Source: Polaribacter sp. L3A8
GTDB taxonomy: Bacteria; Bacteroidota; Bacteroidia; Flavobacteriales; Flavobacteriaceae
DNA length: 64,000 nt
Direction of reading: 5' to 3'
Assembly: GCF_009796785.1 (NCBI RefSeq)
Contig: NZ_CP047026.1
Coordinates: 186,001-250,000, forward strand
A program made the position numbers and the translations under genes. The notes under the pieces were generated by a model that worked only from the letters and a program-made list of their open reading frames with translations, did no database searches and was not told the DNA's origin. Within the stretch, counting starts at the first letter, position 1. The number at the start of each line of letters is the position of its first letter. This document shows, in pieces, positions 1-64,000 of this stretch.

Positions 1-1548
1 GGTACAAACTTTGCTGCAATAGAAATTTCGGAACGTACTTTAATCGATGAAATTTATCCGCCTTTTGAGGCTGCAGTAAAAGATGCTAAATCATTAGGTA
101 TTATGGCTTCTCATGGAGATTTAAATGGAGTAGCAAGTCACGGAAACCCAGCGTTACTTACTGGTGTTTTAAGAGATCAGTGGAATTTTAAAGGGTATGT
201 AGTTTCAGATGCAAATGATATTGGTCGTTTACATTATTTTATGAAAGTAGCAGAAACTCCAGAAGCAGCTACTCAAATGGGGTTAGAGGCAGGAGTTGAT
301 ATTGATTTGTATGCAGAAGATGCGTATGCTTTGTTACCAGAAATGGTAAAAAAGAACCCTGCATTAGAAAAACTGATTGATAGATCTGTAAGACGTGTGT
401 TACGTACTAAATTTATTTTAGGTTTGTTTGATCAACCTTACATCAAAATAAAAGAAGTAAAAAAAGGAGTGAGAGCTAAATCTTCTTTAGAATTAGCTAA
501 AGAGGCAGATTTAGAGTCTATTATTTTGTTAAAAAATAAAACGAACACTTTGCCTTTAGATAGTAAAAAAGCTACTAAAATAGCTTTGTTAGGGCCACTT
601 GTTAAAGAAAACACACAGGCTATGTTCGAGTCTGTGGTTGGAAATAAAATTAAGTTTTTAACAAAAAAAGGATTCAACCTTACAGATGGTAAAGGAGGAA
701 ATCCTAAATTATTAAATACAGATTCTGCAGTTATTGATGATATGGTTGCTTTAGCTAAACAAGCAGACGTTGCCGTTTTATTTGTAGGTGGAGATGAATT
801 TACTTCTAAAGAAGCTTTTTTTACGAATGCAATAGGAGATAGAGCAACTATAGAGCCTGTGGGAGCACAAGATGAATTGGTAAAAAGAGTAAAAGCTTTA
901 GGGAAACCAGTAATTGTAGTTTTAAAACACAGAAGAACCTTATCTATAAACACAATTTCTGAACAAGCAGATGCTATTTTAGATACTTGGGATTTAAGTG
1001 AATTTGGAGACCAATCTACAGCTAAAATTATTTTTGGAGAAGCTTCTCCTTCAGGTAAGTTACCTGTTACCGTTCCTAGATCAATTGGTCAATTACCATA
1101 TCATTATAGTATGAAGGAAATCAATTATAAAAAAGGATATTTATTTTTAAAAGAAGGACCTTTATATCCTTTCGGTTATGGTTTAAGTTATGCTTCTTTT
1201 GATTATTCTGATTTAAAATTATCTAAAAATGAAATTACACCAACATCAGAAATAGAAGTAAGTGTTACCATTAAAAATACTGGAAAAGTAAAAGCAAAAG
1301 AGGTAGTACAAATGTATGTAAAAGATCAAATAGGTTCTGTAACAAGACCAGACAAAGAATTAAAAGCATTTGATAAAATTGAATTAAATCCAGGAGAAAG
1401 TAAAGTGGTAACGTTTAAAGTAACTCCAGAAATGTTAGCATTTACTGGAATTAAAATGGAAAAAACTTTAGAGTCTGGAGATTATACATTAATGGTAGGT
1501 ACATCTTCTAAAGAGTATTTAGAAACAACATTTAAATTAAAAAAATAA
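1..1548 (+). CDS. GH3 family glycoside hydrolase (beta-xylosidase/beta-glucosidase type), 5' end cut by window
   Basis: The reading frame is open from base 1, so the gene begins upstream; the first in-frame ATG at 103 is internal. The visible 515 residues start in the GH3 TIM barrel with a typical segment ([16 protein letters not shown]), followed by the nucleophile region [11 protein letters not shown] (Asp at residue 70 of the visible part). An alpha/beta sandwich domain follows, and a fibronectin-III-like domain forms the last 120 residues ([16 protein letters not shown]). GH3 enzymes release beta-linked xylose or glucose from the non-reducing end of oligosaccharides. Beside GH105 and the xylose catabolic genes, a beta-xylosidase role on xylose-containing ulvan fragments is a fair inference, but substrate cannot be read from sequence. 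The GH105 start codon follows its stop with a 2-base gap, so the two are co-transcribed. Confidence 0.9.
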
Positions 1549-1550
1549 AA

Positions 1551-2684
1551 ATGAATAAATCACTTTTAACATTATTTGCAGTTTTTACACTTATTAGCTG
1601 CTCGGTAGCACAAAAAACTGTTTCTACAGTAGTTTTAAATAATACAGAAATTAAGGCTTCTATGATAAAAGCTTTAGAATGGCAAGAAACACATCCAATA
1701 ATGGCAATTGCACCTTCCGATTGGACAAATGGGGCTTATTACGTTGGTGTTGCTAGAGCGCATCAAGCAACCAAGGATATGATGTATATGGCCGCTTTAA
1801 AAAATCAAGGATATAATAATGATTGGAAACCTTATAAGAGAATTTATCATGCAGATGATATTGCTATTTCATACAGTTATTTGTATGTGGAAATGACAGA
1901 GAAAAGAAGAAACTTTGTAGATCTAGATCCAACTAAAAAATTCTTAGATGAGCATTTATATGAATCAAATAAATGGAAAGAAGGAAATTCTAAAGATATT
2001 AAGGGAGAAACCATTTTATGGTGGTGGTGTGATGCGTTATTTATGGCACCTCCGGTAATTAATTTATATGCAAAACAAACTAAAGATTTAAAATATTTAG
2101 ATGCAATGCATAAATATTATATGGAAACTTACAATCGTTTGTATAATAAAGAAGAGAATTTGTTTGCAAGAGATATGCGTTATGTGTGGACTGGTTCTAA
2201 AAAAGATTTAAAAGAACCAAATGGAGAAAAAATATTTTGGTCTAGAGGAAATGGATGGGTACTTGGAGGTTTAGCATTGTTATTAGACGATATGCCAAAA
2301 GATTATAAACATAGAGCTTTTTATGAGAACCTTTATATGGAAATGGCTGCTAAAATTTTAGCTATTCAGCCAGAAGATGGATTATGGAGAACGAGTTTGT
2401 TGTGTCCAGAAACGTATAATCACGGAGAAGTAAGCGGAAGCGGTTTTTACACATTTGCTTTAGCTTGGGGTATTAATAATGGTCTTTTAAAAGAATCTAA
2501 ATACTTACCAGCAGTTAAAAAAGCATGGACTGCTTTAATGGCTTGTCAAAAAGAAGATGGTAAAATTGGTTGGGTGCAAAATATTGGTGCATCTCCAGAG
2601 CCAGCAAGTACAGATAGTTGGCAAAATTTTGGTACAGGAGCCTACTTATTAGCAGGTAGTGAAGTTTTAAAATTAAAAAACTAA
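1551..2684 (+). CDS. GH105 unsaturated uronyl hydrolase, lipoprotein
   Basis: The 377-residue protein has a lipoprotein signal ending in LISC (Cys17), placing it on a periplasmic membrane face or the surface. The rest has the (alpha/alpha)6 GH88/GH105 pattern, with [11 protein letters not shown] (residues 100-110) and [13 protein letters not shown] around Asp161, the expected catalytic acid. GH105 enzymes hydrate the 4,5-unsaturated uronic acid left at the non-reducing end by lyases and release it. In ulvan loci this is the step after ulvan lyase. It lies directly behind the GH3 gene, and a 14-bp inverted repeat follows it. Substrate (unsaturated glucuronyl-rhamnose) is inferred from context. 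Confidence 0.9.
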
Positions 2685-2697
2685 AACTTTAATAAAG

Positions 2698-2751
2698 ATA
2701 CCTTATTTGTTCACTTTTTATATTCAATTAAAAAACTAACAAATAAGGTAT
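2698..2751 (+). terminator. Inverted repeat, probable terminator after GH105
   Basis: Perfect 14-bp arms (ATACCTTATTTGTT at 2698-2711 and its complement at 2738-2751) enclose a 26-base loop just after the GH105 stop. The downstream T-run is poor, so an operator is an alternative. Confidence 0.5.
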
Positions 2752-2917
2752 TTAATTCTTCTAACTAAAATAATGTATTATAAATAACCAGGTGATGGTT
2801 GTTTTAACAAGTGTTTAAAAACAACAAAAAGAAAAAATATTTTTTAGATAATACTTTAAAAAATAGTACTAATAAAACGATTAAGTTTTTGTTTTTAATA
2901 CAATAAAAAAAAATAAA

Positions 2918-3235
2918 ATGAAAGAAAGGTTAGCCTTTAAAATGAAATTAAAAGAAGGTAAGCAAGAGGAGTATTATAAAAGACATAATGCTATATGGCC
3001 AGAATTAAAACTTTTATTAAAACAAACCGGTATAAGTGAATATTCTATATTTTTTGATGAAGAAAGCAACTCGCTTTTTGCATTTCAGAAAGTAGAGTTA
3101 GGAGCAAGTTCTCAAGATTTATCAGAAAACCCTATTGTTAAAAAATGGTGGGATTTTATGGCAGATATCATGGAGGTAGCATCAGATAATTCTCCAATAT
3201 CAAAAGAATTAAAAGAGGTTTTTTATTTAGAATAA
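2918..3235 (+). CDS. rhaM: L-rhamnose mutarotase
   Basis: The 105-residue protein matches RhaM over its full length: an RLAFKMKL start, the RHNAIWPEL motif (residues 23-31) with the conserved His, the paired tryptophans KKWWDFMADIM (residues 75-85) and the end SKELKEVFYLE. RhaM interconverts alpha and beta anomers of L-rhamnose in the cytoplasm and supplies the form used by the isomerase. It supports rhamnose as a main product of the locus. The gene is separated from GH105 by the inverted repeat at 2698-2751 and from the GntR gene by 126 bases holding a regulon promoter. The other rhamnose genes recognised here (isomerase-like gene and rhaT) are 54 kb away. Confidence 0.93.
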   Translation: MKERLAFKMKLKEGKQEEYYKRHNAIWPELKLLLKQTGISEYSIFFDEESNSLFAFQKVELGASSQDLSENPIVKKWWDFMADIMEVASDNSPISKELKEVFYLE

Positions 3236-3298
3236 TTCTTAAACAAGTTAACTACCTGTAAAGTAGTTGTTTGTGGAGTGTTTTTTTTTATACCTTTG

Positions 3299-3343
3299 CA
3301 GTACAGAACAGGATGGATTAGAACAAATGTATTTATAAATTTA
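3299..3343 (+). promoter_or_regulatory. Regulon promoter site 1 (upstream of GntR regulator)
   Basis: Direct repeat CAGTACAGAA / CAGGATGGAT at 3299-3318, then 17 bases, then the -7-like TAAATTTA at 3336-3343. Transcription would begin near 3350, close to the start codon at 3362. A TACCTTTG at 3291 with a TTTG about 17 bases before it could be a second, ordinary promoter. Confidence 0.6.
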
Positions 3344-3347
3344 CAAA

Positions 3348-3367
3348 CGTAACAGAACAGAATGGGT
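3348..3367 (+). promoter_or_regulatory. Second repeat copy overlapping the GntR start codon
   Basis: CGTAACAGAA / CAGAATGGGT resembles the site at 3299-3318 (7/10 in the first half, one mismatch to consensus in the second) but has no -7 element behind it. It spans the ATG at 3362. It could be a feedback operator; chance is possible. Confidence 0.3.
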
Positions 3368-4363
3368 AGTAATAAAATTTCTTTAATAATAAAACACCAA
3401 GGAGATATTCCTAAATATCAACAATTAGTAAATGCAATTAATGATGCTATAGCAAAAAATCTTTTAAAGAAAGGAGAGGTTTTACTTTCTGTTAATGCTG
3501 CCTGTAAATTATATAATTTATCTAGAGATACTGTATTTAAAGCTTATACAATTTTAAAAGACAATGGAGTTGTAGATTCAGTACCAAATAAAGGGTATTA
3601 TGTTGCAAATGATACTAAAAAGGTATTGTTGTTATTAGATACGTTTAAAGCTTATAAAGAAGTTTTATACCATTCGTTTGTAAATAACCTACCCAATAAT
3701 GTAATTACCGATGTGCAATTTCATCATTATAATATAGATAATTTTAAAACTATTTTAAATAGTTCTAAAGGTAAATATTATAAATACGTTGTAATGACTT
3801 TTGATCATGTTGATGTACCTGCTGTACTATCAGATATAGAAGATGAAAAGTTGTTACTAATAGATTGGAATGTACATTCTAATAGTAATAATAACTATGT
3901 GTTTCAAGACTTTGGAAAAGCTTTTTTTGAAGTCTTAAAAAGTGCAGAAAATGTATTTAGAAAATATAAAGAAATCGTTTTTTTATATCCAACCTATACC
4001 TATCACTCCATAGAAACAATTACTTATTTTAAAAAATATTGCGAATTATTTCAGTTCAATTATACAGTGGTAACAGAACCGAGTATGTTTAAAGTAGAAG
4101 AAGAGGTAGCCTATATAAGCACAAGTGATAGAATGTTAGGTGTCTTTTTAGAACAATGTAGAGCTAAAGATTTAGAGCCTGGGGTAAATGTTGGCTTTCT
4201 ATCTTATAATGAAACGCCTATGAAAAAATTTATTTATAAAGGAATTTCAGTAGTTTCAACCGACTTTAAAGAATTAGGTACCAAAGCAGCAGAGTTTGTT
4301 ATGCAAGAAAAGCCAATGCAATATTACGTTCCAACTAAATTAACATTAAGAGAATCATTATAA
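3362..4363 (+). CDS. GntR-type transcriptional regulator with periplasmic-binding-like sensor domain
   Basis: The 333-residue protein has an N-terminal winged helix-turn-helix (residues 13-80; PKYQQLVNAINDAI, LSRDTVFKAYTILK, PNKGYYV) of the GntR family. The C-terminal part has the LacI/sugar-binding-protein fold pattern (DVPAVLSDIEDEKLLLIDW, GVNVGFLSYNETPM, FKELGTKAAEFV). Such hybrids are common sugar-responsive regulators in Bacteroidetes. It lies 3 bases before the xylulokinase gene, so xylose or a derivative is the likely effector and the xylose genes the likely targets. Its promoter carries the locus-wide direct repeat, so the xylose module may be switched on together with the polysaccharide genes. 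Confidence 0.85.
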   Translation: MGSNKISLIIKHQGDIPKYQQLVNAINDAIAKNLLKKGEVLLSVNAACKLYNLSRDTVFKAYTILKDNGVVDSVPNKGYYVANDTKKVLLLLDTFKAYKEVLYHSFVNNLPNNVITDVQFHHYNIDNFKTILNSSKGKYYKYVVMTFDHVDVPAVLSDIEDEKLLLIDWNVHSNSNNNYVFQDFGKAFFEVLKSAENVFRKYKEIVFLYPTYTYHSIETITYFKKYCELFQFNYTVVTEPSMFKVEEEVAYISTSDRMLGVFLEQCRAKDLEPGVNVGFLSYNETPMKKFIYKGISVVSTDFKELGTKAAEFVMQEKPMQYYVPTKLTLRESL

Positions 4364-4366
4364 ATT

Positions 4367-5851
4367 ATGTATTACTTAGGATTAGATATAGGGAGTTCTT
4401 CTATAAAAGCAGCATTAGTAGAAATAGCAACAGGAAAAAGTTTAGGAGTTGTACAAGAACCTAAAGAAGAAATGAGCATGTATGCTCATAAAAACGGTTG
4501 GGCAGAACAAAAACCAAGCGATTGGTGGTTGCATATTTGTAATGCCATTACAAGTTTAAAAAAACAATACAACGTAAGCAGAACTCAAATAAAAGGTATT
4601 GGTATTTCGTATCAAATGCACGGTTTGGTTTTGGTAGATAAAAAAGGAAATCCACTTCGTAAAAGTATTATTTGGTGCGATAGTAGAGCCGTAGAAATTG
4701 GTCACAAAGCTTTTGCAGAAATTGGCGAAGAAAAATGTGCATCACATTTATTAAACTCACCAGCAAATTTTACAGCATCTAAATTAAAATGGGTACAAGA
4801 AAATGAGCCTGATATTTACAATCAGATTCACAAATTTATGTTGCCAGGAGATTATGTGGCGTACAAATTCTCAAACAAAATAAACACTACCATATCAGGG
4901 CTATCAGAAGGTATCTTTTGGGATTTTAAAGAAAACACTGTTGCAGCGTTTTTATTAGAATACTATGGAATCGATAAAAATTTGGTGCCAGATATTGTAG
5001 ACACTTTCGGAATTCAATCTTTCGTAGATGAAAAAGGAGAAGCAGAAAGCGGAATTGCAACCGGAACACCAATTCTTTATAGAGCAGGAGACCAACCCAA
5101 TAACGCGTTATCTTTAAACGTATTTAACCCAGGCGAAGTTGCAGCAACAGGTGGTACATCTGGCGTTGTCTATGCCGTAACTGATAATTTATCTGGTAAA
5201 GAAAGTACCCGAGTTAACAATTTTGCACACGTAAATTATGCTACAGAAAATAAAAGAATTGGTAAACTATTAAACATCAACGGAGCCGGAATTCAGTACC
5301 GTTGGCTGTTAAATAACTTAGCTGTAGATTCTTACGAAGAGATGAATAATTTAGCATCAGAAATCCCTGTAGGATCAGATGGCGTATGCTTAATTCCTTT
5401 TGGTAACGGAGCAGAACGCATGCTAAATAACAAAGAAATTGGAACTCGTATTGTAAACATGAACCTTAATAATCACCACAAAGGCCACATGTGTAGAGCC
5501 GCCTTAGAAGGCATTGCATTCTCATTTGTTTACGGAATGGAGATTTTAAAATCAGACGGCATAAAGCCAAGTGTTATTAGAGCAGGAAACGATAATTTGT
5601 TTCGTTCAGAAATATTTGCAAACACTGTAGCAACGCTAATTCAACAAGAAATAGAAATTTACAATACCACAGGTGCCATTGGTGCAGCACGAGCGGCAAA
5701 TTTACACAAAGGAGATTTTGAAGCTTTCGGAAAAGCTATTATGGACAATGACCATGTAATGACTTTTATGCCTTTTAAAGACCAAAAACCGTATTTAGAA
5801 GCTTATAACAATTGGAAAAAGGAATTAGAACTGGTTTTAAAAAATAAATAA
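4367..5851 (+). CDS. xylB: Xylulokinase (FGGY kinase)
   Basis: The 494-residue FGGY-family kinase has the N-terminal phosphate-binding loop GLDIGSSSIKAAL, the sugar-contact segment YQMHGLVLVD, and RAGDQPNNALSLN with the probable catalytic base Asp242; the ATP-binding half ends in GAIGAARAA. It phosphorylates D-xylulose to xylulose 5-phosphate in the cytoplasm. It follows the GntR gene by 3 bases and precedes xylose isomerase, the normal xylAB pairing, which separates it from rhamnulokinase or glycerol kinase. A dispersed repeat lies between it and xylA. Confidence 0.93.
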   Translation: MYYLGLDIGSSSIKAALVEIATGKSLGVVQEPKEEMSMYAHKNGWAEQKPSDWWLHICNAITSLKKQYNVSRTQIKGIGISYQMHGLVLVDKKGNPLRKSIIWCDSRAVEIGHKAFAEIGEEKCASHLLNSPANFTASKLKWVQENEPDIYNQIHKFMLPGDYVAYKFSNKINTTISGLSEGIFWDFKENTVAAFLLEYYGIDKNLVPDIVDTFGIQSFVDEKGEAESGIATGTPILYRAGDQPNNALSLNVFNPGEVAATGGTSGVVYAVTDNLSGKESTRVNNFAHVNYATENKRIGKLLNINGAGIQYRWLLNNLAVDSYEEMNNLASEIPVGSDGVCLIPFGNGAERMLNNKEIGTRIVNMNLNNHHKGHMCRAALEGIAFSFVYGMEILKSDGIKPSVIRAGNDNLFRSEIFANTVATLIQQEIEIYNTTGAIGAARAANLHKGDFEAFGKAIMDNDHVMTFMPFKDQKPYLEAYNNWKKELELVLKNK

Positions 5852-5862
5852 AAAAAAGAATG

Positions 5863-5959
5863 TTTTGGGCGTTCCCTAAAAAGGTCGGGCTTTACGCACT
5901 CGCTTTTTTTACTTAAAAAAGTAAAAAAGAGCTCAAACAGATGCTTCAATCCCTAACGC
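5863..5959. repeat. Dispersed flavobacterial repeat (GGGCGTTCCC ... CTTCAATCCCTAACGC)
   Basis: The segment begins TTTTGGGCGTTCCCTAA, continues GGTCGGGCTTTACGC, has an internal hairpin (CTTTTTTTACTT with its near-complement) and ends GCTTCAATCCCTAACGC. I recognise this start and end combination from intergenic repeats in many Flavobacteriia genomes. It is the only copy I see in the window. It sits in the 155-base gap between xylB and xylA and may act as a terminator or processing site. Confidence 0.6.
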
Positions 5960-6006
5960 AAAACAAATTACAATTACACGAATAAACAATTAAATAATAT
6001 TTAAAA

Positions 6007-7323
6007 ATGGCAAATAAAGAATATTTTAAAGGAATCGAAAAAATTCAATTCGAAGGTAAAGAGTCAGACAATCCAATGGCTTTTAAATACTACAATCCAG
6101 ATCAGGTAGTAGCAGGAAAAACAATGCGTGAGCATTTTAAATTTGCTATTGCATATTGGCATACATTCTGCGGACAAGGAGGAGATCCTTTTGGACCAGG
6201 AACACAAAATTTTGCTTGGGATCAATCATCAGACCCTATTCAAGCCGCAAAAGACAAAGCAGATGCTGCTTTTGAATTTATCAACAAAATGGGATTTGAC
6301 TATTTCTGTTTTCATGATTACGATTTAGTACAAGAAGGCGCAACCTTTGCAGAATCAGAAGCAAGATTAAACACCATTACAGATTACATCAAAGGAAAAC
6401 AAGCAGAGACTGGTGTAAAATTATTATGGGGAACAGCCAACTGTTTTTCTAACCCACGTTACATGAACGGAGCTTCTACAAACCCAGATTTTAATGTAGT
6501 TGCCAGAGCAGGAGGTCAAGTTAAATTGGCTTTAGATGCAACCATTAAATTAGGTGGAGAGAATTATGTTTTTTGGGGAGGTAGAGAAGGTTACATGTCT
6601 TTATTAAACACAGACATGGGACGCGAATTAGACCACATGGGACAATTCTTAACCATGGCAAGAGATTATGCAAGAGCACAAGGTTTTAAAGGAACTTTCT
6701 TTATAGAACCAAAACCAATGGAGCCAATGAAACATCAATACGATTTTGATTCTGCTACAGCTATTGGGTTCTTAAAAGAATACGGTTTAGACAAAGATTT
6801 TAAAATGAACATTGAGGTAAACCACGCAACCTTAGCACAACATACTATGCAACACGAATTAGCAGTTGCAGCCAAAGCAGGCATGTTAGGAAGTATAGAT
6901 GCAAACAGAGGCGATTACCAAAACGGTTGGGATACAGATCAATTTCCAAACAACATACAAGAAACTACAGAGGCAATGTTAGTTTTCTTAGAAGCAGGAG
7001 GTTTACAAGGTGGTGGAGTTAATTTTGATGCAAAAATTAGAAGAAACTCTACAGATATGGAAGATGTTTTTCATGCACATATTGGTGGAGCAGATACCTT
7101 TGCAAGAGCATTATTAACTGCAGACAAAATTATGACTTCTTCTGCTTATAACTCTTTAAGAACACAAAGATATAGTTCTTTTGATGCAGGAAAAGGAAAA
7201 GATTTTGAAGCAGGGAAATTACAACTTTCAGACTTGTATAAAATAGCTCAAGAAAATGGAGAATTAAGTTTGCAAAGTGGTAAACAAGAATTGTTTGAGA
7301 ATATTATCAATCAATATATTTAA
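6007..7323 (+). CDS. xylA: Xylose isomerase
   Basis: The 438-residue protein is the usual length for class II xylose isomerase. Motifs include FCFHDYDL with catalytic His103, [14 protein letters not shown] (residues 200-213), the metal-site segment FIEPKPMEP with Glu234 and Lys236, [13 protein letters not shown] and GSIDANRGD. It converts D-xylose to D-xylulose in the cytoplasm with divalent metals. It is preceded by xylB and followed by a strong hairpin and the sugar transporter gene, forming a complete xylose uptake and entry module. Confidence 0.97.
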
Positions 7324-7330
7324 TAATATA

Positions 7331-7369
7331 AGGCCTTTTAGAAGTAATATTCTAAAAGGTCTTTTTTAT
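7331..7369 (+). terminator. Rho-independent terminator after xylA
   Basis: A 13-bp stem (AGGCCTTTTAGAA with its complement, one G-T pair) around a short loop, followed by a T-run to about 7368. Confidence 0.8.
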
Positions 7370-7403
7370 AACATTTCAATAGCAATTAACTAAATACATA
7401 TTT

Positions 7404-8828
7404 ATGGCAAAATCAACAAATTCAGGATATCTTTTAAAACTTACTTTAGTAGCAACTTTAGGAGGTTTATTATTTGGGTATGACACAGGTGTAATTTCAG
7501 GAACCGTAGGTTCTTTAGATAGTTTTTTTGTCATCCCTAAAGGATTGTCAGAAACAGCAGCAAGTGCTTTTAAAGGCTTTTTAGTATCCAGTGCTTTGAT
7601 TGGATGTATCATTGGAGGAATCTTTAGTGGAGTAGTAAGTAAAAAATTAGGTAGAAAAAAAGGATTAATTCTTGCCGCAGTTTTATTTTTAATTTCAGCT
7701 TTAGGCTCATCAATGCCAGAAATGTTCTTAGCACCAATTGGCGAATTAGATCATACTTTTTCATCAATTTTTATTGTATACAGAATTATTGGAGGTATTG
7801 GAGTTGGTTTAGCTTCTATGTTATCACCATTATATATTGCAGAAATAGCACCAGCAGATAGTAGAGGTAAGTTGGTTTCTTTTAATCAATTAGCTATTGT
7901 TGGTGGTTTTATGGTGGTTTATTTTGTAAACTACTTTATTTCTAGAGGTGGTGGTTCAGACGCTTGGTTAAATGAAATTGGTTGGAGATGGATGTTTGCT
8001 TCAGAGGTAATACCTGCAGGTTTGTTTTTAGGACTTTTATTCTTTGTACCAGATACACCACGTTCTTTGGTGTTGAGAAATAAATCTGAAGAAGCCTTAG
8101 ATGTGTTAATAAAAGTAAATGGAGAAAAAGAAGGTGTTAGTATTTTGGCAGAAATACAAGACTCTATGGATGAAAAAACATCCGGAAATTTGTTGTCTTT
8201 TGGTTGGTTAGTCATTATTATTGGAGTTTTACTTTCTATTTTTCAACAATTTGTAGGGATTAATGTAGTGTTATATTACGCTCCAGAAATTTTCAAAACC
8301 ATCTCGTCTGGTACAGATAGTGCCTTGTTAATGACCATTATTGTAGGTATTGTTAACTTCTTATTTACCATTGTTGCTGTAAAAACAGTAGATAAATATG
8401 GTAGAAAACCATTAATGATTATTGGAGCAGCAGGTATGGCAGTAGCCATGGTAAGCTTAGGTTTTGTGTTTTATGTAGGAGCAACAGGTTATTTGGCATT
8501 GTTTTGTATGATGTTGTATGTTGCAAGTTTTGCAATGAGTTGGGGACCTGTAACTTGGGTTTTATTAGCAGAGATTTTTCCAAATAAAATTAGAGGAAAA
8601 GCTTTGGCAATTGCAGTTGCAGCTCAATGGATTTCTAACTATTTAGTGTCTTTAACATTCCCGATGATGAATGATAATTCATACCTAACAGGACTATTTA
8701 ATCATGGTTTTGCGTATTGGGTATATGGAATTATGAGTGTTCTGGCAATGTTATTTATTATGAAATATGTTCCAGAAACAAAGGGTAAAACTTTAGAAGA
8801 AATGGAAAGTCTTTGGAAAAAAAAGTAA
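7404..8828 (+). CDS. xylE: MFS sugar porter, probable xylose:H+ symporter
   Basis: The 474-residue protein has the 12-helix sugar-porter signature: GYDTGVISGT in helix 1, KKLGRKKGL between helices 2 and 3, QQFVGINVVLYYAPEIF in helix 7, DKYGRKPLM, and PETKGKTLEEME at the C-terminus. Sugar porters of this type import D-xylose, arabinose, glucose or galactose with protons across the inner membrane. The position between xylA and transketolase makes xylose the best substrate guess; the symbol is given on that basis. Confidence 0.85.
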   Translation: MAKSTNSGYLLKLTLVATLGGLLFGYDTGVISGTVGSLDSFFVIPKGLSETAASAFKGFLVSSALIGCIIGGIFSGVVSKKLGRKKGLILAAVLFLISALGSSMPEMFLAPIGELDHTFSSIFIVYRIIGGIGVGLASMLSPLYIAEIAPADSRGKLVSFNQLAIVGGFMVVYFVNYFISRGGGSDAWLNEIGWRWMFASEVIPAGLFLGLLFFVPDTPRSLVLRNKSEEALDVLIKVNGEKEGVSILAEIQDSMDEKTSGNLLSFGWLVIIIGVLLSIFQQFVGINVVLYYAPEIFKTISSGTDSALLMTIIVGIVNFLFTIVAVKTVDKYGRKPLMIIGAAGMAVAMVSLGFVFYVGATGYLALFCMMLYVASFAMSWGPVTWVLLAEIFPNKIRGKALAIAVAAQWISNYLVSLTFPMMNDNSYLTGLFNHGFAYWVYGIMSVLAMLFIMKYVPETKGKTLEEMESLWKKK

Positions 8829-8855
8829 TAAAAAAATCAATTTAGAATAATTATT

Positions 8856-8894
8856 AAACCCAATTGATTGCATCATATTCAATTGGGTTTATTT
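8856..8894 (+). terminator. Hairpin terminator between transporter and transketolase
   Basis: A 12-bp perfect stem (AAACCCAATTGA / TCAATTGGGTTT) with an 11-base loop and a broken T-run, ending only 15 bases before the transketolase start, so it may act as a partial terminator. Confidence 0.65.
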
Positions 8895-8908
8895 ATAAAT
8901 AACTAATA

Positions 8909-10944
8909 ATGAATACAAAAATAGACCAACAAGCGGCTGATAATATTAGAGCTTTAGCAGTTGCAATGGTAGAAAAAGCAAACTCTGGGCATCCTGGAGG
9001 ACCTATGGGAGGTGCAGATTTTATGCACATCTTATATTCAGAATTTTTTAATTTCGATCCTTCAGATATGACATGGTCATTTAGAGATCGTTTTTTTATG
9101 GATGCAGGGCATTTATCAACCTTAATGTATGCGCAATACTATCTTTTAGGCAATTACAAAAAAGAAGATGTTGCTAATTTTAGACAATGGGGTTCAATTA
9201 CTCCAGGGCATCCAGAAGTAGATGTTGCAAGAGGTATCGAAAATACATCAGGACCTTTAGGGCAGGGCATACTATGGGAGTTGGTGCAGCAATTGCTGCA
9301 AAATTTTTACAAGCTCGTTTTGGTAATTGGATGGATCATAAAATTATGGTTTTATTTCTGATGGGAGTGCAAGAAGAAATATCTCAAGGAGCAGGAAGAA
9401 TTGCAGGTCATTTAGGGTTGAACAATTTTATTATGTTCTACGATTCTAATGATATCCAATTATCGACATCAACAGATGAAGTTACTTCAGAAGATACAGC
9501 CATGAAGTACAAAGCTTGGGGCTGGAAAGTAGTTACTATTGATGGGCATAACCATGATGAAATAAGGAAAGCATTAAAAGATGCGAATGCCGAAACAGAA
9601 AAACCAACCTTAATTATTGGTAAAACAATTATGGGGAAAGGTTGTGTAACATCCGAAGGGAAAACTTTTGAAGGTGAATGCGAATTACACGGACAACCTA
9701 TTGGAGCCTCAGGAGCAGATTATACAAAAACTTTATTAAATTTAGGTGCAAACCCAGAAAGTCCATTTGATATTTATGGTGATGTAAGTGAATTTTATCA
9801 AAATATATTACAAAGAAAAATAGTAGAAGCAAGAGATAAAAAAGTTGACATTTCTATTTGGAGAGAAGCTAATTCTGAATTAGCAACAAAATTAGATTTC
9901 TTTTTATCAGGAGAATTACCAGCATTAGATTTCGAAGGAATAACCCACAAAGCAGGTTTAGCATCAAGAGCAGCTTCTTCTGGAGTGTTAGGGTATTTGG
10001 CTGAAAATGTAGAAAACATGATTGTTTCTTCTGCAGATTTATCAAATTCTGATAAAACAGACGGATTCTTAAAGAAAACGCACGCACTTAAAAAAGGAGA
10101 TTTTAGTGGATCATTTTTACAAGCTGGAGTTGCAGAATTAACGATGTCTTGTATCGCAAATGGAATTGCGTTACATGGAGGAATTATTCCTGTTGTGGCA
10201 ACTTTCTTTGTGTTTTCAGATTATATGAAACCAGCTATTCGTTTAAGCGGAATTCAAGAATTGGGTGTAAAATATGTGTGGACGCATGATGCTTTTAGAG
10301 TTGGAGAAGATGGGCCAACACATCAACCCGTAGAACAGGAAGCACAAATTCGTTTGTTAGAAAAATTAAAAAACCACAGTGGAAATCCGAGTTTCATGGC
10401 TTTACGTCCTGCAGATTCTGCAGAAACAAGTGTTGCTTGGAAAATGGCTTTAGAAAATAAAAATACACCAACAGGTTTAATTTTATCAAGACAAGGCATT
10501 AAAGATTTACCAACCAAAGGAGCATCATCAAGATATCAAGAAGCATTAGCAGCAGAAAAAGGTGGTTATTTGGTAAAAGAAGTAGAAAATCCTGATGTAG
10601 TATTAGTTGCAAACGGATCTGAAGTAGCAACACTAGTAGCTGCAGCAGCAATTTTAGAATCAGAAAACGGATTGAAAGTAAATATTGCTTCTGTAATTTC
10701 TGAAGGAGTGTTTAGGTTACAATCTAAGGAATATCAACAAAGTGTTATACCTAAAAATAAACCATTATTCGGCTTAACTGCAGGTTTACCAGTAAACTTA
10801 GAAGGTTTGGTTGGTGATGCAGGTAAAGTATTTGGATTGGATCATTTTGGGTATTCTGCACCGGCAAATATCTTAGATGATAAATTTGGATTTACAGGAG
10901 AAAAAGTAAGCCAACAAGTATTAGAATATTTAAAAACAGTATAA
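8909..10944 (+). pseudogene. tkt: Transketolase, interrupted by three indels
   Basis: The whole gene is transketolase-like, starting MNTKIDQQAADNIRALAV with NSGHPGGPMGG, later YDSNDIQLST, the second-domain ALKKGDFSGS and GEDGPTHQPVEQ, but the frame breaks. At about 9265, GPLGQG should continue HTMGVGAA; one G of a G-run is missing and the frame changes. Near 9351-9374 two further indels compensate each other, so the conserved SDG-type thiamine-diphosphate/metal motif reads LMGVQEEIS instead of the expected SDGSAQEEIS. The two overlapping open pieces are 8909-9361 and 9187-10944. It would interconvert pentose and hexose phosphates after xylose entry. Either the gene is broken or the assembly has errors here; the rest of the protein looks well conserved, which favours error or very recent damage. 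Confidence 0.85.
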
Positions 10945-10954
10945 AATTAAAAGT

Positions 10955-11608
10955 ATGAAATTTTTTATAGATACAGCAAATTTAAATGATATTGCAGAAG
11001 CAGAAGCTTTAGGAGTTTTAGATGGAGTAACCACCAATCCATCTTTGATGGCAAAAGAGGGGATTACGGGAGCAGAAAATATTTTAAATCATTATAAAAA
11101 AATCTGTGATATTGTAGCAGGAGATGTTTCTGCAGAAGTTATTGCTACAGATTATGATGGAATGATTGAACAAGGAACAGAGTTGGCAGCCTTACATCCA
11201 CAAATTGTGGTAAAATTACCAATGATTGCAGACGGAGTAAAAGCATGTAAATATTTTTCTGATAAAGGGATTAAAACCAATGTAACTTTAGTTTTTTCTG
11301 CAGGACAAGCATTATTAGCCGCAAAAGCAGGTGCCACTTATGTTTCTCCGTTTTTAGGAAGATTAGATGATATTTCTACGGATGGATTACATTTGATTAA
11401 AGAAATTAGACAAATTTATGATAACTACGGATTTAAAACTCAAATTTTAGCAGCATCTGTACGTAATACTATGCATGTTATTAATTGTGCAAAATTAGGT
11501 TCTGATGTAATGACAGGACCATTGTCATCAATTACAGGTTTATTAAAGCACCCATTAACAGATAGTGGTTTGGCAAAGTTTTTAGAAGATTATAAAAAGG
11601 GGAATTAG
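10955..11608 (+). CDS. tal: Transaldolase (small FSA/TalC-type)
   Basis: The 217-residue protein belongs to the short transaldolase/fructose-6-phosphate aldolase family: [13 protein letters not shown] start, [20 protein letters not shown] with the Schiff-base Lys87, [30 protein letters not shown] and ILAASVRN. It works with transketolase in the non-oxidative pentose phosphate route, returning xylulose 5-phosphate carbon to glycolysis. It lies 10 bases after transketolase and is followed by a terminator, so it closes the xylose operon. Confidence 0.93.
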
Positions 11609-11628
11609 TAAATATTATTTTAGTAAAA

Positions 11629-11674
11629 CCGTTTGCTTTTTCTAATTTATTAGAAATTGTAAACGGCTCTTTTT
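11629..11674 (+). terminator. Terminator after transaldolase
   Basis: An interrupted stem (CCGTTT ... AAACGG with inner TTTCTAAT/ATTAGAAA arms) followed by a T-run at 11670-11674. Confidence 0.75.
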
Positions 11675-11804
11675 AACGTATATATCTCTCTAAGTATAAA
11701 TTATTGAATATTCTTTAAATTTTAAAAGGCATGTTTTGGTAGATAAAAATTTATTTCCTATAAAAAAATAGGACTGAATTTAAGAATTATTTTAAAAAGG
11801 ATAA

Positions 11805-11903
11805 GCATGTATCAGTAAAGTAACAATATTTAATAACTTAATATGTAAAATGGTTGAAAACGATAAAGTAAGCATCGAAAAATTAGATGTAACTAACTAC
11901 TGA
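11805..11903 (+). pseudogene. Remnant of a T9SS C-terminal sorting domain
   Basis: In the 330-base gap before the fasciclin gene one frame reads ISKVTIFNNL, then VSIEKLDVTNY and a stop at 11901-11903. The order (VTIFN, a short loop, then an ID/LDV strand) resembles the middle of a type A sorting domain, cut before the usual KGxYxxK strand. No start codon or upstream domain is seen in this frame. It may be debris of a lost secreted enzyme; the stretch is short and could be coincidence. Confidence 0.3.
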
Positions 11904-11937
11904 CCTCTATAAAATTATAAAAAAGATAAAAAAAATA

Positions 11938-12575
11938 ATGAAATTAAGCAAGTATACTTTTCTACTTCTTTTCGTTTCTATACTATTTATAGGGTGTGAT
12001 TTAAAAGTACAAAAAGAATTTGCTTTTGCCCCAGGAACTAGTGAGTTATTTACTTTTGGAGCATCAACTCCTTGGGAGTGGATACAGACAAACCCTGGTA
12101 ATGAATGTAACTATCTTATTGAAACTATAAAACATGCAGGTTTAGAAAAAGAGTTTAGTAATATAACGAGCAAAAGTACTTATTTTTAGTAAAAGATAAT
12201 GGATGCAATGTTATTAGCAAAAGTATTTTGAATAAGGAATTTGGTAGTAATTCTACCCAAATTGCTGATACAGATGCAGTAAAAGTAAAAAATATTTTAT
12301 TGTATTATATTGTTCCGAAATATAAAGATCTAGGTTCTGGTCTTCTACAAACTTTAGATGTTAATCATGGGGTTAAGACGTTATCTAATGATCATATAAA
12401 TAATTTTATGACTTTAAGAAGAGATTGGATTTATGTAATTGGCTTAAATTACTTTGAAGATTTACCTAGTTTTGCCAAAGTAACATCTTGCAAGTTATAT
12501 AATTATATCTTTTCTAATGGTAATTCAGTTGCTCATATTTTAACACGGTATGCTAGAATAGCTGCTTTCGAATAA
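11938..12575 (+). pseudogene. Fasciclin-domain lipoprotein, frameshifted
   Basis: Two pieces together make one fasciclin-like lipoprotein of the kind found near SusCD genes. Piece one (11938-12189) has a lipobox ending FIGC (Cys20) and FTFGASTPWEWIQTNPG, stopping at SKSTYF. The other frame continues LVKDNGCNVISKSILNKEFGSN into the second piece, ending YNYIFSNGNSVAHILTRYAR. The join lies in the T-run at about 12182-12187, where one base appears to be missing. The function of these lipoproteins is not settled; they are probably surface or periplasmic glycan-locus partners. A single homopolymer indel could also be a sequencing error. Confidence 0.7.
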
Positions 12576-12660
12576 TAAAAATATATCAACAAAAAAAACT
12601 TCTCTAGAAACATATTTTAGATTTTTTTTGTTTAATTAATTTCTTTATACATATTTTAAA

Positions 12661-14385
12661 ATGAAAAATACTTCAAATTTTCTAGTCTTTAGAATACAAA
12701 AAACAACAATTATATTATTAGCTTTATCTGTCTTTTTTAGTTGTAAACAAAAAAAAGAAAAAGCTAATAATGAAGTAAAACCAAACATTGTTTTTATTCT
12801 TACGGATGATCAGCGTTGGGATGCTTTAGGGTACGCTGGTAATAAATTAGCATACACACCAGAAATGGATAAACTTGCAAAAAGTGGTGTGTTTTTTAAA
12901 AATACCATTGCTACCACGCCTATTTGTGCTGCAAGTAGAGCTAGTATTTTTAGTGGCTTGCAAGAGCGTACTCATAATTACAGTTTTACAACAGGTAATA
13001 TGAAAGAAGAGTATATGCAAAATGCCTATCCTAGGGTTTTAAAAAAAGCAGGATATTATACAGGTTTATATGGTAAGTTTGGTGTAAAATATAAAAACTT
13101 AGATTCTCTTTATAATACTTATGAAAATTACGATTTACGTTATGATCGTAAAGATATTACGAGTTATTATTATAAAAAATTAGGTAAAGATACTGTTCAC
13201 TTAACTCGATATACGGGAGAAAAAGGAATGGAGTTTATTAAAAATGCACCAACAGACAAACCTTTTTGTTTACAACTTAGTTTTAGTGCACCTCATGCAA
13301 GTGATAATACCGTAGAGCAGTATTTTTGGCAAGAAGAAAATAATCATGTTTTAGAAAACACCACTGTCCCTACAGCTAATATTTCTGAAGATATTTATTA
13401 TAACCGATTACCAGAAATAGTTAAAAGTGGTTTTAATCGTTTACGCTGGTATTGGAGAGATGATACTCCAGAAAAATACCAACATAGTGTAAAAGGATAT
13501 TACAGAATGATTGCTGGTATTGATAATGAAATTGGTAAAATTAGAAAAGAATTAGAAAAAAAGGGAGTTGCAGATAATACAATTATTGTTCTTATGGGAG
13601 ATAATGGTTTTTTCTTAGGAGAAAGACAAATTTCTGGTAAATGGTTAATGTATGAAAACTCTATAAAAGTACCTTTAATTATTTTTGATCCTAGAAATAA
13701 AGAACATAAGGATGTTGATGCTATGGCATTAAATATAGATATTCCGTCTACTATTTTAGACTTTGCAGGCGTTGATGCTCCAAAAACGTGGCACGGAAAA
13801 AGTTTAAAACCTTTTGTAGATTCTAATAATGCAGATTTAAAAAGAGACACTATTTTAATAGAGCATTTATGGGATTTTAAAAACATAGCACCAAGTGAAG
13901 GGGTAAGAACAAGTGATTGGAAATATTTTAGATATGTAAACGATAAATCTATTCAAGAATTATATAATTTAAAAGACGATCCAAGAGAAATTAATAACCT
14001 TATTAATGATACAAAATATCAAAAAGTTGTAACTAAACTACAAAATAAATTAGAAGAGTTAACAAAAAAATATAAAGATCCTTATCAATTTAATCCAGTT
14101 AATTTATCAGTAAACTTAAAAAATAATTTAGAGTTTAATTGGGCAACATCTAATAAAACACAAAAGCAAACAGCATATCAAATATTAGTTTCTTCATCAA
14201 TTGAAAGTATTAATAATAATATAGGCGATGTTTGGAATAGTGAAAAAGTAGAAAGTGCTGCCAATTCTAATATTAAATATGAAGGTTTAAAACTTGATAA
14301 AACAAAAACCTATTATTGGAAAATGCGTATCTATGATGAAATAAATAGAACAGGAAGTTATACAACACCTAAAAAACTTTTTTAA
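12661..14385 (+). CDS. S1-family sulfatase ending in a truncated GH78 N-terminal domain, lipoprotein
   Basis: The 574-residue protein has a lipoprotein signal (FFSC, Cys28) and then a full S1 sulfatase: [13 protein letters not shown] with metal-binding Asp49/Asp50, [10 protein letters not shown] with the formylglycine Cys89, GDNGFFLGERQISGKW and HGKSLKPF. After about residue 465 it has the Ig-like domain that begins GH78 rhamnosidases (YQILVSSSIESINNNIGDVW, TYYWKMRIYDE) and then stops. The protein at 21970 has the same order but continues with a complete GH78, so this copy has lost its rhamnosidase half. Sulfatase motifs are intact, so desulfation of a rhamnose-containing ulvan oligosaccharide is plausible. 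A hairpin terminator and a regulon promoter follow. Confidence 0.88.
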   Translation: MKNTSNFLVFRIQKTTIILLALSVFFSCKQKKEKANNEVKPNIVFILTDDQRWDALGYAGNKLAYTPEMDKLAKSGVFFKNTIATTPICAASRASIFSGLQERTHNYSFTTGNMKEEYMQNAYPRVLKKAGYYTGLYGKFGVKYKNLDSLYNTYENYDLRYDRKDITSYYYKKLGKDTVHLTRYTGEKGMEFIKNAPTDKPFCLQLSFSAPHASDNTVEQYFWQEENNHVLENTTVPTANISEDIYYNRLPEIVKSGFNRLRWYWRDDTPEKYQHSVKGYYRMIAGIDNEIGKIRKELEKKGVADNTIIVLMGDNGFFLGERQISGKWLMYENSIKVPLIIFDPRNKEHKDVDAMALNIDIPSTILDFAGVDAPKTWHGKSLKPFVDSNNADLKRDTILIEHLWDFKNIAPSEGVRTSDWKYFRYVNDKSIQELYNLKDDPREINNLINDTKYQKVVTKLQNKLEELTKKYKDPYQFNPVNLSVNLKNNLEFNWATSNKTQKQTAYQILVSSSIESINNNIGDVWNSEKVESAANSNIKYEGLKLDKTKTYYWKMRIYDEINRTGSYTTPKKLF

Positions 14386-14473
14386 ATAATCCTTTAGTTG
14401 GATTTTATGTTTTAATATTTGCTTCTTTTTTTAAGGAAAAGAAAAAGATATTTTAAATTTTAAAAGCAAATAA

Positions 14474-14503
14474 AAACACCATCTTAATTGATGGTGTTTT
14501 TTT
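14474..14503 (+). terminator. Terminator after the truncated sulfatase-GH78
   Basis: A 10-bp perfect stem (AAACACCATC / GATGGTGTTT) with a 6-base loop and T-run to 14503, only 6 bases before regulon site 2. Confidence 0.85.
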
Positions 14504-14509
14504 ACGTAT

Positions 14510-14554
14510 CAGGATAGAGCAGGACGGGTTTAGTGAAACTTGGACGTAAATTTA
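14510..14554 (+). promoter_or_regulatory. Regulon promoter site 2 (upstream of decayed T9SS enzyme)
   Basis: Direct repeat CAGGATAGAG / CAGGACGGGT at 14510-14529, 17 bases, then TAAATTTA at 14547-14554. The gene it served (14580) is now a pseudogene. Confidence 0.6.
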
Positions 14555-14579
14555 TTACCCAATTATTTTTTCTTGTTTT

Positions 14580-14890
14580 ATGAAAAAAAGTATAACTTTT
14601 ATGTATTATTTGTTTGCATTTTTTACTGTAAACGCATAAGTAACCTTGTTTACAGATTTTACAAATTCTAAAAAAAAAAACTGTTTAATGTTTGGACACT
14701 AGTAAATTGTATTAGACCAACAAAAGGAGCAGGAGTAAGACACGATATCGATGTTAATCTTATTAGAATGATTGGCGGAATTAACAAAATAAAAGAAGGA
14801 AAAGGATCACAAATTGATCTTACAAAATTTAATAAAGGTTTGTATTTTTTTAAAACAGATACCAAATCTTTTAAACTATTAAAACTTTAA
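14580..14890 (+). pseudogene. Decayed T9SS glycosidase, internal deletion, nonsense codon and frameshift
   Basis: An ATG at 14580 opens a signal peptide (MKKSITFMYYLFAFF, TVNA) that meets TAA at 14637, where the homologue at 45467 has AQVTL (a CAA to TAA change explains it). The frame continues VTLFTDFTNSKKK into an A-run, after which another frame carries LFNVWTLVN, then IRPTKGAGVR and NLIRMIGGINK. This matches LHNIWDVANRISP and MNIVRMVGGIRK of the 45467 protein. It then jumps directly to a sorting-domain end (IDLTKFNKGLYFFKT, stop at 14890). About 800 residues are missing. A regulon promoter is preserved just upstream. Confidence 0.8.
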
Positions 14891-14914
14891 CATACTATAT
14901 ATAATTATCAGAAT

Positions 14915-16294
14915 ATGAAAAATATTTTATCACTATTACTTTTTTTACTTTTACTTACTACTTCTAATGCACAAATAAAACACGGACTGCGAGATGAAAG
15001 TGGAAGACACGTTATTCCTAGAGGTTTTGTTATTGTTACAAACGCTGGCGATTTTAAAAATGAAGATTTTGTTAGAATGGTTAGAATGGGAGCAAACTAC
15101 CAAGTTGTGCGCTTAGAATTAGGTAAATTAAGTAATTTTCCGGGTGCTAAATTCGAACAAAGTTATTTAGATCAATTAGAACGTTTGGTAGAATTCGGAA
15201 AAAAAGTAGGCATTAAAACAGTTTTTAAAATGACGGTTTATGGTGTTAAAAAGTTCTCTTGGGAAGCTTTTTGGGCAAACAAAAATAATGAACATGAAAT
15301 TTATATGAATGCTTGGAAAAAAGTTTGGCATCATTTTAAAAATGAAGATTATGTTGTAGGTTATGACGTGGTTAATGAACCAAGAAAATTAACAATGAAT
15401 ATTTCTTATAAAGATTTAACTAATGATTATTTAATACCTGTTTATCAAAAAATAATAGACGAAAGTCAAAAAATTAATTCTAATAAAAAGATTTTAATTC
15501 AGTCTATTTTTATGAATAAAGGAGAAGGAGTCGATAACAATCAATATGCCGAAATAACGGCATCTGTAAATAGAAAAAACATTGTTTTTTCTCCGCACAT
15601 TTATCAAAATAAACAAGATTTGGTACAACCCGTAATGAGTCGTTTTGATAAAGAAGCAATAATGTTAAAAGCACCTATTTTAATTGGCGAATGGGGTTTT
15701 CCAACATTTGCTAAAACAGATACTACTTTAGTTGGTAACTTAGGGCAGTATAAATATAGAGAGCTTTATATAAAAACTGCTGAAGTTTTTGATCAAATGG
15801 GGGTAGGTAGTATAAAAGCATGGTTTTCTGGAAATCCTAGTATGCAAAATTTTATGCCCGGTGGACCATCAACTTGGGCTATATTTTCAGATAAAAATGC
15901 TGTTGGTACATCAGAAAGAAAATATATTACAGACATTATTGCAAGACCTTACCCACAAACAATTGCAGGAACTATTAATTCATTTCTTTTTAATTTTGCA
16001 ACAAGAACTTTAAATGTTAATGTTAAAACAGACAATAGCAAAGGAGCATCACAAATTTTTATAGGTGCAAATAGACACTATCCTGATGGGTTTTCTATAA
16101 TGTGCGGACCAGATGTAGTATTGGTTTATAATCCGCTTAAAAACGTAGGGTTAGAATTGGTAAAGGGACTAAACAAAACCAATATTTCTAACTTTATTTG
16201 GAATGAAAAATATCAACAATTAACCATTTTAAAATGGCCAAAAGATAACGAACAATTAAATTTAAAAATTGTTCCAGGTATCTATAAACAATAA
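14915..16294 (+). CDS. GH5-like secreted glycoside hydrolase with C-terminal GH5_C-type domain
   Basis: The 459-residue protein has a Sec signal peptide (cleavage near SNA-QI, residue 19). The TIM barrel shows clan GH-A signatures: VVGYDVVNEP with acid/base Glu155, FSPHIYQNK and ILIGEWGFP with nucleophile Glu269. The opening IKHGLRDESGRHVIPRGF resembles endoglycoceramidase-type GH5. The last 110 residues form a beta-rich domain. GH5 enzymes hydrolyse beta-glycosidic bonds; the substrate cannot be read. It lies 24 bases after the pseudogene and 6 bases before the GH43-like gene, so it may now be transcribed from regulon site 2. Confidence 0.8.
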   Translation: MKNILSLLLFLLLLTTSNAQIKHGLRDESGRHVIPRGFVIVTNAGDFKNEDFVRMVRMGANYQVVRLELGKLSNFPGAKFEQSYLDQLERLVEFGKKVGIKTVFKMTVYGVKKFSWEAFWANKNNEHEIYMNAWKKVWHHFKNEDYVVGYDVVNEPRKLTMNISYKDLTNDYLIPVYQKIIDESQKINSNKKILIQSIFMNKGEGVDNNQYAEITASVNRKNIVFSPHIYQNKQDLVQPVMSRFDKEAIMLKAPILIGEWGFPTFAKTDTTLVGNLGQYKYRELYIKTAEVFDQMGVGSIKAWFSGNPSMQNFMPGGPSTWAIFSDKNAVGTSERKYITDIIARPYPQTIAGTINSFLFNFATRTLNVNVKTDNSKGASQIFIGANRHYPDGFSIMCGPDVVLVYNPLKNVGLELVKGLNKTNISNFIWNEKYQQLTILKWPKDNEQLNLKIVPGIYKQ

Positions 16295-16300
16295 TATTTT

Positions 16301-17608
16301 ATGATTAACAGAGAAAAATATAGTTTACTTTATGTGCTTTTTTTGTTAACTCAAATAAGTTTTTCACAAAATCCTATAACGAAAGAAGAAGGTGTTTCAG
16401 ATCCTCATATTAGAGTTTTTAATGACACTATTTATTTATATTCCGGACACGATTCTAGTCCGGAAGATAAGTTATGGAATATGAAAGATTGGCGTGTATT
16501 TTCATCTACCAATTTATTAGATTTTACTTTAGAAGAGACAATATCTCCTAAAGAAAATTATATGGATGATAATAGTTTTGATTGTTGGGCAAGTGACGCA
16601 TCTACTAGAAAAGGTAAATATTATTTTTACTTTTCAGATAAAAAACGAGGAATTGGTGTTATGGTATCAGACTCTCCAAAAGGGCCTTTTAAAGATGCTT
16701 TAAATAAACCTTTGGTTGCTCCTATGCACGATCCTACTATTTTTATAGATGATGATAAAAATAAAACTCCATATATTATTTATGGGGATAAATCTGAGGC
16801 TTATTATATAGCAGCGTTAAATGATGATATGATATCTACCGCAGAAACACCAAAACCAATTACAATACATGGAGATTTATGGAAAAATGCTCCGAAATGG
16901 ATGGATAAAAATTATGTGTTTAAGTATAATAACACCTATTATTTAAGTTGGGGTAGAGATTATGCGGTTTCAAAAAATATTTATGGACCCTACCAATCTG
17001 TTGGGGCTTTGGGAAAAGGACATCATTTAGATGAATTTGCTCATGGAAGTTTCTTTTGGTGGAAAGGTCAGTTTTACCATGTTTGGTGTTATTATTTAAA
17101 GAAAGGTTTTAAGTTTAGAGAAACTATTATAACGTATTGTCATATTTCTGATGATGGAAAAATAGTTACAGACACACAATTTTTAGATGCACATTTTAAA
17201 AATGGAGTTGGCCAATACGATGCTTCTTGGAATGTTATTGAGGCAGAGTGGTTTTATGAAAAATCATCAGAAATTGAAAAAAAAGGAACTCTAGGAAAAG
17301 GGTTTTTATTAACCAACATTCAAAATAAAAGCTGGGTAAGGTTTGCAAACATCAACCTTAATAAACAATCTAAAATAGAATTTACTGTTAAGAATATTCA
17401 AGAAAAAGGGAAATTAGAAATTAGAGATGGTGGTGTTAAAGGGAAACTTTTAGGGAGTGTTTTTATAAGCTCATCAAATAAAAAAAAGGAAACGCAAAAA
17501 ATAGTTTCTACAATAAAAAAAATAAAAGGAAAAAGAGATCTTTATTTTAAGTTTATAGGAGATCATAATTTTTATTTAGAACTAGATTCTTTTAAATTCT
17601 TAGAGTAA
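16301..17608 (+). CDS. GH43-like five-bladed propeller glycosidase with C-terminal carbohydrate-binding-like domain
   Basis: The 435-residue protein has a signal peptide (ISFS-QN). The propeller opens with SDPHIRVFNDTIYLYSGHD, where the Asp of SDPH fits the GH43 general base. It continues with CWASDASTRKGKYYFYFSDK and HDPTIFIDDD, and HGSFFWWKGQFYHVWCYY late in the propeller. The last 120 residues (VIEAEWF onward, NKSWVRFANINL) look like a CBM6-type module. GH43 enzymes include beta-xylosidases and alpha-arabinofuranosidases; here xylosidase activity on ulvan is plausible. It is paired with the GH5-like gene and followed by a terminator. Confidence 0.82.
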   Translation: MINREKYSLLYVLFLLTQISFSQNPITKEEGVSDPHIRVFNDTIYLYSGHDSSPEDKLWNMKDWRVFSSTNLLDFTLEETISPKENYMDDNSFDCWASDASTRKGKYYFYFSDKKRGIGVMVSDSPKGPFKDALNKPLVAPMHDPTIFIDDDKNKTPYIIYGDKSEAYYIAALNDDMISTAETPKPITIHGDLWKNAPKWMDKNYVFKYNNTYYLSWGRDYAVSKNIYGPYQSVGALGKGHHLDEFAHGSFFWWKGQFYHVWCYYLKKGFKFRETIITYCHISDDGKIVTDTQFLDAHFKNGVGQYDASWNVIEAEWFYEKSSEIEKKGTLGKGFLLTNIQNKSWVRFANINLNKQSKIEFTVKNIQEKGKLEIRDGGVKGKLLGSVFISSSNKKKETQKIVSTIKKIKGKRDLYFKFIGDHNFYLELDSFKFLE

Positions 17609-17637
17609 AAGAGTCTTTAAAAAATATTTAATTTTTT

Positions 17638-17690
17638 AACATTCAATATAAAATTGGCAAAATTGTCTTTTTATATTGAATGTTTTTATT
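17638..17690 (+). terminator. Terminator after GH43-like gene
   Basis: Perfect 15-bp stem (AACATTCAATATAAA at 17638-17652, complement at 17670-17684) followed by T-rich sequence. Confidence 0.8.
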
Positions 17691-17785
17691 TTTATAAATA
17701 TTTTAATTATGCATAAAATTAGAAGCTTATTGCTGTAAATACAGAAAGTTTAAACCTAGTTACTTACATTCTTAATTTTATTATA

Positions 17786-17830
17786 CAGGATAGAGCAGGA
17801 TAAGTAACACTCTTTATTAAACTAAATTTA
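17786..17830 (+). promoter_or_regulatory. Regulon promoter site 3 (no gene; short transcript)
   Basis: Direct repeat CAGGATAGAG / CAGGATAAGT at 17786-17805, 17 bases, then TAAATTTA at 17823-17830. A terminator begins about 45 bases later with no ORF between. Confidence 0.6.
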
Positions 17831-17836
17831 CAGTGT

Positions 17837-17912
17837 AGTTTTTTAAACAACATTAATTTTGAATTAGTATTTATTAAACACGTTTCTTTTAATTAAAAGG
17901 GACGTGTTTTTT
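17837..17912 (+). ncRNA. Candidate short RNA from site 3
   Basis: Predicted start about 7 bases after TAAATTTA; the end is the T-run of the hairpin at 17876-17912. It would be roughly 75 bases and holds no plausible reading frame. It may be a small RNA of the regulon or a scar where a gene between promoter and terminator was lost. Confidence 0.3.
17876..17912 (+). terminator. Terminator behind site 3
   Basis: Stem AAACACGT..CTTTT with AAAAG..ACGTGTTT around a 4-base loop (two mismatches), then eight or more T. Confidence 0.8.
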
Positions 17913-18017
17913 TTGTGAAAAATTTAACTAAAAATAACTTTCTTTATAATGTAGAAAAAAGTCATATAAGTAATTGGTTGTAAATATGTTATATTTTAAA
18001 AATTAACAGAAGGTTTT

Positions 18018-18050
18018 ATGAAAATTAAAAGTCAGATTTTAACAATATAA
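18018..18050 (+). pseudogene. Leader-like 10-codon ORF, possible start of a lost gene
   Basis: ATG at 18018 reads MKIKSQILTI and stops at 18048-18050. It looks like the first residues of a signal peptide, directly before site 4. Very weak evidence. Confidence 0.15.
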
Positions 18051-18052
18051 AA

Positions 18053-18097
18053 CAGGTGAATACAGGACAGACATCTTTCTTTCATAAAGTAGTTTTG
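18053..18097 (+). promoter_or_regulatory. Regulon promoter site 4 (no gene; short transcript)
   Basis: Direct repeat CAGGTGAATA / CAGGACAGAC at 18053-18072, 17 bases, then TAGTTTTG at 18090-18097, an exact match to TAnnTTTG. A strong terminator starts 35 bases later. Confidence 0.6.
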
Positions 18098-18103
18098 AAA
18101 CAT

Positions 18104-18176
18104 AAGGTTGTTTAACTTTATTGAATTAATTTACAAGTTCCCTTTGTCTCCCCCAAGACAAAGGGGCTTGTTTTTT
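18104..18176 (+). ncRNA. Candidate short RNA from site 4
   Basis: Predicted to begin about 7 bases after TAGTTTTG and to end in the T-run at 18171-18176, about 73 bases. Its 5' half (TTTAAC, TTGAATTAATTTA) resembles that of the site-3 transcript (TTGAATTAGTATTTA). No ORF. Same alternatives as for the site-3 RNA. Confidence 0.3.
18133..18176 (+). terminator. Strong terminator behind site 4
   Basis: Stem CCCTTTGTCT / AGACAAAGGG extended by ACAAG / CTTGT, C-rich loop, then six T. Confidence 0.85.
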
Positions 18177-18279
18177 ATAATGCTATCACCTAATACTTAA
18201 GCTTAAAAATAGCCTATCTTAAAAAATAAATTTTAGCTTGTCTGTAAAGTTTTCTTACTTATTGTTTATCAATGGATTG

Positions 18280-18323
18280 CAGTATAGGACAGGATTGTGT
18301 AATTTTCTTTTTTCTTATATTTA
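18280..18323 (+). promoter_or_regulatory. Regulon promoter site 5 (upstream of CBM6 pseudogene)
   Basis: Direct repeat CAGTATAGGA / CAGGATTGTG at 18280-18299, 16 bases, then TATATTTA at 18316-18323. Confidence 0.6.
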
Positions 18324-18374
18324 TTAATTATATTATCTTCTTCTTTGTTTTTAATTTCGATGAAATAAGAATAG

Positions 18375-19360
18375 GTAATAGAAGTTGAAGCATTAACTAC
18401 ATTAGAATCCTCTAAAATAAATAATATAAGCCTATTTTTAGATAACGTATTGGTCCGTTCTATCTCTACGGCTGCATTTAGATGGGGTTTTAATGAGCAA
18501 ACAGATACCTTATTAGAAAATATACAGGTACTTATGTTTTAAAATTAGTACTTACAGATAATAGAAATCAGACCTCAGAGACCTCAATAACTCTAGATAT
18601 TAGAGATTTCGTTTTACAACCTTACGGTGGTTCAGCTCATAAAGTTCCTGGAGTTATACAAATGGAAGATTATGATATTGGTGGAGAAGGCTTTGCTTTT
18701 CATGATTCAATAATTGGTAACACAGGCGGAGCGTATAGAACAGAAGTAGGAGAGGATGTAGATATTTCTGCAGCTGGATCTGGGTTTGTTTTAGGAAGTT
18801 TATCTGGTGGTGAGTTTACAAGGTATACCATAGATGTGGCTGAAGCAGGTAGTTATCAAATGTTGATAAATTATAAAAGGTTTTCTTCTAGCTCTAAACC
18901 TTTTTCGGCAAAAATATTGACTCAGGATTTATCAACATCAAAAGAATTATTTTCTTTACCAGCAGGGTCTACAACTTCTGGAATTGTAAAAATAGGAATA
19001 GGTGTTTTTGGAGATTATACATCGCCTAAATTTGACTTGCAAGCAGGAAAACAGGTGTTAGAACTTTATATTCCATCTGGAGGAGCAGGACCAAGTTATG
19101 ATTTTGTAACCCTAGAAAAAGTAGGAACATTAAGTACAACTGATGTAAATATTTTAGAAGAAAAGTTAAAAGTGTTTCCTGTACCTAGTAATGACGGTAA
19201 GTTTAATTTAAATAAATCGCATCAATGGAAAGTTTATTCAATTTTAGGTAGTTTAATAATAGAAGGTAACGGAAAACAGGTTGATATAAGTTCTTTTTCT
19301 AAAGGAATGTATTTATTAAAAATTGAAACAGGTGAAAATAAAAGACTGATATATAGGTAA
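18375..19360 (+). pseudogene. Remnant of a T9SS enzyme: Ig-like domain, CBM6-like domain, sorting domain
   Basis: The frame from 18375 reads VEALTTLESSKINNISLFL and VLVRSISTAAFRWGFN, an Ig-like domain common before CBM6 modules in flavobacterial agarases and lyases. It breaks at about 18515-18523. The domain then continues in another frame as TGTYVLKLVLTDNRN and TLDIRDF, leading into IQMEDYDIGGEGFAFHD, the CBM6-like start. The longest open piece is 18662-19360 (232 codons). It ends with a sorting domain (VDISSFSKGMYLLKIE) nearly the same as that of the 45467 protein (VDISSFSKGMYILKIG). No catalytic domain or signal peptide remains between promoter site 5 and the Ig-like domain. If translated from 18662 it would lack a secretion signal. 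Confidence 0.75.
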
Positions 19361-19393
19361 GTAATTAAGATTCTTTTTTTATAAGGTAAAATT

Positions 19394-19427
19394 ATATGGC
19401 TCATCATTAAGATGGGCCATATTTTTT
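19394..19427 (+). terminator. Terminator after CBM6 pseudogene
   Basis: Stem ATATGGCTCATC / GATGGGCCATAT (one T-G pair), 5-base loop, then six T. Confidence 0.85.
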
Positions 19428-19486
19428 ACGTTAAAACTGTAAAACACATCAAAATTAACTTAATTATATGTTATTTTATCAAAAAT

Positions 19487-19530
19487 CAGTATAGAGCAGG
19501 ATGGTTAGTATATTTTAAGCCATTAATTTG
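19487..19530 (+). promoter_or_regulatory. Regulon promoter site 6 (upstream of T9SS surface protein)
   Basis: Direct repeat CAGTATAGAG / CAGGATGGTT at 19487-19506, 16 bases, then TTAATTTG at 19523-19530. The gene start follows at 19565. Confidence 0.6.
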
Positions 19531-19564
19531 GAGCCAATTAACAATTAAAATTAAAACAAACATT

Positions 19565-21295
19565 ATGAAAAAATTATTACTTACATCTTGCTTTTTAGCT
19601 TCTTTAAGTATTTCTGCTCAACGAGTTTTTACTAGTACAGGTTCTGGAGATTGGAGTACACCTGCAACTTGGGCAATTACAGACCCAAATGCTAATGGAG
19701 GCGCAAACACCGTGCCTTCTAGTATTGATGATGTTTTTGTAAGTACGAATCATATTGTAGGTGTTTCTACAGGTAACGATGCGGTATGTAACAACCTAAC
19801 AACTGGTTCTAGTGGAGGGGTAGATTTAAGAGATGGTTCTACTTTAACTGTAGAAGGAGATGTGTCTTTAGGAAGATTTGACAATAGTCTTAGACTTTTT
19901 CATGGTACAGGTGCTCCTCCAACTCTTATAATTAAAGGAACAATAACAGATAGAAGAATTTATTTAAGAAAAGTATTATCTAACAATAAGTGGTTTTTAA
20001 TTTCTAGTCCTTTCTTAAATGCTAAAAAATCTAAATTTCTTACAGGTTCAACAAACACAGTTGCAAATAGTGTAGCTAATGGTTTTACAGGAGATGGATC
20101 TAAAACTTCTTTTGCAAGTTATGATGATGCAAATGCTTCTGGTTCTAAATATGTTTATACTTTAGAAGCAAGTAAAACATCTGGTAATTTAACAGATGCA
20201 GCAGGTTATTCTATATTATTAGATAATTCACCTAGTAACGCTTCTTATACTATGAATGGTAAATATCATCATGGTGCAACTACATCTGTTACTATTTCAG
20301 ATGCAGGTAATGGATATAATTTAGTAGGTAATCCATATTTGTCTTATATATATGCAAATGATGCAGCTAATGCAACTCACAATGTATTATTAGATAATAA
20401 TTCAATTTTAGATGAAGCTACTATATGGCTATGGGATGGAGATAATGCAACATGGGTAACAGTTAATAAATCAGATGCAGCAGCATATCACATAAGTCCA
20501 GCTCAAGGGTTTTTTGTAAAAGCTAAAACTGGCGGAGGTGCTTTTACTTTTGATAAAGATTTAGAAACACATGCTACAAATGGAGATGTTTTCTTAAAAA
20601 ATACAAATAATAGATTTGAAATTGATTTAACTATTTCTACAGATAAATTAAGTCGTAAAACAGCTATTAGATATATAGATAATACAACCACTTCCTTTGA
20701 TAATGGTTATGATAGCTCTGTATTTGGAGGCTATTCAGAAGATTTTCAAGTATACACTCAATTATTAGAGAGTACAACTAAAAACTTAGCAATACAATCA
20801 TTACCAACCAAAGGTTTAGAAACTATGGTAGTTCCTGTAGGAGTTAAAGCTCCTGCAAATTCAGAAATCATTTTTTCGGCAAAATCTTTAAACGTACCAG
20901 CTGGTTATAATGTGTATTTAGAAGATAAAACAAATAATATTCTTACAAGATTAGATGAAGCAAATGCATCGTATACAACAAGAGTAACTAGTGCTACAAC
21001 CGAAGGACGTTTTTTTATACACACTAGTGCTTTTTCTGTTTTAAGTTTAAAATCAGAATTATTAGAGGGAGTAAGTATTTTTAAGACAGATAATTCTAAT
21101 TTAAGAATAGTTGGTTTACAACAAGGAAAAGTATCAGTATCATTAGTTAATTTAATAGGTAAAACAGTAATGAATTCTTCTTTTAAAGCGTCTGCTATAA
21201 ATAATATTGCATTACCAAAATTAGCTACAGGTGTTTATATTGTTCAGTTAGAAACTGAAGCTGGTAAATTGAATAAGAAAATAATTTTAGAATAA
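19565..21295 (+). CDS. T9SS-secreted surface protein of unknown function
   Basis: The start at 19565 was chosen because it gives a clean signal peptide (MKKLLLTSCFLASLSISAQ); the open frame from 19412 would run through a terminator and promoter site 6. The 576-residue protein opens with TGSGDWSTPATWAI and GANTVPSSIDDVFV, a repeat type seen in large flavobacterial adhesin-like proteins. The middle is glycine- and asparagine-rich beta structure (GNPYLSYIYAND, ATIWLWDGDNATW, GFFVKAKTGGG). The end is a type A sorting domain (LRIVGLQQGKVSVSLVNL, ATGVYIVQLETEAGK). No catalytic motif is visible. The regulon promoter suggests a role in polysaccharide use, perhaps adhesion or binding. A 55-codon companion gene follows. 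Confidence 0.8.
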   Translation: MKKLLLTSCFLASLSISAQRVFTSTGSGDWSTPATWAITDPNANGGANTVPSSIDDVFVSTNHIVGVSTGNDAVCNNLTTGSSGGVDLRDGSTLTVEGDVSLGRFDNSLRLFHGTGAPPTLIIKGTITDRRIYLRKVLSNNKWFLISSPFLNAKKSKFLTGSTNTVANSVANGFTGDGSKTSFASYDDANASGSKYVYTLEASKTSGNLTDAAGYSILLDNSPSNASYTMNGKYHHGATTSVTISDAGNGYNLVGNPYLSYIYANDAANATHNVLLDNNSILDEATIWLWDGDNATWVTVNKSDAAAYHISPAQGFFVKAKTGGGAFTFDKDLETHATNGDVFLKNTNNRFEIDLTISTDKLSRKTAIRYIDNTTTSFDNGYDSSVFGGYSEDFQVYTQLLESTTKNLAIQSLPTKGLETMVVPVGVKAPANSEIIFSAKSLNVPAGYNVYLEDKTNNILTRLDEANASYTTRVTSATTEGRFFIHTSAFSVLSLKSELLEGVSIFKTDNSNLRIVGLQQGKVSVSLVNLIGKTVMNSSFKASAINNIALPKLATGVYIVQLETEAGKLNKKIILE

Positions 21296-21322
21296 TTAAC
21301 GAGAATTTAAAAAATATAAAAG

Positions 21323-21490
21323 ATGAAACAACTAGAAACACATACAGAAAATATTTCTCGAAAAGAAGCTATAAAAAAGATTGGTAATTACGGTAAATAT
21401 GCTGCTTTAACGGCATTAGGAACTTATATGATATTAAACCCACAAAAAGCACAAGCGCAAAGTATAGAAGCGCCAGGATCTGGTTTTTAA
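21323..21490 (+). CDS. Small conserved-type protein following the T9SS surface protein
   Basis: 55 residues: MKQLETHTENISRKEAIKKI, then a hydrophobic stretch (YAALTALGTYMILNP) and a QAQSIEAPGSGF tail. I recognise the pattern (SRKEAxKKxG, one membrane-like segment, QAQ, proline/glycine end) from small proteins found directly after T9SS surface proteins in flavobacteria. It lies 27 bases after that gene and before a terminator, so it is co-transcribed. It resembles an export signal with almost no mature part. Function unknown. Confidence 0.65.
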   Translation: MKQLETHTENISRKEAIKKIGNYGKYAALTALGTYMILNPQKAQAQSIEAPGSGF

Positions 21491-21526
21491 TTAATAGAAA
21501 CCAATTTTTTATAAAAACTAATTATT

Positions 21527-21561
21527 AAAAAGGTAGTAAATTAATTTACTACCTTTTTTTT
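21527..21561 (+). terminator. Terminator after the small companion gene
   Basis: A 16-bp palindromic stem (AAAAAGGTAGTAAATT and its complement), near-symmetric, with T-run to 21561. Confidence 0.85.
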
Positions 21562-21846
21562 GTTAACAAATGTAATTAAGAATAAGTAAATTATTATAGC
21601 GTTTTTAATTAGTAATATATGTGTTGTTACTATTAAGAATTTGTTTTATAATGGCCTTTATTTACCCAGCAATTGTACTTTTATCTGAGGTATATTAGTT
21701 AAAGTTAGTAGCATTAGCCTTTTTTAGATATTATTTATGAAAAAGAAAACAATAACAATTATTAATTTGTAAAGAAACAATGGCTTTATAATTAGAGATA
21801 TGCGTGCTTTAATAATAATTATGAGCTTAGTAAAAGTATTGTTTTT
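21562..21846. other. Non-coding stretch between terminator and site 7
   Basis: No convincing gene. An ATG at 21737 opens only MKKKTITIINL before a stop, which may be a relic leader. Otherwise AT-rich with no repeat I can name. Confidence 0.5.
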
Positions 21847-21891
21847 CAGGATAGAACAGGATACGATTTTACCACAACTAATTTACTTTTA
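21847..21891 (+). promoter_or_regulatory. Regulon promoter site 7 (upstream of sulfatase-GH78)
   Basis: Direct repeat CAGGATAGAA / CAGGATACGA at 21847-21866, 17 bases, then TACTTTTA at 21884-21891. The gene starts at 21970. Confidence 0.65.
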
Positions 21892-21969
21892 AATCTTTAA
21901 GAAGTGTAATTAAATTCACTGTTATTATTAGATTAAAATAGAAATATAATATTAATAAAGTAACATTTT

Positions 21970-24900
21970 ATGATGCAAAAACAAAGGTTTTTATTAGTAC
22001 TAGTATTGGCTTTAACTATGTTTAAACCAATTTATTCTCAACAAAATAAAGATAATCCAGAAAAACCAAATATCATATTTATTTTAACGGATGATCAGCG
22101 TTTTGATGCTATTGGGTACGTAGGTAATAGCTATGTAAAAACTCCAGAAATGGACAAACTAGCAAAATCGGGTACTTATTTTAAGAATGCCATTGTAACC
22201 ACACCTATTTGTGCGGCAAGTAGAGCAAGTCTTTTAACAGGTTTGCATGAAAGAACTCATAATTTTAATTTTCAAACAGGAAATATTAGAAGTGAGTATA
22301 TGGATAATTCGTATCCAACGATCTTAAAAAATGCAGGATATCATACTGGTTTTTTTGGTAAATATGGAGTTAGATATGAAGAATTAGACAAACAATTTGA
22401 TGTTTATGAATCTTATGATAGAAACCATAAATTTAAAGACAAAAGAAGTTACTTTTATAAAACAATTGGTAAGGATACTGTTCACTTAACAAGATATACA
22501 GGGCAGCAAGCTTTAGATTTTATAGATGATTCTTCTAAAGAAAAACCTTTCTGTTTATCTTTAAGTTTTAGTGCGCCACATGCACATGATAGTGCTCCAG
22601 ACCAATACTTTTGGCAAGATGCTACAGACAATCTATTAACAGATGTTACCATACCTAAAGCAGATCTTTCTGAGGATAAGTATTTTAATGCACAACCAGA
22701 AATTGTTAGAAAAGGTTTTAACAGATTACGTTGGACTTGGAGATATGACACGCCAGAAAAATATCAGCATAGTTTAAAAGGATATTATAGAATGATAGCG
22801 GGTGTAGATTTAGAAATTGCTAAAATCCGTAAAAAACTAAAAGAAAAAGGATTAGATAAAAATACTGTTATTATTGTTATGGGAGATAACGGTTACTTTT
22901 TAGGAGAGCGTCAAATGGCAGGAAAATGGTTAATGTATGACAACTCAATAAGAGTTCCATTAATGATTTTTGATCCTAGAGTAAACAAACATCAAGACAT
23001 CAATGAAATGGTTTTAAATATAGATGTTACTTCTACAATTGCAGATTTTGCAGGTGTAAAAATACCTGAAACTTGGCAAGGAAAAAGTTTAAAACCTTTA
23101 GTTTTAAAAGATGTAAATACCATTGCTAGAGATACTATTTTAATAGAACATATTTGGGATTTTAGCGAAATACCACCAAGTGAAGGAGTGCGTACAGAAG
23201 AATGGAAATACTTTAGATATGTAAATGATAAATCTTTAGAAGAGTTATACAATCTTAAAAAAGATCCAAAAGAAATAAAAAACCTTGTTGGTAAAAGAAA
23301 ATACGCTAAAGTTTTAGCCGAATTAAGAGCAAAAACAGATGAGCTTATTAAAAGAAATAGCGATAAATATAGAGCAGCGCCAACAGATTTAACTGTAGAG
23401 TTAATAAGAAAACCAGGTACAGATGTTCAAATTTTTGATACCAAACCAGAATTTGGATGGACGGTTCCGTTAGCATCTAAATTTCAATCTGCATACCAAA
23501 TATTAGTAGCTTCTAATCTAGAAAGTATTAATAATAACAACGGAGATGTTTGGGATAGTGGTCAAGTAAGGTCTGATGCGTCTTCAAATGTAGAATTTAA
23601 AGGAAACCCTTTAGAGGTTGGAAAAACATATTTTTGGAAAGTAAGAATTTGGGATGAAGATAATAGATTGGTAGATTATTCTGAGGCTCAAAAATTTACT
23701 ACAGGTAAAAGTGATAGTTATATTATTTCTACAGAAAATAAATTTCAGGTAGATGAAATTAAACCTGTAAAATTTGAAAAAAGAAATAATTTCTATTTTA
23801 TGGATTTTGGTAAAGCAGCTTTTGCAACCATCAATTTTACATACAATGCAACAACCCCACACACATTAACCTTTAGAGTTGGTGAAATGGTTGATGATAA
23901 CGGAAATGTTAATAGAACTCCACCAAAGAAAAGTACAATTCGTTATCAAGAAATAAAAATTGATGTAAAACCAGGTCAAACAAACTATCAAATAAAAGTA
24001 CATACAGACGAAAGAAATACAAGAGCAAATAAAGCAATTGCGTTACCAAAAGGATTTCCTCCTTTAGTGCCGTTTAGATATGCAGAAGTAGAAGGAGTAC
24101 AAGCACCAATTTTTGCAGATAACTTTACACAATTGGCTTACCATACTTATTGGGATGAAAAAGCAAGTAGTTTTAAAAGTGATAATGATATCTTAAACCA
24201 AGTTTGGGATTTATCTAAATACTCTATAAAAGCAACTACTTTTAATGGTTTGTATGTAGACGGAGATAGAGAAAGAATACCTTATGAGGCAGATGCTTAT
24301 TTAAATCAATTAAGCCATTATACTACAGATAGAGAGTATGCAATGGCAAGACGTACTATAGAGTATTTTATGAAAAATCCAACATGGCCAACAGAATGGC
24401 AACAACATGTTGCATTGCTTATTTATGCAGATTATATGTATACAGGAAATACAGAGCTTATAGAACGTTATTATGAAGAACTAAAACATAAAACTTTGTT
24501 TGAATTATCTAATGAAGATGGATTAATAACATCAACAAAAGTAGATAAAGAATTTATGCGTAAACTAGGTTTTGCAGATGGATATAAAAAACCATTAACA
24601 GATATTGTAGACTGGCCATCAGCTAATTTTAATGGAAGTAAAACCAAAGGAGAACGAGATGGTTTTGTATTTAAGCCATACAGTACAGTAATTAATGCTT
24701 TCTTTTATGAAAACATGAAAATTATGTCTGAATTTGCTAAAATTTTAGGTAAAACTCAAGAAGTTTTAGATTTTGAATTAAGAGCAGCAAAAGCAAAAAA
24801 GGCTGTTAACGAACAAATGTTCGATAAAAAACGAGGTATTTATGTTGATGGTATTGGTACAGATCATGCCTCTTTACACGCAAATATGATGCCTTTAGCA

Positions 24901-25500
24901 TTTGGATTAGTACCAGAAGAGCATTTTAAATCGGTTGTAGATTATGTAAAATCTAGAGGAATGGCTTGTAGTGTTTACGGATCGCAATTTTTAATGGATG
25001 GCTTGTATAATGCAGGTGAAGCAGATTATGCTTTAGAATTATTAGCAAGTAAAGCTAAAAGAAGTTGGTACAATATGATTCGTATTGGATCTACCATTAC
25101 TTTAGAAGCTTGGGATAATTCTTATAAAAATAATTTAGATTGGAACCATGCATGGGGAGCAGTACCTGCAAATGCCATACCTAGAGGTTTGTGGGGTATA
25201 AAACCTAAAACAGCAGGTTTTGAAGTAGCTACTATTAAACCTCAAATGAGTAAACTTAAATCTAGCTCTATAGAAGTACCAACGGTTAGAGGAACAATAA
25301 AAGCATCTTATAAATATAACGGACCAAGGTTGCAAACTTATGAAATTGAAATTCCTGGTAACATGGTTGCTGAGTTTTCATTAAACAACCTAGAAGGAAA
25401 AGATTTTATCCATAATGGACAAAAAGTACCTTCTGCTTTTAAAGTTGTAAGATTAGCTCCTGGAAAACACACAATTCAATTAAAAATAAATTCATTTTAA
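21970..25500 (+). CDS. Bifunctional S1 sulfatase - GH78 alpha-L-rhamnosidase
   Basis: The 1176-residue secreted protein (signal peptide ending IYS-QQ) joins two enzymes. Residues 30-480 form an S1 sulfatase: [13 protein letters not shown] with Asp41/Asp42, [10 protein letters not shown] with formylglycine Cys81, [16 protein letters not shown]. Residues 490-600 are an Ig-like domain ([20 protein letters not shown]). The rest is GH78: [16 protein letters not shown] (Asp764-Glu768 region, the usual acid motif), [20 protein letters not shown] and a C-terminal beta-sandwich. It should remove sulfate from rhamnose and then cleave the rhamnosyl bond of ulvan oligosaccharides. A sulfatase-GH78 fusion is known from the Formosa agariphila ulvan locus, by memory. 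It has its own regulon promoter and terminator. Confidence 0.93.
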
Positions 25501-25520
25501 TTAAAAATAAAATAGATTTT

Positions 25521-25556
25521 AAAGCCTCAACTTTTTTAAGTTGAGGCTTTTTTTGT
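25521..25556 (+). terminator. Terminator after sulfatase-GH78
   Basis: A 13-bp perfect stem (AAAGCCTCAACTT / AAGTTGAGGCTTT), T-rich loop, T-run to 25554. Confidence 0.9.
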
Positions 25557-25579
25557 TTTAAGAAAAAGAAACAAGCAAT

Positions 25580-25624
25580 CAGGTTATAACAGGATGGATT
25601 AAAAAAAACTTCAAATTATATTTA
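25580..25624 (+). promoter_or_regulatory. Regulon promoter site 8 (upstream of lyase-like gene)
   Basis: Direct repeat CAGGTTATAA / CAGGATGGAT at 25580-25599, 17 bases, then TATATTTA at 25617-25624. The gene starts at 25686. Confidence 0.65.
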
Positions 25625-25685
25625 TAAAATGTTATTATACAACATATAAATTATATTAAAAACGAATTTAAATTAGTTATTTAAG

Positions 25686-28136
25686 ATGAAACCCACATTA
25701 CAAAATTTAATATTTGCAACTTTAACTTTGTTATCTTTTCAGGTTGCAATTGCTCAAGTAACGTTAGAGAAGGAAGTTAAAATAACCGATCTTGCTATGT
25801 ATTTTAATGGTAATAAGGTTGCACTTAACACAACCACTAACTCAACAACGGGTTATGATTATGTTTATGGACCAGCACTTACACCTCACGGAGATTGTAT
25901 AAAGGTTTATGGAGATTATGTTTTTATGACCTGGTATAGAGGAGGTAAAGATGACCGCCATGTTATGCTTACAAGATACAATACAAAAACAGGTACTCAA
26001 AAAACAATAGAATTTCCGCATCAACATACTGGGTATAATGGTAAGTGGTGGATTGGTGAAACACACAATACAATTGCTGTAGGTATTTCTCCCAAAAACG
26101 GTACAATACACATGTTGTATGACATGCATAGAAATGGTAACGTAGCCGCTTTTGCTAATGATTATTTAAGATATTCTTACACCGTAGCTGATGCAGCAAC
26201 AGTACCTGATGATGAATTTGTTTTAGATTTATTCATTCAATCTCCTAACAACAATTACAAACACTTAGCTTTTCCTGGTATAAATGATTTAAATACTACT
26301 AGATTATTAACCTATCCTGCATTTTTTATAAATGATGAAGGTGATTTGTTTATGAAAATGAGGTTTGGTTATTCTAATAACGGAAAATTCTTATTTGCTA
26401 AATACGATGGAACTGATTGGGAAGGTTATACAGAATTTAACAGAATGCAAGCATCAAGTTATGGTAGTGAATATAACTGGGGCTTATATGGAGATTTTAA
26501 ATACTTAAATGGTAAGTTAAGAATAGGTTTTCAAAGAAGATCCGATAATCGAGTTGATAAATATCAATATCAAAATGGATTTTATTATGCGTATTCTGAT
26601 GACCCAAGCGGACTTACACAATGGAAAAATCATGAAGGAACGGGGTTTACAAGACCGTTAGCAGATGCAGATAAAATATTAGTTTCAGAACCAGGAGATT
26701 TAGTAGTAACTACTTTAAAAGATAAAGTGAATATTGTAGGTGGTTTTGATTTTACTGTAACAGATAATGAAGACGTACATTTTATTGGTAAAGTAAAAGA
26801 TAATGAGAATAACATAACTAAGTATGTGCATACTTATAAACCTTCTGGAGCAACAGAATTTATAACAACTACAGATTTTGCAGGAGCAGAAGCTCTTTAT
26901 TCTTCTGGAGAAAATATATATATTATTGGTTTAAATTCTTCTGGTAGACCTTATGTAGAACAAGCACCTGGTGGAACAAATTTGTTTTCTAGAGTATATG
27001 AAGCTACATCTGGTAAACGATTTAGAAAAGGGATTGTTAATATTCATGAAGGTAAATTATATTATTATTTATTAGAAAACAATGCATCTGATAGTGATGA
27101 TACACAACCTACGTATTTACAAATAATTGATTTAAATATTAAAAATGGTCCAAAACCATTTGAGGTATCTTTATTATCTCCGTCAGATAATCAACAATTT
27201 GAAGAAGGAGAAAACGTTCAGCTATACGCAAAAGCAACGACAGATACAGGAGCACTTACAAAAGTTGAATTTATTGTTAATGGAGAGTTGCTAGAAACAG
27301 ATACAACAGATCCTTATTTGTTAGACTGGGTACCTTCGGATGTTGGTACGTATATTATCAAGGCAATAGCATATAATGATAGTGATAAAAATGTAGAGTC
27401 ATCAGAAATTACAATTGAAGTAATAGAAGAAGATAAAACGAATTTAACAGGCGATGTGTACCGATTAAAAAATGTAGGTTCGGGTAAGTATTTAACATCA
27501 AATGAGGCAGCTGTAACTGGTAGTGATTCTGGTGAAGGAGTAGAAAAAGAATGGACATTTGTAAAAACAGAATACCAATCTAAAGTGTATTATAATATAG
27601 ATAGTGAAACAAGTAAAGGTATATTACGTGCTACTGGTGGTGGTAATACTCCGCCATATATAATTATAAATACAGGTAAAGGGGCACCTGCTACAGATTC
27701 TGATAAAATTTGGACTGTACATTATAATGAATCAGATGATACTTATCGATTTGAAGCAAAAGATCAAAATAGATTTTTATATCATCAAGAAGATGGAGAG
27801 TTTTATAGCCTTCCTGCAGAAGAAACGGAAGCAAGAAGTAAATGGAAAGTAGAATCTACAAGTGCTTCTTTAAGTGTTAATGACCAAGTTGTTGCGTTAT
27901 CATCTGTAAAAGTATACCCAAACCCTGCAAACAGTAATTTTACAATAGAACTAAATAATATAAATGCTACCAGCGTTAAGATTTATAATGTTTTAGGTAA
28001 GGTTGTTTATAAAAATGCAACTAAAAGTAAAAATATTCTAGTAAATAAAGAGAATATTTTTAAACCTGGTGTCTATTTGATTAAGGTTTTAGATGATCAA
28101 CAAAAAGTATATCATTCTAAACTAATTATAAAATAA
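25686..28136 (+). CDS. Beta-propeller ulvan lyase-like protein (PL24/PL25 type) with Ig-like, trefoil-like and T9SS domains
   Basis: The 816-residue protein has a signal peptide (VAIAQ-VT). Residues 30-480 form a BNR_4-type propeller: GPALTPHGDCIKVYGDYVFM, WWIGETHNTIAVGISPKNGT with His127, and LYDMHRNGN with His148. Paired histidines about 20 residues apart in these blades fit the catalytic/metal histidines of beta-propeller ulvan lyases PL24 and PL25. Next come an Ig-like domain (490-585; SLLSPSDNQQFEEGENVQLY), a trefoil-like domain (590-725; YRLKNVGSGKYLTS) and a sorting domain (VKVYPNPANSNFTIEL). It would cut ulvan between rhamnose 3-sulfate and uronic acid outside the cell, leaving the unsaturated ends used by GH105. 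Family choice rests on motif reading only. Confidence 0.75.
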   Translation: MKPTLQNLIFATLTLLSFQVAIAQVTLEKEVKITDLAMYFNGNKVALNTTTNSTTGYDYVYGPALTPHGDCIKVYGDYVFMTWYRGGKDDRHVMLTRYNTKTGTQKTIEFPHQHTGYNGKWWIGETHNTIAVGISPKNGTIHMLYDMHRNGNVAAFANDYLRYSYTVADAATVPDDEFVLDLFIQSPNNNYKHLAFPGINDLNTTRLLTYPAFFINDEGDLFMKMRFGYSNNGKFLFAKYDGTDWEGYTEFNRMQASSYGSEYNWGLYGDFKYLNGKLRIGFQRRSDNRVDKYQYQNGFYYAYSDDPSGLTQWKNHEGTGFTRPLADADKILVSEPGDLVVTTLKDKVNIVGGFDFTVTDNEDVHFIGKVKDNENNITKYVHTYKPSGATEFITTTDFAGAEALYSSGENIYIIGLNSSGRPYVEQAPGGTNLFSRVYEATSGKRFRKGIVNIHEGKLYYYLLENNASDSDDTQPTYLQIIDLNIKNGPKPFEVSLLSPSDNQQFEEGENVQLYAKATTDTGALTKVEFIVNGELLETDTTDPYLLDWVPSDVGTYIIKAIAYNDSDKNVESSEITIEVIEEDKTNLTGDVYRLKNVGSGKYLTSNEAAVTGSDSGEGVEKEWTFVKTEYQSKVYYNIDSETSKGILRATGGGNTPPYIIINTGKGAPATDSDKIWTVHYNESDDTYRFEAKDQNRFLYHQEDGEFYSLPAEETEARSKWKVESTSASLSVNDQVVALSSVKVYPNPANSNFTIELNNINATSVKIYNVLGKVVYKNATKSKNILVNKENIFKPGVYLIKVLDDQQKVYHSKLIIK

Positions 28137-28162
28137 GTTACTTTAAAATTATAGTATTACCG

Positions 28163-28343
28163 CCTGTTGTGCATTTTGATCTTTTTTTAACTCTAAAATA
28201 TATGTTCGATTGATTTTGAGGTATGAAAAATTATATAGAGGACAATTTAATAACTTAAAATACGTATTCTCGATACAAATTTTACGCATTGCAACCGTAA
28301 AATTCACTCGAATTGACAGAATTTTATCAAAATGCACAAAAGG
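28163..28343. repeat. 18-bp inverted repeats (17/18) flanking a 181-bp intergenic element
   Basis: CCTGTTGTGCATTTTGAT at 28163-28180 is the complement, with one mismatch, of ATCAAAATGCACAAAAGG at 28326-28343. A second, perfect 9-bp inverted repeat (AATTTTACG / CGTAAAATT) lies inside near 28278-28305. It could be a MITE-like element or a long leader hairpin before the gene at 28372. No direct target repeats were confirmed. Confidence 0.45.
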
Positions 28344-28371
28344 TTATTACCTTATAAATTAAAATATAAAA

Positions 28372-30288
28372 ATGGAAAGACGTAGTTTTTTACAATTGTC
28401 TGCATTAGCAGGTTTAGGTTTATCTCTGCCAACTGCAGGTATTTTAAATTCATGTTCAAATCATGCAGATCATTCTCTAGAGTTTAAAAAATTAACATCT
28501 AATCTTTTAAAAGATTGGTGTGATGGTATGTTGCGTGTACAAATAAACAATCCATCTAATTTAGAAGAACACGGAGCTTTAGGTTGCCCATCATGCTCAC
28601 ACATTCATGGGCGTTGTATGGATGCGGTGTACCCTTTTTTATATATGGCAGATGTTACTGGAGATAAAAAATATTTAGAAGGAGCAATTTTAGTAATGGG
28701 TTGGGCAGAACATAACGTTTCTCAAGAAAATGGTAGTTGGAGTGTTATTCCTAATCCAAATTCGTGGAAAGGGATTACTGTTTTTGGAGCGATTGCTTTA
28801 GCGGAAGCTTTGCATTATCACGGACATGTTTTAGATGCAGCAACTCGCAAAGCATGGACAGTTCGTTTGGAAAAAGCAGGACAGTATATTTACGATACAT
28901 TTACCATAGACTTTACTAATATTAATTATCCAGGAACAGCCATTTATGGTTTAAATCTAATAGGAAATATTGTTAAAAATGACGCATTTATTGCTAAAAG
29001 TAAAACGTTAGCAGCAGATGTAAAACTGTATTTTACAGAAAACGAAGGTTTATTATTTGGAGAGTGTAAAAAGAGTTCAAAAAAATTAAGTGTAAAAGGT
29101 TTACACGGTGTAGATTTAGGCTATAATGTTGAAGAAACATTAAATAGTTTAGTAATGTACGCCTTAAAAGTGAAAGATGAAGAATTATTACAATTAGTAA
29201 CAAAATCATTAAACAGTCATTTAGAATTTATGTTACCAGATGGCGCTTGGGATAATAGTTGGGGTACGCGTCAATACAAATGGAGTTACTGGGGGAGTAG
29301 AACTTGCGATGGTAGTCAGCCAGCATTTGGTATGATGGCCCATATAAACCCGGCATTTGGTACTGCTGCTGTAAAAAATACAGAATTATTGCAACGTTGT
29401 ACGGCAGATGGTTTAATCCATGGAGGCCCACACTTTATATCTCATGGAGTACCTCCTTGTGTGCATCATACTTTTACGCATGCAAAACCATTAACAGCGT
29501 TATTAGATCATTGGCAACATTTACCAGAGATTAATAAAAATACAGCTTTACCTAGAAAAAATGCAGATGGAGTTACTCATTTTAAAGATTTAGATGTTTC
29601 ACTTTTTGCACGTGGAGATTGGCGAGGTACGGTAAGTGCTTATGATGCAGAATACCATTATAAGTATGATTTTCGTCAGGCAACAGGAGGTGCTTTAGGG
29701 GTTTTATATCACAATAAAGTTGGTTTATTATGTGCTGCAAGTATGGCCGTTTATCAATTGGTAGAAAAAAACAATCAACAAGTACAACCCGGTAAAGATA
29801 TCGCTTTAACACCTAGAATAGAAACTTATAAAGGTAAGCAATGGTATACAAATCTTTTCGATTTAACAGCTAATGTAAGTGCATCCGATAGCAATGGCGA
29901 AATAGAATTACTAACAGATGTAAAACTTAAAAATGAAGCAAGAGAAGTGGTAGCAGAAACTGCTTCTGACTTTAAAATAGCTTATAAATGTACGGTAGAT
30001 GAAATGAATATTTGTGTAAAAACAAAACAGCCCATTATAGAAAATACGGCTTTTGTTTTGCCAATAGCATCACCAACAGGAGAAGTGGTTAGTTGGGTAA
30101 ATGATGATGAAATTACAATTCAGAAACCAGAAGGATTGGTAAGAATAAAAGCAAATACTGCTATAAAAATGAAAGAAATTGTAGGTTCCAGAACTTTTAA
30201 TATGGTTCCTGGTGTAGAAGCAATTCCTTTAGAGTTTTTTTTAGATAAAAGTAATAAAGAATTGTCTATAGCAATTACAGTAAGTTAA
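28372..30288 (+). CDS. Tat-exported toroid-fold polysaccharide-active enzyme, family uncertain
   Basis: The 638-residue protein starts MERRSFLQLSALAGLGLSL, a twin-arginine signal, and has a lipobox-like LNSC (Cys28). The first 380 residues are helical with toroid-like repeats (DAVYPFLYMADVTGDKKYLE, DLGYNVEETLNSLVMYAL) and conserved GCPSCSHIHGRC and PPCVHHTFTHAKPL. The remainder is beta-rich (EYHYKYDFRQATGGALGVLY). This resembles the (alpha/alpha) toroid plus beta-sandwich plan of heparinase-like lyases. From memory, an oligosaccharide dehydratase in the Formosa ulvan locus has a comparable plan, so water elimination at a uronic acid end is one hypothesis. No regulon site was found before it; it may be read through from the lyase-like gene. 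Confidence 0.6.
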   Translation: MERRSFLQLSALAGLGLSLPTAGILNSCSNHADHSLEFKKLTSNLLKDWCDGMLRVQINNPSNLEEHGALGCPSCSHIHGRCMDAVYPFLYMADVTGDKKYLEGAILVMGWAEHNVSQENGSWSVIPNPNSWKGITVFGAIALAEALHYHGHVLDAATRKAWTVRLEKAGQYIYDTFTIDFTNINYPGTAIYGLNLIGNIVKNDAFIAKSKTLAADVKLYFTENEGLLFGECKKSSKKLSVKGLHGVDLGYNVEETLNSLVMYALKVKDEELLQLVTKSLNSHLEFMLPDGAWDNSWGTRQYKWSYWGSRTCDGSQPAFGMMAHINPAFGTAAVKNTELLQRCTADGLIHGGPHFISHGVPPCVHHTFTHAKPLTALLDHWQHLPEINKNTALPRKNADGVTHFKDLDVSLFARGDWRGTVSAYDAEYHYKYDFRQATGGALGVLYHNKVGLLCAASMAVYQLVEKNNQQVQPGKDIALTPRIETYKGKQWYTNLFDLTANVSASDSNGEIELLTDVKLKNEAREVVAETASDFKIAYKCTVDEMNICVKTKQPIIENTAFVLPIASPTGEVVSWVNDDEITIQKPEGLVRIKANTAIKMKEIVGSRTFNMVPGVEAIPLEFFLDKSNKELSIAITVS

Positions 30289-30310
30289 ATAGAATTTACC
30301 TAGTTTAAAA

Positions 30311-30350
30311 AAAAACTTAAAACATTAATTTTAATGTTTTAAGTTTTTTT
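30311..30350. terminator. Bidirectional terminator between convergent genes
   Basis: Perfect 18-bp arms (AAAAACTTAAAACATTAA and its complement) with a 2-base loop, A-rich before and T-rich after, serving 28372 (+) and uxaC (-). Confidence 0.85.
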
Positions 30351-30376
30351 AATTTTTAATAAAAAGTAAGTGATGC

Positions 30377-31786
30377 CTATTTATTTTTAAAATTGAAATA
30401 ATTTTTAGCATTGTAATAGCAAATATCACTTACAATTTTACCTAAGAATTTTTCATCATTCGGTAATTCTCCTTTTTCAACATCAGTACCAATAATATTA
30501 CATAAAATTCTTCTAAAATATTCATGTCTTGGAAAAGATAAAAAGCTTCTAGAGTCGGTTAGCATTCCAACAAAACAACTTAATAGACCTTGATTAGAAA
30601 GCGTTTCAATTTGTTTTTCCATTCCGTCTTTTTGGTCTAAAAACCACCAAGCTGCACCAAACTGTACTTTACCTTTAATAGTACCATCGTTAAAATTACC
30701 AACCATAGTTGCAAATACTTCATTATCTGCAGGGTTTAAATTGTAAACAATAGTTTTTGTTAATTGATTAGTGCTGTCTAAGGTGTTTAAAAAACCACTT
30801 AAGGCTTTAGCTTGAGAGAAATCTCCAATAGAATCAAACCCTGTATCAGGTCCAAGTTCACTTAATAATCGTTTATTATTATTTCTAATTGCACCCAAAT
30901 GCAATTGTTGTGTCCAGCCTTTTTTATGATACATTTTACCTAAAGAAATCATTGTTTTTGCTTTAAAGAAAGCAACCTCTTCATTCGTTAAGTTTTCGTT
31001 AGCTTTCACTTTATTAAAAAGTGTAGCAATATCATATATTTCAGTATCAAAATAAGATAATTGTTCTAAACCGTGGTCAGACAATCTACAGCCATTTTCA
31101 TTAAAAAAAGAAATTCTATTTTCTAAAGCATTTAAAAGATCTTGATAACTATTTATAGATAAACTACTTGCTTTTTCTAGTGCTGTAAGATATTGGTTGT
31201 AAGCTTTTACATCTTCTACGGCAAAAGATTTGTCGGGTCTAAAAGTTGGAAAAGCATTAACTTTAGAAGCATCTTTTTGAATAGCAATATGATGTTTTAA
31301 ATCATCAATAGGATCATCAGTTGTACATAAACTTTCTACATTTAGCATTTTTAATAAACCATTAGCAGAGTGTGTTTTGTTTTGTAATAGTTTAGCTGTT
31401 TTATTGTAAATTTCTTCTGCATTTTCTGATGATAAAATTTCATCAATTCCAAAATAAGCTTTCAATTCTAAATGAGTCCAATGAAACAAAGGGTTTCTAA
31501 TTGTAAAAGGAACCACTTCTGCCCATTTTAAAAACTTTTCTTTATCAGTTGCATTCCCTGTTATATATTTCTCATTGATACCAAAAGCACGCATTGCTCT
31601 CCATTTATAATGATCGCCATATAACCAAACTTGTGTTATGTTTTCAAATTGAGTGTCTTCTGCTATTTGTTGAGGTGATAAATGATTATGATAATCTATA
31701 ATCGGTAGTTTTTTGGCAAAATCATGATATAACTTTTTTGCAAAATCATTTTGAAGTAAAAAGTCATCCTTTAGAAATGTTTTCAT
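30377..31786 (-). CDS. uxaC: Uronate isomerase (glucuronate isomerase)
   Basis: The 469-residue protein matches UxaC throughout: PIIDYHNHLSPQQIAED (the amidohydrolase-like HxH metal motif), WLYGDHYKWRAMRAFGI, FHWTHLELKAYFGI, LCTTDDPIDDLKHH, SFLSFPRHEYFRRILCNI at the end. It isomerises D-glucuronate (and galacturonate) to the keto form in the cytoplasm, the entry step for the uronic acids of ulvan. It is transcribed opposite to the main genes, downstream of the AraC regulator. A possible -7 element TATCTTTG and a 10-bp palindromic operator lie just upstream. Confidence 0.96.
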   Translation of the reverse strand: MKTFLKDDFLLQNDFAKKLYHDFAKKLPIIDYHNHLSPQQIAEDTQFENITQVWLYGDHYKWRAMRAFGINEKYITGNATDKEKFLKWAEVVPFTIRNPLFHWTHLELKAYFGIDEILSSENAEEIYNKTAKLLQNKTHSANGLLKMLNVESLCTTDDPIDDLKHHIAIQKDASKVNAFPTFRPDKSFAVEDVKAYNQYLTALEKASSLSINSYQDLLNALENRISFFNENGCRLSDHGLEQLSYFDTEIYDIATLFNKVKANENLTNEEVAFFKAKTMISLGKMYHKKGWTQQLHLGAIRNNNKRLLSELGPDTGFDSIGDFSQAKALSGFLNTLDSTNQLTKTIVYNLNPADNEVFATMVGNFNDGTIKGKVQFGAAWWFLDQKDGMEKQIETLSNQGLLSCFVGMLTDSRSFLSFPRHEYFRRILCNIIGTDVEKGELPNDEKFLGKIVSDICYYNAKNYFNFKNK

Positions 31787-31832
31787 TTTTTTAGTATAAG
31801 TGTAATTCGTAATTGAAGTGAAATTTTAAAAA

Positions 31833-31840
31833 CAAAGATA
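31833..31840 (-). promoter_or_regulatory. -7-like element of uxaC
   Basis: On the minus strand TATCTTTG matches TAnnTTTG exactly, 46 bases before the start codon. Confidence 0.45.
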
Positions 31841-31853
31841 CAAATTAGTGCTA

Positions 31854-31891
31854 TTTATCACCTAATAACTACCTTGTTTTAAGGTGATAAA
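31854..31891. promoter_or_regulatory. Palindromic operator candidate upstream of uxaC
   Basis: Perfect inverted repeat TTTATCACCT (31854-31863) / AGGTGATAAA (31882-31891), 18-base spacer. It covers the expected -33 region of the uxaC promoter. No T-run follows on the minus strand, so it is not a good terminator. The likely ligand is a uronate-responsive regulator, not identified. Confidence 0.5.
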
Positions 31892-31941
31892 AATAAATAA
31901 ATAAGCGTTATTTAGGTATCTTTTTTTAAGTTATAAAAAAG

Positions 31942-32817
31942 TTAGTTTTTACTGTTTCTATATTGTTTTGGTGTAATGCCTATTTTTTGCTTAAACAACC
32001 GGTTAAAGTAATAATCAGATTCAAAACCTAGTTCAAAAGCAATTTCTCTTTGTGTTTTGTTTGTTCTAATTAATAAATCTTTTGATTTTTCTATTTTTAG
32101 AAGTAAAAAGTATTGCAAAGGTGATATTCCTGTTTGTTTTTTAAAATCAATTCTAAATTTAGAATAACTAACCCCAAGGTCTAACGCTATTTTCTTTAAA
32201 TCGATAGATTCATTTATTTTCTTATACATTAAATGTTTGGTGTAAGAAACCATCGATCCTAAATAATTGTCATCACTATTATGTTGTTGTATATTATATG
32301 CTTCTGCCATCAATTGCATGCATATGCCCGATGCTGAACGTTGGTAGCCAAAAGGTTCGTTGTTAAAAAGTTTAAAAAGACTATCAAAATAATTAAGAAT
32401 ACTTACTTGGTTGCATTTAGGTATTATTGGGTTTTGAGGATTAAAAAAGCCGTTAGAAAGCAATTGTTTGGCAATAGTACCAGAAAAACCAACCCAATTT
32501 TCTGTCCATCCAATTGCTTTAGTTGGTTTATATCGATGCCAAACACCAGGAAAAAGTAGAAAACCATCTCCTGCAGATACTTTCTTTTTTCCCGTTTCTT
32601 TACTTTCAAAAATTCCTTCACCTTCTGTTATTAATACAAAATGAAATTCATCTAAAACCCTCCCTTTTTCCCAGGTAAACATATATCTCCCAGGATGTCC
32701 TTTAGATGGGTATTCTTCATTCTTATTTATTTTTGTACTTCCTAAATTATTAATGAAAAAACCCCATTTTTTGTCTTGTTCAAAAATGATCAAATATTTT
32801 TTGTTTCTTTCCTTCAA
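31942..32817 (-). CDS. AraC-family transcriptional regulator
   Basis: The 291-residue protein has an N-terminal cupin-like sugar-sensing half (KGHPGRYMFTWEKGRVLDEF, SAGDGFLLFPGVWHRYKP) and a C-terminal double helix-turn-helix (residues 195-291: IALDLGVSYSKFRIDFKKQT, REIAFELGFESDYYFNRLF, ITPKQYRNSKN). Such regulators are typical activators of rhamnose, arabinose or glycan genes. It is divergent from the GH78 run, whose promoter carries regulon site 9, so it is one candidate for the protein that binds the locus-wide direct repeat. Which sugar it senses is unknown. It is separated from uxaC by 155 bases with a palindrome. Confidence 0.9.
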   Translation of the reverse strand: MKERNKKYLIIFEQDKKWGFFINNLGSTKINKNEEYPSKGHPGRYMFTWEKGRVLDEFHFVLITEGEGIFESKETGKKKVSAGDGFLLFPGVWHRYKPTKAIGWTENWVGFSGTIAKQLLSNGFFNPQNPIIPKCNQVSILNYFDSLFKLFNNEPFGYQRSASGICMQLMAEAYNIQQHNSDDNYLGSMVSYTKHLMYKKINESIDLKKIALDLGVSYSKFRIDFKKQTGISPLQYFLLLKIEKSKDLLIRTNKTQREIAFELGFESDYYFNRLFKQKIGITPKQYRNSKN

Positions 32818-32837
32818 AGTGGTATCATTTTGTGCAA

Positions 32838-32866
32838 TAAATATATCAAATTGTTAATTGATACAA
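32838..32866 (-). promoter_or_regulatory. Candidate promoter of the AraC gene
   Basis: Minus strand: TTG, 18 bases, TATATTTA, a usual spacing for Bacteroidetes housekeeping promoters, about 20 bases before the start codon. Confidence 0.4.
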
Positions 32867-32958
32867 TCATTATTGTTCTTTAATTTTACAAGAATTAGAT
32901 ATTTTGTATTGTTATCTATTTACTAACTACTTTGGGTAAAAATACAGAATAAAAGAGG

Positions 32959-33003
32959 CATGATACTACAGAATAGTTAAGTTAAAATTTCAAATTAAAT
33001 TTA
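32959..33003 (+). promoter_or_regulatory. Regulon promoter site 9 (upstream of the GH78 run)
   Basis: Weaker direct repeat CATGATACTA / CAGAATAGTT at 32959-32978, but with the exact 17-base spacing to TAAATTTA at 32996-33003. It would drive the long run starting at 33025. Confidence 0.5.
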
Positions 33004-33024
33004 TAAAAAAAATAAAATCAAAAA

Positions 33025-36000
33025 ATGCTTTTTTTAAGTATGAAACATATTTTAAATTACCGTTTTACAATAAAGTATTATAAGTTGCTTGTAGTAGGGG
33101 TGTTAACTTTATTTTTTACTAGTTATAACTCTTTTGCAACAGTAAATACAACAGATCTTAAATGCGAATATCGCACAGATCCTTTAGGGATAGATAACGT
33201 AAAACCAAGATTAAGTTGGAAAATTATAGACAAAAATAAAACTCGTGGTCAAAAGCAATCTGCTTATCAAATTTTAGTAGCTAGTAGTTTAAATAATTTA
33301 AATTCTAATAAAGGAGATTATTGGGATTCAGGAAAAATAGAAAGTGATGTTTCTGTAAATACCATTTACCAAGGGCAGCAACTTCTATCAGGACAACAAT
33401 GTTTCTGGAAAGTACGTGTTTGGGATGCATCAGGTAAAGTATCTGCATGGAGTGATAATGCTAAATTTACAATAGGTTTACTAAATGCGGAAGATTGGAA
33501 AGGCGAGTGGATACAGAAAGAAGACCAATCTAAGTTAGACCACAATTGGTATCGTAAAAACTTTATATTAGAAGATGCGCCTACATCTGCAATGGTGTAT
33601 GTGGCTTCTTTGGGGTATCACGAATTGTATGTAAATGGTAAAAAAATTACGGATAATATTCTTAATCCTGCTTCTTCATATCTTAAAAAAAGAGTGCCTT
33701 ATATTGCTTATGATATTTCAGATCAGTTATTAAAGGGAGATAACGTAATTGCTGTTTGGCATGCTGCTGGTTGGACACGTTGGACACGTATTAATGAACA
33801 TAAAAATGTTCCGTATGCGTTTAAATTACAGGCAAATATTAAAACAAAAAGCAAGTCTATCGATTTACTCTCAGACACAACCTGGAAATGTGCTAACAGT
33901 TATAGTGAGTATATTGGTCAGTGGGAAATTCAAGATTTTGGAGGAGAATTAATTGATGCTCGTAGAATAGTGAAAGGCTGGAATGAAGCTAGTTTTGATG
34001 ATGCTTTGTGGGGGAACGCTGTTATTAGTAAAGGAAAAATGTCTCATACAATAAGCGCTCAAATGGTAGAGCCTCAGGTTAAATATAAAGAACACAAACC
34101 TATCAAAATTTCAAAAAATGATGATGGTACTTATCGTGTTGATATGGGGACTAATTATTCAGGTCTTTTTGAAATAAATCTTAAAAATGGTGCTGTTGGA
34201 GATACCGTTACTATAGAAATAAGTGATATAAAAGAGGTAAGATGTAATAAAAGCCAACGTAGTAAATACGTATTTGATAAAAGTGGATCTGGAACTTTTA
34301 CAAATCGTTTTAATTACGCAGGCGGACGTTGGTTTACCTTATCGGGTTTAAATTATAAACCTAATATTAATGACATAAAAGGATATACAATAACAAGTAA
34401 CCGAAAGAGAATAAGTGCGTTTGAAAGTTCTAATAAATTGATAAATGAAATTTATGAAATGAATATTAGAACCTTGTTAGCCAATACACTAGATGGTATT
34501 ATGATGGATTGCCCGCATAGAGAAAGACGTGGTTGGGGAGAGGTTACTGTTGCAGCTATGTATGGCGATGCTTTGCCTAATTTTGAAAGTGGCGCTTATA
34601 TGGATCAGTACATGCAGTATATGAGAGATGCACAATTTTCTGATGGCCGAACGCGTGGTATTGTAAATGAAGCCGACAGACCATTTTTAATGTGGCAAGC
34701 TAATAATCCGCTTACTATTTGGGAAACCTACAGAACCTTTGGAGATATTAAAATATTGAAGGACAACTATAAATCTATGGAAAAATGGATGACATGGTTA
34801 CTAAATAATTCTGATTATGAAAAAGGTGGTTCCTTAATTACAGGGAAAGAAGGGGAACGTGCATTTCCTGGTTTAGGAGATTGGGCAACTCCTCATGGTA
34901 ACGATTTTAGAAGTATGAATTCTCCAGATGCAGTTCATTTTAATAATAGCTTATATGCCTATATGTTAGATATTGCAAAGCAAGTTGCAGAAGAGTTAGG
35001 AGAAAAGGAAGACGTTGCCAAATATGCAGATCGCTTAAAAGTACAACGCAAAGCTACACACGCCAATACGTATGATTCTAATACAGGAAATTATAGAACG
35101 GGGCGTCAGGTAGATCAAATTTTCGCATTATTTTCTGGAGTTACTCCAGCATCAGAAAAACAAAAAGTGTATGATAATTTAGTAGATAAGATGCTTTATG
35201 GTTTTCCTTATTACGATGTTGGTAGTTCTGGGCAGTCGCTATACACAAGGTATTTTATTGAAGAAGGGGAACGTATGGATCTTATTTATGAGTTGTTAAT
35301 CGATAAAAGGCATCCAAGTTATGGCTATTTCATAGCGCAAGGAGAAACTACGTGGCCAGAATTATGGTCTAGTACTGGGGCTAGTAGAATACATACGTGT
35401 TATACAGGTATTGGTGGTTATTTTATAAAAGGATTTGGAGGAATTCGTATAGATCCAGAGAATTATGGGTTTCAAAAATTTTTAATTAAACCTGCGCTTG
35501 TTGGTAAGTTAACTTATGCTAATACGACGCATGAATCTATGTACGGTAAAATTATAAGCAATTGGACTAAAACAGTAGGTAAAGCAACTTTACATATCGA
35601 AATTCCAGTAAATACGAGTTCTAAAGTATATATACCAGCCACAAGTGCTGATGAAGTTTTGGAAGGAAATATATTAGCATCAAAAGCAGAAGGAATAAAA
35701 TATGTAGGAGTTGAAAAAAATGACGCTGTTGGTCAATATATCATTTATGAGGTTCAATCGGGTGTTTATAATTTTACTTCTAATAAATTGCCTCAAGTAA
35801 ATTATGCAAAACCACAATACAAGGGGAGTAATTTATCTTTAATAGCTAGAGCTAGTGCTTCTTCTATGTACTTTACAGATGCTCAAAACCCAGGTTTTGA
35901 ATCATTTAGAGCGAATGATAATGATGATAAAAGTTGGTGGAGCGCAAAAAATAAAAATGAGGAATGGTTAGAAATGGAATGGATGGAACCTCAAAAAATA

Positions 36001-36222
36001 AGCAAAGTTGTTATAAATGAGTTAGAAAATAATATAACAAGTTTTAAAATTGAATATTGGGATGGCACCAATTGGATAGATGTAGTTAAAGGTAGTACCT
36101 GCGGAAGCAATAAAGAAGTAGTATTTGATGCTGTTACAACTACAAAATGCCGATTATTTATTACTACGGCAACAAAACCTACATCAATAGCCGAATTTCA
36201 GGTACACGGTTTAAATAAATAA
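33025..36222 (+). CDS. GH78 alpha-L-rhamnosidase, tandem copy 1 (Sec-secreted)
   Basis: The 1065-residue protein begins with a signal peptide without lipobox (cleavage near SFA-TV); translation could also start at 33040. Domains: Ig-like (LKCEYRTDPLGIDNVKPRL, YQILVASSLNNLNSNKGDYW), beta-sandwich (YHELYVNGKKITDNILNP), the catalytic (alpha/alpha)6 barrel with MDCPHRERRGWGEVT (Asp495 onward, the acid motif) and GETTWPELWSSTGASRIH, a beta-sandwich, and a discoidin-like C-terminal module (ARASASSMYFTDA, EWLEMEWMEPQKIS). GH78 enzymes release terminal alpha-L-rhamnose. It heads a run of three related genes and is the only one predicted soluble. Confidence 0.93.
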   Translation: MLFLSMKHILNYRFTIKYYKLLVVGVLTLFFTSYNSFATVNTTDLKCEYRTDPLGIDNVKPRLSWKIIDKNKTRGQKQSAYQILVASSLNNLNSNKGDYWDSGKIESDVSVNTIYQGQQLLSGQQCFWKVRVWDASGKVSAWSDNAKFTIGLLNAEDWKGEWIQKEDQSKLDHNWYRKNFILEDAPTSAMVYVASLGYHELYVNGKKITDNILNPASSYLKKRVPYIAYDISDQLLKGDNVIAVWHAAGWTRWTRINEHKNVPYAFKLQANIKTKSKSIDLLSDTTWKCANSYSEYIGQWEIQDFGGELIDARRIVKGWNEASFDDALWGNAVISKGKMSHTISAQMVEPQVKYKEHKPIKISKNDDGTYRVDMGTNYSGLFEINLKNGAVGDTVTIEISDIKEVRCNKSQRSKYVFDKSGSGTFTNRFNYAGGRWFTLSGLNYKPNINDIKGYTITSNRKRISAFESSNKLINEIYEMNIRTLLANTLDGIMMDCPHRERRGWGEVTVAAMYGDALPNFESGAYMDQYMQYMRDAQFSDGRTRGIVNEADRPFLMWQANNPLTIWETYRTFGDIKILKDNYKSMEKWMTWLLNNSDYEKGGSLITGKEGERAFPGLGDWATPHGNDFRSMNSPDAVHFNNSLYAYMLDIAKQVAEELGEKEDVAKYADRLKVQRKATHANTYDSNTGNYRTGRQVDQIFALFSGVTPASEKQKVYDNLVDKMLYGFPYYDVGSSGQSLYTRYFIEEGERMDLIYELLIDKRHPSYGYFIAQGETTWPELWSSTGASRIHTCYTGIGGYFIKGFGGIRIDPENYGFQKFLIKPALVGKLTYANTTHESMYGKIISNWTKTVGKATLHIEIPVNTSSKVYIPATSADEVLEGNILASKAEGIKYVGVEKNDAVGQYIIYEVQSGVYNFTSNKLPQVNYAKPQYKGSNLSLIARASASSMYFTDAQNPGFESFRANDNDDKSWWSAKNKNEEWLEMEWMEPQKISKVVINELENNITSFKIEYWDGTNWIDVVKGSTCGSNKEVVFDAVTTTKCRLFITTATKPTSIAEFQVHGLNK

Positions 36223-36272
36223 TGAGTTGCTTAAATTGAAGAAAAATATAAGGTTATTTAAAAATATTACAA

Positions 36273-39200
36273 ATGAAAAATAAATTATTAAGTCCATTTA
36301 ATTCCGTTTTTAAAGTTGTTATTGTTACCGTTTTTATGTTAACAATAATCAGTTGTAATTCAAAAACTAAAAGCGAGGTAACGCCAATAGATCTTAAATG
36401 CGAATACCGTGTAGATCCGTTAGGAATAGATAATGTACAACCAAGATTAAGTTGGAAAATTATAGATAAAAATAAAACCCGTGGTCAAAAGCAAACAGGG
36501 TTTCAAATAATAGTAGCCAATAGTATAGAAAATCTAAACGCAAATAAAGGTGATGTATGGGATTCTGGCCAGGTTTCAGATGCGCAATCTGTTAATAATA
36601 TATACCAAGGTAAAGCATTAACTTCCGGACAAATTTGTTATTGGAAAGTTCGTGTTTGGGATGCATCTGGTAGCGTTTCTAATTGGAGCGAGCCAGCCAA
36701 ATTTGCAATGGGATTGTTAAACGAAAAAGATTGGACAGGCGATTGGATTTACAAAAACGACCAAACAAAAAAAGATCATAACTGGTACAGAAAAAACGTA
36801 ACACTTACTGATGTTCCAGAATCTGGACTTATACACGTGGCTTCTTTTGGATACCACGAAGTTTATGTTAATGGCGAAAAAGTAAGTAATGCTGTTATGA
36901 ATCCGGTGTATTCGGTAATGAAAAAACGTTTACCGTATTTAACTTATGATATAAAAAATCACCTTAAAAAAGGAGATAACGTTATTGGTATTTGGCACGC
37001 TGCAGGTTGGGCTAGATGGGGAAGAATGGTTGAGTATCACGATGCGCCGTTTGTATTTAAAGCGCAAGCTAATATTTCTGTTGCAGGTAATAATATGGTT
37101 TTAGCAACAGATACAACCTGGAAATGTAAAAAAAGTTATAGTTCTTATTATGGGCCTTGGGATATTTTAAATTTTGGTGGTGAAGTCATTGATGAGCGTT
37201 TACGTGAAGATGATTGGAACAAAGCAGATTACGACGATAGCAATTGGGCAAATGCCGTTGTTTTCAATCAGTCTGATGCAAAAGAAATTGGTAAAGCCGA
37301 TATTTATTTAGGCTTAAAAGGAGCTAAAGTTGTAGAAAGCACCGATAATAATCCGCCAACAAGTAAAATAACTGCGACTCTAAGTGCGCAAATGGTAGAG
37401 CCTCAAGTTAAGTTTAAAGAGGTAAAACCTATTGGTGTTCAAAAAAATAACGATGGTACTTACGTGGTAGATATGGGAGAAAACTACACAGGTTACTTCG
37501 AGATGAATTTATTTAACGGTTCAGAAGGCGATACAGTTACCTTCGAAATTAGCGACCAGTTAGGGCAAACTTCTTCTTGGCAACAAAGAAGTATGTATAT
37601 TTTTGATAAATCTGGTAAAGGTCATTTTACCAATCGTTTTAATTTAGCAGGTGGTCGTTGGGTTACTATTCAGGGGATAAATTACAAACCAGAATTAAAA
37701 GATATTAAGGGTTACGTAATTACAAATGATCGTAAACAGATTAGCAAATTTGAAAGCTCTAGCGAACTTTTAAATAAAATTTACGAAATTAATTTAGACA
37801 CTTATATCGCAAATACTATTGATGGTATTTTGGTAGATTGTCCGCACCGTGAAAGACGTGGTTGGGGAGAAGTTACCGTAGCAGCTATGTACGGTGATGC
37901 TTTGCCTAATTTTGAAAGCGGTGCTTATATGGAGCAATACGCACAGTTTATGCAAGATGCCCAAGCAGATAATGGTAAAATGAGAGCCGTAATTAATGGT
38001 GATGATTTTAACTTTTTAATGTGGATGGCAAACAGCCCAATTACCATTTGGGAAACGTATAGAATGTTGGGCGATAAAAAGTTGCTTAACAACCATTATC
38101 CAGCATTAAAAAAATGGATGAATTGGCTATACGAACATTCTAATTACAACACAGGCGGAGCGTTAAAAGTAGGGAAGCAAGGTTCTATGGCTTTTCCTGG
38201 TTTAGGAGATTGGTGTACCCCAAGAGGTAATTTCTGGACGTCTAGTAACTCGCCAGAGTCTGCTCATTTTAACAATTGTGTGTACGCTTTTATGTTAGAT
38301 GCGGCAAAAAATATTGCCGAAGCATTAGATAAAGATGAAGATGAAAAAGTTTTTGCAAGCCGTTTAGAGGTACAGCGTAAGGCTACGCATAAAGAACTTT
38401 ACAATCCTGAAACAGGGAAATATGGCGAAGGACATCAAGTAAATCAGGCTTTTGCATTAATTGCAGGTATTACACCAGAATCAGAAAAACAAAAGGTATA
38501 TGATAATTTGGTAGACCAAGTATTGTATAAATTTCCATATTATGATACAGGTAGTTCTGGTCAGGCACTTTACACGCGTTATTTTACCGAGTACGGCGAA
38601 CGTATGGATTTAATTTACGAACTACTTCAAGATAAACGCCACCCAAGTTATGGGTATTTTATTGAGCAAGGAAAAACGGTATGGCCAGAGCGATGGTCTG
38701 CGGTAGGTGGCAGTCAAATACACACGTGTTACACAGGTATTGGTGGTTATTTTATCAAAGGTTTTGGAGGTATAAGACCAGATTCTGAAACATTTGGAAT
38801 GAAACGTTTTATTGTAAAACCTGCTCCGGTAGGCGATTTAACATATGCTAACACAGCTTACACGTCGATGTATGGCGATATTACTGTAAATTGGAAAAAA
38901 ACGGATAATTCAGCAGTTTTTCAAGTTGAAGTTCCTGTAAATACATCAGCTAAAATATACATTCCGGCTACTTCAAGTCAAGATGTTTTAGAAGGTAATG
39001 TTATTGCAGAAGATGTTGATGGAATCAACTATATAGGCACAGAAAAAAGTGATGCCGTTGGAAACTATGTTATTTATGAAGTTAGTTCTGGTGTGTATAA
39101 TTTTAACGTGACGCAACTTACAAAAACAACCTATCCAGAGCCGTTAAATCAGCAAGAAAATTTAGCTTTAATAGCACGAATGAATGCGTCTTCAATGACT

Positions 39201-39545
39201 ATTAAATCTGATAAATTACCAGTTTTTGAAGCTTTTAGAGCGAATGATGAAAATCTTGAAACGCATTGGAAAGCAAGTGGTTTAGAAAAGGAATGGTTAG
39301 AGATAGAATGGGTGAAGCCTGTAACTTTTAATACTATTGTACTTAAAGAAATAGACAAGCATATCACCAATTATAAAGTTCAATATTTAAAAGAAAACCA
39401 ATGGGTAGATCTTGCTAACGGAACTTCTATTGGAGATCTTAAAACATTCAATTTTGAAACGGTTACATCTAAAAAATGTAGATTATTTATCACTAGCGCT
39501 AAAAATAAACCTAGCGTTTCAGAATTTGAAGTGTATCAAAAATAA
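36273..39545 (+). CDS. GH78 alpha-L-rhamnosidase, tandem copy 2 (lipoprotein)
   Basis: The 1090-residue protein is a close paralogue of the gene before it, with the same domain order. The signal has a lipobox (IISC, Cys28), so it is membrane-anchored. The catalytic motif VDCPHRERRGWGEVT begins at Asp522, and EQGKTVWPERWSAVGGSQIH follows in the barrel. It has an insert of about 25 residues before SAQMVEPQVKFKE relative to copy 1. It ends with the discoidin-like module (MNASSMTIKSDKLP). The 50-base gaps on both sides carry no terminator, so it is co-transcribed with its neighbours. A substrate difference from copies 1 and 3 (sulfation or linkage) is an inference. Confidence 0.93.
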   Translation: MKNKLLSPFNSVFKVVIVTVFMLTIISCNSKTKSEVTPIDLKCEYRVDPLGIDNVQPRLSWKIIDKNKTRGQKQTGFQIIVANSIENLNANKGDVWDSGQVSDAQSVNNIYQGKALTSGQICYWKVRVWDASGSVSNWSEPAKFAMGLLNEKDWTGDWIYKNDQTKKDHNWYRKNVTLTDVPESGLIHVASFGYHEVYVNGEKVSNAVMNPVYSVMKKRLPYLTYDIKNHLKKGDNVIGIWHAAGWARWGRMVEYHDAPFVFKAQANISVAGNNMVLATDTTWKCKKSYSSYYGPWDILNFGGEVIDERLREDDWNKADYDDSNWANAVVFNQSDAKEIGKADIYLGLKGAKVVESTDNNPPTSKITATLSAQMVEPQVKFKEVKPIGVQKNNDGTYVVDMGENYTGYFEMNLFNGSEGDTVTFEISDQLGQTSSWQQRSMYIFDKSGKGHFTNRFNLAGGRWVTIQGINYKPELKDIKGYVITNDRKQISKFESSSELLNKIYEINLDTYIANTIDGILVDCPHRERRGWGEVTVAAMYGDALPNFESGAYMEQYAQFMQDAQADNGKMRAVINGDDFNFLMWMANSPITIWETYRMLGDKKLLNNHYPALKKWMNWLYEHSNYNTGGALKVGKQGSMAFPGLGDWCTPRGNFWTSSNSPESAHFNNCVYAFMLDAAKNIAEALDKDEDEKVFASRLEVQRKATHKELYNPETGKYGEGHQVNQAFALIAGITPESEKQKVYDNLVDQVLYKFPYYDTGSSGQALYTRYFTEYGERMDLIYELLQDKRHPSYGYFIEQGKTVWPERWSAVGGSQIHTCYTGIGGYFIKGFGGIRPDSETFGMKRFIVKPAPVGDLTYANTAYTSMYGDITVNWKKTDNSAVFQVEVPVNTSAKIYIPATSSQDVLEGNVIAEDVDGINYIGTEKSDAVGNYVIYEVSSGVYNFNVTQLTKTTYPEPLNQQENLALIARMNASSMTIKSDKLPVFEAFRANDENLETHWKASGLEKEWLEIEWVKPVTFNTIVLKEIDKHITNYKVQYLKENQWVDLANGTSIGDLKTFNFETVTSKKCRLFITSAKNKPSVSEFEVYQK

Positions 39546-39581
39546 ATAGTTGAATATCATACTACAAACAAAATTTATAAA

Positions 39582-42500
39582 ATGAATAATTTCTTCAATA
39601 CAAGTCTAAAATGGAAAAGCGGTACTATACTGACTATACTTTTTTTAGCATTACTATCTAGTTGTAAATCAGGTAATTCAGAAATACTTGAAGTGAATGA
39701 TTTGCGTTGCGAATACCGAGTAAATCCTTTAGGTATAGATAATACTGCGCCAAGATTAAGTTGGAAGTTAGTTGATCAACATCAAAAAAGAGGACAAAAA
39801 CAAACAGCGTTTCAAATACTTGTTGCGAGTAGTTTAGATAATTTGAACAATAATATTGGCGATTTATGGGATTCTGGTAAAACGGAAACTAATGCGTCTG
39901 TAAATAATGTTTACGCGGGTAAAAAATTAGCATCTAACCAAGCCTGTTTTTGGAAAGTAAAAGTTTGGGATGCTGCAAACAAAGAATCGAATTGGAGTGA
40001 TTCTGGTAAATTTTCAATGGGACTTTTAAAATCAGAAGATTGGAAAGGGGATTGGATTTACAAAGCAGATCAAAAAAAGATCGATCATAACTGGTATAGA
40101 AAAACGTTCACACTTTCAGAAAATGCTACTTCGGCTTTTGTGCACGTAGGATCTTTTGGTTATCATGAATTGTATGTGAACGGTGAAAAAGTTACCGATA
40201 ATGTATTGAATCCTGTGGCATCTTATATGAAAAAAAGGATTCCTTATTTAACGTATGATATTGCTGATAAATTAAAAAAAGGAAACAATGTTATTGCGGT
40301 ATGGCACGCTGCTGGTTGGGCACGTTGGACACGTATTCGAGAATATAGAATGGTTCCGTTTGTGTTTAAAGCACAAGCAGAAATTGTTGCAGGAGGAGAA
40401 AATATTACTTTAAAAACAGATGAAACTTGGAAAACTAAAAAAAGTAATTCTGAATATTATGGAGATTGGGATATTCTGCGTTTTGGAGGTGAAACGATTG
40501 ATGATAGCAAAAGAGAAGACGATTGGAATACTGCGCAATATAATGACAGCAATTGGATGAATGCAAGTGTGTACGATTATGAAGTTTTAAATGCTAAAAT
40601 ACCTGAAGGTAACAATATAAGTTTTGCCTTAAACAGTAATAAAAATAGAGAAGTTCGTGCGTTGTATAGTCCAATAAAAGCTGAGTTAAGCGCTCAAATG
40701 GTAGAGCCTCAAGTAAAGTTTAAAGAAATAAAAGCTATTGAGGTTGCTAAAAATGATGATGGAACCTATCGTATTGATTTAGGAGAAAACTATACAGGTT
40801 TTTTTGAAATGGATTTGTATAATGGAAAGGAAGGTGATTCTATTTTGTTTGAAATTAGTGATCAGACCGAAAGAATTATGAATTGGAGTCAAAAAAGTAA
40901 ATATATTTTTGGGAAATCAGGAAAAGGAAAGTTTTCCAACCGGTTTAATGTTGCAGGAGGACGTTGGGTTACCGTTTATGGGTTAAAATATGAACCTAAA
41001 ATAGCAGATGCAAGAGGTTATGTAGTAACTAACAATCGTAAGCAAATCAGCAAATTTGAATCTTCAAGTGCGCAATTAAATCAAATTTATCAAGTTAATT
41101 TAAATACCTATTTAGCCAATACTATGGATGGTATTTTGGTAGATTGTCCACATCGTGAACGACGTGGTTGGGGAGAAGTAACCGTTGCCGCTATGTATGG
41201 TGATGCGTTGCCCAATTTTGAAAGTGGCGCGTATATGGATCAATATTTACAATATACTAGAGATGCACAATTTCCAGATGGTCAAACTAGAGCAGTTTTA
41301 AACGAAGAAGATCGTCCGTTTTTAATGTGGAAAGCAAATAATCCACTAACCGTTTGGGAAACCTACAGAATGTTAGGCGATAAAAAAGTCTTAGAAGATA
41401 ATTACCAATCGATGCAAAAATGGATGACTTGGTTGTATGAGCATTCTAATTATAAAACTGGTGGTGCTTTAATAATTGGTGAGCAAGGAAAAAGAGAAAT
41501 GCCAGGTTTGGGAGATTGGTGTACGCCACGTGGAAATTTCTGGACAAGTAGTAATTCTCCAGACGCAGCACATTTTAACAATTGTTTATATGCTTTTATG
41601 TTAGAAAATGCGATGCATATTTCAGAGGCACTGAATAAAACTGAAGATGCGCTAGCTTATAAAAATAGATTGAAAGTGCAGCAAGAAGCAACCCATAAAC
41701 TGTCTTACAATCCAGAAACGGGTAAATATTTAAAGGGGTATCAAGTAGATCAAGCTTTTGCACTTTTATCGGGAGTAACACCAGCATCAGAAAAAGAAAA
41801 AGCAGAGGCGCAATTGGTTAATAATGTGTTGTATGATTTTCCATATTACGATACAGGTAGTTCTGGTCAAGCCCTTTATACACGCTATTTTACAGAGTCT
41901 GGTGAGCGTATGGATTTAATTTATGAGTTGTTAAGAGACAAACACCATCCTAGTTATGGCTATTTTCTAGAACAAGGTAAAACGGTATGGCCAGAGCGTT
42001 GGTCTGCGGTAGGAAATAGTCAAATTCACACTTGTTACACAGGTATTGGTGGGTATTTTATTAAAGGTTTTGGTGGAATTAGACCAAACCCAGAAAGTTT
42101 AGGAATGCAAAATATGATTATAAAACCAGCTCCTGTTGGCGATTTAACCTATGCCAATACAGCATACGAATCGATGTATGGTAATGTGGTTGTTAATTGG
42201 ACAAAGAAATCGAACACAGCTACATTTCATATTGAAGTTCCCGTAAATACAACTGCAAAAGTGTTTTTGCCAGCAATAAGTAAAGAGGTTATAAAAGAAA
42301 GCGGTGTTTTAGCTGAGAATACTGAAAACATAACCTATGTAGGAACAGAAAAAAATAAAGCTGTTGGTAATTATGTGATTTATAATGTTACCTCAGGAGT
42401 TTACAATTTTAAAGTAGATAAATTGCCTGTAACTCAATTTCCAGAACCGTTACAAAACACAGAGAATTTGGCAAAATTAGGTAGAATGAATGCATCCTCT

Positions 42501-42854
42501 ATGTTTATTCAAACAGAAAAATTACCCGTTTTTGAAGCTTTTAGAGTAAATGATGAAGATGATGAAACGCGTTGGTTAGCTACAGAAACCAAAAATCAAT
42601 ACCTAGAAGTAGAGTGGGTAAAGCCACAAACTTTTAATAAGGTAGTTATTGATGAATTTGAAAATAATATTACCTCATATAAATTACAATATTGGGATAA
42701 TGGTACGTGGAAAGATCTTGTAAGTGATACCACTTGTGGTGCAAATAAAACGCATAAATTTGATGCTATTACAGCTACAAAATGTAGAATTTATATTATT
42801 GGTGCTAAAAAAGCGCCGTCGATTTCAGAAATAAAAATATATCAATCTAATTAA
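39582..42854 (+). CDS. GH78 alpha-L-rhamnosidase, tandem copy 3 (lipoprotein)
   Basis: The 1090-residue protein has a lipobox (LSSC, Cys28) and is nearest to copy 2: VDCPHRERRGWGEVT from Asp521, EQGKTVWPERWSAVGNSQIH, and a shared pre-SAQMVEPQ insert that has diverged strongly (VYDYEVLNAKIPEGNN). The C-terminal discoidin-like module is kept (RMNASSMFIQTEKLP). It should release terminal alpha-L-rhamnose from oligosaccharides in the periplasm. The next gene starts 5 bases after its stop, so they are co-transcribed. Confidence 0.93.
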   Translation: MNNFFNTSLKWKSGTILTILFLALLSSCKSGNSEILEVNDLRCEYRVNPLGIDNTAPRLSWKLVDQHQKRGQKQTAFQILVASSLDNLNNNIGDLWDSGKTETNASVNNVYAGKKLASNQACFWKVKVWDAANKESNWSDSGKFSMGLLKSEDWKGDWIYKADQKKIDHNWYRKTFTLSENATSAFVHVGSFGYHELYVNGEKVTDNVLNPVASYMKKRIPYLTYDIADKLKKGNNVIAVWHAAGWARWTRIREYRMVPFVFKAQAEIVAGGENITLKTDETWKTKKSNSEYYGDWDILRFGGETIDDSKREDDWNTAQYNDSNWMNASVYDYEVLNAKIPEGNNISFALNSNKNREVRALYSPIKAELSAQMVEPQVKFKEIKAIEVAKNDDGTYRIDLGENYTGFFEMDLYNGKEGDSILFEISDQTERIMNWSQKSKYIFGKSGKGKFSNRFNVAGGRWVTVYGLKYEPKIADARGYVVTNNRKQISKFESSSAQLNQIYQVNLNTYLANTMDGILVDCPHRERRGWGEVTVAAMYGDALPNFESGAYMDQYLQYTRDAQFPDGQTRAVLNEEDRPFLMWKANNPLTVWETYRMLGDKKVLEDNYQSMQKWMTWLYEHSNYKTGGALIIGEQGKREMPGLGDWCTPRGNFWTSSNSPDAAHFNNCLYAFMLENAMHISEALNKTEDALAYKNRLKVQQEATHKLSYNPETGKYLKGYQVDQAFALLSGVTPASEKEKAEAQLVNNVLYDFPYYDTGSSGQALYTRYFTESGERMDLIYELLRDKHHPSYGYFLEQGKTVWPERWSAVGNSQIHTCYTGIGGYFIKGFGGIRPNPESLGMQNMIIKPAPVGDLTYANTAYESMYGNVVVNWTKKSNTATFHIEVPVNTTAKVFLPAISKEVIKESGVLAENTENITYVGTEKNKAVGNYVIYNVTSGVYNFKVDKLPVTQFPEPLQNTENLAKLGRMNASSMFIQTEKLPVFEAFRVNDEDDETRWLATETKNQYLEVEWVKPQTFNKVVIDEFENNITSYKLQYWDNGTWKDLVSDTTCGANKTHKFDAITATKCRIYIIGAKKAPSISEIKIYQSN

Positions 42855-42859
42855 ATAAA

Positions 42860-43594
42860 ATGGAGGTCTTAAGATTTAGGTATTTTATCACTTTATGTTG
42901 TGTAGCCCTTTTTTGTGGTTGCACAGCGTCTCGTTCTTTAATTGCTAAAGATATAGATGCACATAATTATTTGTCTAAAGTAAAACAAGAACTTTTAAAA
43001 AAGTGGCCAGATAATAAAACCATAAACATTGTGTTTCACGGTCATAGTGTGCCGTCAGGGTATTTTAAAACACCAAATGTAAATACACTAGCTGCGTATC
43101 CGCATTTGGTTTTAGAAAAGTTAAAAGAAAAATATCCGTATGCGGTAATAAATACAATTGTAACAGGTATTGGTGGAGAAAACTCTGTAAAGGGTGTTGC
43201 TAGGTTTAAAAATACTGTTTTAAACCACAAACCAGATGTGCTTTTTATAGACTACGCTTTAAATGATAGACGTGTTGGTTTAGAAAAAGCAAAAAAAGCG
43301 TGGGAGTACATGATAGTAAAGGCATTAAAAAATGATATACTTGTTATATTATTAACACCTTCTCCAGACACGAGAGTTGATTATAATAACCCTGAAAATG
43401 AATTAAAACAGCATACAGATCAAATTAGGCTACTTGCCAAAAAATATAATGTAGGTTTAGTAGATAGTTATAAAGCGTTCGAATACCTTTATAGCGATTC
43501 AGAAGAACTAAAAAAATACATGGCACAAATAAATCATCCTAATAAAAAAGGGCATGAGTTAATTGCTAATGAGATTATTAAATATTTTGAATAA
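42860..43594 (+). CDS. SGNH/GDSL-like hydrolase, lipoprotein, altered catalytic triad
   Basis: The 244-residue lipoprotein (LFCGC, Cys21) has the SGNH block order: FHGHSVPSG with candidate Ser63 (block I, GHS in place of GDS), GIGGENS (block II Gly), FIDYALNDRR (block III Asn) and INHPNKKGHELIA (block V His). The Asp normally three residues before the block V His is Gln here. Family members are esterases or deacetylases on carbohydrates, and some act with only a Ser-His dyad. Directly behind the GH78 genes, removal of acyl groups from rhamnose-containing oligosaccharides is possible but unproven. Confidence 0.75.
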   Translation: MEVLRFRYFITLCCVALFCGCTASRSLIAKDIDAHNYLSKVKQELLKKWPDNKTINIVFHGHSVPSGYFKTPNVNTLAAYPHLVLEKLKEKYPYAVINTIVTGIGGENSVKGVARFKNTVLNHKPDVLFIDYALNDRRVGLEKAKKAWEYMIVKALKNDILVILLTPSPDTRVDYNNPENELKQHTDQIRLLAKKYNVGLVDSYKAFEYLYSDSEELKKYMAQINHPNKKGHELIANEIIKYFE

Positions 43595-43640
43595 AACAAT
43601 ACGAATACAAGTTCGATACAAATAAATTAAATTATAAAAC

Positions 43641-45404
43641 ATGAATAAAATACTACTAAATTATTTCTTTTTAATAGTAGCTACAGTAACTGTAAACGCC
43701 CAAGATTATCCTTTTAATTTACCAGATAACCTAGAGGCAACAGTTAATATAAATAGCGCATCTACAGAAACGTATAATAATTTATTGTTAGGAACAAATA
43801 TTCATCATTTTAAAACTGCTACAGAAAAGAATTTTATAAAACTGTTTGATCCTATTACAGTACGGTTTCCACATGGTTTATGGTCTAATTGGTACGATTG
43901 GAGACGTGATGTAAGTCGTCTTTACGGAGAAGAAAAATTTGATTATAAGCAAGGAACTAATGGTAATATTAAAAATGTAGAAGTTGGTTTACTTTCAACC
44001 ATAAAAATATTTGATAGTGCGAACATAAAAGTAGGAATAGATGGCTTAACGGGTTTAAATACAGACAAAAAAAAAGAAACTGGTAAAGGCTACGATTTGA
44101 TGTGGACTTTTAATATGAGTGCAGATGGTACTGATTTTAATAACGGAAGTCCTGAAAGTATATTAAGGTATAATGATTTAATTAGTCGTGGTTTTGAAGT
44201 AAAAGCGATAGAAATGGGTAACGAATGTTTTTACCCTGGGCAAAGAAGTTCAATCATACCAAACTCAGAAGACTATATTGCTAGAGCAAAATCGATGTCT
44301 GCAGCATTAAAAGCACAAGATCCAGAAATAAGAGTTTCAATACCTTTACTAAGAAAAAGCAGTTGGGCTAACCCAAATTGGAACAAAGATTTAACAGCAG
44401 ATCTATCTTATTTTGATGCGGTTTCGGTTCATACATATGTTGGGGCAGATCCAGATAATGCAGCAGATAGTGATGAAGCCTATGGTACATCACTTATTGC
44501 TCGTAAACTTTTAGCAAGTTCAATAAATGATTATGCAAAAAAAGTAGCACCCAATAAACCTATTTGGTTAACAGAGTGGGGTGTAAAATCTGGTGGGCCA
44601 AATGCTGTATCTGCACTTGGTGCCATAGATTGTTTTTTATATATGAGTGAAAATCAAGATGTTTTTGAGCGTGCAAATTGGTTTAGCGTTAATGGAAAAT
44701 TAAACACCATGTTAGTTTGGGAAAAATATACAGCGTCTAATGGAAAAATAAAAGATAGAATAAAATATCCTTTAGAAAAATCATTATTTGGATCTGCTTA
44801 TGAAATTACGCGCTCAGTATTAGAAAACAGTACATTAATAGCTAGCGATGTGCAAGTGCCAAACCTTGTAGATGGCGTAAAAGCGGTAAGTGTAAGAGTT
44901 GTTAATAAAGATGATAAGACTATTGTTTTTGTTTTAAATCTTACAAATAAAGAAGTTCCTTTTACTGTAAATATAGACGGTGTTACATATGATAAAACAT
45001 ACAAACACAAAGCATTATCTTTTTCTAGTATGGACGAAGAAAGAGCTTTAGGTTTTGATGTAGATCCTTTAACATTAATTAATGAAGGGGATGAAAAAAT
45101 AATGTTACCTAAGTTTTCTATAAATACTATTGAGTTATCTAATACAATATTATCTAACAATAGCTATACAAAAAAGCATATTATAGTGGTAAGCCCTAAT
45201 CCAAATAAGGGTGAGTTTAAAATAAAAACGACAAATGCAGAGCAATCTCAATATAGAATCTATTCAATTACAGGGGTAGAGATTCAAAAAGGACAATTTG
45301 TATCTGAAGAAACTATTCGATTAAAAAGAGAGGAAAAAGGTATATACATTCTTCAAATAGAGAATAATAATAACACCTCTACCCATAAAATAATTGTTGA
45401 TTAA
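43641..45404 (+). CDS. Clan GH-A-like glycosidase with T9SS sorting domain
   Basis: The 587-residue protein has a signal peptide (TVNA-QD), then a TIM-barrel glycosidase: VRFPHGLWSNWYDWRRD, KAIEMGNECFYPGQ with acid/base Glu195, SVHTYVGAD and IWLTEWGVKSGGP with nucleophile Glu312. These are the clan GH-A strand 4 and 7 signatures, closest in style to GH51/GH39-type retaining enzymes. A beta domain and a sorting domain follow (VSPNPNKGEFKIKT, EEKGIYILQIE). It should act on the cell surface or outside. Substrate is unknown; it lies between the SGNH gene and another GH-A-like enzyme within the rhamnosidase run. Confidence 0.75.
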   Translation: MNKILLNYFFLIVATVTVNAQDYPFNLPDNLEATVNINSASTETYNNLLLGTNIHHFKTATEKNFIKLFDPITVRFPHGLWSNWYDWRRDVSRLYGEEKFDYKQGTNGNIKNVEVGLLSTIKIFDSANIKVGIDGLTGLNTDKKKETGKGYDLMWTFNMSADGTDFNNGSPESILRYNDLISRGFEVKAIEMGNECFYPGQRSSIIPNSEDYIARAKSMSAALKAQDPEIRVSIPLLRKSSWANPNWNKDLTADLSYFDAVSVHTYVGADPDNAADSDEAYGTSLIARKLLASSINDYAKKVAPNKPIWLTEWGVKSGGPNAVSALGAIDCFLYMSENQDVFERANWFSVNGKLNTMLVWEKYTASNGKIKDRIKYPLEKSLFGSAYEITRSVLENSTLIASDVQVPNLVDGVKAVSVRVVNKDDKTIVFVLNLTNKEVPFTVNIDGVTYDKTYKHKALSFSSMDEERALGFDVDPLTLINEGDEKIMLPKFSINTIELSNTILSNNSYTKKHIIVVSPNPNKGEFKIKTTNAEQSQYRIYSITGVEIQKGQFVSEETIRLKREEKGIYILQIENNNNTSTHKIIVD

Positions 45405-45466
45405 TTTTAATTTGATAAATAGTTTGTATAAATAATATTAATGTGTATAATTTTAAATGTTTCAAA

Positions 45467-48028
45467 ATGAATAAAATAAATAAATTAATAAAAAGAATAG
45501 TTATGGTATTATTTTGCCTAAGCTTTTTCTTTATAGAAGCCCAAGTAACGCTGTCTACAGATTTTACAGATAATAGTTATAAAAATGAACCTTTGCACAA
45601 TATTTGGGATGTTGCCAATCGTATAAGTCCTACAAACGGATCTAACATAAGACCTGGTCTTAAAATGAATATTGTTAGAATGGTTGGTGGTATTAGAAAA
45701 GTTGTGAATGGGGTTTCTCAAAAAGATTTAGATTTCGATCCATGTCTTTACGATTCAATAAGTAACACCTATGTTTATAGATGGGAACCACTTATTGAGA
45801 GACTTGATAAAGTGGTAAATTCTCAAACAGAGATTCTTCAAATAGCATTAGATCAACCGCCATGGGCTTTTCAGCATGGTTATACATTTATTCCAGAAGG
45901 AACTAGAGATAATATAAATTTCCGTGAAAACGAAAAGATGTCTATCTATGGGAACTCATTACCTCCTGCCAATAAACAAGCATATCATGATTTTATAAAG
46001 GCCTTAATGACTAAATTAGTGGAAACTTATGGAGAAGATCAGGTTTTAAAATGGCGTTTTAGAGTAGGGTCTGAGATTGAAACACCAGATCATTGGTTTG
46101 GTACAAAACAAGATTTTATAGAGCATTTTGAAAATACCGAAAAAGCTGTTAGATCCATATTACCTAATGCTATTATTGGGCTTCATACAAGAGCTCCAGG
46201 TTTTTTATTTAAAAACGGAACCGAATTAAATTATAAAGGAGAACCTTTTGCATCATTTTCTGACGATCTTATCGAGTATTCTTTTGATAATAATTTAAGA
46301 TATGATTTTTGGGGAATATCAGATTATGTAATAATTGGCAATAGTTCTTTAAGAAACATGAAGGATAAATATGATAACCTTTTTGCAGGATTAGTAGATC
46401 ACCCAAAATGGAATGCAAATACCAAAATAGATTTGATGGAATATGCTACTACAACGACTATGAATGGAGCTGATGGTAAGGGGTTTATAAATAATGCAAC
46501 CTCGCATGCAGAAATTGTAGAATTAGCTTTTTCTAATATTTTTTATAAAAATAAAGACAAAGGTTTAGAGTTTGTTTATAGGTGGGGAAATGGATCGGGT
46601 ACAGAAGATCCACCAGCAATTACAAGTTTAAATACCATGAATGGTTTAACACATTATACTACTGAACTGTCAGGTTCGCCAAATACATCAACCAATGAAT
46701 TAGATGCCATTTTTACTAAAAATGAAGAGACTGACGAGTATGATGCTTTGATTTATAATTATAACTCAAATTCTTTAACTTATAGAGCTAATGAATCTGT
46801 AAACCTTTCATTTTCTACGGATTTACCGGTAGGTACAACTTATTATTTCCGAAGCTTATCGTACGGAGAAGACAATAATAAACTTCAAAATTTTTTAAAA
46901 GAAAATCCTAACACTGTTAAATCTGGTTTTAATAATAGAGGTGATGCAAGTCGTATATTAACAGAGGCAGGTTTAACAGCTTATAATTCATATATAAATC
47001 CTAATCCGCATGAGTATAGTGAATGGACAAGTGTAGTAACTACATCTCGTACAGATGGAGGAAACGGTTCTGTTATAACTGTAAACACAGAACTTCCGTC
47101 TTTTGCTTTTCAGAAATTTGAATTTAGATCGGACGCCTTTTTTGTAAAACCTATAGCGCCAACGTCTGTAGTATGGACAACCACTGAAGATTTTTTACCA
47201 TGGTCTGCTGTAACTAGTGGTGTTGCCGTAAATGCAGATAATGATAAACTTACATTAGATTTTTCAGATGGATTTGCTTTTCCAATGTCAGCTATTACAG
47301 GATTAAATATTAATTCAGAGCTTTTTGGAACATTAAGGATGGTTGTTAAAAACAGTACTGGAGAGCCAAGTCTTCAAATAGCGGCTAATGTTCCTGGTAC
47401 ACAATTTGCCTCAGGTAGAGTAAAAATAACTATTCCTAATGATAATGAATGGTATACTATTGATGTAAATCTTACAAATTGGTCGCATTGGTCAGGTACT
47501 ATTAACGAACTTAAAGTGTACAGTAGAATAAACACAGGAAGTATTGTTTTTGATAAAATGGAGTTTATTCCTTTAGAAACGGCTTCTACATACAATGTTA
47601 CACTTACACAAGAAGGTAATGGATTGTTAAATTATACAAGTGGAACAGCTTTTTCCGGACAGGAGTTTAGTTTAAATGCCATTGCTAACGAAGGTTGGGA
47701 ATTTCAAAGCTGGACAGGAGACATTATAAGTACAGATAATCCGTTGGATATTACAGTAAATTCAGATTTAAATATAAAAGCAGTTTTTATTAAAAAAACT
47801 TTATCTGTAAAAGAAAATTCGCTTAATAATATAGCGGTATATCCTAATCCTAGTAATAACGGTGTTTTTACTATAAATACACCTCTAGATCAAAGTTGGG
47901 AAGTTTATAGTATTACAGGCAATAAAATTTTAATTGGTAATGGCGATAAAGTTGATATATCTTCATTTTCAAAAGGGATGTATATATTAAAAATAGGAAG
48001 TACGTTTAAAAAGCTACTTTATAATTAA
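45467..48028 (+). CDS. GH39-like T9SS enzyme with CBM-like and InlB-type repeat domains
   Basis: The start at 45467 was chosen over 45443 for its clean signal peptide (MNKINKLIKRIVMVLFCLSF, ending IEA-QV). Residues 27-420 form a barrel: NIVRMVGGIRK, DQPPWAFQHGYT, WRFRVGSEIETPDHW with Glu203 as candidate acid/base (the place of NEPD in GH39), and KIDLMEYATTTT with the candidate nucleophile Glu. Then a beta-sandwich carbohydrate-binding-like domain (WTTTEDFLPW, GTLRMVVKNSTGEP), an InlB-type repeat (GWEFQSWTGDIISTDN) and a sorting domain (VDISSFSKGMYILKIG). A beta-xylosidase-like role is possible. The pseudogene at 14580 is a decayed relative. Confidence 0.7.
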   Translation: MNKINKLIKRIVMVLFCLSFFFIEAQVTLSTDFTDNSYKNEPLHNIWDVANRISPTNGSNIRPGLKMNIVRMVGGIRKVVNGVSQKDLDFDPCLYDSISNTYVYRWEPLIERLDKVVNSQTEILQIALDQPPWAFQHGYTFIPEGTRDNINFRENEKMSIYGNSLPPANKQAYHDFIKALMTKLVETYGEDQVLKWRFRVGSEIETPDHWFGTKQDFIEHFENTEKAVRSILPNAIIGLHTRAPGFLFKNGTELNYKGEPFASFSDDLIEYSFDNNLRYDFWGISDYVIIGNSSLRNMKDKYDNLFAGLVDHPKWNANTKIDLMEYATTTTMNGADGKGFINNATSHAEIVELAFSNIFYKNKDKGLEFVYRWGNGSGTEDPPAITSLNTMNGLTHYTTELSGSPNTSTNELDAIFTKNEETDEYDALIYNYNSNSLTYRANESVNLSFSTDLPVGTTYYFRSLSYGEDNNKLQNFLKENPNTVKSGFNNRGDASRILTEAGLTAYNSYINPNPHEYSEWTSVVTTSRTDGGNGSVITVNTELPSFAFQKFEFRSDAFFVKPIAPTSVVWTTTEDFLPWSAVTSGVAVNADNDKLTLDFSDGFAFPMSAITGLNINSELFGTLRMVVKNSTGEPSLQIAANVPGTQFASGRVKITIPNDNEWYTIDVNLTNWSHWSGTINELKVYSRINTGSIVFDKMEFIPLETASTYNVTLTQEGNGLLNYTSGTAFSGQEFSLNAIANEGWEFQSWTGDIISTDNPLDITVNSDLNIKAVFIKKTLSVKENSLNNIAVYPNPSNNGVFTINTPLDQSWEVYSITGNKILIGNGDKVDISSFSKGMYILKIGSTFKKLLYN

Positions 48029-48072
48029 TTCTAAGAATTAAATTGTTTAAAATTATCATAATAAATATAGAA

Positions 48073-50973
48073 ATGCATAAATTAAAGAGATTATCTACTT
48101 ACGCTAACTACAAAAATGTAGTTGCAAGCACTTTTATTGTTTTAGCAATGTGTGCGCTACAGAGTTGTAGTAGTAGCCAGAATTCAAGCAAGAAAAACGT
48201 TGATATTCAAAAAACAAGTCCAGATCTTTACAGTAGTTTTCAAAATCCACCAGCCCAAGCACGTCCGTTTGTACGTTGGTGGTGGAACGGAGATAAAATT
48301 AAAGCGAAAGAATTAGATAGAGAATTAGAGTCGCTTCATAGTGTTGGTTTTGGTGGTGTAGAAATTAACCCTATTGGTATGCCAGCAGGTCCAGATAATG
48401 GCGATAAGTCATTAGTTTGGATGAGTGACGAATGGATAGATATGGTAGTACATGCGAGTAAAAAAGCCAAAGATCTAGGCATGATTACCGATATGATTGC
48501 CGGTACAGGTTGGCCATTTGGCGGAGAGTTTCTTAAAGATGATGAAACTTGCCAACGTATGGTTTCCGATAATGTGGCTTATAAAGGTGGCGAAACTATT
48601 TCTGTAGACGAACCTTTTCTTATCAATTTATATAAAGAAAAATATAAAAACTACCGTGCTCAAAAACACATTAGCGAGCGTACAACTTACAAACTATCGC
48701 ACGTAACGTTAGTACCAGAAAATTGCGAGAATGCAAATGAGGTGATAGATCTTAAAAAGCATATAGATAGCAACGGAAAACTATCTTACAAGATAGAAAA
48801 AGAAGGAAATTATTTTTTAAGCTATGGCTTAGTACAACAAAATTTTAGAGATGTAACATTAGGTGCGCCAGGTGGTGCAGGACCTGTAATGGATCATTAT
48901 AAAAAAGAAATGACCTTAGCATATTTAAATAGATTAAAGAAAATATCTGAGCGATCTGGATATCCTTTAAGCGATTTAATAAGAGCTTTATTTTGCGATA
49001 GTATAGAAGTTTCTGGAGCAAACTGGACCGATGGTTTTGCTGATATTTTTTATAAAGCGTATGGTTATAAGTTAGATAATTGGATGCCTTTTGTATTTTA
49101 TTTAGCCTATGATGATTATTCAAAAGATAAATATTCTAAAAAATTTACACCAGAGTTTAAAGATCAATTAAAGCGTGTACGTTATGATTATAATAAACTA
49201 TTGGTAGAAACATTCTTAAAAAACTTTACCCAAACTTATAAAGATTTTTGTGAAGAAAATAATGTGTTATGTCGTTACCAAGCTTACGGAACACCTTTTT
49301 TAATGGGGCTGTTAGATGGTAATATGATACCAGATATTCCAGAAAGTAATAACTGGATTTATACCGTTGAAATGAAAGATTCTATCTGGAAATGGAAAGA
49401 AAGTCATGGGTATATGCTTTGGAACATGCATGCATCTGCAGGAGCACACTTAACAGGAAAGAAAATTACAAGTAGTGAAGCATTTACCAATTTACATGGG
49501 GTTTTTAAAGCAACCCTTGAAGAGATAAAGCAACATGATGATATGAATTTTATTACAGGAATAAATCATACGGTAGTACATGGTTATAACTATTCGCCAC
49601 CTGAAGTTGAGTTTCCAGGATGGGTACGTTTTGGTACTTATTTTAGTGAACATAATACATGGTGGGAGCATTTAAACCATTGGACAGGTTATAATGCACG
49701 TTTATCTCATGTATTTCAAAATTCGCAAGCAGAAAAATCGGTGGCTATTGTTGGACCAACTGCAGATGTTTGGGGAGATTACGGGTTAAACCGAGGAAAA
49801 CTACAAGACAACTTAGGGTATTTGTATAAATTATGGGAGCCTATCAGTCAGTTAGGGTATTCGTGTGAATACATCAATCAAAGAGTTTTAGAAGGATCTG
49901 TAATTAAAGATGGGACTATTTCTTTTGGTGATATGACTTATGATTTACTTGTTTTAGCAAGCTTAAAATCGATTAGTCCAGAGGCTGCAATCATTATAAA
50001 AAACTATGTAGAATCTGGAGGAAAAGTAGTGGTTGTAGATCAAATGCCAACAAAATCATTACATTTTAAAGATTTTGAAAAAAATGATAACATTGTAAAA
50101 AGTACTTTAGATAAGTTGTTGGCAGAAAATCCTAAATCTTTCATTCAGGTAAAAGAACCAAAGTCTTTAGATGACTTATTGCCATGGACAGAACAGATCT
50201 TAAAAGAATCTAAAATTGCTGCAGATGTTTTAATTAGCAATCCAACTAAAAAGGTGTATCAATTACATCAGTTTACTGCAGATAAAGATATTTACTTCTT
50301 TACGAATATACACAGATTCGAAACCACCAATTTTGATGCTAAATTTCCTGTTGAAGGGAAATACCCTTGGGTTTGGAATCCTGAAACAGGAGAAAGAACA
50401 CCGTATTATTACGCTTCTAAAACAAATGAGTTAAGCATCAGTTTAAATCCTTTAGAGTCTTTATTATTAATTTTTGAAGACGAAAAACCATCTGTAAAAG
50501 CTGTTCCTGTAAGCACTAAAATAAAAGATTCTAAAGTATTAGATGTTAATTGGACCGTAACAGGAAATCAAATAGATAAACAAACTTTTACATGGCAAAT
50601 GAAAGAACTTATCGATTTTAGCAAATCTAACGATAGCACACAAAGTAGTTTTGGTGGAAAAATAATTTACAAAACAACGGTAAGTAACACAGCAGGTTTT
50701 ACACATTTAGATTTAGGTGATGTAAACGAAGGAGTTACAGAGTTGTATGTAAACGGTCAAAAAGTAGGGAAACGTTGGTACGGAAAAGCGCTTTATAATA
50801 TAGAAGATTATCTTAAAAAAGGCAATAATGAAATAGAAATTCATTACACCACAGTATTGGCAAACTACGCAAAATCACTTAAAAATAATAAAATGACCAT
50901 TGGTTGGACTAAACGATACAAAGATTTAGTACCAACAGGTATACAAGGACCTGTAAAGCTTTTAACTTATTAA
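48073..50973 (+). CDS. GH106-family alpha-L-rhamnosidase, lipoprotein
   Basis: Translation from 48073 (MHKLKRLSTYANYKN) gives a lipoprotein signal with LQSC (Cys32); an upstream ATG at 48043 would put the signal inside the chain. The 966 residues open with PFVRWWWNGDKI and GFGGVEINPIGMPAG, typical of GH106. They continue with DMIAGTGWPFGGEF, GVFKATLEEIKQHDDMNFIT, a glutamine-amidotransferase-like fold segment (VESGGKVVVVDQMP) and a C-terminal beta-sandwich (GVTELYVNGQKVGKRWYGK). GH106 enzymes remove alpha-L-rhamnose with calcium; here likely from uronate- or sulfate-bearing fragments. It is 44 bases after the GH39-like gene and 31 before a sulfatase. Confidence 0.85.
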   Translation: MHKLKRLSTYANYKNVVASTFIVLAMCALQSCSSSQNSSKKNVDIQKTSPDLYSSFQNPPAQARPFVRWWWNGDKIKAKELDRELESLHSVGFGGVEINPIGMPAGPDNGDKSLVWMSDEWIDMVVHASKKAKDLGMITDMIAGTGWPFGGEFLKDDETCQRMVSDNVAYKGGETISVDEPFLINLYKEKYKNYRAQKHISERTTYKLSHVTLVPENCENANEVIDLKKHIDSNGKLSYKIEKEGNYFLSYGLVQQNFRDVTLGAPGGAGPVMDHYKKEMTLAYLNRLKKISERSGYPLSDLIRALFCDSIEVSGANWTDGFADIFYKAYGYKLDNWMPFVFYLAYDDYSKDKYSKKFTPEFKDQLKRVRYDYNKLLVETFLKNFTQTYKDFCEENNVLCRYQAYGTPFLMGLLDGNMIPDIPESNNWIYTVEMKDSIWKWKESHGYMLWNMHASAGAHLTGKKITSSEAFTNLHGVFKATLEEIKQHDDMNFITGINHTVVHGYNYSPPEVEFPGWVRFGTYFSEHNTWWEHLNHWTGYNARLSHVFQNSQAEKSVAIVGPTADVWGDYGLNRGKLQDNLGYLYKLWEPISQLGYSCEYINQRVLEGSVIKDGTISFGDMTYDLLVLASLKSISPEAAIIIKNYVESGGKVVVVDQMPTKSLHFKDFEKNDNIVKSTLDKLLAENPKSFIQVKEPKSLDDLLPWTEQILKESKIAADVLISNPTKKVYQLHQFTADKDIYFFTNIHRFETTNFDAKFPVEGKYPWVWNPETGERTPYYYASKTNELSISLNPLESLLLIFEDEKPSVKAVPVSTKIKDSKVLDVNWTVTGNQIDKQTFTWQMKELIDFSKSNDSTQSSFGGKIIYKTTVSNTAGFTHLDLGDVNEGVTELYVNGQKVGKRWYGKALYNIEDYLKKGNNEIEIHYTTVLANYAKSLKNNKMTIGWTKRYKDLVPTGIQGPVKLLTY

Positions 50974-51004
50974 TTTTGATAAGAAGAATTGTAAATTAAA
51001 AAAA

Positions 51005-52498
51005 ATGAATATAAATAAGATATTAGTTTTTTTAATCTTAGGCATAGCATTATCAAGTTGTGATGGTGTTAAAAAAGATAAGAATTCTAAATTAACAATC
51101 GAGTCTAAAAAAAAGCCTAATATTGTTTATATTTTAACCGATCAATGGAGAGGTTCTGCATTAGGGTATGCAGGTAACCCAGATGTTAAAACACCCAATC
51201 TAGATAAGTTTGCTAAAGAGGCTGTAAATTTTACAAATGCCGTTTCGGTAACACCTGTTTGTACACCGCACAGAGCCGCATTACTTACAGGTAAATTCCC
51301 TACATCTACAGGGATGTTTATAAACGATTTGTATTTACCATCAGAAGAATTATGTATGGCCGAAATTTTTAAAGCAGAAGGCTATAGTACTGCTTATTGG
51401 GGTAAGTGGCATTTAGATGGTCATGGTAGATCTAACTATATACCAAAAGAAAGACGCCAAGGTTTTGATTATTGGAAAGCATTAGAATGTTCTCATAATT
51501 ATACAAAAATGCCTTATTATGATAACGAGGATACGAACATTAAATATTGGAAAGAGTATTCTCCTTTTGCTATAACAAAAGATGCAAACCAATATTTAAC
51601 CAATCATGCAAAAGATGAAAAACCTTTTTTAATGATGATTTCTATTGCTACACCTCATTATCCGCATCAAACAGCACCTCAAAAATATAAAGAGATGTAT
51701 CCGCCAGAGGCGTTAACAATAAACCCTAATGTACCAGAAAGTTTAGAGCAAAGAACACGTAAAGAATTACAAGGTTATTATGCACATGCAACAGCTACAG
51801 ATGAAGCAATAGGGAATGTATTGGCAAAACTTAAAGAATTAAACTTAGTAGATAACACCATTATTGTATTTTCTGCAGACCACGGAGAAATGATGGGAGC
51901 GCATGGGGTAAAACCTTTTGTAAAACAATTAGCTTGGGATGAAGCTATTAGAGTACCTTTTTTAATAAGTTACCCATCTATTGGAGAAAATAAAGGGGTT
52001 GTAGTTAATGCACCTTTAACAACTCCCGATATTTTACCCTCTTTATTAGGGTTATCAAATCTTAAAATACCAGAAAGTATAGAAGGAGAAAATATTGCTA
52101 CATTAATAAAAAATCCAGACCCAAATGCAGATCGAGCAGCTTTAGTAATGGGGGTAGCACCTTTTGGAGCTAATTTTAAAGATCCTCCGTATAGAGGTAT
52201 TAGAACAAAACAATATACGTACGCAAGAACTCCGGAAGGAGCTAGTAAGCTTTTTGATAATGTAAACGATCCTTATCAAATGAATAATTTGTTAGATAAA
52301 CCAGAGTTTATAGAACTTCAAAAAAGTTTAGATGATAAACTTAATATAGCTCTAAATAATATAGGTGATGAATTTAAAACACGAGCGTATTATTTAAAAA
52401 AATGGAATTATACGTTTGATGAAAAACGAAGAGCTGTAGATTGGTGGAGTTTTGATGAGGGAAAAGGAGTAGTACAATCGCCTAAAGCAATTAAATAA
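51005..52498 (+). CDS. S1-family sulfatase, lipoprotein
   Basis: The 497-residue protein has LSSC (Cys19) for lipid anchoring and a complete S1 fold: NIVYILTDQWRGSALGY with metal-site Asp46-Gln47, TPVCTPHRAALLTG with the C-x-P-x-R core at Cys86-Arg90 (the common Ser is His), WGKWHLDGHG, FSADHGEMMGAHG. The Cys is oxidised to formylglycine by an enzyme not encoded here. It removes sulfate from sugars, and a 3-sulfated rhamnose in ulvan is the natural candidate. The gene lies between a GH106 and a second sulfatase, with a 4-base gap to the latter. Confidence 0.9.
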   Translation: MNINKILVFLILGIALSSCDGVKKDKNSKLTIESKKKPNIVYILTDQWRGSALGYAGNPDVKTPNLDKFAKEAVNFTNAVSVTPVCTPHRAALLTGKFPTSTGMFINDLYLPSEELCMAEIFKAEGYSTAYWGKWHLDGHGRSNYIPKERRQGFDYWKALECSHNYTKMPYYDNEDTNIKYWKEYSPFAITKDANQYLTNHAKDEKPFLMMISIATPHYPHQTAPQKYKEMYPPEALTINPNVPESLEQRTRKELQGYYAHATATDEAIGNVLAKLKELNLVDNTIIVFSADHGEMMGAHGVKPFVKQLAWDEAIRVPFLISYPSIGENKGVVVNAPLTTPDILPSLLGLSNLKIPESIEGENIATLIKNPDPNADRAALVMGVAPFGANFKDPPYRGIRTKQYTYARTPEGASKLFDNVNDPYQMNNLLDKPEFIELQKSLDDKLNIALNNIGDEFKTRAYYLKKWNYTFDEKRRAVDWWSFDEGKGVVQSPKAIK

Positions 52499-52502
52499 TA
52501 AT

Positions 52503-53903
52503 ATGAAAAAATTAAGTGTTTTCATCTTTTTTACAATTTTTAATTTAGGAAGTTTTTACAAGGTAATAGCCCAAAAACTACCCAATATTGTAATTTATTT
52601 AGCAGATGATCAAAGTCAAGCAGATGGTTCTGTTTACGGTGCTAAAATATTAAAAACACCCACAGCCGATAAATTAGCAAAAGCAGGTATTACTTTTAAT
52701 AATGCTTTTGTGGCATCACCATCTTGCGCACCAAGTAGAGGTGCTTTTTTAACAGGATTAATGCCTGCCAAAAATGGTGCCGAATGCAACCATACATATC
52801 CTTCGCCTAGTAAATTAGTATTAACAGAAAATCTTCAGAAAGCAGGTTATCAAATACTAAGCTTTGGTAAAGTGGCTCACGGAAGTATGAATGAAGAGAT
52901 GGGAAAAGATGGCAGATTTGACTATCAATCGAGCCCTAAAGTAGATTTGTACAAAAATGTTACCGAGTACTTTGATGCTAATAACACAAAAGGACCTATT
53001 TGTTTAATGGTTGGTGATCGTCGGCCACATGTACCTTGGACAACCAATAATATTTATAACCCTAACGAGTTAACATTACCTCCATCTTTTATAGATACCA
53101 AAAGTACGCGTCAACATTGGGCGCAATACTATTCTGATATAACAGGAATGGATGATGAAATGGGGAAAGTTTATAAACTAGCACAAAATAAATTTGGCGA
53201 TAATTTTATCTTTATTTATACGGCAGATCATGGTGCGCAGTGGCCTTTTCATAAATGGAATTTGTATGATAAAGGCATAAAAGTACCTATGATAGCTGTT
53301 TGGCCAAAACATATTAAACCAAATACTAGAACAGACGCTATGGTAAGTTGGATTGATATTTTACCAACTTTATTAGATATTACCAATTCTGAAATACCAA
53401 AAGAGATAGATGGTAAATCGTTTAAAAATGTATTGGAAGGAAAAGCAAATAAGCACCGCAATTTAATTTTTACAACCCATACGGGCGATCAAACTAAAAA
53501 TGTATATCCTATACGAAGTGTTAGAGATACACAATTTAAATTCATACTAAATTTACGCCCTAATACATATCATTCTAATCATTCAGATATTTTAAGACGA
53601 CCAAATTCTGATGGGTATTGGGATTCTTGGGATAAAAAAGCAGAAAAAGACCCAAGAGCAGCAGCCATTATTCAAAAATATTATGTGCGTCCAGCTGAAG
53701 AATTTTATGATTTAGCAAATGATCCTGATGAACAAGTTAACCTTATTTTTAGTGAAAAACATCAGCAAAAAATTAAAGCCATGCGTTTGTTACTTGATGA
53801 TTGGTTAAAAGAACAGGCAGATAATAAAGATGTATATACTATGCCATATCCTATTAATGGACCAAAACCTCATGACATTTATAAAACTAAAAATAGTCAT
53901 TAA
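52503..53903 (+). CDS. S1-family sulfatase, iduronate/uronate sulfatase-like
   Basis: The 466-residue protein has a Sec signal (KVIA-QK) and S1 motifs: NIVIYLADDQSQADGS with Asp35/Asp36, SPSCAPSRGAFLTG with formylglycine Cys75, GDRRPHVPW, TADHGAQWPFHKWNLYDKG. The DRRPHVPW segment and lack of a C-terminal extension resemble the iduronate-2-sulfatase-like subgroup. Sulfate on iduronate or rhamnose of ulvan is a plausible target. It follows the previous sulfatase by 4 bases. The 149-base gap to the next gene is the longest inside the run, but I see neither a regulon site nor a terminator there. Confidence 0.9.
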   Translation: MKKLSVFIFFTIFNLGSFYKVIAQKLPNIVIYLADDQSQADGSVYGAKILKTPTADKLAKAGITFNNAFVASPSCAPSRGAFLTGLMPAKNGAECNHTYPSPSKLVLTENLQKAGYQILSFGKVAHGSMNEEMGKDGRFDYQSSPKVDLYKNVTEYFDANNTKGPICLMVGDRRPHVPWTTNNIYNPNELTLPPSFIDTKSTRQHWAQYYSDITGMDDEMGKVYKLAQNKFGDNFIFIYTADHGAQWPFHKWNLYDKGIKVPMIAVWPKHIKPNTRTDAMVSWIDILPTLLDITNSEIPKEIDGKSFKNVLEGKANKHRNLIFTTHTGDQTKNVYPIRSVRDTQFKFILNLRPNTYHSNHSDILRRPNSDGYWDSWDKKAEKDPRAAAIIQKYYVRPAEEFYDLANDPDEQVNLIFSEKHQQKIKAMRLLLDDWLKEQADNKDVYTMPYPINGPKPHDIYKTKNSH

Positions 53904-54052
53904 TTAGAATAATAAAAAAAAACAACAAATAAACAAGTAGTAGATAAATCATCGAAACCAATTTTTTTTTCATTCTATCAGATAATGTGGAAGTTTAGGT
54001 AGAGGTACTATAAAAATTATATAAAGAAGTTATTACTATTGGTTATAATACA

Positions 54053-57000
54053 ATGAATAAAATAAAAATTTTAATAGGAATATTATTAATAGGAATGTCT
54101 AGTTATTCGCAGAAGCAAGAGAATCCTATTTCAGAACAATTATTTAAAAATCCATCACCAGAGAATCGTCCAAGAACGTGGATGCATGCTATGAGTGGAA
54201 ATATGAGTAAAGTAGGTTTAACTAAAGATTTAGAAGCCATAGCAGATGTAGGTATTGGCGGTATCATTTTATTTAATGTAACGCATTATGTGCCTAAGGG
54301 TAAAGTTATTTTTAATTCTGATGAACATATAGAAATGACTGCGCATGCGGCGGCAGAATGTGAGCGTTTAGGCTTAAGTTTTGGAGTGCATAATTGTGAC
54401 GGTTGGACTTCTAGTGGAGGGCCGTGGGTAGCGCCAGAACACGCTATGAAACGTGTAACTTACAATCAGACTATTGTAAACGGAGGTAACGTAAAACTAC
54501 AGTTAGAAACACCGTCGCAACGTGGTGGTTTTTATAAAGATGTGGCTGTTTTAGCGTATCCAGCGTTGGCGTCGGATATAGAGGATTATGAAAATAAAGC
54601 TACACTAAAAAGTTCTCAAAAAAGCCTTAAACTAAACCTTTTAGTAGATCAAAGAATAGATGTTGAAACAAATTTAGAGGGAACCCAAAAGAAACCGCAA
54701 TGGATAGATTTTAACTATGGCAAACCTTTTACAATGAATTCATTAGCAATGAGTTTTTATCAACCACCAAGAAAAAAAGGAAAAATCTATTTAAAAACTT
54801 CAGAAGACGGCATTACTTACAAGATCATAAAGGAAATAAAACCTATGAATATTGTAAAGTACGAACGTGCGGTAGAATTAGATTTTAATGGGATTACATC
54901 AAAATATTTCAGAATTGAATCTGAAGTACCATTACAATTAACAGAGATTAGTTTAAGTAACCTTAAACGTATAAATAACACGTTGGCACGTACCTCTCTA
55001 TTTAAAATAGAAAACTATAAAATGCCAACAATTAAAAATGTAAATCCATCAAGCATTATCAATAAAGACGAGGTTATCAACCTAACGGCTTTTATGGATG
55101 ATAAAGGAACCCTTAACGCTAATTTGCCAAAAGGGAAATGGACAATTATGCGATTTGGTTATACCATAACGGCTGCTTTTAATGTGCCTGCATCAGAAGA
55201 AGGTACAGGTTGGGAAGTAGATAAAATGAGTAGAGAATCTTTTAAAATATTTTACGATGGTTATGTTAGAAATGTAATTGATGCAACAAGAGCTGTAGCG
55301 CCAAATGCATTACAATACACAGAGATTGATAGTTATGAAGTTGGTGGCCAGAACTGGACAAAAAATTACGAACAAGCTTTTAAAAAAGAATTAGGATACG
55401 ATTTAGTAAGTTTTTTACCTCTTTATGCTGGTAAATATGTTGATAATAAAGATACTAGTGATCAGGTTTTATGGGATATTAGAAACTTTAATAGTAAAAT
55501 GATTACCGATAATTATTTCGATTATTTTACAGAGTTATGCCATGAAGATGGATTAATTAGTTACGTAGAACCTTATAGTTTTAATGGCGATTTTAATGAG
55601 TTAGATGCGGCACGTAAGGTAGATATTACGATGGGTGAATTCTGGATGCATCAACGTTATCAGGCAGGAACGGCTGTTTCTGGAGCGCGTATTTACGGAA
55701 AAAATGTGGTGTCTGCCGAAGCATTTTCTGCAAGACCAGAGATAAACTGGAAAGGACATCCTGGAAGTTTAAAATTAACAGGAGACAAAGCGTGGACTTT
55801 AGGGATTAACGAATTTATGTTTCATCGTTTTGCGCACCAAGCCAATACACACGTAAAACCAGGAATGACAATGAGTCAATGGGGTTCTCATATAGACCGT
55901 ACACAAACCTGGTGGTACAATGCAGGTAGTGCATGGTTTAAGTATTTAGCACGTGGGCAATATATGTTGCGTAAAGGGATTCCTGTGTCAGATTTATTAG
56001 TCTTTGTTGGTGATGGATCTCCAAATTCAATTATAAAAGAACATATGTTTAGTCCGGCTTTGCCTAAACACATTAATTACGATTGTATAAATGCTGATGC
56101 TTTGTTGCATAGAGTGGAAGCAAAAGAAAATAAAATGGTATTGCCAAACGGAATACAATACCAAGCTTTATATCTTAAAAATATAAAAGAAATTAAATTA
56201 AAAACTTTAAAAAGAATAGCCGAATTAGCTAATAAAGGCGTTGTAATTATTGGAGAAAAACCACAAAAATTAGGAAGCTATGCGGTTTCTGAAAAAGATA
56301 ACATAGAGTTTAATAAGTTAGTAGATCAAATTTGGACTCGAAAAACAACTTATTTATCTGGAGATTGGGATACTATTTTTAAAGCAAATAATATATCAAC
56401 AGACTTATTTATAGAAGGCGGAAAAGACATCAACTATACACATAGAAAAACAGAAAATGAAGATGTTTACTTTTTTTATAATCCAGAAAATGAAGCGCGT
56501 ACATATCTGTGCACTTTTAATATAGAGGGTAAAATTCCAGAATTATGGAACCAAATGACGGGTGAAGTCACTAAACTGGCTGCTTTTACAAGCGAAAACG
56601 GACAAACAAAAGCGTTAATAAGTTTACCTGCAGAAGGCTCTGTATTTGTTGTGTTTAGAGAATCATCAAAAGGAATACAATCCATATTACCAAAAAGTTT
56701 AAAAAGTAATGAAGATGTAACTACAACTTTAACAAACGATAATACCATAGAAGTTGAAGTTAAAGCGAACGGAAATTATAATTTTAAATTAAATGACGGA
56801 AGTTTAAAAGCAATTAAAATAAAAAATCTTCCAGAACAAATAACTGTTTTAGGAACTTGGAGCGTCGATTTTCCTGATATTAAAGCCAAAGAGAAAAACT
56901 TTTCTTTTCCTAAATTAATAGATTGGACTTCGCATAAAAACGAACAAATAAAATACTATTCAGGAACAGCAATCTATAAAAATGAGTTTGTTGTAGGTAA

Positions 57001-57400
57001 AAATTATTTAGAAGAAAACAACAAAGTAACAATAGATTTAGGAGTGGTAAATATTGCCGCTAAAGTAATTGTTAACGGAAAAGATTTAGGTATAAGTTGG
57101 ATGTCTCCTTATGTTTTAGATGTTACTAAAGCTTTAGTAAAAGGAAAAAACACCATTCAAATAGAAGTCACTAACCAGTGGACAAACCGTTTAATTGGAG
57201 ATGAAAATTTTCCAAGTGAATCAGGCATGAATAGAAAAAATGAATATATGCCAGATTGGTATTTAAATAATGAACCACCACCTTTAAAGCAGCGATCAAC
57301 ATTTACAACATTTCCATTTTACAAAAAAGGAGATGAAACCATACCTGCTGGATTGGTAGGACCTGTGGTGTTAAAAGTATCTCGAATAATAGAAAAATAA
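54053..57400 (+). CDS. GH106-family alpha-L-rhamnosidase, second copy
   Basis: The 1115-residue protein has a Sec signal (SSYS-QK), then PSPENRPRTWMHAMSGNMSK and GIGGIILFNVTHYVPKG, the GH106 opening, with HNCDGWTSSGGPWV. Further on are TEIDSYEVGGQNWTKNYEQ and SAEAFSARPEINWKGHPG (probable active-site segments), WGSHIDRTQTWWYNAG and a terminal beta-sandwich (GVVNIAAKVIVNGKDLGISW). It is clearly divergent from the 48073 protein, so they are likely specific for different rhamnosyl linkages. It lacks a lipobox, so it should be periplasmic. The isomerase gene follows after 21 bases. Confidence 0.85.
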   Translation: MNKIKILIGILLIGMSSYSQKQENPISEQLFKNPSPENRPRTWMHAMSGNMSKVGLTKDLEAIADVGIGGIILFNVTHYVPKGKVIFNSDEHIEMTAHAAAECERLGLSFGVHNCDGWTSSGGPWVAPEHAMKRVTYNQTIVNGGNVKLQLETPSQRGGFYKDVAVLAYPALASDIEDYENKATLKSSQKSLKLNLLVDQRIDVETNLEGTQKKPQWIDFNYGKPFTMNSLAMSFYQPPRKKGKIYLKTSEDGITYKIIKEIKPMNIVKYERAVELDFNGITSKYFRIESEVPLQLTEISLSNLKRINNTLARTSLFKIENYKMPTIKNVNPSSIINKDEVINLTAFMDDKGTLNANLPKGKWTIMRFGYTITAAFNVPASEEGTGWEVDKMSRESFKIFYDGYVRNVIDATRAVAPNALQYTEIDSYEVGGQNWTKNYEQAFKKELGYDLVSFLPLYAGKYVDNKDTSDQVLWDIRNFNSKMITDNYFDYFTELCHEDGLISYVEPYSFNGDFNELDAARKVDITMGEFWMHQRYQAGTAVSGARIYGKNVVSAEAFSARPEINWKGHPGSLKLTGDKAWTLGINEFMFHRFAHQANTHVKPGMTMSQWGSHIDRTQTWWYNAGSAWFKYLARGQYMLRKGIPVSDLLVFVGDGSPNSIIKEHMFSPALPKHINYDCINADALLHRVEAKENKMVLPNGIQYQALYLKNIKEIKLKTLKRIAELANKGVVIIGEKPQKLGSYAVSEKDNIEFNKLVDQIWTRKTTYLSGDWDTIFKANNISTDLFIEGGKDINYTHRKTENEDVYFFYNPENEARTYLCTFNIEGKIPELWNQMTGEVTKLAAFTSENGQTKALISLPAEGSVFVVFRESSKGIQSILPKSLKSNEDVTTTLTNDNTIEVEVKANGNYNFKLNDGSLKAIKIKNLPEQITVLGTWSVDFPDIKAKEKNFSFPKLIDWTSHKNEQIKYYSGTAIYKNEFVVGKNYLEENNKVTIDLGVVNIAAKVIVNGKDLGISWMSPYVLDVTKALVKGKNTIQIEVTNQWTNRLIGDENFPSESGMNRKNEYMPDWYLNNEPPPLKQRSTFTTFPFYKKGDETIPAGLVGPVVLKVSRIIEK

Positions 57401-57421
57401 TAGAAAATAAAAAGTTTGAAA

Positions 57422-58855
57422 ATGAATATTAAAAAAGAAAGTGGAATAAAAGTAGGTCTTTTCGGTATAGGCTTAGATACTTATTGGCCGCAGTTTAAGG
57501 GATTGTTAGAACGTTTAGAAGGGTATCAAAATCAGATAGCTGATAAAATGAACGAATTTGGTGCAGAGGTTGTAAATGTAGGTTTGGTAGATTCTCCTGA
57601 AAAAGCAAGAGCAACAGCGCAAAGATTAAAAACAGAAGATATTGATGTACTTTTTCTTTATGTATCTACGTACGCACTGTCTTCTACAGTTTTACCTGTC
57701 GTTCAAAAACTAGGTTGCACTATTATAATTTTAAATATACAGCCTGTAGCTGCGATAGATTATGAAAGTTTTAATAAACTAGGAGATAGAGGAAAAATGA
57801 CAGGCGAGTGGTTGGCACATTGTCAAGCGTGTTCAGTGCCAGAATTAGCAAATGTATTTAACCGTTCGGGGATAGATTATGAATTTGTTACAGGATATTT
57901 AGATGAGCAAGCGGTTTGGGACGAGATTCAAGATTGGATAGATGCAGCTAACGTGGCTTCAGTAATGAATAACAATCGTTTAGGTGTTTTAGGACATTAT
58001 TACTGTGGTATGCTAGATGTATATTCAGATTTAACGAAGCAATCGGCAGCATTTGGCACGCATATAGAAATTGTAGAAATGTGTGAGCTTAAAAGGTATA
58101 GAGATGAAGCAACAGATACTGAGGTAAATGAAAAAATTAAAGAATTTCATACCACGTTTGAAGTGGTTGAGGCTTGTGAGGAAGACGAAATAAAACGTGC
58201 AGCTAAAACATCTGTAGCGTTAGACAAATTAGTGGAAGCACATAATTTAGGGTCTTTAGCCTATTATTATGAAGGCGATTCAGGAAATGAATATGAAAAT
58301 ATTGTAACCTCTGTTATTGCAGGAAACACCTTATTAACAGGGAGAAATATACCTGTAGCTGGCGAGTATGAAGTCAAAAATGCACAAGCCATGAAAATTA
58401 TGGATGCCTTTGGTGTTGGTGGTTCTTTTTCTGAGTTTTATGCTATGGATTTTAACGATGATATTGTGATGCTCGGGCATGATGGACCAGCACATTTTGC
58501 CATAGCAGAAGGCAATGTACAATTGGTTCCGCTACCTGTATACCACGGTAAACCGGGTAAAGGATTATCTATTCAAATGACAGTAAAACATGGTCCAGTA
58601 ACCTTATTATCTGTAGTAGAAGGTAAAGACGATGTATTTTTATTGGTTGCCGAAGGCGAATCTGTAGAAGGACCTGTGTTACAAATAGGAAATACAAATA
58701 GTCGTTACCGTTTTTCTATAGGAGCAAGAGGGTTTATGAACGAATGGTCTAAACAAGGACCATCGCATCATTGTGCTATTGGCGTAGGGCATATTGCGAA
58801 TAAGATTGAAAAATTAGGTAAACTCTTAAATTTAAGAGTTGTTAAGATCTGTTAA
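57422..58855 (+). CDS. L-fucose/L-arabinose isomerase-fold sugar isomerase
   Basis: An ATG at 57422 is preferred to an in-frame TTG at 57416. The 477 residues have the AraA/FucI fold pattern: KVGLFGIGLDTYWPQFKG, LFLYVSTYALSSTV, LGVLGHYYCGMLDVYSDL, the metal-site segment FSEFYAMDFNDDIVMLGHDG and SHHCAIGVGHIA near the end. It is not the RhaA type of rhamnose isomerase. It lies 32 bases before rhaT and behind a rhamnosidase, so it may supply the isomerase step for rhamnose (or another 6-deoxy sugar or pentose). No rhamnulokinase or rhamnulose-phosphate aldolase lies in the window, so the path beyond it is unknown. Confidence 0.8.
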   Translation: MNIKKESGIKVGLFGIGLDTYWPQFKGLLERLEGYQNQIADKMNEFGAEVVNVGLVDSPEKARATAQRLKTEDIDVLFLYVSTYALSSTVLPVVQKLGCTIIILNIQPVAAIDYESFNKLGDRGKMTGEWLAHCQACSVPELANVFNRSGIDYEFVTGYLDEQAVWDEIQDWIDAANVASVMNNNRLGVLGHYYCGMLDVYSDLTKQSAAFGTHIEIVEMCELKRYRDEATDTEVNEKIKEFHTTFEVVEACEEDEIKRAAKTSVALDKLVEAHNLGSLAYYYEGDSGNEYENIVTSVIAGNTLLTGRNIPVAGEYEVKNAQAMKIMDAFGVGGSFSEFYAMDFNDDIVMLGHDGPAHFAIAEGNVQLVPLPVYHGKPGKGLSIQMTVKHGPVTLLSVVEGKDDVFLLVAEGESVEGPVLQIGNTNSRYRFSIGARGFMNEWSKQGPSHHCAIGVGHIANKIEKLGKLLNLRVVKIC

Positions 58856-58887
58856 TATTTAATAATAAAATTTAAAATACAATAATT

Positions 58888-59940
58888 ATGCAAGCAATAT
58901 TAGGAGTCTTATTTCATTCTATAGGCGGCGTCGCAGCGGGTAGTTTTTACATGCCTTATAACAAAGTAAAAGGTTGGTCTTGGGAAACCTATTGGATGGT
59001 TGGTGGCGTTATGTCTTGGCTAATTGTACCACCTATAGCAGCTTGGTTAACCGTACCAGGCTTTGCAGAAATAATTGCAGCAAGTTCAAATACAATACTA
59101 TTAATTACTTTTGCAATGGGACTGCTTTGGGGTGTTGGAGGTTTGTCTTACGGGCTTGGTGTACGTTACCTGGGGATGTCTTTGGGTAATTCTGTAGTAC
59201 TTGGTTTTTGTGCTGCTTTTGGAGCTATAGTACCTTCCATTTATTACAATATTAATCCTGAAGCAGGAAAAACATCTTTTACAGATATGTTGGCCGATTC
59301 TGGTGGACAAGTTGTATTACTTGGTGTTTTAGTGTGTGTGTTAGGAATTGCAATTTGTGGAAAAGCAGGAGTTCTAAAAGAAAAGGAACTATCCGATGAA
59401 GAAAAAAAGAAAAGTGTATCAGAATTTAATTTGGTAAAAGGGTTAATAGTAGCTGTACTTTCGGGTATTTTAAGTTCTTTTTTTAGCTTTGGTATAGAAG
59501 CAGGGAAACCTTTAGCAGATGCAGCGGTAGCTGCAGGCTTCGATCATTTATATTCTAACAATGTTACATTTGTTGTTATTCTTTGGGGAGGGTTGGTTTC
59601 TAATTTAGTATGGACTACTTTGTTAAGTATCAAAAACAAATCATATAAAGATTTTACAAATAAAAGCACACCAATATCAAAAAATATTATGTTTTCTGCA
59701 TTGGCAGGAACCATCTGGTTTTTACAATTCTTTTTCTATGGAATGGGAGAAAGTAAATTGGGTAATGGTGCTAGTTCTTGGATTTTACATATGTCTACCA
59801 TTATTTTAACTGCAAACCTTTGGGGTGTTTATAGAAAGGAATGGGCTGGTGTTGCTAAGAAAACAAAATATACCATTACAGCCGGAATTTTAGTGATTCT
59901 TTTATCTGTAGTTTTAGTGGGAATAGGGAATTCTATTTAA
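58888..59940 (+). CDS. rhaT: L-rhamnose:H+ symporter RhaT
   Basis: The 350-residue membrane protein fits RhaT in length and pattern: LGVLFHSIGGVAAGSFYMPY in the first helix, the NKVKGWSWETYW loop, LLWGVGGLSYGLGVRYLGMSL, the cytoplasmic charged loop (LKEKELSDEEKKKSVSEF), GILSSFFSFGIEAGKPL and GMGESKLG. Ten helices are expected. It imports L-rhamnose with protons across the inner membrane, after periplasmic release by GH78 and GH106 enzymes. It ends the 27-kb run and is followed by a convergent terminator. Confidence 0.95.
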   Translation: MQAILGVLFHSIGGVAAGSFYMPYNKVKGWSWETYWMVGGVMSWLIVPPIAAWLTVPGFAEIIAASSNTILLITFAMGLLWGVGGLSYGLGVRYLGMSLGNSVVLGFCAAFGAIVPSIYYNINPEAGKTSFTDMLADSGGQVVLLGVLVCVLGIAICGKAGVLKEKELSDEEKKKSVSEFNLVKGLIVAVLSGILSSFFSFGIEAGKPLADAAVAAGFDHLYSNNVTFVVILWGGLVSNLVWTTLLSIKNKSYKDFTNKSTPISKNIMFSALAGTIWFLQFFFYGMGESKLGNGASSWILHMSTIILTANLWGVYRKEWAGVAKKTKYTITAGILVILLSVVLVGIGNSI

Positions 59941-60088
59941 AATTTAAAATGGATATTTATGTTAATTGTTATTGGTAATATTAAATTCTTAATGTTTTAT
60001 TTTAAAAATATAGAATACCAAACTTAGATTTTTATTTTAAAGAATAAAAGTAGATAGAAATTTTACCGAGAATCATACATAAATATAA

Positions 60089-60131
60089 AAACTCACCAAT
60101 TCTAATTTTTATTATTAGAAAAGGTGAGTTT
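60089..60131. terminator. Bidirectional terminator between rhaT and the minus-strand gene
   Basis: Outer 9-bp arms AAACTCACC / GGTGAGTTT plus inner TTCTAAT / ATTAGAA, A-rich on one side and T-rich on the other. Confidence 0.8.
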
Positions 60132-60156
60132 ATTTTTATTTAATAATTTGTTTATC

Positions 60157-62199
60157 TTATTTTCTAATCAATTTATGCATTGTTGATTCTTTATCATTTG
60201 TTAAACGTAATAAATAGATACTAGATCTTGCTACGTTTTTAAAATTAAATTCAAGTGCATTTTGCCCCTCAGAAATTGTTTGCTTTAAGATTAATTGTCC
60301 TGTTAGGTTATATACTTCAGCTGAGGTATATTTTTTATTAACAGGTAACATTACATTAACAAGGTTCTTAAAAGGATTTGGAAATGTTGAAACTTTACTA
60401 TTAGTTTGGTTTGTATTTTCTGTAATAGTTTCTTGTTTTGGTTGTTGAGATTTACGAAGTGCGTTTGTACCAAAAACCTGAAACTCAGATAAGCCAACAT
60501 TATAACCAGATCCATTTGTAACTGTAAAACGAACAGCCGTTACGGTTTTATTAGCAAATGTAATTTCTTTTGCTGCTCCGTTGTTTGGTAATGCAGCTAC
60601 GTTTATTCTAGAACCATCACTAAATGTAAGTGTACCGCCGTTAATTTTATCGGTAGCATTTGGTCTATCAAACAAAACAACTTTGTTAATAGTATAAGAA
60701 GAATTCCAATTTATTTGAACGTAAGGGTTTGATTCTCCGTTACTAGCCCATTCACCATTTCCATGTTTACCTATAATACCGTCTGCTACTTTTTCTTTTG
60801 AAAAAGCATTATTAGGATACTGTGAAGATGCCGTAATACTACTGTTGTTAAGAGCAACGTTGCTGCTACTACTAGAGCCTCCAGAAGAGCCATACACTTC
60901 AAATTCAGACAACCCATTATTTAAACTATTTACACCATCGGTTACATCTAGTTGTACCCAAGTAATTGTTTTAGAATTAAAAGTAAACTCTTTTCCTTGA
61001 CCATTATTAAATAAAAAATCTACAGGAACTTGACTTCCATCGCTAAAATATAAAATACCACCACCAATAGCATCAACAGCATTTGGTCTGTCATAAAGAA
61101 TAATCTTGTTTACAGAAACAGGTTGATTCCAAGTAAGTCTAATTTTAGGTAACTTCTCACCATTACTAGCCCATTCTCCATTATTGTGCTGTTGTTTTAC
61201 CCCATCTATTGCTTTAGAACCAGAATAGTTTGCAGAATATTGAGAGGATACAGAAACTTGAGCGCTACGAGCTAAATTTCCACTAGTATTTGTTGGTGGA
61301 GGTGGAGGTGTGTTTTGAAATGCTGTATTAATAGCATTAGCATATTGAGCGGTTTGTGGTGTATTATCAAACTCATCATATATCCAAATAAAACCACCAC
61401 CAGCTTTAGAGCTACATGAGTTTTTCCAGTTTTGCATTACATTTTGAATTTGAGAAGGGCTTTCTCTGTTAGAAGCTCCCCATCTACCACCAATATTAGT
61501 AATACCAAAATCCCATTTAGTTTGGCAAGGGTTATTACCAGCACCACCTGCATAACACTGAATGTAATTTCTATCTACATTACCAGGGTATGCGGCATTA
61601 ACTTGCTGTACTAAGCTTCTCCAAAAACTATCTCTAGTGTAAGGTACAATAGCATTTTTAAATCCTAGGCTAGCCAACATTTTGGTAAAAGCAACGGTAG
61701 AAGCTAAGTCGTAAGTAACTTCATCATCATTGTTAAAGGCATCTACCATAGGAAAAGTTTCTCTTAACTTTTTAAAATTTTTATAAATGGTTGTTCCAGG
61801 TCCAAACCCTTCCGATTCATAAAAGTTTTTAAGTACGTTAAATGTTTGAGCTCCTGCAGCACCAATACCAAATTCTATACGATTTACACTTGTTGGTGCT
61901 TGTTTTAAGCGAGCAAGGTTGTTTACAAAATTGCCACTTTCTGGATCATTACCTCCAATATATTGACCATTATCAATAAGGTCAAAATCATAATTAAAAT
62001 TAATTTTACCACTTGGTTCAATATGTATAGTCCAAACAATAACCGTATTAAAGCCAGAGCTTCGTAATTCATTAATAGAAGTGTTGCTATTATAAATAGC
62101 GCCTCCGCCGTATACAGCAGATACTTGGGCAATTAAAATATTATTTCCTGCAAAAAACAAAAGAGCTGCAAGAATAATACTGTTTACTAATTTTTTCAT
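60157..62199 (-). CDS. T9SS protein: putative TIM-barrel domain plus two discoidin-like modules
   Basis: The 680-residue protein has a signal peptide (ILIA-QV). Residues 25-300 (AVYGGGAIYNSNTSINELRS, TVIVWTIHIEPSGKINFNYD, DAFNNDDEVTYDL, GGGFIWIYDEFDN) look like a barrel seen in 'coagulation factor 5/8 type' bacterial proteins; its activity is unknown to me, with acidic residues at NNDDE and YDEFD that could be catalytic. A PPPPPT linker follows, then two similar modules of about 130 residues (WASNGEKLPKIRLTWNQP and WASNGESNPYVQINWNSS, both with DRPNA), and a type A sorting domain (STFPNPFKNLVNVMLP). No regulon repeat was found upstream. It is convergent to rhaT. Confidence 0.7.
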   Translation of the reverse strand: MKKLVNSIILAALLFFAGNNILIAQVSAVYGGGAIYNSNTSINELRSSGFNTVIVWTIHIEPSGKINFNYDFDLIDNGQYIGGNDPESGNFVNNLARLKQAPTSVNRIEFGIGAAGAQTFNVLKNFYESEGFGPGTTIYKNFKKLRETFPMVDAFNNDDEVTYDLASTVAFTKMLASLGFKNAIVPYTRDSFWRSLVQQVNAAYPGNVDRNYIQCYAGGAGNNPCQTKWDFGITNIGGRWGASNRESPSQIQNVMQNWKNSCSSKAGGGFIWIYDEFDNTPQTAQYANAINTAFQNTPPPPPTNTSGNLARSAQVSVSSQYSANYSGSKAIDGVKQQHNNGEWASNGEKLPKIRLTWNQPVSVNKIILYDRPNAVDAIGGGILYFSDGSQVPVDFLFNNGQGKEFTFNSKTITWVQLDVTDGVNSLNNGLSEFEVYGSSGGSSSSSNVALNNSSITASSQYPNNAFSKEKVADGIIGKHGNGEWASNGESNPYVQINWNSSYTINKVVLFDRPNATDKINGGTLTFSDGSRINVAALPNNGAAKEITFANKTVTAVRFTVTNGSGYNVGLSEFQVFGTNALRKSQQPKQETITENTNQTNSKVSTFPNPFKNLVNVMLPVNKKYTSAEVYNLTGQLILKQTISEGQNALEFNFKNVARSSIYLLRLTNDKESTMHKLIRK

Positions 62200-62526
62200 T
62201 TCATTTAGTTTAAGTTAATTAATAAAATTTATTTATGGTATTAACTATTTGTTGCAAACCTTGTAGTACTTTTTTAATTAGTAACTAAAGGTTCTGAAGT
62301 TTAATCAGAAAGAAAAATACTAGTTTAAAATAATTTTTCTTTTAAAGGTGTTAAGATTTATAGGGTTAGTTGTTATATAATAATTTTGATATAGTGCAGT
62401 TGAGGGGGTGCTCTATACCAATAAGTAAGTCTGATTAAAACTTGTTAAATAGATAATATAGAAAATTATTGTATAGGGATGTTTATTTGATTAACACCAG
62501 CCTATAAAATTTAATATTTTCTAGCT
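62200..62526. other. Non-coding stretch upstream of the discoidin protein gene
   Basis: No gene or terminator seen. It should hold the promoter of the minus-strand gene, but I cannot point to a convincing TAnnTTTG with a spaced TTG. Confidence 0.4.
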
Positions 62527-62745
62527 TTAATAAGAATACGAATAAAATTGTGGCTTTCTGTCAAAATATTTTAAATTTTTGGTTAGGTTAGAGTAACTGA
62601 TTTTTGAATCTACAGTAGCAATATACTGTTTAGATCTTTGTTTATGTGTTGCCTTTTCTAAATCATTTTTAAGAGAAATGGACATAAAGAGTAACAAGAC
62701 TTTACTAAGTTTTGTTACTGTTAATAATTGAAATTTGTTTATCAT
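62527..62745 (-). pseudogene. Small ORF or remnant behind minus-strand regulon site 10
   Basis: 72 codons: MINKFQLLTVTKLSKVLLLF looks like a signal peptide, then a charged stretch (KATHKQRSKQYIATVDSK) with no recognised domain. It starts 37 bases downstream of the -7-like element of site 10. It may be the beginning of a lost secreted enzyme or a genuine small protein; the former is more likely since neighbouring sites also drive remnants. Confidence 0.3.
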
Positions 62746-62781
62746 TTTTAAGTTTAATTTAGTTATAAATCTTAACAGATC

Positions 62782-62825
62782 TAAATTACAGCACTATTTT
62801 TTTAAGAATATCCTGTACTGTCTGT
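62782..62825 (-). promoter_or_regulatory. Regulon promoter site 10 (minus strand)
   Basis: Minus strand: ACAGACAGTA / CAGGATATTC (plus 62825 to 62806), 16 bases, GTAATTTA (62789-62782). The first half is shifted by one base from consensus; the second half and spacing fit. Confidence 0.45.
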
Positions 62826-63128
62826 ACCTAGTTGTCTTTGGTTGTGTAGGTTACTTTAGAGTAATTGAAACAATAAAAAGCTTTTGTGTTTGTTTTTTTG
62901 TTGATTTAAGAAAATGCTACACAAAAATTAGAAATTAAATAAGAATAAATGTTTTTTAAACCTATTTACAAGATATATTATTCCTTAAATTGAATATATT
63001 TAACAAATTGTTGTTTTTTTAAAGCTGAAATTTTATGTAAGAAGTTATAGAAAAAGACAATAAGATCGACCTTGTTTTAAAAGTAAAAACAAAATAAAAT
63101 GTTAATATTAATCGTATAAAAAAAATCT
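62826..63128. other. Non-coding stretch between divergent sites 10 and 11
   Basis: AT-rich, no gene or hairpin recognised. A 67-codon open frame at 62735-62938 starts in and crosses site 10 and has no domain or ribosome-binding context. Confidence 0.5.
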
Positions 63129-63172
63129 CAGTACAGTACAGGACGACGGTATAAAATTATAAGATTAATTTC
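63129..63172 (+). promoter_or_regulatory. Regulon promoter site 11 (upstream of terminal GH78)
   Basis: Direct repeat CAGTACAGTA / CAGGACGACG at 63129-63148, 16 bases, then TTAATTTC at 63165-63172; gene start at 63200. Confidence 0.55.
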
Positions 63173-63199
63173 ATTTTTTATAAAATTAAAATATTAAAA

Positions 63200-64000
63200 A
63201 TGTATAAAATTAAATTTTTATTAGCACTCTTGTTAATTCCTTTTTTAAACACATCTTGCAACCAAGAAAAGGTAGATAAATTAGCATCAGTAACGTTTGA
63301 GTCGTTAACTTGTAATGCCAAAATAAACCCAACAGCTATTGAAAGTAAACAACCAATTTTTTCATGGATTGTAGCTGTAGAAGGTAACAATAAATCGCAA
63401 TCTGCTTATCAAATATTAGTAGCATCAAGTTTAGAAAAGTTAAATAACAATCAGGGAGATTTATGGAATTCTGGTAAAACGGAAGATGCTAAATCTACTT
63501 TTATAAAATATAAAGGAACAAAACTTAATGCAGTAACTGCGTATTACTGGAAAGTAAAAATTTGGGACGAGAAAAAACAAGAATCAGATTGGTCTAAACC
63601 TCAAAGTTTTCAAATGGGGTTGATAGATGAAGCAAATTGGGGAGACTCAAAATGGATAAGCCTAAATAAAGATACAAGAACATCAGAATATAGTTTTCGT
63701 GAATACAAAACAGGGCCAATGAAATCGCCTATTATGGTTAATGGGCAAGCAGCATCTTACTTTAGAAATGTTATTAATACAGAAAAAGAAATAGAAAATG
63801 CACAAGCTTATATTTGTGGATTGGGGTATTATGAGCTTTATTTAAATGGAGCTAAAGTAGGCGATCATGTTTTAGATCCTGCTCCTTCTAATTATGATAA
63901 GCAAGCTTATTATGTAAATTATGATATTTCAGAACAACTAAAATTAGGTAAAAATTCTTTTGGAATCATTTTAGGGAATGGTTTCTATGCGCAAGATATT
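63200..64000 (+). CDS. GH78 alpha-L-rhamnosidase, lipoprotein, 3' end cut by window
   Basis: The visible 267 residues start with a lipoprotein signal (LNTSC, Cys20), then the GH78 Ig-like domain (FESLTCNAKINPTAIESKQP, YQILVASSLEKLNNNQGDLW, YYWKVKIWDEK) and the beta-sandwich with AQAYICGLGYYELYLNGAKV, GDHVLDPAPSNYD and NSFGIILGNGFYAQDI at the window edge. The catalytic barrel lies outside. It differs from the tandem copies at 33-43 kb (an added segment TGPMKSPIMVNGQAASYF), so it belongs to another GH78 branch. Regulon site 11 precedes it, suggesting a new transcription unit that continues past the window. Confidence 0.92.
   Translation, partial: MYKIKFLLALLLIPFLNTSCNQEKVDKLASVTFESLTCNAKINPTAIESKQPIFSWIVAVEGNNKSQSAYQILVASSLEKLNNNQGDLWNSGKTEDAKSTFIKYKGTKLNAVTAYYWKVKIWDEKKQESDWSKPQSFQMGLIDEANWGDSKWISLNKDTRTSEYSFREYKTGPMKSPIMVNGQAASYFRNVINTEKEIENAQAYICGLGYYELYLNGAKVGDHVLDPAPSNYDKQAYYVNYDISEQLKLGKNSFGIILGNGFYAQDI

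Follow-up and report, generated by a model that had tools for sequence, protein, structure and literature searches.

Which regulator controls the ulvan locus of Polaribacter sp. L3A8, in which we found no Y_Y_Y/HTCS sensor gene? The question arises from a stretch of 64,000 nucleotides (NZ_CP047026.1, positions 186,001 to 250,000; hereafter the window), for which the original prediction had described eleven copies of a 10-bp direct repeat at a fixed distance from the -7 box. Here, we show that the element has a recognisable motif, a rigid spacing to the -7 box, no conserved separate -33 element, a recurrent L-rhamnose gene content, a co-occurring GntR subgroup and a core that differs in one GntR clade. 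From these patterns we infer direct binding, activation and effector: the element is very likely a GntR operator, forming one half of activator-dependent sigma-A promoters in an L-rhamnose regulon.

Repeat and promoter architecture in the window

The features on which the analysis rests are listed below in window coordinates; predicted +1 positions follow from placing the -7 box at -12 to -5, as in PMC9723704 (available text), where the sigma-A consensus is TAnnTTTG.

2918..3235 (+), L-rhamnose mutarotase RhaM (Pfam rhaM, 2.1e-29)
3299..3318 (+), direct-repeat element upstream of the xylose operon (GntR, XylB, XylA, MFS)
3336..3343 (+), -7 box TAAATTTA of the 3299 promoter, predicted +1 near 3348
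3348..3367 (+), candidate operator of the window's 333-aa-type GntR, score 18.0
3362..4363 (+), GntR-family regulator of the 333-aa type, xylose operon (Pfam GntR, 27.6 bits)
14510..14529 (+), direct-repeat element, -7 box 14547-14554
17786..17805 (+), direct-repeat element, -7 box 17823-17830
18053..18072 (+), direct-repeat element with weak first half, -7 box 18090-18097
18280..18299 (+), direct-repeat element, -7 box 18316-18323, one base closer
19487..19506 (+), direct-repeat element upstream of a T9SS-tailed protein (start 19565), -7 box 19524-19531
21847..21866 (+), direct-repeat element upstream of a sulfatase/GH78 fusion, -7 box 21884-21891
25580..25599 (+), direct-repeat element preceding a gene with an ulvan-lyase beta-trefoil domain, -7 box 25617-25624
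32959..32978 (+), weak direct-repeat element upstream of GH78 rhamnosidase 33025-36222, -7 box 32996-33003
58888..59940 (+), L-rhamnose-proton symporter RhaT (Pfam RhaT, 1.1e-72)
62806..62825 (-), direct-repeat element upstream of 60157-62199 (-), -7 box 62781-62788
63129..63148 (+), direct-repeat element upstream of a GH78 rhamnosidase (start 63200), -7 box 63166-63173

A repeat of the CAG-N7-CAG type is present at all eleven proposed positions, and the fixed distance holds as well: counted from the start of the repeat, a -7-like box begins at 37 bp at ten sites, leaving 17 bp behind the 20-bp repeat, and at 36 bp (16-bp gap) at 18280. Agreement with TAnnTTTR, summed over the 11 sites, reaches 59 of 66 at offset 37, compared with a mean of 27.4 and a maximum of 42 in 20,000 draws of random other offsets from the same sequences. 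The core is GGAT or GGAC at 10 of the 11 sites and GAAT at 32959. The proposed consensus CAGKATAGAA is too narrow for a repeat that is otherwise there: three sites (18053, 25580 and 32959) depart from it in the first repeat, and at the minus-strand site 62806, which has the lowest repeat score (10.3), the CAG of that repeat lies one base out of register while the -7 box is in register. All copies had been called intergenic and directed towards a gene or remnant, which needs one qualification, as 19487 falls inside the mechanical ORF 19412-21295, for which 19565 is the better start. A short remnant related to gene 45443-48028 follows the 14510 element, and another apparently lies in the stretch 17786-18280. 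Downstream of 3299, the candidate operator at 3348..3367 overlaps both the predicted +1 and the GntR start codon; in the genes that follow, XylB is the best match but below the cut-off and XylA is above it. RhaT lies within the plus-strand gene run after the 32959 promoter, which we assume to be a single operon.

Occurrence in the host genome and across Bacteroidota

All 6 matches to the strict pattern CAGKAYAGRRCAGGA in the 4,224,107-bp genome fall inside the window, and its reversed control gives 0. CAGNA-N5-CAGNA pairs number 8 in the window, against a mean of 0.97 and a maximum of 4 in 30 Markov sequences. The bare spacing of CAG is in itself unremarkable, since same-strand pairs at distances 6 and 12 are equally frequent (10 and 8). 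With up to 3 mismatches, an 18-bp pattern gives 42 matches genome-wide versus 21 in the control, so weak repeats without a -7 box mean little; because this pattern is too loose, we used a 46-bp sequence model that includes the -7 box (R1). Ten of its 75 training rows are window sites, and the R1 E-values of window sites are therefore not independent; this applies to 3299 (3.4e-6, the best in the genome among the matches listed) and to 62806 (2.9e-4), both in the training set. Site 18280 is absent from the matches listed at E<=10. Scoring the best 150 of 7123 first-look candidates gave at least 24 own-genome matches at E<0.05, 14 of these outside the training set, and their targets were annotated except at 2819427 and 2100478. 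Four sites (322494-, 322686+, 333243- and 333390+) mark the two ends of a rha gene run.

In 397 genomes of the family, the relaxed motif has 132 exact matches versus 2 for the reversed pattern. Reversed-pattern controls reject a chance origin of the element. The element stands upstream of L-rhamnose pathway genes, rhamnosidases and SusC genes, and ORF clusters in 60 neighbourhoods include those of kinase (20), isomerase (19), rhaEW (18) and GntR (17) genes. 'Locus-wide' was thus too small a frame, given that the element precedes rha genes elsewhere in the host and in other genomes and classes; the expectation of 'polysaccharide-locus genes only' finds no support either, as rhaEW genes of the L-rhamnose pathway are preceded too. 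Outside Flavobacteriia, it lies upstream of rhaEW in loci of Lewinella, Cecembia, Indibacter, Pontibacter and Dyadobacter. With sites before rhamnose catabolic genes in many genomes, the element is the mark of a genome-wide L-rhamnose regulon with rhaEW as a recurrent member. An ulvan-only element was considered and rejected on the gene content of the 60 neighbourhoods. The regulon is patchy, given that two genomes of the host genus (G131 and G320) have neither motif, GntR subgroup nor rhaEW. The original prediction knew of no published description of the element, and none was found in the available text of the open-licence PMC literature.

The spacing seen in the window recurs across the 60 neighbourhoods, where TA occupies +37/+38 in 63 of 68 distinct sites; of the five exceptions, two are longer arrays with the last pair in register, and the pair nearest the promoter retains the 17-bp distance in 6/6 arrays of 3-6 units. 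Flavobacterial promoters have a characteristic spacing of the -33 TTG. Between -22 and +57 of the aligned sites, no separate conserved TTG (-33) was found, and apart from the repeat and the -7 box every position stays within about 0.3 bit. From the missing -33, a weak promoter in need of help is predicted. The element had been placed where an activator would touch the polymerase; its fixed relation to the promoter, with the repeat at about -49 to -32, bears this out.

A candidate GntR-family regulator

The best regulator candidates are two tandem GntR genes (G000:C1:320177-321223 and 321315-322358), divergent from rhaEW and 70 kb beyond the window. The host has these two adjacent paralogues of the type we call RhaR-G, a third at 2447349-2448392 and the 333-type protein, which makes the assignment of sites to the tandem pair tentative. 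PF00392 is above its cut-off (27) in the window protein (27.6) and in those of loci L144 (45) and L110 (38.3), and PDB sequence matches include the AraR N-terminal domain and YvoA. Peripla_BP_3 is a weak match below the cut-off. Modelled with AlphaFold at a mean pLDDT of 87.7, the window protein has 4xxh TreR as best Foldseek match (1.7e-12), followed by PurR, CcpA and LacI, and accordingly combines a GntR winged helix with a LacI/periplasmic-binding sensor fold; this LacI-like fold is that of the window protein, to which the rhamnose-type protein is linked by alignment. Membership of the GntR family follows from the protein, not from the site, which is a 10-bp direct repeat and not the palindromic operator typical of GntR dimers. 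Of the regulator classes originally named, the winged helix (as GntR) survives, and the AraC-type and hybrid two-component (HTCS) classes do not.

The exact motif occurs in 62/80 genomes with the GntR subgroup versus 3/317 without; among 95 rhaEW genomes the figures are 62/79 versus 0/16 (Fisher 2e-9), from genome lists compiled by hand from the motif, GntR and rhaEW tables. GntR-positive but motif-negative genomes have a near-motif upstream of rhaEW in 16/16 examined (of 18). The three of 65 motif-positive genomes that lack the subgroup are G344, G299, whose site falls within a mechanical ORF, and G019, whose site adjoins a 333-type GntR and has no -7 box in register. At 6/80 named loci the motif score is above 18 but the 6-kb flanks hold no GntR match. 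Among the 16 rhaEW genomes without the subgroup, 14 were examined (all but G207 and G298), two of them as short stretches (G325, G327): five have a GAAC-type variant, G020 has a Glu-type GntR and matches in the second half-site alone, and eight have no motif, G037 and G247 among these with a partial GntR gene in the stretch.

Protein and site also co-vary. A Glu in the recognition helix goes with G at motif position 13 in 68/68 loci and a Val in 0/10, counted at loci above the site cut; in the GntR clade with a different recognition-helix residue, the core is altered but the spacing is kept. Of the 131 rhaEW loci sampled, the GntR residue could be read in 86, and 80 of those passed the site cut. 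Some unnamed loci recur among the named ones, as with the identical pair L150 and L201, and at L244 the chosen site is out of register. GGAT is retained at two loci whose residue is Q or G. Five Glu loci and one Val locus fall below the cut: L228 and L239 (Glu) have a GAC core, and no motif was seen at L243, L263 and L264 (Glu) or L218 (Val). The Glu/Val contrast counts as one evolutionary event because it concerns one clade.

Alternative explanations

Repression is typical among GntR and LacI-sensor proteins, and an alginate GntR repressor was reportedly described by Dudek in 2020. The same GntR on the same operator could be a repressor that covers -33 and blocks the polymerase until rhamnose releases it, which we regard as unlikely. 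As a rule, GntR dimers recognise inverted repeats (PMC5320631, available text), and the related 333-type repeats sit at their own gene start, a repressor position; yet a repressor needs neither a spacing fixed to one base, seen in 65/68 promoters (two via the last array pair), nor the last-pair register kept in 6/6 arrays, and the promoters have no conserved separate -33 element. A second candidate is the window's own 333-aa GntR in place of the distant rhamnose regulators. No GntR gene is nearer, and site 3299 sits directly upstream of it, but this reading is improbable: the exact motif occurs in only 1 (G019) of 18 genomes with a best profile match of about 1e-117 to 1e-130, mostly of the 333-type though not confirmed singly (G020 is not), and 9/10 333-type-like GntR genes examined (nine genomes) have a CAGAAC-type repeat at the gene start, unlike the GGAT/GGAC core of 10/11 window sites. 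The xylose regulator had been counted into the regulon; it is a GntR relative, but by sequence it seems to use this different repeat at its own start.

AraC-type or HTCS regulators reading the repeat, as in Bacteroides polysaccharide loci, would explain direct-repeat sites (PMC3878776, available text), and an AraC gene (31942-32817) adjoins site 32959 while two of five HTCS-like genes lie near sites. We consider this highly improbable. In the same source HTCS repeats average 21 bp, against a unit of 10 bp here, and nothing above about 0.3 bit is conserved in the 22 bp upstream of the element. Judged by the listed starts, no AraC cluster is among the ORF clusters common to >=3 of 60 neighbourhoods; relatives of the window AraC occur at 2/80 named rhaEW loci, both motif-free, and 3/5 Y_Y_Y + HTH_18 genes have no R1 match below E 1 within 50 kb among the matches listed. 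Equally hard to credit is an alternative sigma factor that reads the second repeat as its -35 element: this would account for the rigid spacing, but the -7 box is the sigma-A consensus TAnnTTTG (PMC9723704, available text), and upstream arrays of up to 6 units together with the GntR co-occurrence fit a DNA-binding regulator.

Proposed mechanism and related systems

In the activator reading, RhaR-G, with its winged-helix N-terminus and LacI/periplasmic-binding-like sensor, would bind two head-to-tail 10-bp units, CAGKAYAGNR and CAGGAYRGNN. The bound units would cover about -49 to -32 in place of a -33 element and end 17 bp before the TAnnTTTG box, and the protein would recruit RNA polymerase in the presence of L-rhamnose or an early breakdown product. 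The tandem GntR genes of the host would thereby switch on the rhamnose pathway and genes for rhamnose-rich polysaccharides, including the window ulvan locus.

Several known systems share parts of this design, all compared here from the available text of the sources. The DeoR-family RhaR regulons of Rodionova 2013 (PMC3870299), with imperfect direct repeats of 10-11 bp periodicity, resemble the present element as L-rhamnose regulons; however, they belong to DeoR proteins and other lineages, whereas the recurrent regulator near the present sites is GntR. The same work gives rhaEW as a rhamnose gene of several phyla, places lactate dehydrogenase genes in some RhaR regulons, and describes the Bacteroides rhamnose regulator as AraC-type with 21-bp periodicity; among the shared ORF clusters and the named loci, the present sites showed no AraC link. 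MocR proteins (PMC5320631) likewise put a GntR domain on direct repeats and include several characterised activators, but have an aminotransferase-like sensor, in contrast to the LacI-like fold of the present 333-348 aa proteins, and characterised repeats two or three turns apart instead of one. Bacteroides HTCS (PMC3878776) also use direct-repeat sites at polysaccharide loci, with an AraC-type domain, 21-bp average spacing and a membrane sensor, unlike the 10-bp unit here. FucR and ManR of Bacteroides thetaiotaomicron (PMC3878776) are GntR-family monosaccharide regulators of the same phylum, for fucose and mannose, and are likened to RhaR-G by description, not by sequence or operator.

The RhaR-G reading gives a concrete, testable answer to who controls an ulvan locus in which no HTCS sensor gene was found. 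It would add to the GntR family a one-turn direct-repeat, probably activating, mode, and offers an L-rhamnose-responsive promoter set for Bacteroidota. More tentatively, and with rather more doubt than confidence, RhaR-G may represent a Bacteroidota class of GntR activators that assemble head-to-tail, one unit per turn, where a -33 element would be and at a fixed 17 bp from the -7 box, with paralogue helices and cores (Glu with GGAT, Val or Phe with GAAC) as a monosaccharide code driving sugar pathways as well as remote polysaccharide loci, that for ulvan among them. Scattered genes for rhamnose-rich polysaccharides, perhaps PL28 lyases, would be tied to the free sugar and not to a membrane sensor; weaker own-genome sites do lie upstream of two PL28-family (ulvan lyase) genes, and several other own-genome targets (GH2, GH3, ThuA) are not rhamnose-specific by name.

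Promoter element

The element consists of two head-to-tail 10-bp units, a 17-bp gap and a TAnnTTTR-like -7 box, with offsets counted from the repeat start. All eleven reported window copies were confirmed (3299, 14510, 17786, 18053, 18280, 19487, 21847, 25580, 32959, 62806 on the minus strand, and 63129); the box starts at +37 in ten of them and at +36 at 18280. With the sites aligned on the repeat, the summed match to the -7 box at +37 was 59/66, whereas random offsets averaged 27.4 and never exceeded 42. The strict pattern CAGKAYAGRRCAGGA occurs six times in the host genome (a single contig of 4,224,107 bp, of which the window is 186001-250000), always inside the window, and its reversed control had no match in the whole genome. 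CAG pairs at a spacing of 10 are not special alone, as spacings of 6 and 12 are equally frequent in the window. At up to two mismatches an 18-bp pattern gave 16 host-genome sites, eight of them beyond the window; seven of these lie outside ORFs and six have a same-strand gene start within about 210 bases.

A scan of 397 genomes from the host's family found CAGNAYAGNRCAGGAYRG 132 times, in 65 genomes, and its reverse twice. We sampled 60 neighbourhoods of 20 kb containing 70 sites: the next ORF was on the same strand at 67 (median distance among these, 88 bases), and three sites fell within a mechanically called ORF. Dropping two overlapping copies left 68 sites, with T at +37 in 65, A at +38 in 64, T at +41 in 58, T at +42 in 65 and G at +44 in 44; from -22 to +57, no position in these 68 sites exceeded about 0.3 bit apart from the repeat and the -7 box. 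Five sites lack TA at +37: two are longer arrays with the last pair in register (L091, L097), one has its box one base off (L146), one adjoins a GntR gene of the window's own type (L110) and one has no clear box (L142). At L094:9973-10069, a large intergenic palindrome is made up of two divergent copies separated by 5 bp, both having a -7 box of their own in register.

Mapped starts in Flavobacterium psychrophilum place TAnnTTTG at -12 to -5, according to an excerpt of PMC9723704, so the repeat would span about -49 to -32, with its centre near -40.5. In arrays of three to six units the promoter-nearest pair keeps the 17 bp in six of six cases, which argues that extra units grow upstream. We take the position of the repeat centre to be that of a class II activator.

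Rhamnose genes

ORF clusters that recur across the 60 neighbourhoods comprise a kinase (20 loci), an isomerase (19), a 702-aa protein (18, with the element about 80 bases upstream), a sugar transporter (17) and a GntR regulator (17, at a median distance of 149 bases). From their sequence starts, we take two further clusters to be a lactate-dehydrogenase-like protein (11 of 60 loci) and a mutarotase (10 of 60). The 702-aa protein matches the NCBIfam bifunctional rhamnulose-1-phosphate aldolase/short-chain dehydrogenase above cut-off; the top match of the isomerase is the L-rhamnose isomerase model, under cut-off, and that of the kinase is weak. The 702-aa protein is the RhaEW described in an excerpt of PMC3870299. 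Together these identities make L-rhamnose the common theme of the element-linked genes; the window itself carries RhaM, RhaT and GH78 and GH106 rhamnosidases, and ulvan is described as L-rhamnose-rich in part of PMC12858550.

Among 80 of 592 named rhaEW loci taken from GTDB genomes, the element was found in genera including Algibacter, Maribacter, Arenibacter, Winogradskyella, Chryseobacterium, Lewinella, Cecembia, Indibacter, Mariniradius, Pontibacter and Dyadobacter, mostly with the exact 17-bp gap; at the two Pedobacter loci of this sample a GntR was present and the motif was not found.

In the host genome, rhaEW lies in a gene run with element sites at both ends:

320177-321223, rhamnose-type GntR, first of a tandem pair
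321315-322358, rhamnose-type GntR, second of the pair
322761, rhaEW, divergent from the pair

A 46-bp model of repeat and box gave at least 24 host-genome matches at E<0.05 among 150 of 7123 candidates scored, ten in the window, every one a training site, and at least 14 outside. The 12 of these 14 targets that were annotated include rhaEW, a transporter, a lactate-enzyme-type cysteine-rich-domain protein, GH78, two GH2, two TonB plugs, a ThuA protein and a T9SS protein, and two had no Pfam match at 1e-5. The original expectation of enrichment upstream of polysaccharide-locus genes only is not supported. Some 600 kb away from the window, at G000:C1:851087-854122, two genes of the PL28 family have weaker copies upstream (E 0.35 and 0.75). 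In the region G000:C1:2443172-2448392 a third GntR paralogue (2447349-2448392) adjoins an HTCS gene, and sites in the vicinity (2428121, 2435080, 2442869) share a ACAGGACAG-like variant.

Candidate regulator

A profile built from the GntR proteins, cut at a best E<=1e-135 in the gap between 3.8e-137 and 8e-130, placed a rhamnose-type GntR in 80 of the 397 genomes. The exact motif occurs in 62 of these 80 versus 3 of the 317 others and, among the 95 genomes with RhaEW, in 62 of 79 with the regulator versus none of 16 without. Of the 18 regulator-positive genomes lacking the exact motif, 16 were examined and all have a near-motif upstream of rhaEW. Fourteen of the 16 rhaEW genomes lacking this regulator were examined as well. 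In five, a distant GntR, about 40% identical, accompanies a GAAC-core repeat whose distance from the -7 box is unchanged; G020 combines a distant GntR with a match to the second half of the motif only; and eight have no motif, two of these having a GntR gene that is only partly covered. Within the 397, two genomes from the genus of the host lack motif, GntR and rhaEW alike.

To compare the core base with the recognition helix (reference sequence SRDTVEKAY), sites were chosen by a finder that ignored motif positions 13-17. All 68 loci that have Glu in the helix and exceed the site cut carry G at position 13, as against none of 10 with Val; the Val and Phe groups are each one clade in the tree and so one event each, and the Fisher value of 8e-13 overstates the Glu/Val contrast. 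Below the cut lie six more loci, and in L218, L243, L263 and L264 among these no motif is visible. Distant Glu-type proteins (L158, L223, L229; 40-42% identity) go with ACAGGAT.

As described in excerpts of the respective sources, the direct repeats used by characterised MocR-type GntR proteins are spaced by two or three turns (PMC5320631), DeoR-type RhaR motifs are direct repeats of 10-11 bp (PMC3870299) and HTCS motifs average 21 bp (PMC3878776). A search of open-licence PMC literature found no description of a GntR-type rhamnose regulator of Flavobacteriia.

Window GntR and neighbouring genes

The window's own GntR (3362..4363, plus strand) stands at the head of a run with XylB, XylA, a transporter, transketolase and transaldolase; it shares 27-33% identity with the rhamnose group and 50-67% with four other proteins. 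It matches Pfam GntR above cut-off, and its AlphaFold model (mean pLDDT 87.7) has TreR, PurR, CcpA and LacI as best Foldseek matches. With gene starts placed by alignment, nine of ten genes of this type, in nine genomes, have a CAGAAC-type repeat that either overlaps the start or lies no more than about 56 bases before it; the best match of the tenth is of ACAGGATAG type, 173 bases upstream. In the window a similar repeat lies at 3348-3367, exactly where transcription from the 3299 promoter is predicted to begin. The xylose operon may be under dual control, in which a rhamnose activator would act from upstream and a xylose-type repressor over the start.

The transketolase is split into two overlapping plus-strand frames, 8909-9361 (Transketolase_N profile positions 1-119) and 9187-10944 (118-334 plus later domains). 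The sulfatase at 12661-14385 (plus) ends in a Rha78A-type Ig domain and is perhaps a truncated relative of the window fusion at 21970-25500: over 576 residues it shares 57% identity with the first half of such a sulfatase/GH78 fusion in another genome. At 14380-14930 (plus), a short remnant with 66% DNA identity over 153 bases to its relative, the 861-aa gene at 45443-48028, still has an element upstream. The roughly 1-kb intergenic stretch 17609-18661 (plus), which contains three elements (17786, 18053, 18280), appears, in a three-frame translation read by eye, also to hold a disrupted upstream portion of the T9SS-tailed gene that starts at 18662.
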